Source of the DNA: Ophiosphaerella korrae | Taxonomy: Eukaryota; Ascomycota; Dothideomycetes; Pleosporales; Phaeosphaeriaceae | Direction of reading: 5' to 3' | NCBI GenBank assembly: GCA_028456385.1 | Contig: JALNQF010000064.1 | Location: forward strand, 1 to 64,000 | DNA: 64,000 bases | In this document: one piece after another, positions 1 to 64,000 of the stretch | Numbering within the stretch: the first letter of the stretch is position 1 | Layout of the letters: each line of letters begins with the position of its first letter | Position numbers and translations under genes: made by a program | Notes under the pieces: generated by a model | Database searches by the model: none | Told to the model about the DNA's origin: nothing | What the model saw: only the letters and a program-made list of their open reading frames with translations

Positions 1-77
<77 letters not shown>
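1..77. repeat. (CTA)n microsatellite
   Basis: The window opens inside an uninterrupted CTA trinucleotide run of about 25 units, so its left end lies outside the window. Confidence 0.98.
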
Positions 78-444
78 GCCAAATAGCTTATCCCAGCAAC
101 TGAGTCGCCGGCTTGCCATGTCCAACCCGCATCGAGTCGCAGTCCGTGACTCGGTCTATTAAAATCCTGAACAGGCTTAGACACACCCCAATCGGTACTC
201 GCCCCCCCAACTCGTCTATCTACCTCGGAGCAACCAAGACGAGGGGATCCGAATGCACCATGCTGTCGCGCCCGAGCACAGCCAGGATGCGGGGACACTG
301 CCGCATGGGAAATAAGTACGGCCGGGAGGATCTACTAGGGCGTGCGACCAAACAACGGGGTTGCGTTGAACTTTTGAATCTATATTTCCTTTGTATCCAT
401 TGCACTGTGCTTGACGCAATTGTGGCAATCGTGCGACCTTCGCC
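78..444. other. Upstream flank without a supported gene
   Basis: Short overlapping reading frames on both strands look like chance or shadow ORFs. The segment probably holds the promoter and 5' leader of the monooxygenase gene that begins at 445. Confidence 0.5.
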
Positions 445-2292
445 ATGACTACTGCATCGCCCTCTCCCTCTCCCTCTCCCTCTCCCTCTCCCTCTCCCTC
501 TCCCTCTCCCTCTCCCCCGCCCCTCCCTGGCCACCAGTCCCACACCAACACCCCAGTCCTCATAATCGGCGCGGGTATCTCGGGCCTCTGCTTCGCCATC
601 TCGCTCCTCCAACAGCACCCGACCCTCCCACTCCTCATCCTTGAGCAATCCTCCGCGCTAGGCGGCACCTGGCACGACAATGCGTACCCGGGCGCCTGCT
701 GCGACATCTGGTCCACACTGTACAGCTACTCGTTCGCGCAGAACAGCAGCTGGACACGCAAGTACCCGGGGCAAGCGGAGATCCTCGCGTACCTGCAGGG
801 TGTGGCGCAGCGATATGGCGTGTATCGGTATGTGCGGTTTAATTCGCGGGTGGAGGGGGCGGTGTGGGACGATGCGGAGAAGAGGTGGAGTGTGGATGTG
901 AGGGTTACGGGGGGGAAAGATGCGGAGTTTTGTCCGCGATATAGTGTGCGATGTGAGTTTTTGGTGGCCGCGATGGGGCAGTTGAATGTGCCGCGGTATC
1001 CGGAAATAGCAGGACTGGAAGAGTTTGGTGGGAAGACGATGCATTCTGCGCGGTGGGATTGGAGCGTTGATTTGCGGGGGAAGAAGGTGGGGATTATTGG
1101 GAATGGTATGTTGGTTTGCGTGTGTGGTGGGCAGTGCTAATTGTGTGAAGGGGCGACGGCCGCGCAGATTGTTCCTGAGATTCTGCCTGTCGTGTCAAAT
1201 CTAACTGTCTATCAACGGTCGCCAAACTGGGTTATTCCGCGCCTCGACGAACCCATTACGCCCTTTTGGCGCGCGGTGTATCGTTATATCCCACCTGTGC
1301 GCTGGAGGACGCGGGCTCAGATGTTTGATTTCCGCGAATCGTGGCATGTAGGTGTTGTAGACGGGTCGTCCGACGTGGCTGCGTTCCTGCGTTCATCCTG
1401 TCTCGCGGCAATGAAAGCGCAAATTCCCAACGGTGGTGAATCAGGTCTGTGGGAGAAGCTAACACCAACCTATAATCCTGGATGTAAGCGGGTGATCATA
1501 AGTGATGATTTCTACCCCGCGCTCGCAGATCCCAAGACGGTACTGGAAACTCGGCCGATAACTCGAATTACCGAGACAGGCGTCTGTGTGGATGATACTA
1601 CGCACGAACACGACATACTCATCCTCGCTACGGGCTTCCAAACCACATCGTTCCTCCACCCAATCAAAATCACAGGAACACGCGGTGTCTCGCTCGAGGA
1701 CCAGTGGAAGGATGGCGCGACAGCACTGTACGGCGTGACAGTGCCAAACATGCCTAATTTCGGAATGTTCTACGGCCCGAATACGAACTTGGGACACAAT
1801 TCCATTATCTTGATGATCGAGGCGCAGTCGAGGTATATATGTGGGTTGGTAGGCGCGGTGCTCGATGCACAGGATAGGGGGTCTCGGGTTGGGATTATGC
1901 CAAAGGAGGATCGGACACGGGAGTTTAACGAGGAGATGCAGAGTGTGCTTCAGAAGAGCAGTTTTGCGGATGCAGGATGTGCATCGTGGTATAAAAACGA
2001 GGAGGGGCGAATAACCAATAATTGGAGCGGAACTGCAACCGAGTATCAGAAGATTATGGAGCGAGTGAATTGGGACGAGTTTGAGATCGTGGGAGAGAAC
2101 GACAAAAAAGGAGAGAAGGCAAGTGGGGTTGTGTTTGGAAGTGGAAGAAAGGAGACGAGGGTTGGGAGAGTGCGGGAAGAGACGTTGGTCAGTGATACAA
2201 CGTTGGCGGTGGGAGCGCTAAGTGCGGTTGCGGCAGGCGCGGCGTGGCTTTATAGGGGAAAGATATCGAAGCGCCTAGGGATCAAAGGATGA
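445..2292 (+). CDS. Flavin-dependent monooxygenase, Baeyer-Villiger type
   Basis: Exons 445-1105 and 1151-2292, with a 45-nt intron (GTATGT...AG) that joins GIIGNG to ATAAQ, give about 600 aa. The FAD-binding GAGISG lies at residues 42-47, a GGTWHDNAYPG stretch follows, the second dinucleotide-binding motif is GNGATA near residue 220, and the Baeyer-Villiger fingerprint FxGxxxHxxxWD is present (F194, G196, H200, W204). Such enzymes insert oxygen next to a carbonyl using NADPH and FAD; the substrate cannot be read from sequence. The N terminus is an unusual Ser-Pro run coded by a CTCTCC hexanucleotide repeat. The last ~25 residues contain a hydrophobic Ala/Leu-rich segment that could anchor the protein in a membrane. 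It stands alone, next to convergent ATG3, with no cluster partners nearby. Confidence 0.9.
457..514 (+). repeat. CTCTCC hexanucleotide repeat coding for Ser-Pro
   Basis: About nine tandem CTCTCC units sit inside the first exon of the monooxygenase and code for an (SP)n tail ahead of the FAD domain. The unit is a multiple of three, so changes in copy number keep the frame. Confidence 0.9.
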
Positions 2293-2405
2293 GGAAACAT
2301 GTTGTAGTGGGCAGGTAATATTAAATTTGAGACTCTATTCGCATAAGCCTGAACGCCTTGTTGACCATAAGATGTCTACCCAGGCTGATGCAGCAGGAAG
2401 GGAAA

Positions 2406-3561
2406 TCAGACGCCCATGGTGAAGTCGTGCTCTATGCCAGGAGTAACGCTGTCGTGTGTTAGTGTCAGCTGATCAATGGAGTGGCGGTCATGCTTACCTC
2501 GCCATGAACTTCAGGAAGACGACGAGGTATTGGTCCACGCGGATGGCCACCTCCTCGTCGCCGCCCTCGCTCAGCACCTCCCAGTCGTCTTTGCTGTCGT
2601 CGCCGTCCTTGGCTTTGGCCTGTTCTGTGAGCTTTAGCAACCGTGTGTCGTCAACGAGCCCCTCCATGCCACTATCGAGCTTGGCAACGTCCTTGCCGGC
2701 CCTGAGCTTTGCGAGCCGTAGCTTCAGGGCAGCATCGGCGCGGTCGAGGAGTACCTTCATGACGGAGGCGTGTTTGCAGGGATGCACCGAGGCCGTCTTG
2801 AGTGCGTGGTCGAAGAAGGGAAAGTCTTCGATGGTGACGGTCTTGTCCTTGTAGTCACCGACTATGTCCTCCATCATCTCCTGGGGCTTCAGGGGTACCG
2901 ATGTTGAGCCGTAGCCGGAGAGGTAGAGCCGCGGTGTCCGGTAGTGTGCCGAGTAGCATATGTAGAGGGTGTATGTGCGAAGGGGGCTGGTGTCGTGTTA
3001 GTGATGTGGGTGGGTGTGTGGTGACAGGCAGCAAGCTACTCACGCCGCGGTTGACGAGCCGGCTTGGGGATCTCTTATGATGGCCTCTTCGTCGTCTTCA
3101 GCATCCTCCATGTCTGGAATCTCGTCTTCCTCCTCTTCTGCGCCCAGGTTGCCGCTCTCGTCGACGGTTCGCACGTCGCGCACCTTTGCCTCTTGACTTG
3201 CCGCCATGCCGCCGGTGCGCAGCCAGCCATCGTCGTCGGGGTCGCCAGCGGCAAAGCCGTCGCCGACTATGGTCTCATCCTGGCCGGCCTCTCCGGCAAA
3301 GTTGTCGTCGAGCCGGCGGTGGCAGGGCACACCACGCGTCACCAAGAACTGCTTGCTGTCTGGCAGGTAGGGCACGCGCTTGGCAGGCGACGAGGCGTCT
3401 GCCCACTGCCATGAGGGGAACTTGAAGACGAGAAAGTCGCCGGCCAGCACAAACTCCTCTGGTGTAATCTGGCCCGTCTCACGGAAGGTCGACGTGTGGC
3501 TGATGGCCGCGGTGCGCTCGCGGAAGGTGTCTATGTAGGAGCGCACAAAGTTGTAGGCCAT
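2406..3561 (-). CDS. ATG3: Autophagy E2-like conjugating enzyme Atg3
   Basis: Exons 3561-3044, 2986-2498 and 2448-2406 give 349 aa; introns of 57 and 49 nt restore frame and family motifs. The N terminus ([13 protein letters not shown], then [12 protein letters not shown]), [12 protein letters not shown] and the catalytic HPC motif (Cys243) are those of Atg3, and the protein ends DFTMGV. Atg3 transfers Atg8 to phosphatidylethanolamine during autophagosome formation. An acidic flexible region lies around residues 120-170. The methionine at 3561 is preferred because it starts the conserved N terminus; the frame stays open upstream to 3717, but that part is low in complexity. It is convergent with the upstream monooxygenase gene. 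Confidence 0.96.
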
Positions 3562-5733
3562 GGTCTTCGCTGTGCTTTGGATGCTGGGCGTGGTATTATG
3601 CTTATGTCGTGCTCTTTGATTTGTGCGTGGTGCTGTGTTTCCGTGTTCTGTGTATTCGATAGAATTGTATTGTTGATGTGAATATGGAGGGGGCGGCGGG
3701 GCTATGGACACAGGCACCAGCGACCGTTGCCTGCGTCCCTAAAACCACGCTAACCCTCTTGTGAGCATCCAGCCATCACGTCACGTCTCTCACCTGCCAC
3801 CCATCGCATCTTGTACTCACCCACGCCCACCTGACCTCCTCACCCCCATATCCATGACGCCCTTTCAAGCCTGCTTCTCCTCTCCATTCACCGCCGTGAC
3901 AAAAGTGGGAAGGGGACCGTGACCGAGCCGGCCCCGAATTCTAGTCACGTTATCTAGCCTCGATGTCTTGACTGTCTTTGCGCAACATTATCCGTCCCAC
4001 AAAACTAAGAGTCGCGAATCTCGCAAGTCAGCAGGCTACCACATGCCATCCAACGTCATAGAATTCCCGCTTTGTTCCCTCGATCCCGTACACTGGGCGC
4101 GTGGCAGGACTACACAACTTGACGATCTGATCCCAACTGTCGGTTATGGCCATGCAAAGCCTTTTCGCACTTTCAATGACGCCATTGTGGCCCAAACAAT
4201 GCCTTTTCCAGCCGATAAAATCCTCTTCACCATGGTCGATAGTATTCATTCTGGCTCTAGGTCGGCGACTTCCTCACTGCCACCGTACAGCCTTCCTGGA
4301 TACAGTGGTCACAGAGAACAATGACAGCAACGTTCCACACAAGTGACAAATAGCTTGAGATCTTGCTGATAACAAACTCGAACAGGGGAACTCTTAGCAC
4401 TGCCGGGAGACTGGAGCAGTGTTACTCCGTCAAGTCAGCCTCAGAAAATGCCACAAGCTTCAAGCCTGCGCAACCTGCCCCGCGTGCTCAACCTTGTCGG
4501 CGGGGATAGCACTACTAAAGGTTAGATATTTGTTCCTGTGCCTGGCTTGGCAATGCCCTCTCTGGCTTTTTTATAATCAGCCCTATTCAAAACTCTTGAC
4601 GCAACGTACAAACACCAAAACCGTAGTCGCTTTGGGCAACCACATGTCTGATCATGTGCCAAAACTAGTTCCATTGAGCACGATTTGAACTTCAGAAATC
4701 CTGAATGCGCGCTGCTGACTGCCTCTTTTTGGCGAATACTGCATCTGTTACACTGCCAGCGACAACTAGCTGGGTTGCACAGCCACCTATACGGCATGCG
4801 ATTATTACCCCGAGAAGCCTCATACTAATAGCTCTCAATAAAGTTTTGGCCTGTACACCTCCGATCCCTACCTGGTACGCATACCGTTTTAATGGCCAAT
4901 GCATGTAAGTCACCGATCCCTCTAAGCGAAAATCTCCATCTGCAACAAGGCAACTTGCAGCCATGCACCTTTCTATCTGATCCATAAATCTCCGCGGTAA
5001 ACTGTTTGAATCTTACAGCACGCGAGTGTTCTGACTGTCCTACCTACACTAGAACCTGGAGCTCAAATACATGCCTTCTAGACCTATCTGGCCCTCCCAC
5101 CTATTGAAAGCAAACAAACACTATTTCGTACGAGCTGCCATGTTGGAGTTGCTGGTGGCTAACATATTCATCATCGGCCACGCTCCCATTCAATAATTCA
5201 CACCTCTCCGGAAAAAAAGGAGTTGGTGCCACCATCGTGTCCATTGAATTTACCTTGGTATCAGTTGTCAATGTTGTGCACCGCAGCAACCTTCTCGCCA
5301 GGCTCGCGTCGCTTTTTCTGGGTAAGTAACTTACACCGCGTCTACGCTCTTTCTGCTTTCAAACTTCCGTTTGACCATTAATTTGAGGTATATGATCATC
5401 GACTTGTAAAATTGTGAGCGCTGATGCAGTAACAGTCGCTGCGTGGGAACAACCCTCAGGGATTGTTGTTACTCACAAGCTGACAGCTGCATATATAGCG
5501 TTGATGAGGTGACTCGTGCACAGGCGCCGTTCCACAACTTCAACTGATATCCCTGTCCCAAATAGGAAGACTACGATGGAGACGAGCAAGGTCTGTTTAT
5601 AGGAAGTAGATTGGGGTAATGCCATTATGGTTAAATACCACAGTGATCACGTCTGCAACATCCAATTCATCAGACCAATTCAAACCTTCAAACAATTAAA
5701 AAAAAAATCCATCAAACCTCCTCTTAACCAGAG
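3562..5733. other. Intergenic region, no supported gene
   Basis: Short frames on both strands show no family motif, convincing spliced continuation or consistent coding signal. The first ~200 bases probably carry the ATG3 promoter. Confidence 0.5.
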
Positions 5734-6037
5734 ATGACCAAACCAACCTCCAAGGCCGAAGCTGCTCAACCCCGCGATGGTGGACAGAGCATTGATCAAA
5801 CCACCCGTCCTCAGGTCCGCCTCGATGCCTCGCCTGATCATCCCATGCTGACTTTTGTGCTGGCTTTAGAACAAGCCTAACGATACTTCTGGACATACAG
5901 CTGGCACCAGCCAAGCCACCACAAGCTCTACCAGACCTATCCACACCACCAATAACGACCTCTCAGACCTGCGCATATCACGCTGGCTAGCTGAGCCTGC
6001 TATGGACGCGCCATGGACACCCGATGCCCGGACTTGA
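5734..6037 (+). CDS. Small uncharacterised Ser/Thr-rich protein, two exons
   Basis: Exons 5734-5814 and 5870-6037 are joined across a 55-nt intron with a CTGAC branch site and TTTAG acceptor, giving 82 aa. It begins MTKPTSKAEAAQPRDG and ends LAEPAMDAPWTPDART. The protein is hydrophilic, rich in Thr, Ser, Pro and Asp, and has no signal peptide or membrane segment. I do not recognise a family. The support is the clean intron and open frame after splicing; the opposite-strand ORFs here look like shadows. Confidence 0.4.
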
Positions 6038-7410
6038 ACACGCTGTGATGAATGATGACTAAACGTGTGTGGTTTTTTATTGTTCCAAAGCACCATCGCC
6101 TTATATGCACTCTACTGTCTTTCGAGTACATGTCCTAGCACAGTATTTCCACAAGCAACCAAACCATACCGATGGCAGCAACGAACAAGCCTGATTCAAT
6201 TGACATGACACGCCTCGATGCAGCATGGCTTCCACTGCTAACCACTTGCATTATACCCCAACTGAGCGGACAATTGACGAGACTGCCGACCATTAACACC
6301 CTCAGCATGGCGAGAAGGAGTATCATGTGGTGTGGACGTCGGTGCCTGTCGACCAGCGGTGCAAACCCGCTGTATCCTAACAGACTCGAACGCCAGCTTA
6401 TGACAACGGTACGAAACGCCACAGCAGCGTGCTACAAGCGTTTCTTCTTTCGTTGTATAACTTCGTCTCTAGAATCAATTCGTATATATACTTGCCTACC
6501 GCTCACTTGGCGTCCTCGTTGATCATCATCTTCTTTCCCCCCCCCCCCCCTCCCCCCTCCAATATTTTGCCCCTACACTGCTTTACTTCACATTTCACAA
6601 TGCACACTTCGGGCCCTTGACCCGCCAATCGGTGTGCGCGCTGGGCACAAGCACTACTGTGTTACGGTCTGGCACACTTGTCTCGTGCGTTGTGTGGTGT
6701 TGGGCTGGCGCGCCGAGGGCAGCCGGTTGGGGCCTCATTGGGCCGGGGGTTGGTGGGTGTTTGCTTGCTGGCGGTTGTGCGGATGGGGGGAGGGGGCGGT
6801 GTGTGTGTGTGTGTGTGTGTGTGTGGAGAGAGGGAAGGTGGTATTGGTTAAGGAGTGAGGCAGGAGGGCGGGGTGAAAGGGGGTTAGATGGAATTGTTTA
6901 GTGGTGCAGGGTGTGTGGACGAAATAGGGGTTGTGGCTCTTTGATAGCGATGGAGAAGTATTGTTGTTGTTGTTGCTGTTATGATGGATTGTCTGGTTGC
7001 TTTGAGCTACAACTACGTATTTGTATATGGGACTACTTATTCGGTCGCGCGAGAATACTGTTCGGCCGCGTACCAAGCTTCAGACACGAGAGTTCAAATA
7101 TACTACACTAGCTCAAAGAACTACATATACTTCTTACATCTAATACTATAAGATGGGATCAAAAGTAGGCAGGAATCTTGGGTAACTGCCACGGAGTAAA
7201 TACCTATTCATATACGCTCACGAGTGATTTTCTTACATGCCTGTACGTAGATATCGTGATACCTAGGCAACTTTCACAAAGACTAACTGATAGAAAAACT
7301 ATTATGTTGCCTTGTCTTAGCTCTATTTACATCATAAGCTTAGCACACGGCCGAACAACTATCTCGCACGGCCGACTGATTCGCCCCTATATAATACGTG
7401 CTTGCCTTCC
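6038..7410. other. Intergenic region with low-complexity tracts
   Basis: Contains a C-run near 6537-6558 and a (GT)n microsatellite at about 6799-6824. No ORF here shows a recognisable domain. Confidence 0.5.
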
Positions 7411-9130
7411 CTACACAAGGGCAATGCCAGTTGGCTGGGAGCCATTATACCGGGGGTCTATTACATCATGCGGTCCGAAGCCCTCATGTATCCCAATGCG
7501 GCGATACGTCCTCCTTCCCAGGACCGACTCCGTCTCGACTAAAAGAAGGCCTTGCGCTTCCAATGGATAATCCATACTCGCATCACTGCTCCGCGTCTCG
7601 TACCCATCCTAGCACATGGTTTCCGCAAACGTGACAGCGAGACACCAAACGTCGGTGTTCTCCCGTTGTTGCGTACACATAACTACCCCGTTGTCCTGCT
7701 GCCCACGTTCATCGACAAACGCACTCGTCAACCTAGTGTTGTTGCTATTTCTCACTTCGTAACATCGACGGTGGTGAAGCGTTGCCATCTTGAGCAGCCC
7801 TCGAATGATAGGTCGTGCACGTCGAACCGCGCCGAAGGGGTTAAGCTTTGAGTCCAGTTCCACCTCCACGGAGCGGATTTCGAGCACATTTGACGTCGAT
7901 TAAGGTGCTGTCTTGGAGTACGCAATGCTTCCGTCCAACGATGCCCACGACTAGCTGGGCGCTCGATAGTCAATTGGCCTTGCACAACCCGGCCCTGTCG
8001 AATTCCACAGCAGTTGCTGAGGGAGAAATGCACCCCAGAGCCCGCGGTGATATTCGCCGCCCCAGACTCTGTGGAACTCGGCTGTGACGGCACCAGTGGC
8101 TGGTAACTTGTCGGATGCATGGCTAAGCTTACGCTTAGAAAACTGCTCGACCATTATCGCCCAGGCCCAGAGGAGGCGGTGGACGAGAACGTGTGGGGTG
8201 TGCTTTGGATTCCAGTCCATAATGCAGTGCAGGAGTCGCGCTCGGTATGGCCTCGTGTGGCGTGCTCTTGCTCGCTGTGAGCGCGATTGTTGGGATCGTG
8301 GTTGGGACGACAGTGTATGTCCACAGTCACTTCTAGACAGCGTTCTGCAGCACCATAATACTTTCGCTTCTTCGAAGAGCGGGAAGGATATGATGCGAGA
8401 CGAGAGCAGCTCTTCTTGCATTGCCCATGCTCGTGCAGTGATAGGCTCGGTCCCAGTTATGATATCATCCTGAAAATGCTTGAGAAGAAGCGTATCTCGT
8501 TCCCCAGTAGGAAGCCGAATTGGAAGCGGCCATACATCGCATTCTTCTCCGCGGTCCAGGAAGCCAGTTTCGGAAGTCGAAGAGCCAGAGGCTTGAATAG
8601 TGAGATGTGGGTTCTTGTAAATGGAACCCATTTCGCTAAGCTCGCGTTCCTTATCCTCCTGGATGTCTTGAAGAATGCAGTAGGCATCTACCCACAGATA
8701 TCGTAGCCCGAAATGTCGGGTCACATGTACGGCATCTCTTATTGATTTTGGCAAAGAATCCCCCCCAATGCCCTGCTTATATTCGGCGAGTCTTGCACTT
8801 GCAAGCTTGCCTAGTTGTTCGCCACCCCAGCAATAGCTGAATACAGCGTATCGGCCTTTGCTGTGGTCAGTCTCAAGTAGCCGTGATTCGGAGCCGCTAG
8901 CATGTAACAAAGTTTCAAGGACCCTTGAACAAAACTATTCAAGAATCGGCGTGAACTGGGGTGGCAGTGGATACCATTTGGGTCATGGAATGTATGGTTT
9001 GTAGTTTCGTGTCGCAGAAGCTGCAGAGAAACACAGCTTTGGGTTTAAGCTGGGGGTCCAAGATTTCGTCTGGGTTTCCAAAGTGGCCGGAGGAAACAAG
9101 TTGTTCATAGGGAACGAAATCCTCTAACTA
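7411..9130 (-). pseudogene. HET-domain (heterokaryon incompatibility) gene, broken
   Basis: Residues coded by 8910-7954 contain a HET domain: YAVFSYCWGG, LPKSIRDAV, LRYLWVDAYCILQD, IYKNPHLTIQAS. The same frame continues past three stops: TAG at 7953-7951 inside the conserved RAPSWSWAS motif (first Trp lost), TAA at 7902-7900, and TAG at 7611-7609. The family C-terminal tail (AQGLLLVETESV) follows up to a final TAG at 7411. A matching N-terminal block (EDFVPYEQLV, FLCSFCDTKLQ) lies in another frame between 9127 and about 8950, so a frameshift or unresolved intron is also present. All three internal stops can arise by C:G to T:A change. HET proteins trigger cell death after fusion of unlike strains; this copy is probably inactive. 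Confidence 0.75.
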
Positions 9131-9623
9131 GAAAGAAGATTCGGCAAGAAGAAACGATATGGTGGACATTGTGAGCTCGTGTTAGGGGGGAGGGGTGTCT
9201 TGGTAGGTGGTGACTTCCTTGGATTGAAAAGCTCCTCACAAGCGCTTTACTTGCCGCACTAGCCAAAATTTAGAGCATTGCCAATGTAGTTGTATGCAAA
9301 AATCAGGTCTTTGCTTGGTAACCTCAAAAGATTTCTTCCAAGTTAGGGGATAAGAGAAGGGCCTCTCGCACTAGTACGAAGTAGTGTACCCTCAAAACTT
9401 TTCAAAAGTAACTTTATAGATTATAACTTTAGCTTTAAAATAAGCTACTTCTTGTGGACTTTGAGTATATACCACGCGCACAAGAGCTGATTTCTCTTGC
9501 TGATTGTCAGTCCAAACCCAATACTTGTCAAACCAGACCGCGAAATTTCCACTATCACACATGTCCCTAGCACCACTCTCGTATTTCCCAGCGCCTATCT
9601 TCCCACGCGTTGTTCCAAACCGG

Positions 9624-9911
9624 TTATCTATCTCGCCAAGGATTTGCTGTGTGTGACTGCCCAACCCGCATTCCTTTTCTCCACTCTTTCCCGTCATACA
9701 GCCCCACCTCTTTTTCGCTCCCCGCCTTGGCATAGTGCCGTTGCGCAATGGTCACGAAACGTGGCGTGTAGTAGAGAAAGCCAAGCTTATTGGCGTCGTT
9801 GCGTGCTTGTGCTTCTAGCAGATATAGGGTTGTGGTGAAGGTTAATTGTTTACGCAGGATCGTGTTGTATCTTGTCATGGACTGTTTACCTGTTTGCCCC
9901 AAAGATGCCAT
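9624..9911 (-). CDS. Possible small uncharacterised protein (weak)
   Basis: An open frame of 95 codons from the ATG at 9911 codes for a basic, Tyr/Thr-containing protein of balanced composition. No intron, domain, signal peptide or membrane segment is evident, and I do not recognise it. It may be chance; it is listed as the only plausible coding segment between 9131 and 10587. Confidence 0.2.
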   Translation of the reverse strand: MASLGQTGKQSMTRYNTILRKQLTFTTTLYLLEAQARNDANKLGFLYYTPRFVTIAQRHYAKAGSEKEVGLYDGKEWRKGMRVGQSHTANPWRDR

Positions 9912-10587
9912 CTGACATGGGTGTACGATCCAACTAACGACTTCGCGCTGAGTGCTGCTCGAGTCGCTCGTGCGACGAGGGCGCGGCTTGCCTCGTGGGC
10001 TGCAATTGACACATGACTGCAGAGCGGTCGTACTTATCTATCTTCACGTGCTAAGTAACGATGGAGCACAACACTCACGATGCAGCACCAAAACCACGCC
10101 CCCTCACTAGACGCCCTTGGATTCAGCGGCGTTACAATGACGCCCAACTCTTCGACGCCCTGACATAGCGCCATGATACAAAGCCATGATACAACACCAC
10201 GCGCAAGCACAACCGAGGGGCTCATGGTAGCACGCGCTGCTATGACATCTGCCAGCGCACATACAAAAGTTGTATTGTACCCCAGGGGCGATGGTGTTTG
10301 CCGTCTATGTTGGGTGGTACAGGAGACGACTCACACCATGCACGCCCGTAAGAACCACCAGCTCGAGCGCGTGCGACCAGCCACGCATATATGAATAGCT
10401 CTTGTACCGCAATTGGGGATGTGAACAAAAGCCAAGAACGAATATTCAGGACCAGGAACGCATATTCAAGACTTGGAGAGAGACAGATTGCAAGATTGAG
10501 GGGGAGATTCAGACATTGCGGGGCAGATACGAGGCACGGAAGAAAGAACGAAAGAAAGAAAGAAAGAAAGAAAGCGAGAAAGCGAAG

Positions 10588-11061
10588 ATGCCGTCTCAAC
10601 GCCACTCAGCTGCACTGAGCCCCTCAACCAAAGCTGCAGCATGGGACGTCCTAGGCCTCGTCCTCGCCGCCGCAATCCACCTCCTCGACGACGCACCCCA
10701 TCACATACGGCACCGCGAGCGCAGGAAAGAAGAAAAGGAGAAGACTGGACGGTCCGGTTTACCTTTGGCTTCACACCGCAGCGAGCGCGAGGCCACACGC
10801 GCCCATTCGTCGACCTATCAGGCGACAGACATTTCCGCGGCAGAGGCACGGCGGGCGTGGGAGCGCGTGAGAGGGGCGTCGCGTATGTGAGTTTCCGGGT
10901 GTGTTTGGCGAGCGGCATTAATGCTTGTAGGTGAGAGGGCGACAAAGAAGGTGCGGTTTGAAGGGATCAGGGTGTACGGGGAAGGGGAGAGCACGGATGC
11001 AGATTTGGATAGGAGAGGGAGGGGAGAGCTGAGAGGGACGGGACGCGCAATGGGAAGATAG
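10588..11061 (+). CDS. Small basic uncharacterised protein, two exons
   Basis: Exons 10588-10882 and 10931-11061 are joined over a 48-nt intron (GTATGT...TTGTAG), giving 141 aa. Splicing extends the frame from WERVRGAS into RERATKKVRFEGIRVYGEG, a well-formed segment that would be lost if the intron were read through to the stop at 10888. A hydrophobic stretch (AAAWDVLGLVLAAAIHLL, about residues 17-34) could be a membrane or amphipathic helix; the rest is rich in Arg, Glu and Lys. The upstream GAAA repeats (about 10540-10575) lie in the putative 5' leader, and an in-frame upstream ATG exists at 10402. Family unknown. Confidence 0.5.
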
Positions 11062-11734
11062 GCGTTGGCTTTGCGAAATGAGAGCAGGTATCTGTGTAGT
11101 GGTGTGGTGCACTCATTGGCAAGTGGTGTAGAATCAATCGGTGAAGGGAACAACCTTATCTGGGGTCATGGCGGCGTGACTAATTGGGGCTGCGTCAGTG
11201 GCGTCGAGAACTCGCTAGGCTATTCACAGGCTGATTGGGGGAGAGCCAAGAGCGGCAAGACTGCGGGCGGGCTGCAGGCGGGCTTGCAGCCCATATTGGC
11301 CACGGGCAGCGCAACCGTGATTGGGCGAGGCACTGCAATGTCCGAAACACACCCCCGGTAGACAGTTGTTAATCTGTTAGGCCGTTGAGCCCCCTGCAGA
11401 GCCAGCAAAGTGGACAGGGCCAAATATGAAACTGCGACAAAGTGGTCGAGAGTACAAAGACGATGCGCGCCCGCGGTGCCCAGGACTGCTTACCGACTGT
11501 TCTCTTTGGGCCGCCGGTGCACCGCAAGGACTTGCCTGCGCCGTATTCCAGTCCACTATCAAACTATCGCACCGTCACGAGACGCCCACCTAGACTATTG
11601 ATTGCGAGCGCCATCCCGATAGATAGCGACAGCCCGAGTCGCTGCAACAGCGGCACAGCAGGCTATTTACCGCACCACCAGACAGGCATTCGTCCACGCA
11701 TTCTTCCTCTCCTCGAGCACATCTTAGTTCTACC
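11062..11734. other. Intergenic region
   Basis: No supported gene. It probably contains the promoter of the Ser/Gln/His-repeat gene starting at 11735. Confidence 0.5.
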
Positions 11735-13229
11735 ATGACCATGAAGCGCAAATTCTCCTTCAACCTGGCGCCCATTGTACGTCCTGCCCACCAGCCAATC
11801 TGCATCTACCACGCACACTGACGCTCACCACCAGATGACGGGGGCGTCCAAGCAGGCTCCTGAGCCGACTCGGAAAACACAACCAGCACCGCCTCACTCC
11901 CAATCCCACTCCCAATCCCACTCCCAGTCGCATTCGCAATCCCATTCGCAATCCCACTCGCAATCCCACTCGCAATCCCACTCGTCCCACCACTCGCACT
12001 CGCACTCGCAGCCACACAGCAGACACTCGTCCAAAGGCAGCATCTCAGACTCGTCGCCCTACATCAGCCGCCGCCCGCTCGACGCCCGCACAGAGCAGGA
12101 ACTCCGCGCAGCATGCCGCCTCATCCTGCAGAACTTCAAGCCCTCGGACCATGGCATGGAAGACACCGACCCCAAGCTCGACTTCGCCATGCACCGCGGC
12201 AGAGAACGCACACGTGACCGCACGCAGCCCAAAGTCAGGATGCCGACGGGCGCTCCTGTAGACCTCAAGACGGCTTTAGAGGCACGCGGCTTGAAGCAGA
12301 CGGAGCTCACGCTCGGCCGCGCCTCCGTCGATGCACCTTCCCGCACAAACAGCTCCCACAAGCGCGCAGACTTCGCCTGGCTCGACGACCGCGACGAAAA
12401 GCGGGCCGCGAATCTGCGAAGGTGCGTCTTCCCCTCCGTCGCAACCACACCTGCTGACACATACACCAGGAGCTCATCCATCCGCCGCAAGGCCTCCGAC
12501 GCCGCAGAGCCCCAAGCCACAGATGCCATTCACCAGGACCGCGGCGAGCAGGCGCGCCCGCCCAGCCGTGCCCGCAGCATCAAGAACAGCGTGCGCGACT
12601 ACGTCTTCCCCGGCACAACAAGCCGCTCCCTGTCCCGCGCACAGAGCCACGGCTCGCTGCACACGCTGGGCACAGACGACGGGCCGCCCACCAGCGCAAC
12701 ATCCACGTCCTGGCGCGGCTGGTCGCTGCCACGCAAGCCGAGCACGCGCAGCAACAGCCGGCCGGGCACATCCAAGGGCGGCGTCATCGTCGCCGCCGCC
12801 GCCGCCGCCGACGAAGAAAAGAGGCCCGCCCTCCCCACCGTCAATCTCAACCGCGAACTGCCCCCGCTACCCAGCCTCGACTCCTGGAAAGACGACGAGC
12901 CAAAACACGTCCACATCACGTCGCCCACGCACATTGCCTCTGTCATGCGTCCCGCGCCCCATCGCCGCAGCACCTCGGATCCCAAGACGGCCTCGGCCCC
13001 CAAGACACCCTCCGAGCCGCAGAATTTCTCGCGCAAGATGAGCGTCGAGGGTGTGCGGAGCGCCGCGGCGTCAGAGCGCAAGGAGGAGCAGAAGAGTAGG
13101 CTCAAGAAGGTGTTTGGCGGTTGGATGAGTCGGAAGCGGGGGGACGATTGGATGCAGCGGATTGAGCGGGAGGGGGTGCGCGAGGGGGTTCTGGTGAGGG
13201 GGGAGAGGGGTGCTGTGGTTAGGTATTAG
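11735..13229 (+). CDS. Uncharacterised low-complexity fungal protein with Ser-Gln-Ser-His repeats
   Basis: Three exons (11735-11776, 11835-12421, 12470-13229) give 462 aa. The first intron (58 nt) splits a short N terminus, MTMKRKFSFNLAPI. The second is a 48-nt intron in frame with the coding sequence, recognised by AG/GTGCGT, a GCTGAC branch and CACCAG. Residues ~28-70 are tandem SQSH units followed by HSHSHS-like sequence; the rest is Ser/Arg-rich with SRSLSRAQSHGS and other likely phosphorylation-type runs, an Ala run, and a basic C-terminal stretch (SRLKKVFGGWMSRKRG). No catalytic domain is visible. The His-rich repeat might bind metal, but that is only a guess. Confidence 0.75.
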
Positions 13230-13480
13230 ATTGTTGGAAGGCGAGAGCGCTGGCGCGAAATGGTGAGGTAATGCGTAATGCGTAATGCGTAATGTAATAC
13301 GGGATGTGGGGAGTAATGAGATATGACTTTTTGCCGTGTCTGTTTTGGGTATGGGTGTGTACGCATGGGGATATATTGGGGAGGGGTGGGTACGTTAGAC
13401 AGAGGGCAGATGGGCTTATGACATTCCTTCGCACATCAGGTCTCACATTCATATTCATGTTTGCATTCCACTATCGCACA

Positions 13481-13759
13481 CTACCCCATCCGCCTCCCAA
13501 CGAGCTCCCACGCCCTCCTTCCCACCCAAATCCACGCCCTAACAACCACGCAGAGCACACAAAGCGGCATCGTAACCGGAAAGACGACGCACACCATCGG
13601 CGTGGCCACAACCAGAATGCCTACCGAGACGAAGATAGCATACGGCCCAAAAACCACCGCATCATCGACATCGATATCGTACTCCTCGTTGGGGGGCACC
13701 AAAGGTAGGCATCTAGATGGGCTGCGCGGATTAGTCGAGAATAGAAAGTAGTGATGCAA
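13481..13759 (-). CDS. Possible small membrane protein (weak)
   Basis: An open frame of 92 codons starts at the ATG at 13759, 12 bases downstream of the CSN6 stop on the same strand. It has a long hydrophobic stretch (FVSVGILVVATPMVCVVFPV and on), enough for one or two membrane helices, then a basic tail. It could be chance or 3'-UTR sequence of CSN6. No homologue recognised. Confidence 0.25.
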   Translation of the reverse strand: MHHYFLFSTNPRSPSRCLPLVPPNEEYDIDVDDAVVFGPYAIFVSVGILVVATPMVCVVFPVTMPLCVLCVVVRAWIWVGRRAWELVGRRMG

Positions 13760-13771
13760 GGAAGCGCATCA

Positions 13772-15168
13772 TCACCACTTATCCTGAGCGGGCCCAGCCG
13801 GAGCGTTAGCGCCGAGGATGGTGTTGAAGAAGGAACCGCCGCCAGAGTCGGTGAAGCCCGACATCATGCCCATTCCGAGGCGATTTTTGCCCTGGGATTT
13901 AGCGTGCTCGATGATGTAGGTTTTGCGGCCAAATTCTTTTGCCGCGGAGACGGAGTTTGTGATGGAGGAGAGAAGGGCGACGAGTTGGACGTCTGAGGCT
14001 TCTTGTTGGGATTCGAGGGTGAAGGCGGCGGAATCGGGGGGCGCAAGGATGTTGATGCGGGAGAGGGTGGCGGAGGTGCTGCGGAGGATCGAGTGGTTTA
14101 GTGGGAGGGGGTGGTCGTCGTCTGGTGATGGGTTGATTGGGAGTGAGGGGTCGGAGAGGTAGGAAGGTGGGAGGGCGTCGAGATATGTGCGGAGGAGCTG
14201 TATGCGGCGGTTGAGCATGCGGATGGCGTTGATCTTTGCTGTAAGGGAAGAAAGAACTGGGAGTGTGAGCATCTCTATATAAGTTCGTCTAGACAACTTA
14301 CGTTCATCGTCTTCCGGGCTCATCACTAGAGACTCGTCAATGGGCGCATCCTTCTCCTTCTCCTTCTCCTTTTCTTTTTGTTTCCCTCGCGTGACCCGCT
14401 TTCCTATACCTTCTTCGGTCTTGGACTCATCCTTTGGTGCTGCTACACCGGCAGAGCCGTCAACAGCTGTGGCATTGCCACCGCCACGAGCAACAAAGTC
14501 GACGCTGATCATCTCTGCCTCGCCAGTCTCAATGGTGTATACTAACTCCTTGAACTTTGTCGATCTTTCCCGAACCGCACCGTCAATGTCCATGGCCTTG
14601 TCATTGGGGTCATTCGTAACATGTTCGGAGATGGGCTCATAGAGTGTGAGCGGTAGCTTTCCGGCAGCGGTGGCTTCTGAAAAGGCATCTTCTGGGTGAA
14701 AGAGTAGAAGCAACGGCGATTCAGTGTGGACTTCTGAAATGTGCGAATGTATTGGGAGGATGTGAGGTGCAGGTCCGGATCGAGGGCCGAGAGTGAACCA
14801 GCCAACAAGGTCGAGTGGCGGCTGTTTGTGAACATCTTTGACTAACTTTTGTAAGCAGTTAATTCAGCATGTTGGTAGGAGAAATACTCACAGTCCTCTA
14901 ACCGCTTATCAAACCACTCTGCGTCGAGCACCACGTCACCGTCGTCGCTTACATTGAGCTTAGCCTGAAAAGCAACCTCCATGGTAATCTCCTGGCCATT
15001 CTGCTGTCCTATTATGGCCCCGACAACTGGCCCAGTTTGCTGTCGTAGTGTATGTCGCGTTATACAGTCGGATATGGTGAGAAGTACTAGCGGATGGAGC
15101 TGTACAGTGGGAGAATTATCGCTAGCGCGGGCATTCGAAAGGAGCGGATTTTGTGATGCATCACCCAT
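13772..15168 (-). CDS. CSN6: COP9 signalosome subunit 6 (MPN-domain, non-catalytic)
   Basis: Exons 15168-14892, 14841-14302 and 14256-13772 give 433 aa. The MPN core is clear: VQLHPLVLLTISDCITRH, TGPVVGAIIGQQNG, WFDKRLEDFKDVHK, then LDLVGWFTL. The conserved mid-region FKELVYTIETGEAEMISVDF and ARGGGNATAVD identify CSN6. It lacks the JAMM zinc ligands, as expected for this subunit, which scaffolds the complex that removes NEDD8 from cullins. The second intron is 45 nt and in frame; choosing the inner acceptor gives SPEDDELLSSLTAKINAI, matching the family better than read-through or the outer acceptor. The C-terminal helix region is Gly/Ser-rich and ends AGPAQDKW. Confidence 0.93.
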
Positions 15169-16111
15169 ATTTGTGCGTTATGTTATAAGCTTCACTATGG
15201 TGCAGAGAGCAGCCGTATCAATTGGGAGGTGTAGGGTCAAGTCAAGTAAGTCGACCTGGGAGCTTGCTAGGCACCAAGTGCGCCTGCCACTTTCGTAGTA
15301 CTTGCCAAGACAGCGAAGTGTTCGCTTAGTCAACTGCCCCTCCCACGTGACTACGCGACGCGTTTCTTCAACTTTGGATTGAGATGGACATCCTTCTACC
15401 ATCAAATTTACTACTTTTAAAAAGGTAGAAAATCATATTGTTTATTAGTTAATGAAGGGTTCTATTATTTGAATTTTGGTCGCTCTAGATCACTAGGCTA
15501 GGCGCCGGGCGTACATGAACTTACACTAGCACTGCATGCTTCAATGAGAAGTCTTACATCCTTCGACTTCACCTCCGAAGTCGCATATCTAGTATTCGAG
15601 CCTTGTTCAGCTGCGAAACAGTCTTCGCCTACCTGGATCTAATGGCACACCAGCTCGTCATCTACTCTCGCTCATCCCGAAGGCACTTAACCATGATGCA
15701 GCCCAACGATCTGAGCAAGTTTTGATGCTATGACCGAATCCTCAGCCCAAGCCGAAGTGTTAGTTATTACATGGTACACGTCCATTTTGGGACTATCACC
15801 GACGCAAAAGAGCTAGATATCCAACAGGCTGCGAGTCGTGTCCTCTGAAGGGAGCGGTCAACAGCCGAAATCATTACTACCCGAACTATAGGGCCACGGA
15901 GAGTTCCGCAAACCAGGGACCCCAGTCGTCTTTCTAACCCAGCCAGCGAAAAGATGGTATCTCAGTCTACCAAAAATTCAACCTCTCGAAACGCCTGCCA
16001 TAGCGCCGGTACTCAGCTGGCTCATCTATATCATCTCTAAGGTCATAACAATGAATGAAAGCAAATATACACCAACAAGGAATTGTCTCAGGATGCTTGC
16101 AGAAATCTGCC
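15169..16111. other. Intergenic region
   Basis: No supported coding sequence. It separates CSN6 (transcribed leftward) from the 3' end of the dehydrogenase; the CSN6 promoter should lie at its left edge. Confidence 0.5.
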
Positions 16112-17537
16112 TTACATCTCAACAAGGACTTTCAGGACTAGATTGCCGTCCTTGTCTAGCGTCTTTCCTGCTAGCTCAAAGGCCTCTTTGACAGATCCCA
16201 GACCCTATTCAAGTCAGGGTATGTTTTATAAGGACTGTGAGATTGACTTACATGGTATCTGTGAGTAATCATATTGTCAAGACTAGGCAGTACGCCTGCA
16301 GAAATGAGCTTGATCCCGGTAGGATATGTGTTTGCATAGCGAAATATTCCGATGATATCGACTTCTTTGAGGTGAGATGCGGACATAGGAAGAGTTTGAA
16401 TTGGAGTGCCCATTCCAACCATGACGAGCTGGCCGCCAGGTCTTGTTGCCTGTCCAATGTCAGTTTGAATCTTGTTGATTGGATCAAAAACTTACGTAAA
16501 GACCAGCCTGCATACAAATCTCCTTTCCAGTACAGTCAAAAGTCACGTCTGCGCCTTCAAACTCAGGGTCGTTAAGAGATGCGATCTGCATTATATCTGT
16601 GGCCAGCTCCTTTGCATGATCAAGCTTCTCGGAAGTTTCAGTAGCATCTTCTGCAAGAGGCACAAGGTAGCCCTTGTGCGCGAAGCCATTTTGAAGGGCA
16701 TAGTTTATCCGCCCATAATCGATATCGGCAATTACAACAGTGGTTGCTCCAGATACCTTAGCCATGGCTGCAGTCAACAAACCAACGGTACCTGCGCCAA
16801 AGACGATGACAGTGTCGCCCTGCTCAATAGTAGCTCGTCTTGTAGCATGAATTGCAACAGAGAGCGGCTCTAGTAACGCAGCAGACTCCATTGAGACGTG
16901 TGAAGGAAGTCTAAATAAGGTTATCAGCCCATTTCCGATTTAGGTAGATCATGCAAGCCATACTTATGGCACCATTTTGCGGGATGATTGATGCGTTCCT
17001 GGAGGGTTCCCTGAAAATGGGGCACTGATTTGGCGCTGCTTCTAAACCTCATCTTGGGGCATAGATTATAGCGGCCCCGTTGGCAGGACCTGCAGTTATC
17101 ACACGGCACCCCAACCTCCAATGCAACCCGCTCGCCAATCTGGAAGTTAGTTACACTTTCTCCGATGGCAACCACTATTCCAGCGGACTCATGGCCTAAT
17201 GAAAGTGGCTGGCAGGCATGCAGGTCCCCGTTACGGAACTTGCTGTAGTAGCTGCAGTCGCTCCCGCAGAGACCAGTAGCCTTGACGGCGATCTGGAGTT
17301 CGTTGGGTCCAGGGTCTGTGATAGGGCGGGTTTCCTTCGGTCAGTTAGCCATGTGTTGCAAGTTCAACATTCACCATCCCCCACAAGAGTGGGCAGCGTG
17401 GGATGTGTAAAGGAAGGTAAAAGACATACAAGCCGCAAATCTCTTGGCCCATGTAAAACGGAAGCTACTACAGTCGAGGACTTGTGGTAGTGCCTTGTCG
17501 GGATTGGATAGAGATCTGCTAATGCTGAGGGAGCCAT
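16112..17537 (-). CDS. Zinc-dependent polyol dehydrogenase (sorbitol/xylitol type, MDR family)
   Basis: Five exons (17537-17430, 17334-16964, 16910-16496, 16449-16252, 16204-16112) give 394 aa. Catalytic zinc ligands appear as GLCGSD (Cys59) and GHE (His84, Glu85). Structural zinc cysteines are Cys114, 117, 120 and 128 in CDNCRSCQRGRYNLC. The Rossmann motif is VFGAGTVGLL. The N-terminal block VLHGPRDLRLETRPITDPGPNE is typical of fungal xylitol/sorbitol dehydrogenases that oxidise polyols with NAD+. The fourth exon carries QLVMVGMGTP and IIGIFRYANTYP. The first ~25 residues are an extension relative to many homologues. All introns are 48-95 nt and restore phase. The exact polyol is not determined. 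Confidence 0.9.
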
Positions 17538-20425
17538 TACAAGAGACTGTGGGAGGTAGTGGTAGAGAAGCGGGAGGAAGGAAAATTGCTAGCAAGACAC
17601 CACCCCACGGGAGCATGGAGGCTGATATACTTGTTGAGAAGCCCCTTCGATCAACGCTGGCCTGACGCGAGCTGGGCTTGCTCATGTTCGTGCATCGGGA
17701 GATAATGGATTGCATCAGGAAAGATTCAGAGCATCCACGTCATTTGCTGGGTGGATCAATCTGGCGCAACGAGCATGGATATGGATGCGCGACTACAGTT
17801 ATTCGGTACAGGCTACTTCGCGTACCATAGACCTTTCCTACTTGAGTTACACTGGCGATGTAAAAGAGGCTAGATCTACTTGTGGGTACTAGCCTGGAGA
17901 CTCCTGCAATTCGCCGCGGGGTCAAGGGCTCCTAGCTCAAACAATCTTGGACTAGTTTTCTCCCGGGGGTAACTTTGACGAACCTGCGATATAGGAACAG
18001 TGTCATAATGTTATGTCTGAAGCGGACTGTATGGCGTAGCGGCCATCTATCGGCGGCCACGCCTGCGCATGAAACAGCGATAAGGCAGTCAAGCTGCAGT
18101 GGAACCCACATACCTACTAAAAGCGCTTCGGAACTTCTGCAGTTTACCGGTAGTAGTGGGCTCCTGGCGGGTCCGCTAATCCTTGCAACGACGCAGGAAA
18201 TATCAGCCTGATATGCGGACTGGTCGTCTCAAGGCTAGCACGACTTTGCGGGCGTTCCATAGCGCAATCAGAACTCATCCACAACCCTAGTAACCTTGTG
18301 AGGTTTAGGGTCTACCGGTCTACACGGCAAGTCTCGGCTGCTGACTGACTAGAAGATCTGGCTGATTGTTCCAGAAGATTTGCATGTGCAATGTGAACGA
18401 CCCGGTTATATTCGCCAGGGGCGGGTCGCGCTCAACGGTCGTATCCACCAAGAATGTACTCCCGGCAGGGCACGTTGTCGGTTCCGCGGCGTGGTACCTT
18501 AGTGGATCCTTTTAGAACATGTTGAACCGGATAGTGGCGAGACAATGTTACTCATTGGTCAACTACCGCGGTTGCCAAAATGGCCAGTGGTATTACCACG
18601 CCTCTGGGTTTATCAACAACAGGGCTTGCTTATCAGAGCAACTTTGCCATTGACAGTACAGGTGCCCCGGGCACAACACGCAGAGCTGCATTCGGCGGTG
18701 GTCAACAGCAATGAAACGTCATTGAGTTGTCAGGTGTCCCGAGGGCTTGTGCATGTAGACGATGACATGCCGCTGCTTGACAGGATCTTCAACGACCCTG
18801 CCGTGAGGTCAAGCAATCATCAACCACAATTGAGAAAGATGACAGGGATCGTAGGCGCATGTGCGACCCATGTAGTTGGACAGGGGATAGCCACGAGCAA
18901 GATGTCGTTCCGAGTTCCACCAGCAACTATCTCTCCGAACATACAGCGACTTGCCGAGTGACCTGCAATGCGGGACGGCAAAAACAAGACGGTAGTTCGG
19001 CCGATGGTGAGAGGAGCACCGCAGGGCACCTTGATGGCGTGCAGCGAATCGACATTTACCGCCTTCAGTGATATTGCAAGGTTCCCCCTAACCTAACGAG
19101 TTGACAAGATGCTAATCACAAATACTGGAACCATTCCGCTCCCAGGCTGGGCCCCAAACCACGAAATGGTGTCGAATACACAATACTAACGCACGCGAAC
19201 TGATAAGCAAATCACACATTTAGTACATTATATTGCAGTAATTGTGCTGGAGATAGACGCCTAGCGCAGCGCTAGCCCATGCTGTTGAAACCCCTTGCTA
19301 CAACTTCATAATGCGTCCAGACAGTCTCAGGCGACAATCTTTCAACATTTATGCACGAGCCTCTGAAAGCAGCAATGAGCGGAAAACGAGCATACCATGA
19401 GTTCCAAATCCGAACGAATTACAATCCGCGCTCGCGCGCCGCGCGTAGATGGCCGTGTTTCAGGATTGGATCGGATATTTTTCGCAGCGGTGAGCAAGAT
19501 AGACATTAGTCGTCAATGCCAACGCCGTGACGACCCTAGAATCAAGCCCAAGGCACATCCCATCAGTAAGAGAGCGGTCTGCCGGAGGTAAGGTACCCAG
19601 ACCTTCTACAGTAAAGCGTCCGGATCAAGTTGCGGAGCTAAGCTTCCGCATTAATTCTTGAGTACTGGCGGAGAAGACGGCCCCTTGCTCTTGCTAGATT
19701 TCTCGTCCACCCAAGAGCCACAGGGCAAGGCGCCTTCTTCCCACTGGCTGCAGCGACCTTCCAGAACTGCGGACCGCACGTAGCGCACGGACTTGGGGAC
19801 CTGCATCCGGGCTCACCCTGGAAGAATACCTGGAGGTGTGGGAACGCGCTTCGCCGTGGCCTCCCAAGATCTTGTGGATATTTGGCGCATTCGTATTGAG
19901 ATGAGCACCATCTCGTTCAAACCAAGCCCTAAGCAACGCTATGTAAAGGACTTGCAAGCCAGCGACGGCGGAATTACGCCCGGTAGGAGCTCTCTTCCGA
20001 GACTCTGGGATTCGTCGTATTCGGGGTGACACTAAACGGCGCGCGTCACCGAACCAATATCTTCGCCATTAGCATAGTGACAAATTCGTTGCAAATCTGT
20101 GGAAACTCGACATTTGGCTAATGGAGAGTATATCCTATCTGTCTGTTCTACCCGGGGATTGACAGTGGTACTTAGGCCGGCAACGGAGAATTCAAGTCAG
20201 CAATTACAGAGCATGTGCTAATGTTAAGGTCAGGGTTCCGATATCGCAAGGATGCACTACCTACGGGTAGAGCCGCATTCTGCTGTCATTTGGCGTGCGG
20301 TATCTGGACATGGCAGCAAGCTTGGCTGAAGAGCTATTTGCTTACAACACGAAGCATCAAATCATACTTGACGGAACTGGTGTGCTTTACGAGAATACTA
20401 TTGGTGATGATTCCAAATCGGTGCC
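17538..20425. other. Long intergenic region, no supported gene
   Basis: About 2.9 kb with only short overlapping frames; none shows a domain or a convincing exon chain. Composition is near that of neighbouring gene space, unlike the AT-rich decayed islands further right, so it may be relic sequence too diverged to recognise. Confidence 0.5.
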
Positions 20426-20427
20426 TA

Positions 20428-22517
20428 CTCGCCGCACTGGCCAAGGTGCTCCGCACCTTGGCCGTGGACAGCTCAACGACCGATACCAGCTCAACGACCG
20501 ATTTGTATGCAAATTTGTCTTGCAAGAGTTATAATTGCACAACGTAGATGTAAATTGAAGCTCTAAAACGAGTAAGTTTGAGTATACTATATATACTATA
20601 TGGAGTAGTAGTTTTGAGTATAAACTACTCAAGTTCGTAGAGTTATCGCGCGAGTAGATGTACGAGTTGGGCAGCTACGGCGTGGAGCCAGAGGCCTCAA
20701 CTCTAATAACTACTTAACGCAGGTGAAAAGTGAGGCTCTAAAATAGTTAAGTTTGAGTATAGTATATATACAATACAGAGCCACAATTTGGAGACTACTG
20801 CTGCGTGCTGAGGCGCTGGTCTGCAATGCGTTGTTGGTCAGCTTTGTACTTCCTTGCCGCAGCGCGCGCGACCTTCTTAGTATCCTTTTTAATGCGCGCG
20901 TCTACTGCAGCTCGAGCTGAAGCTATAGTAAGTACCCTAGAGTGTTTATCGCCTTTGACTTGCCTCTGGCTAGCTTTTTGGCGTTGTAGTCGCTCTTGTT
21001 GTACTGTAGTTATTTGGTGTAGCTTACGCTCTGCGGTGCGAGCAGACCTGGCGTGCACCTTAGCCTACTCGAGTGTACTTAATAACTCTATATCTGGGTA
21101 GCCTTGACGGTCCTGCTCTGCGAGTAGCTCTCTAACTCTATCTATAAACTCATCGTATTTGGAGAGATCTCGTAGCCGGCGGCGCTCTGGCCGGTGTAGC
21201 TCGCTCGCAGAGCTCTTAGCGCTTCGCGGTAGCTTTTGGTATACAATTAGTGGATTCTACGGCTAAATACCTGCTAACTCCTACGCCTTTTTAATTGTAG
21301 ATAGCTTAAAAGCTTGCGCTCTAATACCTTCTATCGTAGCGAAAAACTCTAGTTTATTAAAGTTAGTGCAGCTAGTGCGCGTAGCTGCTTTAACTAAGCG
21401 TTTGTAGTAGTGTTTATAAGGCTGAAAATAAACTATATTAAGCGGCTGCAAGTCCTGCGAGGTATGAGGCGGCAGCGTAAATAGTATTATCTAGTAATCG
21501 TCGCAGTATTTGAGAAACTTAAGAGTTGAGTAGGTGCTAAACCTATCTAAGATAAGTAGTCTCTAGGTACCTACTTAGCGTAGTAACGAGTGAGAGTGAA
21601 AGTGCTTTAGCTACTCTAGTATAAGCGTATCGTTTGTATAGCTACTACTACTTAAAGCTATACTATACTTGCTAGGTAGAGTCGTCTAAGTATACTATTT
21701 TTTAAGATGTACAGCGCCTTTAGCGATAAGCATTAGTGGTAGTACATCGCTAACAGTATTTATCGCCTCTATTGCAGTGACAAAATCGCGATTCGTCTTA
21801 CTTGCGCTGCTTTGTTAGTAGTCCTAATTAAAAGTTACAATCTACTGCGAGCCTCTAACTCTAATTTAAAAGCTAGTCTTATCTATATTGTAGTAGTCAG
21901 CGCGCTGGATGCTGTATTTTGTTATAACCTCCTTCAACTCTGTAAAATGGTTGGTGTAGACGTCGAGCTGCGCGCTCGCGAGCCTCGCGAGCTCTTAGGG
22001 CTTCTAGCGGACTCTACGGCAGTCAGGATTTCGCTTGAGCCAGCGCGCGATAAAGTGCTGGCTGAGTGGAGGAGCTTGACTAGACGGATCGTCGTTATCT
22101 AAGATACTCTAGATAGTACTTTGCAGCTGCGGTACTAGAGCTGGCATGTGTAACTGATCGCAGCGAGCAATATATTGTCTCACAGTCTCCTCTTGCGCGG
22201 CGTTGAGACGTCTATTTGCAGCTGGGCGCGAGATTTTTGAGTCGACGCCTTTGAGTCGGCGCTCTAGTCGCTTGACTGGCACATTGTAATCGCGCGATAA
22301 CTGTGCAACATTAGGTTTCTTTGACGCGTCTAAAGACGCTATGCAGAGCTCAATACGCTTCTCAACATCGCTGTAACTTCCGTATCGCGAAAACATTGCG
22401 GCGTGGCGAAAAAACGCGTGTGGGAGATGAAAAGTTGATAAAATCGGTCGTTGAGCTGGTATCGGTCATTGAGCTGTCCACGGCCAAGGTGCGGAGCACC
22501 TTGGCCAGTGCGGCGAG
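20428..22517 (-). mobile_element. pogo/Fot1-like DNA transposon, complete ends, decayed inside
   Basis: Both ends carry matching terminal inverted repeats of about 75 bp starting CTCGCCGCACTGGCCAAGG, with one or two mismatches. The element is bounded by TA at 20426-20427 and 22518-22519, the target duplication expected for Tc1/mariner-pogo elements. Each repeat contains a perfect 9-bp hairpin (CCAAGGTGC, TCC loop, GCACCTTGG) and a ~16-bp direct repeat (AGCTCAACGACCGAT). Total length 2090 bp. The interior holds minus-strand transposase fragments separated by many stops and TA-rich sequence, consistent with RIP. A diverged ~50-bp direct repeat lies near the left end (about 20541-20600 and 20725-20775). 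Confidence 0.88.
20795..22396 (-). pseudogene. Remnant pogo/Fot1-type transposase gene
   Basis: The N-terminal part (22396-22109) codes for a helix-turn-helix region: PNVAQLSRDYNVPVKRLERR, followed by ANRRLNAAQEETVRQYI, as in fungal pogo/Tc5-like transposases. A C-terminal basic, Ala/Gln/Lys-rich tail lies at 21058-20795. The DDE core between them is shredded by stop codons, so the gene cannot make a functional enzyme. Confidence 0.75.
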
Positions 22518-22558
22518 TAGGTCAATTTTTCCTGTCAGAACTCTATTATACCCAAGAC

Positions 22559-24350
22559 TTATAATAGAGCGCTCCTCGACTTGCCCACACCTAGTCCCTC
22601 GAGCCAGTTCCTCACAATAGTATTGACTTCTTCTGGCTTCTGTGTAAGCGCCCAATGTGTCGCTGGCACCTCGCCTCTGGTCAAGTTTGGAACCAACGCA
22701 TCCATGCCCTTGGACATTTCCGGCTTCAAGACCGAATCGAACGTAGCCTGAACGAATAGGGAAGGTTGCTGAATGATCTTCTTGTCGAGAAGATCTTGCT
22801 CTTCTTCCCAGTTTGTGCGGCGGACGCGGTACCAATTGACTGCATGTTGAGTTAGCCACCATATCGGTTCATCCTCAAATAGAACACCGTCAATGCCTTC
22901 TATTCTTCCAGCGCGGCAAAAGATAGGACGCTGGTATATGGATCCGATAGTGCCGCTTAGGGTGATATGCATATGATGTAGTGTTCACATGGCCCATGGA
23001 GCCTCACTTAGAGTGCAGATAAATGTGGGATGAACTTACGCGTGGGATGAAGCCCATGCTTCGAGTACTCCTTGACGTAGTAGTCCAAAACCTAATCGTC
23101 ATAGTCAGCCCAATATCTCTGAAACGAAATCACCCACGCGCCCGCGGGAAATCCCAACAACGACCAAGAAATCAACCCCTCACAAGGCGAGAATTGAGTC
23201 ACAAGCGATACCGAGCACCCGTCACATCGCCTTCGCCCCTGAGATGGGAAATTCACTGGCCACACGCCCGTTTCCCCGCCTTGTCTCGATCTAGAAACCC
23301 ATGCACGATCCCTTGTCATACGCGGAAAAAAAATGGAGATGCGTGGACTCACCTTGCCGTTCAATAACTTGCTCTCGCCAATCAACGGCAGATTTTCCGC
23401 CGACACGCCCTTCTCCGGGTCAAATGCTAGCTCGCCATTTGGTCCACGCGCGCCATACAAGCCACTGAGGAACTGTCTGATGGACGTCTCGTCCTTGACG
23501 CTCTTTTCGACCTCGCCAGACGCAAGATGCAACTGGTACGCAAACTGCGGCAGCGGGCCTTTCACTAGGTCTTCTATCGAGAAGAACTTTTCTTGCGGCG
23601 GCGAATACGGAGCTTAGTCCCATTAATTAGCGTAAGCAATTGGCGGAAAGCATCAAAACATACTGCACACAGCGAACACGTGGGATACCAGCTCCGGATA
23701 CCACGCTGCCGCTCGCCACACAACGGCGCCTCCCCTGCGGCAATATTAGCACGCTTCCCCCTCTCGCCTCGCGCATACTCACCAATCATGGCCGCCTAGT
23801 ATAATGCGCGACGCGCCCACCTCCTTCGCAAGAGCCGCAATGTCGTCAGAAGCGCGCTTCATGCCATACAGACCGATTGAATGTGGCGGTACAGACGGCG
23901 CATCCTATCTCTGAATCAGCACTGTATCTGCCATCTAGATCGGGTGCATACCGTGCCTCCATACCCCATCATATCAGGAGCAATGACGCGGAAACCCATG
24001 TCAACCAGCATGGGGATCTGATACCGCCACCCCATAGACAAGTCAGGCCATCCGTGGATCTGTGGGTAGGTACCTGGTTAGTACGCTGTACTGCGCTGAG
24101 TAATAAAGTACCGGGGACGAGAGAGCGTGTGTTTGCTGTGCTGTTCTGCCATGCCAATGCCAGTCGTGCATATATCCGGCGGCAAATTGTAGCGATAAGG
24201 ATGGGGCAAAAGACGTACTAGGAAAACGGTATGGGAATATTGTTTGGACTTGGGTTCAGCGTGGAGATAGTGGTACGTATAGCCGTTTAGATTCGCTGTC
24301 TTGTGCTCGATGCGCGGGTCTGAGGTGGGATCGATTGGGCCGTGGGACAT
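22559..24350 (-). CDS. Alpha/beta-hydrolase, soluble epoxide hydrolase type
   Basis: Seven exons (24350-24219, 24059-23952, 23904-23783, 23734-23664, 23612-23353, 23091-23040, 22839-22559) give 341 aa. The oxyanion motif is HGWPDLS (from His46), the nucleophile elbow is GGHDWGG (Asp120), and the catalytic histidine lies in ATHWALTQKPEEV (His310). The lid region has LNWYRVRRTNWEEE, typical of epoxide hydrolases opening epoxides to diols through an alkyl-enzyme intermediate; a related dehalogenase is less likely. Introns are small except the last (about 200 nt), placed to restore HPTLNWYRVRR. The gene ends 41 bases from the pogo-like element. Confidence 0.88.
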
Positions 24351-24480
24351 GGCTACGTTTGCTTCACTTTTGTGGATAAAGACGCTTCAATAGAGAGAGA
24401 GGATGCAGAAATATTGTGATTTGTATGCAGTGGGGCAGTGAAAAAGGCGAGGGCTTTTGGCCTGATTATCATGCTTTGGT

Positions 24481-24524
24481 AGAGTGGAGACGATGCCTCG
24501 GTCCCGAGGCATAGTCTCCACTCT
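24481..24524. repeat. 44-bp near-perfect palindrome
   Basis: Two 21-bp arms (AGAGTGGAGAC then ATGCCTCGG, and their complement) flank a 2-base loop with a single mismatch. It would form a stable hairpin. It lies 130 bp upstream of the epoxide hydrolase start and may be a transposon footprint or a binding site. Confidence 0.9.
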
Positions 24525-25204
24525 GCCAAACAACCACCTATTGTCGTTTCACACCCGAGGGGTTTTCGTCGTGGTACCACGTTTGTCCGACTTGGATGGG
24601 CAGCGCTGTTCAATGGCGCCCATGGTAAAAGGTATACTGTTTGATGGCTATATCCTACTCGGACCTGGACAATCTTCTCACCTCCCACTCACCCATGGGG
24701 CCCCACCGAACGATCCCCAGGCCTGGTTGCATTCGGACACGTATCTCGCGTGATCTCTACTCTGTATGAACCAAGGCGAACACCTTCACATAGCCGGCTT
24801 GCACAAAGCCAAGTGCCGGCACAGCGGCTGCAGAGGGTAGTCGCTGGTGACGCCTCTCCCTGTAGCTTGGCTAGATAACGGCTTTTGACACTGTCAATTT
24901 ATCCAAGAAGAATGTTAAGAATTGAAGGATGACGAAGAATTTCAAACTCGCGGACAGCGAGCCGGATTGTTGCGCCGATACAACAGTATGATGTTCTGCA
25001 GGAGCATGATCTGGTATGTTGCCCAGATTCAAATATGTTTTGTTTCCAAGTGCGTTAATATGTGGCAATAAAAGTGTTTCCAATAAATGATGCTCGACAC
25101 GGCGAAGCAGAATGTAGGGCAATGTTATTGTAGCAACCCTTGAAAAGGTAGCGGTCCGGCAGCCGAGTGCACAGGCAGAGGCGACGCGCAGTGCCTAGCG
25201 GACT
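24525..25204. other. Intergenic region
   Basis: No supported gene; short frames on both strands lack motifs. It lies between the epoxide hydrolase promoter and the 3' end of the pinin-like gene. Confidence 0.5.
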
Positions 25205-26144
25205 TCAGTAAATGACAGTATCCTCAGCCGCCTCTTCAACCACGTCTTCCCCATTCTCATCATGATTGTCGTTGCTAGCATGGTCAGCGGTGGGCTCATG
25301 ACTTGGTGCATTGTCTAATGCATGCTCGGCTGCTTCAAGTCTCACCACCTCGTGTGCGGGATCTTGCGCATGATCGTCGTCCATGCCTAGGTCCTTGGAA
25401 GAGTTGTGGCTGTCGTTAGTCTGTCCTCGGTTGGCTGGATGCTGTTGGTGGGCGTCATGCTCTTCTAGTTCTTGCCTGTTTGCCTCGTGTGCTTGGGCGA
25501 TTTGGTCTTGAATGAGGTCATCTTCTTTCGCGCTGGTCTCCCACGGCTTGTAATACTGTCGTCATGTCAGCCTGGGGGAGATGATGGTGATCCAACGCGT
25601 ACCAAGTGTGGCGTGGTCTCGGTCTGGAGGAAGTGAGCCTTGTTCAGCCGGTGCTCGTGATTTAATCGCATCTACGTTACGGTCAGCTTCCTGCTACTGC
25701 CATCGTGGGCTATGGGCGAAAGCGCACCGACTGGTCCTCGAAGCGCCTCTGCTCTTTCCAGCGCTGGGCTTTGCGCTTCGCTATTCGCTCTGCCTTCCTC
25801 TGTTCATTTTCCTCGTTCTCCTGCTTGCGTTGGGCCAGCTGCCTCTTCTCGATGTCGGACCGGCGTTTCTGCGCCGCAGTAGTAGTCGAAGGTTGTGAGA
25901 GGGCACCAAGCGCAGCACCGAACAGCCTACGTTCCCTGCCTCGCTCGCGGCGCACAGGAGCAGCTGGCTTGGCTGCGGGTGCTGCATCTTGGCGCTCGTT
26001 GGGCATATCCCCATCGTCAAGCCGTGGGCGTTTGGCACGTTCTTCCGCGTGTGATGGCTGGCGTCTCTTGTTGCTGTTGGACGGCGAGGCCGGGGGCGGA
26101 GGCTCTTCTGGCAGAATTACAGCAGACGCAATGGGGCCATCCAT
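25205..26144 (-). CDS. Pinin/SDK/MemA-domain protein (splicing-associated)
   Basis: Exons 26144-25728, 25671-25603 and 25555-25205 give 278 aa. The pinin core reads RRLFGAALGALSQ, a Lys/Arg/Glu coiled-coil (about residues 90-140), then after splicing FEDQSMRLNHEHRLNKAHFL and HLYYKPWE, the family signature. Pinin-type proteins act in the nucleus with spliceosomal and exon-junction factors. The N terminus is Pro/Ser/Arg-rich and nuclear-signal-like (KRRQPSHAEERAKRPRL). The C-terminal third is acidic, His/Asp/Glu-rich and low in complexity. It is divergent with the PHF5A gene, 260 bases away, and probably shares its promoter. Confidence 0.88.
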
Positions 26145-26404
26145 CTTTCAAGCGTGCTGAGCACCGTGTGTATCCCAGCTTAGTCTGGGCTGATGTTGTC
26201 CCGATGACGCTGATATCGCGTCGCGCACTCGTCTGATGAGAGCTTGGGAGAACGAGTCGAAGGTTCCGCACAGGGCACGCGTTTGGTCATGACTAAGCCG
26301 GAGGTCCGCAACTTGGACCTCTGCGCGCAACCTTTCTCGACTACAACATCTATCACCTTTGCGACCTCACACAAAACACCGCCAGCAGCAGTCTATACTG
26401 CGCC

Positions 26405-26805
26405 ATGTCTCGCCATCATCCGTAAGTCAGCAACTCTCCTTCCTAGAAAGAGTCTTCCCTTGCCCACCACTTTGTCACAGCTAACCGCCACCCAGCGATC
26501 TCGTCATGTGCCGCAAACAGGCCGGCATCTCCATCGGCCGCCTCTGCGACAAATGCGACGGCAAATGCCCCGTCTGCGACTCGTACGTGCGACCCACCAC
26601 GCTCGCCCGCATCTGTGACGAATGCTCCTTCGGCAACTACCAGAACAAATGCGTAGTGTGCGGCGGCGAGGGCATCTCCGATGCTTTCTACTGCTTCGAG
26701 TGCACGCGCCTAGAAAAGGACCGCGACGGGTGTCCCAAGATTATCAATCTCGGCAGTTCGCGGACGGATCTGTTCTACCAGAAGAAGAATTTTAGAAACC
26801 ACTAG
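26405..26805 (+). CDS. RDS3: PHF5A/Rds3 zinc-finger splicing factor (SF3b subunit)
   Basis: Exons 26405-26421 and 26496-26805 give 108 aa, the usual length. The small first exon codes MSRHHP; the protein continues [20 protein letters not shown] with regularly spaced CxxC pairs ([28 protein letters not shown]) and ends in a conserved Lys/Asn-rich tail. PHF5A folds as a trefoil knot with three zinc sites and sits in SF3b of the U2 snRNP, near the branch-point-binding pocket. The gene is divergent from the pinin-like gene. Confidence 0.97.
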
Positions 26806-27296
26806 TCAGAGGGGGTTGGGTGGTCAGAGCGAAGATGGGCGATGGGAAGCGGCGAATCGATGTGTCCGGGGCAAGAGCACTGATGGGCGTTGAAATTTGA
26901 TTGGAGAACGGGCTAGCAAGGCGTCACGGCGCAATCCACCTTTCGATCACTTACGGGCATTTGGATTGAGATTACAACGGTACACTTCAACCTCTCATCC
27001 TCCCAACCTAACTGACACCCTGTAAAGAAAATTGCAAACACACGCTTCGGGAGGGGAGGTGACTAGATAGTAATCCAGACCAAACTAAACTAAATTAAAA
27101 TATAATTAATTCCCATACGCGGCTACGACTCGACATGATATGGGGGCGGGTTATCTGGCCGTGCGGCATAGTTATTCAGCCGTGCGGCCTGCTAAACTAA
27201 GTTTAGAGGATAAAGGCTAGTGAATGAATCCTCGGCCTATTCACAGGATATCCCATCGGTACTACAGCATCTGGCTAGTTCTGCTAACCCTAGAGG
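26806..27296. other. Intergenic region
   Basis: Downstream flank of PHF5A; no supported gene. An AT-rich stretch begins near 27080. Confidence 0.5.
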
Positions 27297-27773
27297 CTAA
27301 GGACGGCTGGTTGATGCTTGTGTACAGCGAGTTCGGATATCAACATGTTCCCACTCCTCTTGCCAACACTGTGGGCACTGTAGAGAAAATCTCACATTCC
27401 AGGACCTTACAATACGCTCCCAAGCGTCCTTCTGGCTCCAATCTCCTATTCTTTTATTCCAATAACTCTTCCTGGTGGGGCGGTACCGCATACATTCAAC
27501 ACAGAGTGCCCAGCGCTTGTCGGGTTTTCCACTCGCTTTTACCGGTCCAATGCGCCTAACGAACACCTCTACGCTTCGGGCAGAATCTGAAGTTGAATGT
27601 CGAGGCAGGAAGGGGACCTTTACGGACGCAAGCGCAGAAACCTGCAGGAGACGTCGGCACGAGATTGCGAGGCAGATTTTATCCAGCGCGTTTGCGTGGT
27701 AGAAGATCAAGAGAAGGAGCTCGGTGGGGAGGCGGAGAAGGGCGGAGTGCGAGATCGCCGGCTGTGTCGAGGA
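27297..27773 (-). CDS. F-box-like fungal protein, 5' exon unresolved
   Basis: The main exon begins after a TTCCAG acceptor at 27774 and codes 158 aa. An F-box-like start reads ALLRLPTELLLLIFYHAN then CLAISCRRLLQVSAL, followed by a segment with CVECMRYRPTRKSYW and CPQCW, a pattern common in fungal F-box proteins of unknown target. The in-frame TGA just upstream means at least one more 5' exon is needed; an ATG around 27866 (MLSWKPF) is one candidate. F-box proteins recruit targets to SCF ubiquitin ligases through Skp1. Confidence 0.5.
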   Translation of the reverse strand, partial: SSTQPAISHSALLRLPTELLLLIFYHANALDKICLAISCRRLLQVSALASVKVPFLPRHSTSDSARSVEVFVRRIGPVKASGKPDKRWALCVECMRYRPTRKSYWNKRIGDWSQKDAWERIVRSWNVRFSLQCPQCWQEEWEHVDIRTRCTQASTSRP

Positions 27774-28079
27774 CTGGAATCAATCAGCGAATAGTGGAAA
27801 CGACTGGGTAGCATTTGTTGGCGTGCGTTTTGAGGAACGACGAATGGCTTCCAACTCAACATTGTAACAATACTTCCGAGGCACGGACGGAGACTTTGCG
27901 CGATGGGTTGTTGTTATTTCGTGAATAGTTCCCGCCCGAGGTATGCCTTACTTCTTCCGCATGCAGTCCGTCAACACAGAAGTGCCCAGTGTTTGTTGTG
28001 TTTTCCACTTCCCGTTTACTAGTTTGCTGCTAATTCTAGCTGGGTATAGGTTGCGGCTAGAAGCGAGGCCCTAAAGATA

Positions 28080-28500
28080 ACGGTAACGGTGCCGGGTAAA
28101 GGGGGGGGGGGGGGGGGGGGGGGGACGCGCAAACAGGACTGCACAGCCGGGGAAATGGCTCTAGTCGCGGCCCCCCACTTCCACGGGAGGCAGGTCCACG
28201 GCAAACGCCCGATCCCAAGCCAACAGAATACTACAGGATATATATAGTGCTGTTCAACAATCTCGGGTGCGGCGTGCCTGCGCGTCCCTTGGAGGTGGCT
28301 GGCCACAGTCGAAGTGGCACCTTTCGAGTCAAGCAGCCAGACGGAGCCAAAGTCGGTGATAAAAACCTTGACGTCATGCTCTTTGATGTCCTGGTGACGC
28401 AGAGGGGGATTTGCGTTGTGCATGTATGCAACAGCGGAGGAGAGGCGTATAAACTATTCCATGAGCCATGACCTCCTTTTGGGCAGACTTGTCTAGGCAT
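28080..28500 (-). pseudogene. Protein-kinase fragment
   Basis: One frame reads VAYMHNANPPLRHQDIK, then VFITDFGSVWLL, and APEIVE: the catalytic loop, DFG and APE elements of a fungal Ser/Thr kinase. The expected Asn of HRDIKPxN is missing, the frame shifts upstream, and downstream sequence runs into a 24-base G tract. No full kinase lobe can be assembled. Confidence 0.55.
28101..28124 (+). repeat. Poly-G tract (about 24 bases)
   Basis: A pure run of about 24 G on the plus strand. Length may be unreliable in short-read assemblies. Confidence 0.95.
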
Positions 28501-28619
28501 TTGAAGGGCTCTGATCCATACTAATGAGGAGTTCGTGGGGATCGCCTTGTCCGACCGGGTAAAGAAGACGACAGTGCTATGAGGGTTCGTTGGCAGGCGA
28601 AAGTTCATAGCTGCCAATC

Positions 28620-30810
28620 AACTTAATGATGCGAGGATAAACAGATATATACGCATTACATGAATCTCTCTCAAAATTCTAGGTCATAGGTTACTGGGGT
28701 GTTGCTTTATGATAAACTCCCGAGTTTTTAATTCTCTGACACTGACATAGAATTTATCGTTAATCTTTTCACCGGTGCTTGCCGACGTTTAAGCTATAGT
28801 GCTACCATTTGCCTAATAACGTAACTATGAATACCTTGCACGACTATGTGCCTCAATCTTGGTTTGGGTAGACGACGATTCTTCTCCTATCGTTATCGTT
28901 GCATTTTCTGCCTAAGTAAGACCGCTAGGGCTTAGGAAGGTATTACCTTAGAGTTAGTTATAGTTACGCTGAACTGTATATCTTACTATACTTTCCTAAG
29001 AACCATAGCCTAGCTACATTCTAAACCCTCACGGGCTAGTTAAATACTAATGTGAGGACCTTCCTTATGTGGTAACATTATAAGGCTACCAGTGTCAAGG
29101 CGGGTCCACTTGTTGGTTTTCGCGGATGAGATAGAGAGCGCTTCACGGGGTAACTGATTAATTAGTTGTCTCATAGAGCTTGCTCTATAATTAGGTAGAC
29201 AACCTGATTATTGGGTAACTACAGAAAGTTAAACACAATATCCTAGCGACATTGTCCGGGTTCCTATATACATGCCAGTCTCCTTTGATTCCTAAGTCTC
29301 TTAAGGGGAGATGCCAGGAGGCGCCAGGAGACTGCAGGAAACCTGCAACTTGCCGAAATTCTGCCTGAACATCAAGTCAGCCCTGCGTGTTAGGTCGTAA
29401 TACTAAGACTCACTCTCTACGAACGCCACGACGCTTGAGAAAACTTCCTAAACAAGCCCGAAGTACTTAGCTAGACAGCGCAACGAACAAGCTTAATAGC
29501 TAGTAGGTAAATAGAGAATAGGTAAAAGAAATGACGTATCTTTAGCCATTATACTAGGCATAATTGTTTAGCTAATCTTCTCCGATTGTAGTTTTTATAT
29601 AGCTGTCGTGGCTTATATTAACACGGGGGCTCCCATACAGTTTCATATTGCCCTTTGACGTAAATCAGCACAATTGAGATAGGCGGGAACTTAATACTTA
29701 CCATTCAAATAATACAATAGATAAGAGTGTCGGTGGTACTCTGTACTCCTTATCCAGTCGGTACACTAAAGAGGAATCTGACTACCAGTTTTCTGGCCCC
29801 GACTGCCAGTTTTCTGATCCAGACTGCCAGTTTTCTGATCCAGACTACCATTGTTCTGGCCCTGACTACTAGTGTTCTGCAGACCGTAAGTGTTCTGATT
29901 ATTGGAGCTATTGCTTTGTGTGATGGGCTGTTGTTGGTTATCAGTATAATTACCCGGCGACTGCATGAAAGCTTGGTAACTACTTGCGCTTCCTGATGCT
30001 AGGCCACGAGTAGCATGGCGAAGTTTGATATGAGGACCAAATCTTTGGTGGAGCTACATACTTAAAGGCCTATAAGATCGATTGGCTATAGTCCGCGCCT
30101 CTGTATATAATGTTGTTCTAGGATTTCCATAGAGCTGCTGGATTTAAAGAGCCCGTCCATGTTGCTCTTGTGTCATTTCTGTAGCTGCCCTTTGCTGCGC
30201 TGCATACTCTCTAGCCATCTCTTCCGCCTGGCTATCTATTTAGTCTTAGCTGAAATCAACAACAGGGGAGAATTCGGACTTAGAGGGTTTCTATGACGCC
30301 CTCGAACCAGTCTAGTCTCATCCACGTAGCTGTTTGGTATCTTGTGTTTAGGTATCTCATGAAGATTATGTGTCATATCGACCCAGAGATCAAGATGGCG
30401 ATAAAGTAGAGTTGAATACCATGGCTCACGGCCCCAGTCATGCTAGGCACTGTTTTGGAACCAGTGTACATTATCTGCCTGGAAGAGCAGAGTCGGAATC
30501 GTATTTGGATCAAACATAATAGACAATCTAGTTGAACACACAGAAAACGAGAAGAAATTCAAAGATGGATTATAAGTATCACTCTGCAGTTTTGTCGGTG
30601 ACATTACGTTCAGTCAGTCTGGTGCGCCATGCGGGGTATGCTTTCCAGTCAGAACTCACAAGAGGCAGAATAAGCACAAGACTGAAGCTGAAGCCAAGGC
30701 TAAGGCTTTCTCTACTATAACAAAACAGCAACCGATTTCGCCATCTGTGTAAAACTTCTATCAAACTTCAAAGCCAAGTAGCGAGAATAACCATAACCAC
30801 GTTGCCAGAT
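28620..30810. other. AT-rich decayed island
   Basis: Rich in TA dinucleotides, with dense stops in every frame. No intact gene. Contains a 21-bp minisatellite (29780-29880). Consistent with RIP-damaged transposon sequence. Confidence 0.6.
29780..29880. repeat. 21-bp minisatellite, about five units
   Basis: Tandem units of GACTGCCAGTTTTCTGATCC type with a few changes per unit. Read on the minus strand they code SLDQKTG repeats in a short ORF, which I regard as incidental. Confidence 0.85.
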
Positions 30811-31860
30811 ATCAAAAATGGATATAGAGGACTGGCAAACTTCATCGCACCACATCTTAACGCTAGACTAGGCATGTTTAAACGATTTCCCAAGCTCAAC
30901 ACGCTAAACCTACTTTACATGCAAGCAGAACTTGCAGGTCTTAAGTAGGACCTTAGGGCCACCTCGTCCTTGGACGATAATTGCGGCGAAGAATCTCGAA
31001 AGAAATTTGCTCGAAGTGCCAAACATATAAAAAGCCAGCCTCACAATACCCAGTAGCAGTTAATCTTAGAAACTAGAAAATTACTAAAGGAGTACAGTAC
31101 ACATCACCACCCCTCTCAATCATTAGACCAACACTGACAAACCCAAAGACAAAGCGCTCCAACAGCAAGCTGGGATAGCCCGGCTCAACAAAGCCTATGA
31201 ATATAATCGGAGCATTGTCCAACATTGGATACAACACCAAGCCGGCAGCAATTCTTTCCTCGAAGGCTCAGAGGCCCAGCCATGACTTCCTGACAATTTG
31301 CACAATCTTATCGCAGTTTCTAACAAGGCGCCAAATAGTGCTTTTACACGATGGGTGGAAGAAATAGCGCTACCGTAGTGGTATAGGCTTTTCCTTCATC
31401 CTTTTAAGGTCAGCCTCAGTATCCTACGATTCACAACGACCTCAACTAATTTCTCGTTACACTAAAGAAACCGATCAAAGGCCAAAAGCAGACTCAGCTT
31501 TTCAACTTTGAAGCATCTAGCTTTACGCCAATAGCCCAAATTATCACAATCTGCTTCTCGACTTTGCTTCCTTCGCTTGCTGTCCTAGGATTGTACTTTA
31601 TTAATCGGTTGACAGCAAGGTTAGGCGCGATCATCGCCTTTTCTGCGATTCTCTCACTCGTTTTGGCTCTGTTTACGAACGCTAGGCCAATTGAAATTTT
31701 CACTGCCACGGCTTCGTATGTAATCCTCGCAATTTATAAGGGGCTTGGCTGACCAATGTTAGGTTTGAGGCGGTTCAAGTTGTGTTTATAGGAGGGACAG
31801 ATCCAAGTGAGGTTAAGAGATACATCGTTGTTATAAACAATACTTTGCCTATGCCTACCT
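30811..31860 (+). pseudogene. DUF6594-type gene, RIP-decayed
   Basis: The N-terminal block IKNGYRGLANFIAPHL, MFKRFPKLNTLNLLYMQAEL and the C-terminal membrane block (FSTLLPSLAVLGLYFINRL, then LVLALFTNARPIEIFTATAS and VQVVFIGGTDP) match fungal DUF6594 proteins, which end in two or three membrane helices. The middle is interrupted by many TAA/TAG codons where family members have Gln or Trp, as RIP would produce. No intact reading frame can be assembled. The function of the family is unknown. Confidence 0.6.
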
Positions 31861-32299
31861 CGTCTGTGTAAGCGGTCGCGGGGACAGACCTCTTAGCGGG
31901 TCCAAGGGTGGCTCTTCGAGCTATAGATGCAACGGCGGCGAAGATGACTAGAATGGGTTTGGGGTAGGTAGTAGGCAAGCATACTTGACTGCAGGCGTCA
32001 CGGTAGGTAAAGATTCACTATCGCAAGTATTAGTCCAGGTCTCGATAAGAAACTAAGCTTGACTACGAGGTTCCTATCTATGCAATTCTAGGTGCCTATA
32101 TACCTAAGTGGATTAGTAGGTTAGCGATCGCTAACCTACGGGCTCTAGTTACGTATTTAGGTTGTGTTCGGTTGCGTCGTCCTAATCAAGTTCTTGGTAT
32201 TTGTTTAATAGGCTGATTGGTTTGAGGTTAAGTAAGCTTATCTCGTTGTAGTAGTAATCCGTAACATATTAAAATACTACTAATAGAGTGCTCTTTTAT

Positions 32300-33215
32300 C
32301 TTAAACCTACGCAGTTACGAGCGCTAGAGATAGGTAAAGGAGATACACTTAACGTTGTAAGCGATACCTTATTTACTAATAATACGCCAGACTACAAGAG
32401 TTTATAAACATATCTAATCAAAGTTTTTAGAGGCCTTATAGAGTAGAGATTAAGCAAATAAGATACAGTAACTACTTTAGCTACTAAAGCTAAACTGTTA
32501 GCCCTCTTATAAGCTATAAAAGAAGCTATCTTTATATTACAACTCTGATAGGAACTCGAAGTTACTTAAATCAACTTACTAATTATTATCAAGTACGATA
32601 ATACGCAGACTATCGAGCTAGTCACTAAAGAGATAGCTAAGCTCTAGACCAAGCTAAGGCACGTCGATATCTATAACCACTATGTGACAAAGGTCTTCGG
32701 AATACCTCGAGATCCTTGGGAACTCTGGTACTAGTCTCGAGCGGGGCCGATACGCTGGAAATCATGACGTTATATAGTATTAGTCTAGAGCGGGGCTGAT
32801 GCGCTACTCCTGCACATAAAAGGTTCTACACTTGCGAACAGAGTAAAGCAAGTATTATTTTTCAAACATCAGTAGTACTCAGATTGAAATACTATTCGTT
32901 ATCCCTTCACTATCTGCTGTGGCCTACGGCAAGCACTATTATCTTCCAGCTACCTCATAACACACTAGCTTAGACAGGAGTTCTCAAATAGAACGCTGCA
33001 GATTGAATACGCACGTACAGATAAGACAATTGCAGATAGGCTCACCAAGGCACTACCGCCGAACAAATAGACTAGATTCTTACCGCAGCTCAGGCTAGTA
33101 GAACAGAACCAAGTAACTCTGGATGATGCACGACCTCAGCTAGAAGAGATACAAGACCAGCTCGAGTGGATGACTTTAACTCCAGCTAATAGCTAACGCT
33201 TCAGCTAAGGGGGTG
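32300..33215 (+). mobile_element. Ty1/copia retrotransposon remnant (RNase H end of pol)
   Basis: Fragments such as DTVTTLATKAKLLALL, QTIELVTKEIAKL, TKLRHVDIYNH and TIADRLTKALP match the C-terminal reverse-transcriptase/RNase H part of fungal copia elements. Stops interrupt the frame throughout. A polypurine-like CTAAGGGGG precedes the LTR start. Upstream gag/integrase and the 5' LTR were not recognised. Confidence 0.75.
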
Positions 33216-33800
33216 TGTCAGATAAGATAGCCTACAAGCCAGCGCACGAATCGATTCAGATGACAATTGAGATAGCGATGGCGATCGATCTGGCGTCGCG
33301 TGCGCGATACTGGTACGCGATACTGGCTCGTCACTAACTCAACCACAACTCATCAACTCAACTACGGCGCATCAACGCACCAGCGCCAGCCGGAGAACTG
33401 AGATCTGGCCCGACACAGCTATCGTCAGTATGTTGGCTCATCATGTCATGACCTGACTGCGTAACGTGTTCCACCAGTCCCCAAGCCACACCACTCTTCG
33501 GGCCACCTCACCAAAACTAGCACCAAGATTTTTTCAATTAATCATAACATCACACCAATGCTCTTCTCTCTTTATGAAATAGTAAAACTACTCTAACCAT
33601 AGATATTATCTATAGGTACTAATTTTTAAAATCTTGTAAAGCTGATAACGGCTCTCCATCACCGAGCCGCAACTGTGCAGAAACAAGTATATAGATTGAG
33701 AGACAGAGCAGCAGATAGGAGGCAGAGCAATCAATCAATCAACTCAATTCGAATCAATTCAATCATCTACATCATCAACCAGTGACCATCAAATCTGATA
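33216..33800 (+). mobile_element. 3' LTR of the copia remnant
   Basis: Begins TGTCAGAT directly after the polypurine-like tract and ends ATCTGATA, the expected inverted end apart from a C-to-T change in the final CA. About 585 bp. Confidence 0.55.
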
Positions 33801-34318
33801 GATGTTAACGTGTTATAAGAATCTTGTGTTGGGGCTGAGTTGACTTAGAGCTGCGGACGCGCTAACCCCAGCTTGGCATGGCCATCTCAACTGAGGCAAA
33901 TCTATAGTCAGTTGACATGCCGACACCATCTGGATCTCACGGGCCGGCTCAGCTCCATCTCATCCGGTAGTTAGACTCAAGTTTGGCAGGGGGTGTGCAT
34001 TACGCGAATACATGTATTATGCGCAGCTCGCTTGTAAACCACGTTATCAGTTTGACGAGGCTTTATAATCGGGTCTCTAGGGACACCGAAGAAAGCCCTT
34101 TCTAGGAATCACTGCCTCAACACATGGACGTACTAATATTACCCCGAAAAAGGTCCTTCTGTTCCTAGACTCATAAACTCTTACGTTCAGAGGTGGGGCC
34201 TTTATGCAAGGAGATTTTCAGCTGCATAGGGATCGTTTAGAGAGTTCAACGAAATGTGTAGTTTTATATATAACACTCCCCAGCACATCGATCAATTTCT
34301 GCCCTTCAGCACTACAAC
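33801..34318. other. Left boundary of the cluster
   Basis: No gene seen. A TATA-like TTTTATATATAA at 34262-34273 lies about 45-55 bases before the YCII-like start codon. Confidence 0.5.
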
Positions 34319-34806
34319 ATGGCAATTCCACGGAATCTAGTATGTGTTGGTAGACAGATCAAAGGCGCAAATATAAGCTTGCAATATCCTACATTTCAAA
34401 TATCACGTTGTTTCTCCAATACTAGCAAGCCACAGAAGCATGAGTGGGTGGTAATCCTACCTGATCGGGAGGGTGCTTTAGAACTTAGGCGAAATCTACG
34501 ACCGTGAGTGAACATACGCCTTCGAACTGCTGGCGTGAGTATAAGATGCTAATGTCCACCAGACAGCACCTGGCAAATCTGTCTTCATATCCAAATGACT
34601 TCTGGCTCTGGGGAGGACCGTTTCTCCGTAGACCGTCAAACGATACATTAAACGAACCTTTAGGCTCGATGCTACTTGCTTGTGCTGAGTCTGCAAGCGA
34701 AGTATTGGAAGAACTCAAAAAAGACATCTACACAAAAGAAGGAGTCTGGGATTGGGAAAAAGTGCAGATCTATCCATTCAGGAGTACTCTAAGGAAGGCC
34801 ATGTGA
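34319..34806 (+). CDS. YCII-like (dimeric alpha/beta barrel) protein, possibly mitochondrial
   Basis: Exons 34319-34503 and 34563-34806 give 142 aa over a 59-nt intron. After a basic, Ser/Arg-containing leader (MAIPRNLVCVGRQIKGANIS and on) that looks like a mitochondrial presequence, the domain reads EWVVILPDREGALELRRNLRP, QHLANL, GSMLLACAESASEVLEELKK, DIYTKEGVWDWEKVQIYPF, the pattern of YCII-related small proteins. Their exact reactions are mostly unknown; fungal pathway clusters often contain one. It is the leftmost gene plausibly belonging to the cluster. Downstream neighbours are MFS and the di-metal oxidase. Confidence 0.8.
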
Positions 34807-35897
34807 TAGAAATTCAATACCAAATCTTGCGATCCTGTGTAACTCAGGTCCAATGTGCAATACAACTCAATTTCATGTAGCAATGTTCCAGATAATGCAT
34901 TACGCACAAGGCTTCTATCATTTCGTAGCTTCGGCTCTTTCGCCTCGCCATTGACTTGAATCGACCGCTCGTCAGAAAAACCATCGTTCTATGACGAGCA
35001 CAAGTGAGATCTCAAGAGTAGCGATGAATCCAATCGAGATAGCACCGTATCAATCAATAGAGCACATCATTGTTCTCCTATCGATGCAGTGGGTTTTCGT
35101 AGTAGAGTTTGACTAGGCGTTTCGCTCTCGGCGTTCAAGTTGTAGCACGCACATGGTGCAAACTCTATGACCATGTTAGTGTCAAACTTAATGATAACGC
35201 AATCGTCGGTGCTGCACATTGGCAACAATGATTAGCGGTAAGGCAATTGTTCATGATGTCACAGGAAGAGATGAACGCGCAAGGAAGTGGGGCCATATTG
35301 TCACTGCATTCCTGTTAATCTGCGCTATTTCAAAACCCTTAGCTTCCTTATGTTTCGGCAGATTCATATCTGTGTCGGAATCCACGTACTATCTATTGAC
35401 CGAGAAATATTGGCCGACTCAACCTCGACCGAAAGCTGCAGGTGGCCGAACGAAGCCGCGCATGTGTTGACGCAGCAAGTGCCTAAGCCTATACTGCATT
35501 GTGGATTCCGAACATGCATTTTCGGACAAAACCTCTCAAATTTATGGACCATTTGTGATTATCCGCTGAGGAAAATGGGTTGGACGCTCCATTTCCAGCA
35601 AATTATCCCATAGCCTCAATTGCTTGAGAAGAGCTGACTTGCATATAGGAAAAGTCTTGAGTATCTGGAAATAGACAGTACGCCTGAAGGCTCTCCTATA
35701 ACTCTATATGTAATGGCTGGTTGAGCTAGTAACCATACTATCATAAAGCATTGTAGCATGCCAGATTGTATCCTCAGGGCTTGTGGAGGACCAAGATAAT
35801 TTTGAGCGTGTTATTCCTTGTAGTCAGTTTTGCTAACATAAGAATCTTGCGACCAGAAATCTCCACGCTTGTGGTGCAAGATCTATTGCACAACCGC
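34807..35897. other. Intergenic region inside the cluster
   Basis: Short frames (for example 35219-35470 and 35287-35613) lack recognisable motifs; I could not build an exon chain. It may hold relics of a lost gene. Confidence 0.4.
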
Positions 35898-37463
35898 CTA
35901 TCCTGCAGCAAATTGACTTTTCGATCTGATTCTCTCCCCATATCTCCAGAATAGGAGGGGTGCAGGTATTCCAATAACGATTCCCATAACTGCGAGCAAA
36001 GAGTTACCCCATCCATATCCAAGACTTTGGTACATTAGTGGTGCGAAAAGCGGAAAACCGAATCCGGCGAGTGAGCGTAGGACCATAGTAGCGGCACCCG
36101 CACTTGCAGCATACTTTGGGTAAGTGTCGAAGATATATGTTTCCGTAGATTGGAAGCACATAATTGTCCCGGCTGCGTATATTCCTGCACCAACGTTGGG
36201 CATGACCCAATGAATATGCTTTTGAGCGCTCCATCCATACCAAAAAAGACCAGTGGGAACCAGAACAGCACCAATAAGTATGGCTGGCACACGGAACTCG
36301 GGCTTTCCAACATTGTTATTTTGCGCCTTCAGGTGACAATACACCATGTCATTGAAGGGGGCGGTTATTTGTGCACCGAGGAACAGACCTATACCAATGG
36401 AGATGTAGTTTAGCCCACCGGTGCTAATCTTTTCATGATACACGTCCGCCCAAAGACGTGGGAAACTCGAAAGCATCAAATAAATGACGCCATTGAGATA
36501 CGCCTGATACAAAGCTATGACTTGTATGATTGGTTGGGTAATGATGAGACGGAATGGTCGTTCGATGGCGTTGGCGAGCGTCTGGGTAAGTTTGTAATTG
36601 GTGTCAAATTCGGTGTAGAAGTCTTGCCTGCCCGTTTGTTTTCGCAGTCGGGCAGCATGCTGTTGAAGAATCTTGGGGGCAAATGACTCTTGAAGGAAGG
36701 TAAATGCCACAATCGAGATCGCACCACAAGCAGCTGAAGTGGCCCAGAACGTCCATCTCCAGCTAGTGTATTGTGCAATATAGCCTCCAGCAATCGGGCC
36801 AATAGCTGGGCCAAGAAGAGGTGTTAATGAGTAGATGCTCATTGCTTGACCTCTTCGCTCGGGGGGGAAGCAGTCGCTCACAATGCCTCCTCCGATTGCA
36901 AGCGGGGCACTACCGCCTAGCCCGCCAAGGAATCGAAAAATAAACATCTGCTGCTTGGTTTTGGCAAATCCGCATCCAAGATTGAAGCAGAAAAACCACG
37001 CGTTTGAGACTTGGAGAATGGGTACGCGGCCGTAGATCTCAGATAAGGGAGCGAGTAATAAAGGGCCAATGGCGTAAGCAAGAACGAAGAGAGAAATTGT
37101 AAGTTGCGCTTCAACTTTACTAGTGACATTGAGGTCACGCATCGTGTTTTGGAGGCCGGGAGCTACCATGGTAGATGCTACTGGAGGTATCAGCGTAAAA
37201 GCCGAGGCGATGAAGGTTGTGGTAATCTTTTTCCGGGTAGTCCAGTTTCTCGGGTGATCAGGGCTTCCTTCAGACCACTCAACCAACGGTGGGATATCTG
37301 CATCTTGAGGTAAGTGTCCCTGAGGTGCTACTAAAATAAATTTCCTTCCTTTAGGCTTAGCTGCTAAGGTGTAAGCCACAACTTGAAACGAGTGAGAGTC
37401 GAATGCGCAATTACAAAGGTGCCGTGATGCTTGTTTACTAGCAGGAGTCGGCGACGAAATCAT
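35898..37463 (-). CDS. Major facilitator transporter, DHA1 drug:H+ antiporter type
   Basis: A single 521-aa exon with about 12 hydrophobic helices. The cytosolic N terminus ends EGSPDHPRNWTTRKK, a common entry into helix 1. Motif A-like LSEIYGRVPIL follows helix 2, with FRFLGGLGGSAPLAIGGG and SLTPLLGPAIGPIAGGY (DHA1 motif C-like) in helices 4-5. Such proteins export toxic or secreted metabolites across the plasma membrane. It is divergent from the di-metal oxidase with a 374-bp shared intergenic region, which supports co-regulation with the pathway. The first ~45 residues are poorly conserved, so an internal start is possible. Confidence 0.92.
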   Translation of the reverse strand: MISSPTPASKQASRHLCNCAFDSHSFQVVAYTLAAKPKGRKFILVAPQGHLPQDADIPPLVEWSEGSPDHPRNWTTRKKITTTFIASAFTLIPPVASTMVAPGLQNTMRDLNVTSKVEAQLTISLFVLAYAIGPLLLAPLSEIYGRVPILQVSNAWFFCFNLGCGFAKTKQQMFIFRFLGGLGGSAPLAIGGGIVSDCFPPERRGQAMSIYSLTPLLGPAIGPIAGGYIAQYTSWRWTFWATSAACGAISIVAFTFLQESFAPKILQQHAARLRKQTGRQDFYTEFDTNYKLTQTLANAIERPFRLIITQPIIQVIALYQAYLNGVIYLMLSSFPRLWADVYHEKISTGGLNYISIGIGLFLGAQITAPFNDMVYCHLKAQNNNVGKPEFRVPAILIGAVLVPTGLFWYGWSAQKHIHWVMPNVGAGIYAAGTIMCFQSTETYIFDTYPKYAASAGAATMVLRSLAGFGFPLFAPLMYQSLGYGWGNSLLAVMGIVIGIPAPLLFWRYGERIRSKSQFAAG

Positions 37464-37837
37464 GGCGAATAAGACACCAAGAGGTCTCGATCATTCGCTT
37501 TGTCTGAAAATGCTTAGATGTTATCAGAAACTCAGGATATGTCTTAGTTTATATACAACTACGCGTCAAATCCAGTGCCAGGATTTGGAAGCTTGGACTG
37601 GGCCGCACTAAAAGCGTTTCGATTCGAAATTGGACCAAATAGTTTCCGACCGAGCGAGTTTTCGGAGCAATTTTGTATGAGTTTATTCTGCCTTATCTTT
37701 ATCAAGACACTTGAAGTCTATCTACGACACTAGCGCACTTCATTTGCTGTGGAGAAGCAAAATTGGAAGGGGGCAGGGAGATATAAAAGAGTAAACGCCA
37801 TCCCACCTGCTCTTCAAGAACTTCCTCCATCACCAAT
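37464..37837. promoter_or_regulatory. Bidirectional promoter region, MFS exporter / di-metal oxidase
   Basis: A 374-bp gap between divergent starts. A TATA-like ATATAAAAG at 37781-37789 lies about 50 bases before the oxidase ATG. It contains a TTCGATTCGAA palindrome (37618-37628) and a CCGACCGAGCGAG...TTCGGAG stretch near 37648-37670. Confidence 0.55.
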
Positions 37838-40108
37838 ATGGATCTCTTGTATGTCCCTTCATTCGACAGCTACTACTTGTTCCCCTCTCTAGCTCTCTTA
37901 GTACTTATCATCTACTGCCTTCTTGCAGCGAATAAATCAAATGTCGTGTTCCACTCTCCCACGACTCAGAACACCTCACTCCCAGACGTAAAGATACAGA
38001 ATTCTTACTGTCGGTCTTCTACGGAAAAGAAATTTTATCAGAAGCTGTTCTTTGAGCTCCAGAATCTCGATGACTTCCCGGATGCACTGGAACCAGCTCG
38101 GGATGCGCTGCTCGCTTTGCTCTCCCGAGGCATTTCGTCCGGCTTAGAGAACCCACAGGAGAGTATAATGTCGATTCCCTCTTACGATGCAAAGAAGGTT
38201 TGGAGCTTTGTCGAAAGGGAACATGAGAAAGCCATGACACAATGGCGAAAGTATCTGGAAAGACGAAACCTGGGCCACGGACCGGAGCTCTTCTCGACGC
38301 TCGATGCAGCTAGGACTTGGTTGGCCTGCCAAGCTCCTATCAAACTTGTTGATGGTGCCTGGTTAGCGCACGTTCATAAAATCACCACTCCATTTTCCCT
38401 TCGGGGGATTACCAAAGATGCATGGCAGGTGTTTTCGGAGGAGCTCGGCGATGGTGACATTTCGAAGCACCACGTAAATCTCTACCGGCAACTCTTGACA
38501 GAAGTTGGGCTGCGGCTTCCAGACTGCGATTCTGCCGAATTCATACATCTGAACCAATGGAATGATTTCGAAAATGCATGGGCCTGGGAAGCTGCGGTGG
38601 GCCAACTCGTCATATCACTTTTCCCACATGAATTTCTCCCCGAAATCCTCGGCTTCAATATGCACTACGAGCAAATCACCCTCAACACGTTACGGGCAGC
38701 GCACGAGCTCAAACCCCTTGGGATAGATCCAAACTATTTCCTTCTTCATGTCTCCATCGACAACGCAGATTCCGGGCATGCAGCTATGGCTACTCATACT
38801 GTGATTCGCTATCTCGAAATTGTCCGGTCCACTGAGGGGGCAAAAGCTGTTGAAAATACCTGGAGACGTGTTCAAGCTGGGTATGCCATGTCTACTGCAC
38901 TGGGATCCCACTCGACCAGCCAAGATGATGCGAGTTATTTCGTCAAAGAGATGCCTGTCACATCAATCGACCCCTTGACTGCGCAATTGATCAACATTCT
39001 CAAAGCCAAGGCTTTGGTGTCACATGAATACCACCTTCAGAGCCGGGCGCGCATCGGGGGCCATTCACTGCCCGAGTGGCTCTCACCGAGCGCATGGGCT
39101 CATCCAAATCCGTCGGTACATTTACGGCTTGTCAAGGAATTGGGCCGCGCTAGGCCGTGGGTCTATGCTGGGGATAGCGGCAAAAGCCTTCTTGTGAAGG
39201 AATTGCAGTGGGGAGGCCGCATGTTCGGTGCTTTCACACAGAGCGAGGTCGCCACTCTCAGGGCGTGGATAGACTCGCTAAGCAAAGAGGGCAATACTGC
39301 ACCCTATTGGAGATTCACTTCAAGAAAGCAATTGACTTCTGCGGACGCAGTGATGAAATTGCAGGATCCAGTTACCCACTATCCGGTTGTCGCCATCAAT
39401 ATCCCAAATGATACAGAGCCTTGGAGTTTGAAAAGGCTTTCCGATAGTGAAGGCTCCAGGCCACTGAAAGAACCTTGGTCAGAGACACAGGGGTTTACGC
39501 TCTCCTCTGATCTGCGACTACCAGATCTGCTTGTCCTCTGGTTCGCGCACATTGGTTTACTAGAGAACACTATCACCACACCTTCGCGGACAGCTTCTCC
39601 TCTCTATGCAAACATCCTGATCATCCTACGTGCTCAAGCAGGATTTTCTGTTGAGACTGAGATAATCGCTGGAATGGATGAGATGAACCGATCGTCTTGT
39701 CGGAGTCTTGTGGATATTGGCCTGGAGATACTATCCCACGACCGGGAATTCGCCAATTGCCCATGCACGTGTCTGAACGATATATTCGGACTCGCTAGTA
39801 ATCATGGAATATCTGAAGAAAGCCAAAGTCTGGCCAAAGACATGCTTCGATGGGCTCAAAAACCTAAGCAAAACCTCGGTTGGCTGTTGGGCCTAGCCTT
39901 TGCCTTCATACCAGTAAAGAATGCAGTAACAAAAGCAACTCAGCTTCTAGGACAAGAAGGTCAACTTGATTTGAAGAAAATCGTGGCCAGGGAGGAAGAG
40001 TGTCTCGTAAATTGTGCTAATTGGTTGGAGAATATGAACGAGCCCGAGTATTTCCGAATGCTCCGTGGTTATCAATATTGCTCGGCCGTGCTCAGTCATT
40101 GCATATAA
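37838..40108 (+). CDS. Membrane-anchored haem-oxygenase-like di-metal oxidase
   Basis: One exon, 756 aa. Residues ~13-31 form a single membrane anchor (PSLALLVLIIYCLLAA). The central domain (about 165-350) has the pattern of fungal iron-containing redox enzymes of the haem-oxygenase-like oxidase superfamily: EELGDGDISKHHVNLYRQLL (E202 and H212, a Glu-x9-His spacing), FLPEILGFNMHYEQ (E269, H276), and LLHVSIDNADSGHAAM (H304, D308, D311, H314). Assigning these as iron ligands is inference. Related enzymes carry out N-oxygenation, desaturation or C-C cleavage with O2 on amino-acid-derived substrates. The C-terminal ~370 residues contain KELQWGGRMFGAFTQSE and an uncharacterised region seen in fungal homologues. 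Strong candidate for a key oxidative step of the cluster. Confidence 0.85.
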   Translation: MDLLYVPSFDSYYLFPSLALLVLIIYCLLAANKSNVVFHSPTTQNTSLPDVKIQNSYCRSSTEKKFYQKLFFELQNLDDFPDALEPARDALLALLSRGISSGLENPQESIMSIPSYDAKKVWSFVEREHEKAMTQWRKYLERRNLGHGPELFSTLDAARTWLACQAPIKLVDGAWLAHVHKITTPFSLRGITKDAWQVFSEELGDGDISKHHVNLYRQLLTEVGLRLPDCDSAEFIHLNQWNDFENAWAWEAAVGQLVISLFPHEFLPEILGFNMHYEQITLNTLRAAHELKPLGIDPNYFLLHVSIDNADSGHAAMATHTVIRYLEIVRSTEGAKAVENTWRRVQAGYAMSTALGSHSTSQDDASYFVKEMPVTSIDPLTAQLINILKAKALVSHEYHLQSRARIGGHSLPEWLSPSAWAHPNPSVHLRLVKELGRARPWVYAGDSGKSLLVKELQWGGRMFGAFTQSEVATLRAWIDSLSKEGNTAPYWRFTSRKQLTSADAVMKLQDPVTHYPVVAINIPNDTEPWSLKRLSDSEGSRPLKEPWSETQGFTLSSDLRLPDLLVLWFAHIGLLENTITTPSRTASPLYANILIILRAQAGFSVETEIIAGMDEMNRSSCRSLVDIGLEILSHDREFANCPCTCLNDIFGLASNHGISEESQSLAKDMLRWAQKPKQNLGWLLGLAFAFIPVKNAVTKATQLLGQEGQLDLKKIVAREEECLVNCANWLENMNEPEYFRMLRGYQYCSAVLSHCI

Positions 40109-40222
40109 GAAGCATTCAGGTTTGAAGCAAAGTGCCCTCAAGTCAATGTTACACAAAGAAAATATGAGCGCAAACCAACAAGAAACGTATTGTTTTACAT
40201 TCAATAGTGACAACTAGTAGTC

Positions 40223-40323
40223 GGCATGGAGGGGGCTACCTCCCTCCGTAGAAACTCCACGTCTCCATTGAGAGTGTGGAGCAGAGTAAATCTACAGAGA
40301 TGGAGTTTGGCTCCCTCCATGCC
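40223..40323. mobile_element. Fold-back element (about 101 bp)
   Basis: Begins GGCATGGAGGG and ends CCCTCCATGCC, with further imperfect pairing inside (CTCCACG/GATGGAG). No coding capacity. Lies just downstream of the di-metal oxidase gene. Confidence 0.55.
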
Positions 40324-40604
40324 AAAGACTGGTAACAACGAATACCCTGTGCGCTAGCCATCTAGTTTTGAGAACGTAAAATAGTCGTGACTGGTGTTTC
40401 GAGGCGATAGCTCGGTTACAACCATCAAAATGTGTGGGTCAAATCGACGCGTCCATCTATGATCAAGGATCGGCCGATCTATATCACTCATCCGCTGCGT
40501 GGCTATAATGTTTGATGTTACATAAACAGGGACTTGGGTTATATCGGCGCATTTGGTATTCGTCATTCCATCCGGGTTTTATGGCATCGCTTAGATGTAG
40601 GCAC

Positions 40605-40738
40605 GCCGGTTCGCATTCTCGAAACGTAAACACTATTCTCGCCGAACTGTGGGGTCTATTCTTGCTATCGACTGTGAAATTATGGTTTGCAGAGAACACA
40701 GTCGACGCTATACGGATGTGAATGGATGCGAACTGACG
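40605..40738. mobile_element. Small MITE-like element, copy 1
   Basis: Inverted ends CGGTTCGCAT / ATGCGAACTG enclose sequence that shares AACGTAAACACTATT and TTGCAGAGAA with a second copy at 41037-41139 in the same orientation. Confidence 0.5.
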
Positions 40739-40754
40739 TGTACTTACTACGATA

Positions 40755-40982
40755 CAAGGCATAGGTAGTGTAAGTGGGCCCCGGGCGGCAGGGGCGCGCA
40801 GGAGTAGCTTAAGTCTGGTTTAGTCTTGTTTTACATACAAACTTCAGTAAGGCGTGGACACGCAGGCGGCCGAAAATCACAGATTTCAATACAAAATTAC
40901 AGAGGATTTGATGTGAAATAGTCGGGTAGAGGTATGGCTTGACCCCTGCCGCCCGGGACCCACTTACACTACCTATGCCTTG
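40755..40982. mobile_element. MITE with 40-bp inverted repeats and TA target duplication
   Basis: Ends are CAAGGCATAGGTAGTGTAAG and its complement; 40-bp arms differ at one position. TA flanks both sides (40753-40754, 40983-40984), as for Tc1/mariner-type insertion. No coding capacity; 228 bp. Confidence 0.8.
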
Positions 40983-41036
40983 TACCATAGTAGTACTCTG
41001 TAATACATCTGCTGCGGCTTTAGTGTATAGCTAGGA

Positions 41037-41139
41037 TATGTCGTTTCGTAACTCTGTAACGTAAACACTATTTTTGCTAATCGTGAGGATCCAACTTGCA
41101 GAGAATAGATCTAACGCTATAGAGTTACAAACCGACATG
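41037..41139. mobile_element. Small MITE-like element, copy 2
   Basis: Inverted ends GTCGTTTCGTAACTCT / AGAGTTACAAACCGAC; the interior resembles the copy at 40605-40738. Confidence 0.5.
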
Positions 41140-41588
41140 CTGATACCCTATAATCAGGGATGTGCGAGATTATATTGACCGTAGGCCGGGCGATGGGCCG
41201 GGCCGACCATAACGGCGGATCCATCCTGATGGGAATTTACGGAACCGGGTTCAAGGGTGCTAGAGCACTAAGCGATATACTAGCCTTGCATTTCTAGGAT
41301 ACAATATCTGTATTGGCAACAGCACGACAGGGTGCGAAGGGGCATGACAGGGCACTGCGATAGTCTCGGAGCATTAAATGACCTCCGTTGAAGAGCGGTT
41401 TAGGTGCGCATGCTCCCTAGGCGTAATTAAGGACAGAGATTTCGGGCCCCATAGCGGCTATGCTACCACCTAGTGAAAATTTTGTTTGGGATTCGATATT
41501 GTTGCAGTAGCCCTCTCCCCCTCATCTCCTGTCAATTGTCAGACTCAAGTTGGTATTTTCACTCTTCACATCTTTCAGCAAAGTCATC

Positions 41589-42509
41589 ATGGATATTAGT
41601 ACAGCGCCCAAGAAGATGGCCGCATTGGAAACCATCGACTACGAAGCACTAGCCAAGAAGGATCCTCTCGAAATCCAAAAACTTGTCAATGCTAGCCGAA
41701 ATCTAGGAATGTTCTATCTCGACCTCCGTGGCCCTAGCACAAAACTCATCTTCGAGGATATGCCTACGATATTTGAAACTGCCCAGAACTTTTTCAGTCT
41801 TCCTCAGAATGCGAACGAGAAGGTTCAGAGTCTTTGTGAGGGAATGGAACGAGGGTATATATGTCAAGAGACCCGAGAATTTCATGATATTAACAAGCTT
41901 CTTTATCTAGTTATCACGCTGGAAACGGGTTTGAATATTACGAAGTCCGTGAACGCAGCACTATGCCACATCACTTTGCTTACATACTATCTCCAGATCG
42001 CCCGAGACGAGTTCCAGCTTGGAAAATGGACATTGCCTGCAACTTTTGAGCCAGAGCGAGATCGAATCGCCCGCATCGTACGAATATTCAATCAGTCGGT
42101 TCAGACCATTCTCTCAGAGCTATGTACCGCTGCAAACATAAAGATTCCGGAACTTAGCGATGACCCCGCTGTGCCCGGCGATACCGCTTTGAAAATTGTA
42201 TTTAAGCCCCCAATTCACGACGCTGGAAAAGTGATTCATCCCTGGCATACTGACTTTGGCCTAATCACACTATTGTGGTATGACGAAGAAACTACGCAGA
42301 TACCTATATATGATGAGAAGGGGTATCAAATTGAGGATTGGGAGACGGTACCGGTGACCGATGGCTGCGTTCTTATCAATGTAGCAGATTATCTTGCGTC
42401 GAAATCTAGGGGATTCTTCCACTCGACTACGCATCGAGTCGTTGCACCACCAGGGGCCAAAAGAACGAGGAACGGGATCATCTATCTCCTGCGCCCATAC
42501 AGCACGTAG
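41589..42509 (+). CDS. 2-oxoglutarate/Fe(II)-dependent oxygenase, isopenicillin-N-synthase-like
   Basis: Exons 41589-41854, 41911-41944 and 41997-42509 give 270 aa. Introns of 56 and 52 nt together keep frame, so the unspliced ORF hides them; splicing replaces a poor stretch with ERGYHAGNGFEYYEIARDEF, which fits the family. Iron ligands are His184 and Asp186 in HPWHTDFG and His246 in FHSTTHRV. Arg258 (KRTRNGIIYLLRP) is the likely 2-oxoglutarate-binding arginine, though the usual following Ser is absent. It is shorter than the usual ~330 residues: both termini look trimmed. Enzymes of this family hydroxylate, desaturate or close rings on small molecules. It lies between the di-metal oxidase and the AspRS-like gene. 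Confidence 0.85.
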   Translation: MDISTAPKKMAALETIDYEALAKKDPLEIQKLVNASRNLGMFYLDLRGPSTKLIFEDMPTIFETAQNFFSLPQNANEKVQSLCEGMERGYICQETREFHDINKLLYLVITLETGLNITKSVNAALCHITLLTYYLQIARDEFQLGKWTLPATFEPERDRIARIVRIFNQSVQTILSELCTAANIKIPELSDDPAVPGDTALKIVFKPPIHDAGKVIHPWHTDFGLITLLWYDEETTQIPIYDEKGYQIEDWETVPVTDGCVLINVADYLASKSRGFFHSTTHRVVAPPGAKRTRNGIIYLLRPYST

Positions 42510-43518
42510 GGAATTCATATGCACTCGCCAGTCAAGTTTAGTAGCTAGATTAGAATTGTCCAAATGAACATTCACATCATCACTAGTATTTTGCAACAGA
42601 GATCCGACATCCTCTTCATTTAGCAAGTACACATGCAATCCAACGGATCGGGCATTGAAGTCTACGCTTATAGGATCTCGAATTTTATCTTCTCATCTTT
42701 AAATTGCTGCCGCCGACTTCTTAGGGACGGGAGAAACTCTGAGCAGTAAGTCAGACAACCTTCCAACGAGGTCTGCTTTCAAGTGCACATCGATTGATGT
42801 TTCGAACTGATTGTATGTAAATCCATCAATTTAATGCCTTTCATGGACTATTACTCCTTGATTCTGGGTTGTAATTGACATATGACGTCTTGCTCATGCT
42901 ACAAACCCGGGTATGTTGAAAATAACTGACATGGCGCCGAAGCACAGCCGAAATCGTTTCCCCAACAGAACGGCCGAAAGTCTCGAGTCGACCCGCCGTG
43001 CCTATACACCGCCTTTCGATACGGCAAGCACCATTTTTGCAGCCCGAGCGCCGATTGCAGCACAAATGTAACGCGTAGTAGTCATGCTGTTCACAAGGCA
43101 CCAGGTTCCACAAAACAGAGTTCAATACTGGGCCATAAGTAGACAAGCCAGCAGACTAAAATATTATAATCAATGTCGCCGAGTGGAGTTTTCCTCGGCA
43201 ACAAAAAATACACTAGCGCTGCTTCGATTGTGAAAGTCACCGTCATTCTTCCGCTTTATCAGTCTGAGGCTCACTAATGATGCTGTACTAAAAGCTATGC
43301 AAAGCGGGGGGGAAGTAATTAAACGCTGCCCCATTCTTTAACATTTTAAGTTCGGAACATGGTTCGATGCTATTTTATAGCTTTCATGTAGTGTTGACTA
43401 ACATACTACGAGTCCATATCCTTGGAGGAAAAACATATTTTGTGATTGAAGACTTTCTGCGTTAGCCATCCTGTCTTTGAAAATCAAACACCATTTTGAC
43501 GCCCGCTTCATATTTGGA
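42510..43518. promoter_or_regulatory. Intergenic region rich in GCCGAA/GCCGAG
   Basis: No gene seen. Five GCCGAR hexamers occur at 42936, 42947, 42973, 43178 and (reverse) 43194, within 264 bp, a possible regulator-binding array upstream of the AspRS-like gene. Confidence 0.3.
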
Positions 43519-45107
43519 ATGACTCCCATGGTACGACCAGAGACCTGACTCTGAAGATAATGAATCCTGGTTGTTAATGTAATCCACAGCCATATTCCGC
43601 ATACACGATTGGTGGACAGCAGAACACGACACTCGATGCAAGAATCCATTCCATCGCGAAGTCTGAACACTCAGAAAAGATCACATTGAGTTTGAGGGTA
43701 TCTCACACTTTTCTCGAAGCCTACATCGAAGCTACAGCTGTTGAGAAACCAGTGTGGGAGGATGCGATGGGACTCACGGTTGAGTCGATTGTACGCGTAA
43801 CAGGCTGTCCATACTCATCCAATTTACAGGAGAATGGTGAAAGTGGCCAAAATGATGCCATCCAATCTATTGGACTCTTTGTCAAAGGTCTTGAAATAAT
43901 CGCATTGGCATGCCCAGATCTTCCACTTCCACAGCTAAAATTATCTGGGCTAGAAGAACGGCTCAATAACCGGATTCTCGACGTGCGACATGCTGGCGCT
44001 GGAGCGATTTTCAAACTCCACTCAGGCATGTGCCAATTAATAGTCGAATTCCTATGTTCTAATGGCTTCCATTGGATTCATACTCCACGAATTATCAAAG
44101 CAACAATTACGGGCGACACCGAATATTTTGACTTACCCTATTTTGGTGACAATGCATGGCTGGCCCAAAGCACTCAGCACCACAAGCAGATGGCACTATC
44201 AATGGACATGCAGCGTGTGTTTGAGATTGGCCCGGTTTTTCGAGCCGAAGTAAAATCCCTGGCATCCTCAAGGCATTTGACCGAGGTAGGTTACGCTCTC
44301 GCTTTGTTTTGTCGGACATGCTCTCCAGAGCCTTGCTGAAATGATTTCTACTAGTTCACCGTCCTCGACATAGGCATGGTCTTTCAGGACGACTACCATG
44401 AGGTAGTTGAAATGATCGAGTCAATGCTTCTGTTTGTGTTCAGAGGCTTGCAAGAGCGCGAGCAGTATCGCTCACTCATTGAGATCGTGAAAAAACTATA
44501 CCCTTCTTCTAGGGATTTCAAGATTGGTCTGGGCGAAACTGGAAAAGTTCCTCGCATAACATTTTTCGAGGCAAAGCGCATTCTGCGCGATGAACTAGGT
44601 CTCGAAACAGATGACAGTCAGAATTTCACGTAAGTGACTGCAGAAAACATGACTGAACTATATCTCATAACTCTACACAGAGATGCAGAGGAGGCCGCTC
44701 TAGGGCGTTATTTTCGAAATACGCCTCACAGAGGCTGCACAGACATTTTCACAATTGATCAGTACCCGGCTTCAATGCGTCAATTTAATTCGCAGGGGAA
44801 TAAATTGGCCCCAGGTCTCTCAAATGCCTGGGACACTATCGTCGGAGGTCGGGAAATATGTTCTGGAAGTCAGCGAATCAACTCGTATGATGAGTTATGC
44901 ACGGCAATGCGCGCTGGTGTTTGCGGACCGCCACTCGACCCTGATGCTGAGAAATGGAAATCATACTTGACTGCCTTCAAGACTGGTATGCCACGTCATG
45001 GTGGCTGTGGCCTTGGAGTAAATAGGCTACTGCAGGGATTCTTAGGCCTCAATGACGTCCGTGAAGTCACTTTGTTTCCCAGAGATGGCAACAGACTGGC
45101 ACCATAA
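43519..45107 (+). CDS. Aspartyl-tRNA-synthetase paralogue (class II), cluster-resident
   Basis: Proposed exons 43519-43530, 43590-44285, 44355-44629 and 44681-45107 give 469 aa; the tiny first exon is uncertain, the others are firm. Residues ~20-115 are a degenerate OB-fold anticodon-binding domain; the catalytic core begins near residue 135 (ERLNNRILDVRH). Motif 2 reads PVFRAE...RHLTEF (near 220-237) and motif 3 GLGVNRLL (Arg443). Several usually invariant positions differ from housekeeping AspRS: QSPQ is QSTQ, GEEI-S-GAQR is GREICSGSQRI, the RPF segment is RQF, and motif 3 has Asn before the Arg. The adenylating core is preserved but the tRNA-binding region is shortened and altered. Either a resistance copy of AspRS or an aminoacyl-AMP-forming ligase used in biosynthesis; I favour the latter. 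Confidence 0.85.
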
Positions 45108-45236
45108 AAACAACAGTTCAAAAATCGCAGGAGATTGCCAGATACGGTCTGTTTTTATATAAGCACGAAATGGGAGACTACTTGCTACTAAAGTGCTTAC
45201 ACGACGAACCACTTGTATCTTGACTAGTGCAACTTT

Positions 45237-46049
45237 TCAACCAAGTAAATGAGGATACAGGTATGTTTCAATATATTTTGAAGAGACCCCAAGCATTGCG
45301 GCATCGGATATTGCCAGCTTCATTCGTGCAATGTATTCCCTTCGAATGGTGCTAGATTCGTTCACTTCTTGGACCAAGTAGACCAGCACATTTTTTAACA
45401 TCCTGTCATTGTCTGCAAACATGAGTAAAAACGGATTTTTCTTGAATATAATGCTGAATTACGTACATTGATGTTCACCTGAGGTCGTATCATTCGTCTT
45501 CTGGCCGAGGCAATGGCTCAAGGGCTCGCTAGAAAGGTTTACTGAGGATATCGAGTCTCCTTGAGAAGATGAATTTGCTATCATCTTAGGATCCGTATTT
45601 CTCTCAGAATCTGACCTAACATGCCCGCAGCCAACTGATCGAGTCGTTTCTTCTCGGCTTTTGTGTTCTGTAAGAATCTCAACCGCTCGAGTTGTCTTCT
45701 GACCTTCCACTTCTGGAACAAGGAATCTTTCCGTAACGAGGTCAATTTCTTTTTCAAAGAAGTAGTGTTCTTCAATCTTTTCGTGTAGTCTCAAATATTG
45801 AACATCGCGAGGTGTAAGGAGGAATACAATCCCTTCAACATAATCCGTTTCTCTTGATTTGACAATGTTTGCGCCGCCGCGACTGTTGACTTGCCACTTA
45901 TAGCCGTAGAGAATTCCCTTGGAGTGTAGTATACTCTCTTTGCATCGCTGTGCCATCTGCTGAAGGTGCATGTTACTGCCATATGTAAAGTAGAATCGTC
46001 TGTCATCGGGTTCCTTTGTCAAGCACGCTGGATCAATATAGCTGGCCAT
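45237..46049 (-). CDS. Gamma-glutamylcyclotransferase-like protein
   Basis: Exons 46049-45467 and 45412-45237 (54-nt intron) give 252 aa. The family start FYFTYGSNMHLQQMAQRC carries the YGSN substrate loop, and Glu in YLRLHEKIEEHYF fits the catalytic acid position. The C-terminal exon (VLVYLVQEV, IRREYIARMKLAISDAAMLG) matches the helical end of fungal GGCT-like proteins. A Ser/Thr-rich insert (about residues 145-190) is not typical. GGCT enzymes release 5-oxoproline from gamma-glutamyl amides; in this cluster it could unmask a gamma-glutamyl-protected amine or close a lactam. The first in-frame ATG is at 46049. Confidence 0.8.
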
Positions 46050-46388
46050 GTCGTTTTGGGCGTAAAAATGAGAAATATTGGAGCTGGCGGCTACAGGCAA
46101 GGATATAAGTTAGGTTTATATGCTCTTATCGAATAACCACGTGACAGTTCAGAGCCGGGCTGCTGATTGTTCTGGTAGTATCGGCGTGCAAGCGCAACTC
46201 GGCACGACTTGTTACATGATACGCTATCAGAAACGCAGGGGTCCGAACGGGGAAGTATCTGGCTCATGGGCAGTCTGCACCTTACAAAGCTTGTTGATTT
46301 CATTGCTACTGAAAATTTTCAATCACCAAGTTCTCTTCGGAATAATCTTTTCGATCAATCAAATCCTATAGATACCCCCATGCCTACT

Positions 46389-47959
46389 TCAGCCTAGTAT
46401 AGGTGCTTTCTCTGTTACGGCGTTGAGGAACCAGGCACCTTGCATAAATGCACAAATTGGCTGTGGTGAAGCTCTCCAGAAGGTGCCCAGAAACTGGCCA
46501 TCTGACATCATGACGGTACCCACCAGATACCGTAATGGTTCACCTGGTATCGAATTTAAAGATTTTTTATCGGCTGCAAGTATATTTCCTTTACGTGGAA
46601 TCAGGGGAAACCGAGGCTGTGCAACGATACGTTGTAGAACGCATACTCCGGTGTCCTGGTTCGACTTTACGAGACTGCGAAAAGCGTCTTCCGTAGGGAC
46701 GTCAGTTCCAAATACTATTCCCTTCCCTTTCCCACTGGCAATTGGTTTTAAAAGCCAATCATTTTTAGAGCTCTTCCCAGCGTAAATTTCTTCGAGTTTA
46801 TTACTCATATCCTTCGACCCTGCGATATAAGTTTCTGCCAAACCTCGCTTTAAGCACTCTGACTGTGCACGCGAAATGACTCCTTGCTTAGAAACTAGAT
46901 TTCCCAACTCTGACGCGATAATGGCAAGCATTCGCTTATCATGCGCGAGGAACATGGTACGAAGATCATTCAAAGATCGCCAAGCGAGCTCCTGCAAGAT
47001 TTTCTCTGGGAGAGCAAGCAGCTGTGCTTGGCGCGCTCCAATCACAACGACATCAATTTTCATTGGTGTGTGTGTTTCCTTCTCGAAGAAAAAATCCGAA
47101 GACGAGGTCGTTGCAATAAGCTTAGACCCAGAGGGGGACTGGTTATCGGGTATGACGTCGAGGTGCTCAGGCCGAACAAATCGAACTTTGCCCAATCCGT
47201 GATTCTGGAAGTACGATTGTATGTTGACAAGTTCGACATGTGGGATCCCATCCCCTAGAAGAAACCATGTTGTTTCATAACAACCAAATCTTTCCTTTAT
47301 CATCGCATCAACCTACAATTCAAGCGTCAGTGAGTTATTCGCGTCTATGCAGATGGAAAACAACTAACCTCGGGAGCTGTGGTCTCAAATATCGCCTCCT
47401 CGGGTACTTCCTTTCTGTGAAAGTTGTCAATCGTGGTTGCGAGAATGTAACCACTCAGAGGATAACGGCAATTGATCTCGCAAATTTTGAATGGGCCGAG
47501 ACGACGGTGTTTGGTTGCGGTATCTTTCGTTATATTCTCTGAGTCTTCGCTGATGAGTATGTCAGGTCTCCAGAGACCACTGGCCTTCCGATATTCCCCT
47601 TTCTCGCATCTTGCTGTGCTGAGCCACCGGAGCAATGCCTCGGCCTTCGGATCTATTGGCATTCGCTCCCAAAATCTCGCATCCATATCATCCCACCATC
47701 TATCGATGATATCACAGACAGCTATGTGAAGACTTTCGCATAGCTGCCGCAATTCATTCATGCGGCTCTGTGGCATAAATATGGGAATAGCCTGGATAGC
47801 CTTCTCTAAGCTTTCTGGCCATGGACCTAGGCTCTTGAATACTGCTCGCAAGGCATCAGCGTCCATAGACGAAGAAGCTGCTGTATGAGGGTCGGTCAAT
47901 CTCGCCTGGTTGACCGAGGCGGCGGAAGGGTCAACTTGAACAAATTCTGGAACGTCCAT
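46389..47959 (-). CDS. ATP-grasp family ligase-like protein
   Basis: Exons 47959-47369 and 47312-46389 give 504 aa, joined TAPE-VDAMIKERFG over a 57-nt intron. The N-terminal half has RWWDDMDARFWERMP, WLRPDILI-like sequence (LWRPDILISED) and ICEINCRYPLSGYILA, the pre-ATP-grasp signature where a Glu/Asn pair helps bind metal. The C-terminal half has DWLLKPIASGKGKGIVFG, the nucleotide-binding Lys and Gly-rich loop of ATP-grasp enzymes, then VCVLQRIVAQP and YLVGTVMMSDGQ. It resembles an uncharacterised fungal ATP-grasp group distantly like glutathionylspermidine-synthase-type ligases. Expected chemistry: carboxylate activation as acyl-phosphate and amide formation. It is divergent from the PaaK-like gene. 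Confidence 0.75.
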
Positions 47960-48591
47960 TTCGTATGATAGAGAATATAAACAGTAAATGATTAAATCTT
48001 GACTGTGAGACAATAATTTAGGAGATTTAATCACTTTAAGTCGAGAGTTTCGTCTCCTGTTCAACCACCCTCATGAACAGCATCAGTAGCAAAGCTCGGC
48101 AGTTTTCATGACAAGCCTCCGGAGTATTACCTAAACTGTTACCAGCAATTACCCTGGCAAACCCCACAGGGTATGAGCTAAACTGTGTCAGTGCATTCGG
48201 CCCTACATTCCCCGGAGTTTGGAAGACGCTAGAGGGCATTAGCATGTCGACTCGTATCTCTGGAATGTAGCGTGATTTTTATTTTCCTTAGATTGGAGCA
48301 GAAATTTTGCTAGTCTTTAGGCTCTAATCTTTGTAAAAGAAGGTTCAAGCTGCATGGATGCGAGCCGAGATGCCAACACCCTGTACATATGGAGCTGATC
48401 ACGTCGCCGTATCAATGAGTTGGCCGAAGTTCAAGACGCTAAGGTGCGCCGAGAATCAAGAGAGTATGAATCCTGCATAATTAATGTACGACGGGGAGAT
48501 ATAAGTAAAGTAATGGGCTACAAACTTGATTTAACAAGGCATTCTGTCTTTGTTCTTTTCCAATTTTCTCAATAAAAAGAGAGGCCTCACC
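47960..48591. promoter_or_regulatory. Bidirectional promoter, ATP-grasp / PaaK-like genes
   Basis: A 632-bp gap between divergent starts. A TATA-like GATATAAG lies near 48499, and three GCCGAR hexamers lie at 48364, 48423 and 48448. Confidence 0.45.
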
Positions 48592-50082
48592 ATGGGTAAA
48601 CCGAAACTCCCACCACAAATGAACCATTACCATGGTCCTTTTACTCTGGAACAAGTACTGGCTGTTGCCAAAATTCACCCATTCTATTCCGATGAGCACA
48701 TTTCGGCGCCTGACTATGATGAGGTGGCACAAGCGGCGCGGAACCCTTCGGGCATCTCTGCAAATCTACAAGAGATGCCCATTACTAAAAAGGAAAGACT
48801 GGCAGCAGTCACAAATCGGCTTAGCCCAAACACTGCGGAAGCCAGGTCATTCCGAAGTGGGGCTATCATTGGTATCACTGGGGGTGGCAGTGGAAAGGGA
48901 GTCCCAATGCCTTTCTTCACGGATGCCCAAGAGACTGTAGCTATTCGGTCCTTTGTAGGCAAACTTCTTGTCAAATGCGGCGTCGTGGGGGACGGAGATG
49001 TTGCCATTGTGCTCAATACAACAGGCAATCTATACCGGTTCGTATTCAGCATATCACATATTCTCCTATTACATCTGACATTGAATCCGGCTAGGTCTCT
49101 GAGCATTATATCTGAGAGTCTGGAGCATGCAGGTGTATCCACGTTGATGGCGGGTCATACTATGGACCCAGATCGCCTTGTCAGGACTTGCCAGCAGCTG
49201 CAGCCCAATGTTCTCGCTGGCGCCCCTAGCCAGCTCATCCAACTCGCTCGTCATGTTTCAAAGACAGGTGCGAATCTCAGTTTCGAAAAAATCATTTACA
49301 CTTCGGAGCCGCTCCCGCTTCCCCAGCACGCATACTTGAATCAAATTTTCGGAGATACTCATCGGCCCATATCGTTTGGATCTATCTACGGAAGTGCCGA
49401 GGCCGGCCCATGGGCTGTTGCTAATCATAATCTTTCAGGCCACCACGGAGAGCATGTAGATTTGATATATGACAAGAACGCCATGGTTGTTGAGATTATC
49501 CCCGCGGCATCGGCAAATTCGGACGAAAGCACCGTACCAAAAGATACCGAGAACGTTCCGCATGGTAGTATCGGTACTATCGTCCTTACTTCGCTTCAAA
49601 AGCTTCGCCACCCTTTGGTGAGGTATTATACTGGAGACGTTGGTTCCTTACACGATTTGAGTTCCGAGATGTATTCGTACATGGGCGAAGGTGGTCATGA
49701 TCTCGGCGTTTTACGAATGTATGGGCGGGATCGTACGGAATCGTTCAAGTGGCAAGCCAATTTCTACGAACTAAGTGCTATTGGAGACGTGATGAAAACG
49801 GCCAATTGGGGGGTCTTGGATTGGCAGATCTCGTTGGATATTAACAATGATTCTGGGGAACATATAATGGAAGTTAAACTCATCCGACCCGAGCCTTCCA
49901 CAACAATTCTGTCAGCCAGTGAGCTCAGGAAGGAGCTCTCCGGGTTTTTCAACGTATACCCAAAGGTTGACCACTTGTTCAAAATCCGAAGTGTTGGACT
50001 ACAGGATATGGTTCGAAGTGAAACAGCTGGTAAAATCATCAGATTAGTAGACAAGACAAAATCAACCTCAGCGAAGAAATAA
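48592..50082 (+). CDS. PaaK-like adenylate-forming (AMP-binding) enzyme
   Basis: Exons 48592-49037 and 49095-50082 give 477 aa. The 57-nt intron is in frame; splicing gives NLYRSLSIISESLEHAG. The start has a strong CACCATGG context. Signatures of stand-alone phenylacetate-CoA-ligase-like enzymes are present: ITGGGSGKGVPMPFF (phosphate-binding loop), FGSIYGSAEAGPWA, VRYYTGDVG (ATP-binding Asp) and GRDRTESFKWQANFYE (hinge). It has no carrier-protein or condensation domain, so it is not an NRPS module. Likely activates a small carboxylic acid as its adenylate, for CoA transfer or direct capture by an amine. Substrate unknown. Confidence 0.85.
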   Translation: MGKPKLPPQMNHYHGPFTLEQVLAVAKIHPFYSDEHISAPDYDEVAQAARNPSGISANLQEMPITKKERLAAVTNRLSPNTAEARSFRSGAIIGITGGGSGKGVPMPFFTDAQETVAIRSFVGKLLVKCGVVGDGDVAIVLNTTGNLYRFVFSISHILLLHLTLNPARSLSIISESLEHAGVSTLMAGHTMDPDRLVRTCQQLQPNVLAGAPSQLIQLARHVSKTGANLSFEKIIYTSEPLPLPQHAYLNQIFGDTHRPISFGSIYGSAEAGPWAVANHNLSGHHGEHVDLIYDKNAMVVEIIPAASANSDESTVPKDTENVPHGSIGTIVLTSLQKLRHPLVRYYTGDVGSLHDLSSEMYSYMGEGGHDLGVLRMYGRDRTESFKWQANFYELSAIGDVMKTANWGVLDWQISLDINNDSGEHIMEVKLIRPEPSTTILSASELRKELSGFFNVYPKVDHLFKIRSVGLQDMVRSETAGKIIRLVDKTKSTSAKK

Positions 50083-50770
50083 AAGGATAGCAGCTTACGT
50101 GCACTTTTCGTATTCATCACTACACAGTAACTTTTTTTGATAAATGAATTATTATTATCATTTCTCCCTAAGTTGGCTTGCTGACTACACGCTGAAAAAG
50201 TTCTTTTTAATGTGCAGTGCGGCTTATTTGGGCCTCAAAAAAACTGTCAGTTGCGGTGAACAGGAATAGGGACACGTAAACCAGGGCAGTCTGTGTTGCG
50301 GCATTTTCCTTCCGGGGGTTTTCGGTGCCTCTGAATACCTGGTCATCTCACACTCTGGACACAGGCTGAAGAGACAAATGCTTAGTGTGTCAGACAGGTC
50401 TCGTCACATGTCACCTACCGATCGAAAACTATATCTTAGAGTGTTAACGTGTTTCTGGGCATGGGAGCACCCCTGGCGTACCCTTCGCTAGCCGCTGCAG
50501 TTCGCTTAGGTGCGCTAACAGGGACAGTGCCCACAGCAAGGTTGCATCTGCGGTGTCCAACCGGCATGCTGAATGAACCCGGTGTGGTTGCTCAATCTTA
50601 AACTCAGACTTCCCCCACCCCAGCATCTCTAGACGTGACTCTCTGCCACATAGCTGATACGTAGTTTTACCAGTTGCCTTGAGAATTCCATTGACATAGA
50701 TTACCGGCGGATTCCACCAAATTCATTCTTGTCGCGAGGCCAGAAACGTTTTAGGTTACCCTATCCTCCA
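50083..50770. other. Intergenic region
   Basis: No supported gene. It should contain the promoter of the decarboxylase gene; a CCGGGGGTTTTCGG stretch lies near 50312. Confidence 0.45.
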
Positions 50771-52497
50771 ATGATGGCAATTCCTTCAGCTGGTATGCCG
50801 ACAGAGGCGGCCATGAGCCTGATAAAGTCACTTCTTCGTGAGGATCTCGACCCGAAACTCAATTTGGCTACGTAAGTCTAATATCTCCATAAAAGGTATC
50901 TAATACTGATTGCATCCGGAGATTTTCCACCACCACGTTTGACGACTTACCGATCGACATCGTATGCGATACGTTACGGAAAAACATGTCCAATCAGCAC
51001 GAATATGAAGGGATTTCTAGGTAAGTCAAATGTCTCACGTGGGGGTGACAGACTTCTGACGTGCAAAGGATTCACCGAGAGTGTTCAGATATTCTTGCAG
51101 CACTATGGCATGGAGGCAACAATGCAGAGAGACCAATTGGTACTGCGACTACGGGTTCCTCTGAAGCTGTTATGCTCGGTTGTCTAGCCATGAAGAAGCA
51201 ATGGGTAACGGAGAGACGGAAATTAGGAGCGGATACGTCATGTCCGAATATTATCTTCAGTTCTATTGCCCACATGGTCTGCGCCAAGTTCTCTCAGTAC
51301 TTCGACGTTGAAGCCAGAATTGTACCGGCAACACCTGCAAGTGGCTATGTCATGGATCCTGAAACCGTGGCGCAGTTCGTGGACGAGAATACAAGTAAGC
51401 CTAACATGTAAAACTCGTGGATATTCAGCTTACCACCTCTTTCGATGCAGTTGGTTTAGTTGCTGTTCTTGGAAGCACCTATACTGGGCATTATGAGCCC
51501 GTTCGAAGGATTTCGGATGTTCTTGATGACATCTACTCTCGTACAGGCATAGATGTTCCGATACACGTCGACGCTGCGTCGGGGGGCTTAGTGGCACCAT
51601 TCGCACAACCGGAACTAATATGGTCTGCATATCCAGTGTAATAAGAAGATAGTACCTTAAAGCTAACGTATAAAGGGATTTTCGATTGAACAGAGTTCGT
51701 TCTATCAACGTGTCTAGTCATAAGTATGGTCAGGTTCCGACATCACTTGGCTGGGTATGTACGCTGGTGAACAATCTATACCACTAGCCAAATACTAAGA
51801 CCTCACAGGTGGTTTGGAGAGATGCTAACTGTATTCCACAAGATATGATCTTCGATGTGGAGTATCTTGATCAAGTATACCAATCATGGACCCTGAGTTT
51901 CTCGAAGCCGAGTATTCAAGTCGTTTTACAGTATTACAACTTCATTCACAATGGATTCAATGGCACAGCAAGAATTATTCGAGACTGCATACTACGTGCA
52001 CAGGATCTGAGCCTCATGCTGGAGAAAACCAAAAGGTTCAAATGCATCTCGAGTATCCACAATTACCAAGAAAGGGAACAACAACTCGGCAGCATGCAAA
52101 ACCATCCAAGCGAATTGACTACTGGGAAAAAATATAATTTTAAGAAAGAAAAAGGTAATAGCACTGAGGGCCACGCACATCTCGACTGTTCTGGATTACC
52201 GGTTGTCGCTTTCGCTTTCAGTAACGGCTTTCAGTCGGCTAATCCCGGGGCGAGACTCGAAGCTCTTTCGAGACATCTTCGTAAACTTGGATATTCTGTC
52301 CCCTGTAATAATTCTCCTTAGGCCTGAATAGATGGGCTGAAACTAACAACACTACAGGCTGCAATATACCACTCTTCTCTGGATCGGTGAGCGTGCTCCG
52401 CATTGTTGTTAGACCAGACATTGATGAGCACATCATTGACCGCCTAATGAAGGATATAGACCACTGTATTCGAGAAGCTGTACCCACTAGTCCATAG
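50771..52497 (+). CDS. PLP-dependent amino-acid decarboxylase, glutamate-decarboxylase-like
   Basis: Seven exons (50771-50871, 50922-51020, 51069-51394, 51451-51637, 51694-51754, 51809-52304, 52358-52497) give 469 aa with all frames and motifs restored. [13 protein letters not shown] binds the cofactor phosphate, HVDAASGG holds the aspartate that pairs with the pyridine nitrogen, and [10 protein letters not shown] carries the Schiff-base lysine (Lys248). The C-terminal [20 protein letters not shown] is family-typical. An unusual Lys/Gln/His-rich insert lies around residues 340-385. It is diverged from housekeeping glutamate decarboxylase (short N terminus, no calmodulin-like tail), so aspartate, glutamate or a related acid could be the substrate, giving beta-alanine, GABA or another amine building block. 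Confidence 0.85.
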
Positions 52498-52889
52498 GTT
52501 TAGTGAAAGGCGAATATAACCCAGAGTGCCTACCTTAGTAGATTAATCGAAAAGACAAATTTTTTATATCTACCGGAACCAATTTTGGTTCTAACATTAT
52601 CGTCAGTTTTTCGGTTGGTTAGTCAGCCTGATCAATAACTACGCATTTGAATTACAGTCAAGTTTTGTGTGCAGTCTACATAGTGCTCTAGCCTATACGA
52701 TGAATAGTTGATCCGGCGTCTGGGGAGCACATTGCGAAAATGAGAGTGCTGAATTCAATCTAAAATTGTCTAGTACGACGAGCATTATGCATTACAAGAA
52801 CGCAACCGTCCAGTAGATCCTAACCCACAGTCTAGTGAGTGCTCTCCGAGAAAAAGTACTTCTCTCAACACTATACCTGTTTTATCTGA

Positions 52890-53620
52890 TGTAACTTTCG
52901 GCTGCAAGGCACGGCCCGACTGGCCTAGACGAGCGGGTCCTCTTACAAAGCTATCTCTGATGTAACTTTGGGTGATAGCTGTAAATTAGACTGCTCGGCT
53001 TCTCCGTCCTCTTTCTTTATAGTTGTGTGGGTACAAAGTACAAAGCCCGCCCCGAATAACCTAGACGAGTGGGTTCTCTCGATGCAAGTTTCGGCTGCAA
53101 GGCACGGCCCGACTGGCCTAAACGAGCGGGTCCTCTTGCAACGCTATCTCTGATGCAACTTTCAGCGATAACTCTAAATTAGACTGCTCGGCTTCTGTGT
53201 GGGTACAAAGTACAAAGCCCGCCCCGAATACCGAAAAATTTGCCGAAGTGGCCGCCAGGGCTTTAGTCTTAGCTACCGATCAAAACCTAAACGTGTGGGT
53301 CGCAAGTGCTCCACTAGCGGCACGCTAGTAAGCGCCGAGTAACGTCAAAAAGTTGAAAACCCTCTAAACATTGATGTATATGGACTAAAATTGAGCTTTA
53401 AAATTAATTTAAGTAATAATCAAGCGTTGCGATAGACTTGTAAGAATCATGGTGATGTAATTTTGTTCGTAAGCCCAATGTGACGCGTCATCGCAGCTGA
53501 TTCAAGCTTGTCCAGCGATCCGCAGAGCCCCTACTAGCTAGCGGCCGGTGGGCTCTCCCGATACAAATTTCGGCTGCAAGGCACGGCCCGGTTGGCCTTG
53601 ACGAGTAGGTCCTGACAGGG
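52890..53620. repeat. Repeats of about 193 bp, two full copies and a partial third
   Basis: TCGGCTGCAAGGCACGGCCC recurs at 52898, 53091 and 53570. The first two copies are 193 bp apart and share CTGCTCGGCTTCT and ACAAAGTACAAAGCCCGCC; the third is partial. Non-coding. Confidence 0.8.
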
Positions 53621-53629
53621 CTACATGAA

Positions 53630-54967
53630 CAGTTGGACGCGCGGTAGCAATTGCAGTAGTGCTTGCGCCCTATAATATACCTACGTAAGCTATCACCTCA
53701 TATAGGCACTACCGGCGAAAATAACTCCCTAGTATCGCTCCTTTATTAATTTAATATACTTCTAGTAGTTATTAATAGTAAGTTTCTCCTACTCCTCTCG
53801 AAGGAACTAGGATACCTACTCTAAAGTAAGCTAGTAAATAGGTAAGAGTTAGGATAGAGTTAGCTTAGCTTATATTAGACATTAACCCTAACCTAACCCC
53901 TATCTTATATTATCACTTATTATAGGAGTATTTTTATATTCAACAGTTAAAATCGATTAATTAGATAAATTTTTATTACTTCTTACATCTATTTAACTTC
54001 AAAGCTGTAATAAATATTCTATTTTAAAGTTTTTTATTATATAATTATATTAATTATCGAATAATAATTAAATCTTATAATCTTAGAAGCTATTAAAAAT
54101 ACTTACTATAAAGAGAGTACTAGGGAATTAATATTATATTAGTAAACTAGTAGGGTATAATAGCTAAAGTAAGATAAATACCCCCTATCTATTATAATTA
54201 GATATAATCAATTGATGATATTACGTGATATAATAGGGTTCGGATTATGTAGTTGCGAAGGATTGAAAAGTTTATAAGAAAAAATATAAATCGTGACGTA
54301 GCTGAGAGATCTTAAATGGTATGAAAATGCGAGAGCTATACTGCTAGGTTCTGTTTACAAACTGTGACAGAGTTACTAAGTCATAACGTAGTTTTATCTC
54401 TAGTGTGACTTTACTCAACTTTCTAATTAGCCAATTCACTGTAGGTAGAACTCAGCGATACATGGGCTACCCGTCTCTCATTTGCTACTTTGAAATTTGA
54501 AAAAACTCTTAGAGTCGCGGCTAAGTAGGGGGATACAGCGGAAGAGGCGATTGATAGCATCCACGAAACGACCGACAGCATGACCAACGCCGCGGTATTG
54601 TCAGTTCTAGACTATTGCCACAGAGGAAGAAACGTTATAGAATATTAGTATATCAACTCTGGTTTAATAAATGTGCAGATGGTAGACTTGAAAAGTCAAA
54701 TAGCAAAGTCGTATCGAACGCGGTGCGCCTCCCGACTGAAGCATTGACGTTACATACCTTTGAATGATGCACAAGTATCAAGCCACTCTCAAACATCCAG
54801 GCATGCTTCAATCCTTGGTCTTTTTGATATTATGACTGGTTTGCGACAATTTTCTCCTGAACCGCTTTTTCGTACTTCTTCAACCACGGTCCAAATTGGA
54901 AGTTTCTCATGTTAATTTCGTTATTTCGTGGTTCCGATGTGGGTTTTCTTACATCGATTCTTTAACA
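53630..54967. other. AT-rich RIP-like island
   Basis: Extremely TA-rich sequence (especially 53680-54240) with stops in all frames, like other RIP-damaged repeats. No gene. Confidence 0.65.
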
Positions 54968-57129
54968 CTAAGGTCGGAGCGAGAATTCTGGATATGCCTT
55001 CTCTATACCGAATTTCTTTCCTAAAATTACAAGCTGGCCGACAAAGATCATCATGCCAAAAGCCCTTCTGTTGCCTTCCTTAATTGCATGCTGCACTAAT
55101 CCTTCACACTTGTCCCATTTCAGAAATCCAAGTGCTTCAATGTTCTCCTTCGTGATAAGCGTATTAAACAGATTATATACTGCGCCACCAGCCTTGTACT
55201 TAATTGGCGCAGTAAAGGGGTGCTTCTTCCGCTTATACAATTCTTCAGTGACGAATGGCTTTACGGCCTCCTTTAGGATCCATTTCTCATTAAAGGTTTG
55301 AGTCTCTGGATCCCACCTAATCTTCATACTTGGCGGCAGGGACATGACATATTCAGTGAGACGGTGGTCTAGGAAGGGTTGTCGACCTTCAACGCTATGC
55401 GCCATTTCACAGCGATCTCCAAGGACAGTTAAGAAAAGTTTCGCAAGCGTACATTTAGTCCAGATGTAGAGAGCTGTGTGAAAGGGATGCCATTTCCTGT
55501 TGATTAATTCACGTGTGCATCCGTCAAGAGCATTAACTGCTGTTAGGCGTCTATCGCTTTCGCCAAATTCGGTAGACACCCAGGGTGACAAGAGGTCATC
55601 GTCGAGAGCGCAATATTCTGTGAAGTCAAGAGACGAAATATTGTTTACTTGTCTTCGGACAGCCATTGGAGGGTCGTTTGGGTGATACGAATTTCTCCCT
55701 TCCAGCTCTTTGATGGTTTTAAGACGTTCTTCCTCTGTGAGCGAGGACCCCACCCATGAGTGGTCTGGCTCCCTTACGAAGTCCTTGAGCAGCTCCTTGT
55801 ATCCGCCAAAATGCTCATCTGATCCTTCTCCTGTCAGAACAACTTTGATTCCTGCATCTCTTGCAAGCTTCGAAAGCATGAATTTACCGACTGTACTTAA
55901 GTCCTTCCAAGCTATTTCGTTATGCCAGACTGCGTCTTCGATGTTTGCAACAAATGTTTCCTCGGTCATCTCAATATAGTGCATCTTAACACCGAGCCAT
56001 TCTGCAGTTCTGCGAGCAATCGGCTCTTCATCATGCTCTTCCCCAATGAACTTTACACTGAAGCAATTGATAGCTTCAGACGGTGGTGCGGTGCCTAGTT
56101 GTATGCCTTCAGTCTTCATCAAATATGTGACTATGCCTGCAATTGAACTTGAGTCAATACCGCCGCTAAGGAAGACTCCAATCGGAACGTCGGCTCGTAG
56201 CCGGTCTCTGATCGCTTCAACCAGTCGATCCTGTACGCCTTGAATCATCTCCTTCTCTGTCCTGGTTTCAATATCGTGCTTATATTAATTAGCTGGGAAG
56301 CGTCGCAGCGGAAAAATCGATCTACCTTATCTTGAAACCTAATGTCCCAGTACCTTTCCTGGGAAATGCTATCAAAAGATTTTACGATAAGATAGTGGCC
56401 AGGACTTATCGAACCGACACCCTTAAAAAGTGTCCTCTGATCACAAAGCCAACCAACATCTTTAATACTTTGCACATCCCATTGGGGCTTCCAACCAAAC
56501 GGAAGAAATGCTTTTGCCTCGGAAGCTAGCTGATATCTCGTTAATTAAGCTTAGATACCACAGTTCGAATAGCTTACCAAAAGATTGCCGTCGTGGATAG
56601 TATAATAAAGTGGCTTTATAGCATATCGGTCACAGGCGGCAACAAATAGTTGCGACTTTGAATCATAAAGGCATAACGAGAACTCTCCTCTCAAATGCGA
56701 TAGGAAGGATAACCCATACTCTTTGTACAAGTAGATAATAATCTCAGAATCGCACTTACTCTTGAATATGTAGCCCTTAGCGCTGAGCTCTTCTCTGATC
56801 TCATGATGTCCGTATAGTTCCCCATTGACAATTGCATGGACATTATTATCAGTATCATGGAATGGTTGCTCAGCTTCAGGGCTCAGGTCGACAATGGTGA
56901 GGCGATTATGACCAAGTGCTACAAGGTTCAATCAGTCGTGTGCTTCCAATATAGTAGGGATTGATCGCATACCAACTCTTCCACTCTCATTGATCCAGTG
57001 CCTTCCTGAATCTGGTCCACGATGTTTGATAGTATCTAAGCTTTGGTCTATCGCTCGACTCAGCTTTTCGCGATCTCCAAATAACGGCTTATGGCCGCAC
57101 AGAGCCACCAAACAGCTGATGCCGCACAT
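54968..57129 (-). CDS. Asparagine synthetase, glutamine-hydrolysing, AsnB-like
   Basis: Exons 57129-56973, 56918-56578, 56529-56326 and 56278-54968 give 670 aa. The protein starts MCGISC, so removal of Met exposes the Cys nucleophile of a class II glutamine amidotransferase. RGPDSGRHW, GHNRLTIVDLSPE, AIVNGELYGH and LRGEFSLCLYDS follow. The synthetase domain has LSGGIDSSS (from Leu271), the pyrophosphate loop, and LTGEGSDEHFGGY. Length is nearer bacterial AsnB-like enzymes than the fungal housekeeping ASN1 type (about 570 aa). It converts an aspartate-like carboxylate to an amide through a beta-aspartyl-AMP intermediate, or in pathway versions uses another amine acceptor. It forms the right edge of the cluster. 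Confidence 0.92.
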
Positions 57130-57225
57130 AGCTCGTCCAAGAATATGAGGAGCTAGCCCTGAAGGTAGGCGCTAGTAGATATCTTGGTGAATTCGACAAT
57201 GAGTCAGAGCTAGGAAATATCCCCT

Positions 57226-57235
57226 CCTTATATAC
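57226..57235 (-). promoter_or_regulatory. TATA-like box of the asparagine synthetase gene
   Basis: GTATATAAGG on the minus strand, about 100 bases before the start codon. GCCGAR hexamers lie at 57263 (reverse) and 57325. Confidence 0.4.
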
Positions 57236-60200
57236 GTGGCAGCGGACCTTTCCGGAAGTGCTCTCGGCGTTTTAGACAGCTTCTGGGGTTCTGAGTTAAG
57301 GGAAAGGTTCCGGTGGGTTTCTTGGCCGAGAAGAATCCCTGCGCGCGCAGACTGTGAAACAAATTATATCCTGAGGAACGGAGATATCGATGAACTTAGA
57401 AAATGAACTATGAAAAAATACCTGGTGAGAATAGCTAGCGTTGAGGGATTTTGTAAATTAGTTTTAGTCAGCAATTCTTCATATTGCGGTGATTTCGAGT
57501 GATATACAAGAAGATTCTCCCGCAAAGAGCATTGAGAGAGTAGCCAACAGAAGGAGAAGTGCCGAGAAGCATGCGCTACTGCTTAAGCTGCTTCTGTGTA
57601 GATAACGTAGTGTACGATACAGGCCGTCGAACATATATCCATACGCGCGGCGTATCTAAGCGCACTTCATCCTTCCTAACAAGACTATTTTAAGATTTCC
57701 TCTATGGCGATGCTGACACTAAGTAAGGCTTTACTTTGTGTCTCATTCCTTTCATTGAGCTAATACCCGGAGAATAGCAACTCGGAACTTGCCGTTCGCA
57801 GGTTCTTAGTCGTTATCCGTTGCATAATTGATATATTGTGGCATCGCAGGATGCACGTAGAAGTGGAGGTAAGTGGCGACCCGCAGTCTGTGAGATGAGT
57901 TGAAATATATGGCTTGAGTAGCTACATGACGAGTTGGTGTCGGCGGTTATCTACTCCATCCATCTTACTCGGAGCCCACACGGAGCCGCAATGCTGACCT
58001 AAGCCTCCTCGATCACGTGCGGTTCTACTACACCACAATATACATGTCACTTTTAACGCATTTACCATTTTTGAATTAAGTAGTCAAACAAAGGTACCAG
58101 ACTCCGCTGCTAGGAATCATAGACATCTAAAAAGCGTGATCCTATATATCTAGCCCACCCCGGCGTTTGGGATTTTGTGCGTCCTGGCTCTGCATTTGCA
58201 ACTAGGACGGATCTTCATTCTTACTCCTAAAGTATTGATATAAGGCTGTTCGATAGGATCACAACTAGGCTCTAATACTAGGTCATTCCTCTGCTATCTC
58301 TGTATTTGCCTCTTTGCAATTCCTTCATGCTTGATTTGACTCGTGCTGACAGCATTCATGGCTCGCTTGTCGCCGCCACCTAGCTCCATAGTTGTGTGCT
58401 TATCATTGAGCTATGTCCTGGCGTTGTTAATAACGTAGCTGAACTAGGGCAAACTTTGACAGCGCTCTAGCGACACGAGAGTTCATTCTTCCAGCATTTC
58501 GACTGCTCCGCCACTTAAAAGCAACTTATTCGGCACCTTTGTCGCCTGTCCTAATTTACCGTACGTTTTCCCTCCACTTGCAATATTTCACTATTTCAAT
58601 AGAACGCATTATTATCAATAATCAAATGCCGCCTCTTTTCACTACAAGACAGCTCAGCTTTATATAGTTAAACTACTTTCTATACAAAGCTTCAATATCG
58701 AAAAACCGTATACTGGTATTAAATCCAGGAGGTATTGAATAATCAAGGCCACCCTCAGCGGACCAGGCATTGACGCTGTGGTTGGATCCTCGAATACTGA
58801 AGACCTCTCTAACTGCTAGTGCCTCCTAAAGCCCTACTTTCACATCATTCTGCATCTTGAAAGCCGCATGCAAGCGACACTTTCGCGAGCATATAGAAAG
58901 CCGTATTACCTACCCCACGGCAATCCCGATGTGTTTGATCTCTTCATTGAATGAACGTACTTCGACACATCCAGGCTCTCGCTTAACTGGAGAAGTGGGA
59001 TGTTGACTACTTGAAATATAGGAACTAGAAGATAATCAGCTGCCCAGGCCCTTTTTTCAGAGGTTCCACAAGTATAGCTAGAGTACTCGAATACTCCTAG
59101 TTAAAAGAATTTGTAGTATATTATCTATTGTATACATCCGGTATAAACAAAATTTAAAAAAAGAATAGTGATTTTTGTGCCTTTTCAGTTTACCAACAGC
59201 CAGCTCCTACTGCACACACCATATCGCTTCCCACTTGGGATGTAGTTCACAATCTAGCAAGACCCTTTTACTCAGGGCTTAATTGCATATAGACTAATTT
59301 ATACCACAATATAACGAGATGAGTAATAATCAAGCCTTTCGTCAAGCATCTGATAGACTTCTCTGAGGCTATCACTGTCTTTCTTCGCGACGTAACAACC
59401 TCCTTTGAGGGTCTCGTGTTTATGAATCAGCTTCTGAAAGCCCTTTGAGTCGGTTTTCTGTGCATGGTTAGTGTCTCCCAAATCGCTAGTCACATCGGGG
59501 GCTGGCGCTTGCCTGGACTGGCCCCTCTCGCATGGATGTCTTTCAGATATCGACAAGCCTCCTGTTGATCAATATTGTCGTGTGGCGGCTGTAATTTTCC
59601 GACGCGTGCTTGGCCTCTCTGGGAATCCTTCTTGCCTTTTAGTAAAGACTCTCAGGGTAAGCATGAATATAGTAAAGGCTACGGCAAAATCTGTAGTCAA
59701 CAAGGTAAGCTTAATTACGCTCTGACATCAAAGCTAGTTTCCATTAACAGCGCAGCTAAACTCCAATGGGAGAGCACAAGGACATGACTGATCCGACTGG
59801 GTCTCATCAACCAGGCAGGAGTATAGCTAGCGTAAAGTGCTTAGGTGGCGATAAAGTTGATGCTATCAGGCTAAGGTGGAAACACGGTTGTCTCGATAAC
59901 AACTTCGCGCTATGCAGAAGGCAAATAGTGAAAGTTAGCTAGCTTCACTTGGTGTCCAAGTGAGAGTGGAGTAGTGATAGCTAGGGCGCCAAGCGTAAAC
60001 AACACTCCAGCACCTGCCTCTATAACTAGTGACCTTGGTACCTGTTCGGCATTCTACCCTCATTTTATTTGTTCTTCTTCCAGATCCTCACAGGTCATTG
60101 TACATGCTGGAAAGCAGGACAATACGACTTCGCACTTTCTATGACTTCGATTTACAGCATACAACCACTCCCTCAATCAGCACTTGGTAGGGGCTGGTAA

Positions 60201-60396
60201 TATAGTATCACCAGCAACCCTAAGCTGTTCTGAACACTCTCATTTCGAGTGTATTCTGGTAAATGCACTGATATCTTCAAGGAGCCCTTTTTAGAATTAT
60301 TATCCTTTCTGAGTTGTCATTATTCCTAGCCGGAGAGGGGCCCAGTAAACTCTGCAATGGATAAAATAACGTAAGCGCGTCAACATGGCCCAAATA
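57236..60396. other. Gene-poor region right of the cluster
   Basis: AT-rich with frequent stops; only short frames (for example 59299-59556 and 59471-59787). No domain or exon chain recognised. Confidence 0.5.
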
Positions 60397-61139
60397 TTAT
60401 TTGTCGTGGAGGTCTATCCATAGACGGAGCGTCTGAAGTCTATTCAATTTTGTGATAGCAGGGTAGAGGCACATCCAAGGAAGTGCCTCTGCGAAAGCAG
60501 GAGCCCCATTGTACCCTTCTATCGCCCAAAAGAACGCGCAAGATAGTGTGAGGTAGATGGACAAGCCGCAAATTCGCGGAATGGCCGTAGCTAAGTCGCC
60601 AGACGCGATCATATTTAGTGATGGAACGCCCCAGTCCCCCTCTGAGATGATGCATGTAAGTGTTTCTAGATCAGTGACGTGCAAAACTGCTAGATCCGTT
60701 ATGAAGTCTATGGACTCCGCTCGCCTATTGCTGCTGCGTCAGTTCTGTTTTTTGACACAATGCCTCTACTTTCTACTTACGCTCTTTTGCAAGCGCGCAT
60801 AATATCCAGGTCGGTGCTTCTCAATGGCTTGAAATTACGATCCAATATCGATACTACGTCCTTGCATTTATAATGCAAGCCCCACGTGGAGTGCACAAGA
60901 GGAGGGTGGGAAGCATAATTAGGGTCGAGGCGGACAGAACTAGCCCGCTTGAGCCTCAGCAAAGACTCGTGCTCGGAAATAGGCTGGACGCATGTCGATA
61001 AGATTATTTTGCCTATCTGGATGGAAGCGTGGACGCCACAAGGAATGAGGTGGCTGTAAATGATCTGGCGGATTTCGAGTGGTATGCCAAATAGCCTGCT
61101 GCTTAATTGCAGATTGACGTCGCAGTCGAGTTGCGTCAC
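60397..61139 (-). CDS. Uncharacterised DUF7730-like fungal protein, partial
   Basis: Two exons (61139-60781 and 60733-60397) joined across a 47-nt intron give CKRASNRRAESIDFITDLAVL across the junction. The N-terminal part reads RLFGIPLEIRQIIYSHLIP, the F-box-like leader common to a large fungal family; the C-terminal part ends LRLWIDLHDK, where related proteins normally continue, so a premature stop or missing exon is likely. No ATG is available at the 5' end, and an upstream exon is probable. Function unknown. Confidence 0.45.
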
Positions 61140-61443
61140 TGATTCCTATGCCTCCCTAGCCTATTTTTCGGGTTGTGTCGAGGAGCAATGATTGTGAGGC
61201 TCCGTAACACAATAAGAGGCTGCTATTTCAATCGCCGTGAGCATGGGCAGTCCAAAAAATGGATATCGTAAAAAGAGTCATAACTTTCGTAAATGATGAT
61301 TGGTATAATAGATACATAAGTCTGGTTTGTAGAATGATGTAGCTAACATGCCGGATCGCCGAATGAAGCCCAGTTTCAAATGCCAGCAAACCATTTCACA
61401 ACAGATTCGTATATTCATAAACTTACCCAAGGAGAAATGAACA

Positions 61444-61948
61444 TCATCTCCTGAATCCTCCAAATGTGTGGGTCCATTGTCTCGACCCTGTAGGCCTTCG
61501 GAGCTCTCCCTCTTTGCCCTCGTAACCAAATCTCTCATCACTGCCATGGAAGAGTACGCATAAAGAGCGGAAGAAGGAAGTGTGTTCATCAACAGATGCT
61601 TTGGGAAGCATGGAAGGCGAATCTAGCGATCCGGGTGCAATGTCGCCAGAGAAGAGGTCGCGATCATATCCTACTGCAGGAGTGTTGAAGATGGAATGGA
61701 ATTTACGGTTGACGCGTGATCGGAAATCTTGAGTCTCTTCTATAGAAGCCGATAACCGCTCGGCGATTTCAAACTACAGATGTCAACAAACCTCGAGGAG
61801 TTACTTCAACAAGGCTACTCACTTCTTTCAGTCCTTGAAGTCGGTATTGTTCTGCACGTTTCTGAAGTCGTGGAGCTGAAGGAGTGATTGGAATTGCCGC
61901 GACAAAGGCGAGAAGAGTCGCTAGGACTATGAAGAAGAGAGAGCGCAT
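61444..61948 (-). CDS. Candidate small secreted protein with Kex2 site
   Basis: Exons 61948-61823 and 61773-61444 give 151 aa. The N terminus MRSLFFIVLATLLAFVAA is a clear signal peptide; after ~12 residues the mature part is preceded by QKR, a Kex2-type site (Lys31-Arg32). The rest (FEIAERLSASIEETQDF, FHSIFNTPAVGYDRDLFSG, ending THTFGGFRR) is hydrophilic with one cysteine (in LCVLF). No known domain. The 49-nt intron has GTGAGT and CTGTAG ends. The size, secretion signal and decayed surroundings fit an effector-like protein, but there is no direct evidence of such a role. Confidence 0.6.
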
Positions 61949-63180
61949 GATGCGATTGTGAAGCTGACGAAACTTGCGGTTTGGATATCGATCGGATTGT
62001 TACAGTCTGATAGCTGTCGAAGATTGGCCTGTGAAGGCTGAGTTGGTACAAGATTCCTTTTCTTGGGATACAGCGACCAGGCTTCTAGAAAGAACGTAGG
62101 GCGAAATGGGAGAAGCAGAAGAGAAGCAGAAGAGAAGCCTGCAGTTAGCAGTGGCGGGGGTGTAATATGGCAAAAGCGTCCGTTGCAGGACTAGCCAATT
62201 GTTGAACGAGTGAAATGCGGTTCGCCTGAATACCATGGTCGGGATCATATACCTTATATATACCGCAGCTCGGCAGTGCGTTGATCGGACGTCTTACATT
62301 GCAACCCTGTCAATTCGAAACACAGGTCCGCGCGTACCAAGGAAAGGATCAGCAGCAAGGAGAAACATCTTTACGGTGTTCGCATCATCTTCGGACCAAC
62401 TGCAGAATTGGCCTTCCCAAACACCAAAAAGGTGCAACATTCCTTGGTTGATGTTGACGTGACAGAATGCTTGAGCTGGTTGAGAAGGCCAGGGAGCCAA
62501 TCAGAGTGCGTGCGCACATGGCATCGGCGTGTCCCAAGAGAGGTCGAAAAGCCGTGAGCACACAAGGGCATTCGATATAACGCGATAGTTGGCGCATGTT
62601 TCGCACACTTTGTCACGATGTCCACCAAGGGCAAAACTAGTAAGCGCGTGTAGGTGGCTCGCAAGGCATGGCTGATGTAAAGTGAGATGTTTATGCGCTT
62701 CTGCTGGAGGCACTCATCCTCGGACACCGGCGGCGGCCATAGGTGCCTAGTCAGCCTGTGCCGCATGGGTCGAATGCTTGGTGGAGAGACCATGACGAGT
62801 CCATGTTTGAAACTTTTGTTGCGGATTAATGCATCGATGGCCGAGCCGCTGGGGGCCGCTGTGGGGAAACATGATGACGCTAGGTTGCAATGAGGAGGGC
62901 AAATGCAACAACTGAGCAAATCCGCCAAGAGAGTATCACGCGACTCGATCTAGCCGTTAGACCTGTCTTGCACCAACATCGTCGTCCTTTCAACTCTATC
63001 GACTATCGGGTTATCACACATCTATACCCTTCTTGATTTTGCATAATATCGCATTGATTCTCGAGCGCGGTACATGATCTACCGGTCATTTTACCACATT
63101 GCAAAACACAGGACACGATTCCTTGATCCAGCTGACAACCCTTGCCTTAGGCATATTGTACTGTAATACTATTCCCCAAA
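61949..63180. other. Intergenic region
   Basis: No well-supported gene. A long minus-strand frame (62928-62371) has no recognisable domain, and competing frames across it are just as protein-like. The promoter of the polymerase gene lies at the right end. Confidence 0.4.
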
Positions 63181-64000
63181 ATGAGCACCGACACCTGCCC
63201 TGCCCAGACACGCACCAGACCACTATCACCTAATTCGACGGTATCACAGTCTAGCCTCAGTCTTAGCAGCATCCCACCCATTGCGGTTCTCATCGCCCAT
63301 TTAAAGCATGGCGAAAGCAATGCCATCAACGAGACACTGCAACAGTACGATGCGCCTCTCATTACTGATGTATCAAGAGCAAAGGTGTTCATTGGCAGGA
63401 TTGGAACTAAGCGACGGGCCGAATTTGAGCTGAGGGCGCGGAAGTTGGTGGTTGAAGAAGTTACCCCATCAAAACGGCATGCCAGTCCCGTAAAGGCAAT
63501 GGAATCGGCCCATAAAAAAAGAAGAATCTCTATGAATACAAATACCAATATCTCGGATCAAGCAGATTCAACCACTGAGGATGAAGGTCTTGGAAACAGT
63601 AATGATGCACTCCTCCCCAAGAAACCAGAAACTCCCACATCGCCGCGCTCTCAGATCCAGGCTATTGATCATGCTACATCTATCTTTGAAAACCCTTCGA
63701 GACATGATATTATTTGGGTTATCAAGGCCGATTGGCTAGACGCTTGTGTTACTGCCGGTCATCTGGTGCCCCTTGGCAGCAATCTGGTGTACAAATGCAA
63801 AGCTCTAGACAGGCCAAAGCTAACAGATAATAAATCCATTAAGGCAAGTTTCTCGGCAGCGGCAAAGGCGACACCTCTTTCAAAGACCTTGTTAGCGACA
63901 CGGCCCCTAGCCACACATGGTATCTTGGATAGGGCTAAGACTGATGCAATATTTAATGCACCAAAAACGGCCTATCAGCGACATAAAACTGGCAATCATG
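63181..64000 (+). CDS. Family-X DNA polymerase, POL4/mu-like (N-terminal part)
   Basis: The frame from the ATG at 63181 is open to the window end (273 codons), so only the N terminus is present. It carries a BRCT-like region: PPIAVLIAHL, DAPLITDVSRAKVFIGRIGTKRRAEFELRARKLVVEEV, then after a Ser/Thr-rich linker DIIWVIKADWLDACVTAGHL and VPLGSNLVYKCKAL. This layout resembles fungal POL4-type polymerases used in non-homologous end joining; the catalytic domain would follow to the right. The opposite-strand ORF at 63147-63548 is a shadow. Confidence 0.7.
   Translation, partial: MSTDTCPAQTRTRPLSPNSTVSQSSLSLSSIPPIAVLIAHLKHGESNAINETLQQYDAPLITDVSRAKVFIGRIGTKRRAEFELRARKLVVEEVTPSKRHASPVKAMESAHKKRRISMNTNTNISDQADSTTEDEGLGNSNDALLPKKPETPTSPRSQIQAIDHATSIFENPSRHDIIWVIKADWLDACVTAGHLVPLGSNLVYKCKALDRPKLTDNKSIKASFSAAAKATPLSKTLLATRPLATHGILDRAKTDAIFNAPKTAYQRHKTGNH

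Follow-up and report, generated by a model that had tools for sequence, protein, structure and literature searches.

Ten neighbouring genes at 34319..57129 of contig JALNQF010000064.1 of Ophiosphaerella korrae (assembly GCA_028456385.1) may belong to a family of fungal natural-product clusters without NRPS or PKS, whose core would be a heme-oxygenase-like diiron protein (HDO), a 2-oxoglutarate/Fe(II) (2OG) oxygenase and a tRNA-free paralogue of aspartyl-tRNA synthetase (AspRS); we hold the chances of this proposal to be about even. On the best reading, the product would be an N-oxygenated, aspartate-derived amide made independently of NRPS and tRNA. The comparative basis of this explanation is the co-location of HDO and AspRS-like genes, the adjacency of the 2OG gene in three further species, the altered sites of the AspRS-like clade and the closeness of the HDO to N-oxygenases. 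This kind of pathway looks undescribed and seems to recur in moulds and lichens. NRPS-free amide assembly is known in fungi from E-64, and the HDO/2OG/AspRS core is new relative to the literature searched: titles and opening lines of abstracts of open-licence papers, where absence is a weak sign, gave no description of such a cluster, and the portions seen of an A. fumigatus RNA-seq paper name ordinary AspRS genes alone (PMC4551469).

The window, that is, the whole stretch analysed, comprises the first 64,000 nucleotides of the contig. All ten genes proposed in an earlier note were found in place, with frames intact under GT...AG introns and clear family matches for nine of them, the GGCT-like match being weak. 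Domain, profile or PDB matches bore out the AspRS-like, ATP-grasp, PLP decarboxylase, AsnB-type, YCII-like and MFS identities, and matches to Haem_oxygenas_2 (HDO) and 2OG-FeII_Oxy agree with its two different non-haem iron oxygenases. Gene orientation likewise confirmed two divergent pairs, MFS/HDO (intergenic region 37464..37837) and ATP-grasp/ANL (47960..48591). The claimed lack of a PKS or NRPS core holds for the ORFs scanned by domain profiles.

Recurrence of the core genes in other fungi

The equal length of two contigs was taken as a stand-in for the same contig, and the lists compared comprised the best 120 of 759 and the best 120 of 959 matches. Among the matches listed, 27 of 56 members of the AspRS-like group lie on a contig that matches the contig of a listed HDO in length, versus none of 63 housekeeping AspRS, and HDO and AspRS-like genes share equal-length contigs in 22 of 39 named entries. 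The co-location of HDO with AspRS-like genes exceeds chance. Judged by sequence, the putative core of HDO, 2OG oxygenase and AspRS-like protein recurs across Ascomycota, accompanied in Pleosporales by a predicted ATP-grasp gene. In Phaeosphaeriaceae sp. PMI808, HDO, AspRS-like and ATP-grasp proteins are each encoded on a contig of 94684 bases. In Curvularia clavata the ATP-grasp protein (yc1106_06671), a 2OG-AspRS protein (06673) and the HDO (06674) fall within four consecutive tags. These are four families (ATP-grasp, 2OG, AspRS-like and HDO), so the earlier expectation that at least four would be co-located in other fungi is borne out there for part of the ten-gene set. The idea of one accessory unit making an oxidised amide without an NRPS stands to the same extent, the other six genes being linked by position.

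The 2OG and AspRS-like regions are annotated as a single protein in three species of three genera; A. fumigatus and P. cinerascens are among the fungi in which 2OG and AspRS-like genes go together. In the annotated 2OG-AspRS proteins one domain is cut short at its end or the other at its start, and the proteins may be merged gene predictions; true fusion or merged prediction, the annotation implies that the two genes are adjacent. Tag distances do not fit everywhere. Tags of the AspRS-like gene and the HDO differ by 1 in Beauveria gryllotalpidicola and A. hancockii, yet the AspRS entry shows no 2OG domain; in P. cinerascens the difference is 4, although the entry has one. A thirteenth tag-visible pair, in A. 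spinulosporus, was excluded from this comparison; its model numbers, which we take not to be positional, are 5023 apart. The family points to a class of fungal natural products without PKS, NRPS, terpene or RiPP core in Beauveria, Metarhizium, Aspergillus and lichen fungi, for which the sequence signature of the trio offers cluster finders a simple rule.

The three core enzymes

The first core gene (37838..40108, plus strand) encodes an HDO of 756 aa (Haem_oxygenas_2, E 2e-34) with an N-terminal hydrophobic segment, judged by eye. The heme-oxygenase (HO) fold was matched, and the six candidate ligands of the 3 His / 3 carboxylate set, a predicted metal site, are invariant in 59/59 sequences. 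The usual HDO ligand pattern is HxxxDxxH; here the spacing from the ligand Asp to the last ligand His is three residues longer. In a second-look structure aligner, on which the ranking rests, the fold is nearer to SznF, HrmI and RohS than to the other HDOs compared, with unlisted ones such as UndA and AetD as possible nearer matches. The longer chains of SznF, HrmI and RohS may favour Z. Plain Foldseek returned no match at E <=0.001 (the top one was SznF, E 0.028), and a sequence profile searched against the PDB gave a single weak match, RohS (9pfw, E 0.16). A search for bacterial relatives with two peptide patterns gave 70 matches, none confirmed by the 59-sequence profile on the genome contigs. 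SznF and HrmI are described as N-oxygenases (PMC13108848), and RohS is listed as one according to PDB titles; the HDO described here differs from all three in being fungal and in its length, with a second HO-like region as its C-terminal half. N-oxygenation is a candidate activity, for which likeness of fold is no proof. If true, it would give a fungal role to a superfamily described from bacteria in the text consulted.

The second gene (41589..42509, plus strand; introns 41855-41910 and 41945-41996) encodes a 2OG/Fe(II) oxygenase of 270 aa that matches 2OG-FeII_Oxy (PF03171, E 8e-9) together with DIOX_N (PF14226). With the unspliced frame, its identity with the N-terminal portions of the annotated 2OG-AspRS proteins is 46-57%. 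Both HTD and HRV motifs occur in the spliced model and in four of the five such proteins examined, HTD in all five.

The third gene (43590..45107, plus strand, two introns) was modelled as an AspRS-like protein of 465 aa with tRNA-synt_2 on two exons; the 5' exon was not found. It belongs to class II, AspRS family, and its clade is monophyletic in our tree. With fungal AspRS and ErdS (AspRS-DUF2156) it has in common the catalytic and OB regions of class II AspRS, the OB region still aligning with AspRS and retaining its predicted strands, whereas it differs from them in the absence of anticodon residues and in an altered substrate loop and motif 2 loop, alterations found across the clade. AspRS genes with standard residues lie elsewhere in the genome. 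Residue counts were taken from alignments, a narrower motif-pattern scan having missed rows, and the roles of yeast residues in them are assumed. The class II motif 2 and motif 3 arginines are kept (R325 in 41/42, R531 in 42/42), as are Arg485 and the ATP-site arginines. By contrast, among non-gap rows, R119, F127 and Q138, which we take to be the yeast anticodon-recognition residues, are present in 0/34, 0/35 and 10/35, against 32/32 in housekeeping enzymes. The parts of the protein that would read RNA appear to have been lost. Lysine 306, which presumably fits an aspartate substrate, is changed in 13/42 rows (12 Asn, in an Aspergillus/Penicillium group, and one Leu), and D342 is Gly in 13/42, plus one gap; these changes count against aspartate and suggest that the substrate may vary.

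Two other roles for this protein were weighed. Fungal clusters can include a resistant copy of a synthetase, such as LysRS in the case of cladosporin, and the retained catalytic residues would suit a self-resistance copy of housekeeping AspRS against a cluster-made AspRS inhibitor. Such a copy must charge tRNA, yet the anticodon residues are lost across a clade that is deep and monophyletic, not a recent duplicate, and that is annotated as one protein with 2OG in three genera, so that we consider this role very improbable. The protein might instead still charge tRNA or a tRNA fragment, with aspartyl-tRNA as donor for an amide or ester, as in ErdS. The preserved OB region is consistent with this, and tRNA-dependent fungal pathways exist (AnkA; PMC12568646). 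Set against it are the lost anticodon residues, the changed motif 2 loop and the lack of any matched transferase domain in the trio. Furthermore, this genome separately encodes an AspRS that has a long C-terminal extension (C334, presumably ErdS). A tRNA-donor role thus appears quite unlikely. The tRNA-free reading, if true, would mean that fungal secondary metabolism had co-opted a class II tRNA synthetase as a free-standing enzyme for acyl activation.

Comparison with E-64 clusters

The ATP-grasp gene (46389..47959, minus strand, one intron) encodes a ligase of 504 aa similar to Cp1B (PDB 9CJN, E 6.9e-56). The catalytic residues R139, D141, E163 and N165 of Cp1B are conserved by position (WRPD and EIN motifs), with a hand-derived shift of 15 separating the numbering of the chain from that of the paper. 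Relatives 59-72% identical were found in three named fungi by an insensitive search (of 7993 candidates scored it gave 10 matches, Cp1B not being among them). The divergent gene (48592..50082, plus strand) encodes an adenylate-forming (ANL) enzyme of 496 aa, a candidate amide synthetase or CoA ligase. Its AMP-binding domain exceeds the Pfam cut-off (PF00501, 32.7 bits vs 29.9), and NCBIfam agrees with the PaaK-like identity given to it earlier at scores under its cut-offs (NF045666, 66.6 bits vs 300).

The glutamate-decarboxylase (GAD)-type PLP enzyme (50774..52497, plus strand, 468 aa, six introns) scores above the TIGR01788 cut-off (419.3 vs 380.4 bits), and its SSHKYG aligns to the GAD PLP-lysine motif. 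The position of GadB Asp86, whose numbering and role in glutamate specificity we assume, is Asn in the alignment. Further GAD-like places in the genome are C579, C9 and, weakly, C45.

The E-64 (cp1/cp2) clusters of Aspergillus are NRPS-free and combine an ATP-grasp ligase with an ANL amide synthetase, Cp1D, and a 2OG epoxysuccinate synthase, Cp1A (PMC12568646). Four kinds of carboxyl-activating enzyme, as claimed before, are present by family, but E-64 biosynthesis already pairs ATP-grasp and ANL enzymes without NRPS. The locus and the E-64 clusters both lack an NRPS, and both have an ATP-grasp ligase of the Cp1B type as well as a 2OG/Fe(II) oxygenase, ANL enzyme and PLP decarboxylase, the likeness to Cp1A and Cp1D being by family alone. 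The locus differs in its conserved core of HDO, 2OG and AspRS-like genes, in the glutamate type of its decarboxylase and in its additional GGCT and AsnB genes. In an E-64-type pathway, the 2OG enzyme would make trans-epoxysuccinate, the ATP-grasp ligase would join an amino acid and the ANL enzyme would add an amine, the HDO and AspRS-like protein only modifying the product. The four catalytic residues and the cp1-like presence of 2OG, PLP decarboxylase and ANL genes (PMC12568646) favour this. However, the decarboxylase is of glutamate type, whereas those sought for E-64 were of lysine/ornithine type and not essential (PMC12568646). In addition, A. fumigatus and P. cinerascens had no ATP-grasp relative among the 10 matches listed despite their 2OG and AspRS-like genes, a weak point as Aspergillus Cp1B itself was also not listed. 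We regard an E-64-type pathway as unlikely.

Possible pathway and neighbouring genes

In the aspartyl amide pathway that we prefer, the HDO would oxygenate an amine nitrogen, and the AspRS-like enzyme would turn aspartate, or a dicarboxylate resembling it, into an acyl-AMP and hand this to an amine or hydroxylamine, not to tRNA. The 2OG enzyme may oxidise the unit so activated, and in a Pleosporales variant the Cp1B-like ligase, perhaps with the ANL enzyme, would add more amides. GAD could supply an amine such as GABA, GGCT could remove a gamma-glutamyl group, AsnB could amidate and the MFS protein could export the product.

A bolder version, which we rate as decidedly unlikely, sees in the trio a eukaryotic counterpart, built from different parts, of bacterial hydrazine synthetase cassettes. 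The HDO would make a hydroxylamine, whose oxygen would receive activated aspartate, or an acid resembling it, from the AspRS-like enzyme. The 2OG/Fe(II) enzyme would drive rearrangement or oxidation to an aspartyl product that contains an N-N bond or is N-oxygenated (such as a hydrazine, azoxy or nitro compound). The fold common to cupins and 2OG oxygenases is the double-stranded beta-helix. The bacterial cassettes (Spb40, Tri28, PyrN) consist of MetRS-like, cupin and N-hydroxylase parts (PMC11705231). Both systems have a repurposed aminoacyl-tRNA synthetase fold, a double-stranded beta-helix protein and a member of an N-oxidising enzyme family, in some cases annotated together as a single polypeptide. 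They differ in that the cassettes use class I MetRS, a cupin and a flavin N-hydroxylase whereas the locus has class II AspRS, DIOX_N with 2OG-FeII_Oxy and an HDO nearest N-oxygenases by fold. If true, such products would be spread across Ascomycota, from entomopathogens to lichens.

The ANL, GGCT, GAD, AsnB, YCII and MFS genes are unproven, candidate members by position only. The YCII-like protein (34319..34808, plus strand, one intron) has 142 aa (PF03795, E 2.5e-7), and the MFS exporter (35898..37463, minus strand) has 521 aa (PF07690, MFS_1, E 1e-42) and is divergent from the HDO gene. The GGCT-like (gamma-glutamyl cyclotransferase) protein (45237..46049, minus strand), of about 252 aa, has one intron with several splice choices; its identity finds support in a YGSN motif (YGSNM), but its PF06094 score of 19.4 bits (E 0.0016) is under the Pfam cut-off of 22.8. 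The AsnB-type glutamine-dependent synthetase (54968..57129, minus strand, 670 aa, three introns; PF00733, E 3.8e-74) has an MCGI N-terminus and an SGGIDSSS motif. Its gene lies 2.5 kb past the decarboxylase gene, beyond repeats, and its membership is uncertain. It is possible, though doubtful, that the unit comprises the trio and the ATP-grasp gene only, with ANL, GAD, AsnB, YCII and MFS as unrelated neighbours, as co-location was seen for those four families only and the repeats set the AsnB gene apart. On the other hand, the ANL and ATP-grasp genes have a common divergent intergenic region, each was found at a single place in the genome, and E-64 clusters pair the two families. Decayed repeats had been claimed on both sides; on the left, no family of at least 25 nt was found within 27500-34300, while on the right there are three diverged 66-nt copies at 52876..53613, between the decarboxylase and AsnB genes.

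The ten genes and their surroundings

The cluster occupies positions 34319-57129 of contig C601 in the 63-Mb genome and encodes a YCII-like protein, an MFS transporter, a heme-oxygenase-like diiron protein (HDO), a 2OG/Fe(II) oxygenase, an AspRS-like enzyme, a GGCT-like protein, an ATP-grasp ligase, a PaaK-like adenylate-forming enzyme (ANL), a glutamate-decarboxylase (GAD)-type PLP enzyme and an AsnB. Splice models were built by hand, with introns required to start with GT and end with AG; they contain two introns in the 2OG oxygenase gene, two in the AspRS-like gene (modeled without a resolved 5' exon), six in the PLP decarboxylase gene and three in AsnB. Nine of the ten genes gave clear family matches, the GGCT-like one falling under the Pfam cut-off, and the cluster proposed in an earlier note is real and unusual. 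The ATP-grasp protein had no useful match in the Pfam copy searched and matched Cp1B, the ATP-grasp enzyme of the E-64 cp1 pathway of Aspergillus (PDB 9CJN), with an E value of 6.9e-56.

The decayed repeats that the same note placed on both sides were borne out only in part: 66-nt repeats sit between the decarboxylase and AsnB genes, but none of at least 25 nt was found within 27500-34300. Between the HDO and 2OG genes (40745-40992), two 50-nt inverted arms, 94% complementary and 148 nt apart, resemble those of a small MITE-type transposon. Among ten ORFs scanned beyond the cluster, four matched families (FMO-like, autophagy active-site domain, HET domain and MitMem_reg). The GAD-type decarboxylase (50774-52497) carries an unusual insertion ahead of its last domain and, in the alignment, an Asn at what we take to be the position of GadB Asp86; its substrate may therefore differ from plain glutamate. 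A decayed AsnB-like copy with many stops, 54-56% identical to the AsnB of the window, lies at 19690-20255 of contig C29.

Co-location of HDO, 2OG and AspRS-like genes

The ATP-grasp, AspRS-like and HDO proteins each served as query in a protein search that scored about 8000 candidates; matches numbered 10, 759 and 959, of which all 10, the best 120 and the best 120 were listed, with one representative per 90% cluster. Phaeosphaeriaceae sp. PMI808 was the best match of all three (72, 87 and 83% identity), each time on a contig of 94684 bases. Among the matches listed below PMI808, the AspRS-like group shares mostly 53-73% identity with the window protein (outlier P0054, 42%) and is separate from the remaining AspRS matches (about 33-42%); it occurs in Metarhizium, Beauveria, Cordyceps, Aspergillus, Penicillium, Curvularia, Parastagonospora and lichen fungi.

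As a proxy for co-location, we scored whether the contig of an AspRS entry was as long as that of any of the 120 HDO entries listed (119 distinct contig sizes, one occurring twice). Among the matches listed, this held for 27 of 56 AspRS-like members, fragments included, and for 22 of the 39 that carry names (seven of these 39 being A. fumigatus), whereas none of 63 other AspRS entries shared a contig size with an HDO, one further entry having no contig (Fisher p 1.8e-11). Since the lists hold one entry per 90% cluster and the best 120 of longer match sets, a miss in this count should not be read as absence. Serial-looking tags are carried by twelve HDO/AspRS-like pairs on the same contig, eight of them 2 apart, three 1 apart and one 4 apart; a thirteenth pair, from A. 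spinulosporus, differs by 5023 in its model numbers, which are presumably not positional, and was excluded. The pairs of B. gryllotalpidicola and A. hancockii, 1 apart, leave no annotated gene between them and their AspRS entries show no 2OG domain; in these two species the gene for the 2OG enzyme may lie elsewhere or have escaped annotation. Among the matches listed, 2OG domains precede the AspRS domain within single entries of A. fumigatus (seven) and P. cinerascens (one), and by BLAST one C. clavata AspRS-like entry also has a 2OG part; the 2OG parts are 46-57% identical to the window 2OG enzyme. HDO-AspRS co-location is thus well supported, and the 2OG-AspRS entries show adjacency of these two genes in three other species. 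The window order HDO-2OG-AspRS fits most tags. A conserved core of these three genes across Ascomycota appears to be the new part.

ATP-grasp relatives and the E-64 pathway

Three named species, PMI808, P. nodorum and C. clavata, have close relatives of the ATP-grasp protein (59-72% identity); all are Pleosporales (the first from its family name, the others by taxonomy look-up). Two fragments match at 57-58%. The relatives sit with the core in C. clavata and PMI808; in P. nodorum the tags are HBH98_213670 (HDO) and HBH98_213720 (ATP-grasp), and the ATP-grasp fragment P0005 lies on a contig as long as that of the HDO P0143. Because Cp1B itself is missing from its matches, this search says little on fungi in which it listed no relative. 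Two proteins, P0006 and P0007 of Botrytis galanthina and Basidiobolus ranarum, join a Cp1B-like ATP-grasp and a TauD-type oxygenase domain (PF02668).

Liu et al. (PMC12568646) describe a fungal pathway that does without an NRPS and includes an ATP-grasp ligase and an ANL amide synthetase, together with a 2OG oxygenase and a PLP decarboxylase, so that amide formation by the first two kinds of enzyme without an NRPS is already known. The window also has one gene of each kind, and its ATP-grasp protein keeps all four Cp1B catalytic residues named in that paper, but its decarboxylase is of a different type from the one described there. We do not class the locus as an E-64 cluster; its 2OG and ANL genes are likened to Cp1A and Cp1D by family.

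Proposed chemistry

Stated at its safest, the AspRS-like enzyme would activate an aspartate-like acid for transfer to an amine or hydroxylamine, with the two iron enzymes oxidising the unit; in O. korrae the Cp1B-like ligase may attach at least one further amide. Butirosin biosynthesis uses a gamma-glutamyl protection logic, which the combination of GAD, GGCT and ATP-grasp recalls, as an idea by analogy. Bacterial hydrazine synthetases (PMC11705231) unite a MetRS-like domain for adenylation with a cupin and an N-hydroxylase, a division of labour similar to that of the fungal trio but with unrelated parts (AspRS-like, 2OG/Fe(II) oxygenase and N-oxygenase-like HDO). The likeness is one of logic and not of family, and neither of two defining features tested was found.

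Elsewhere, a 1064-aa open frame around 309127-310113 of contig C334 encodes an AspRS with standard residues and a long C-terminal extension, which we take to be probably ergosteryl-aspartate synthase (ErdS). In Orbilia oligospora, protein P0238 joins an HDO of the wider family to PF00155, presumably an aminotransferase domain, a hint that other fungal HDOs may work on amino compounds.
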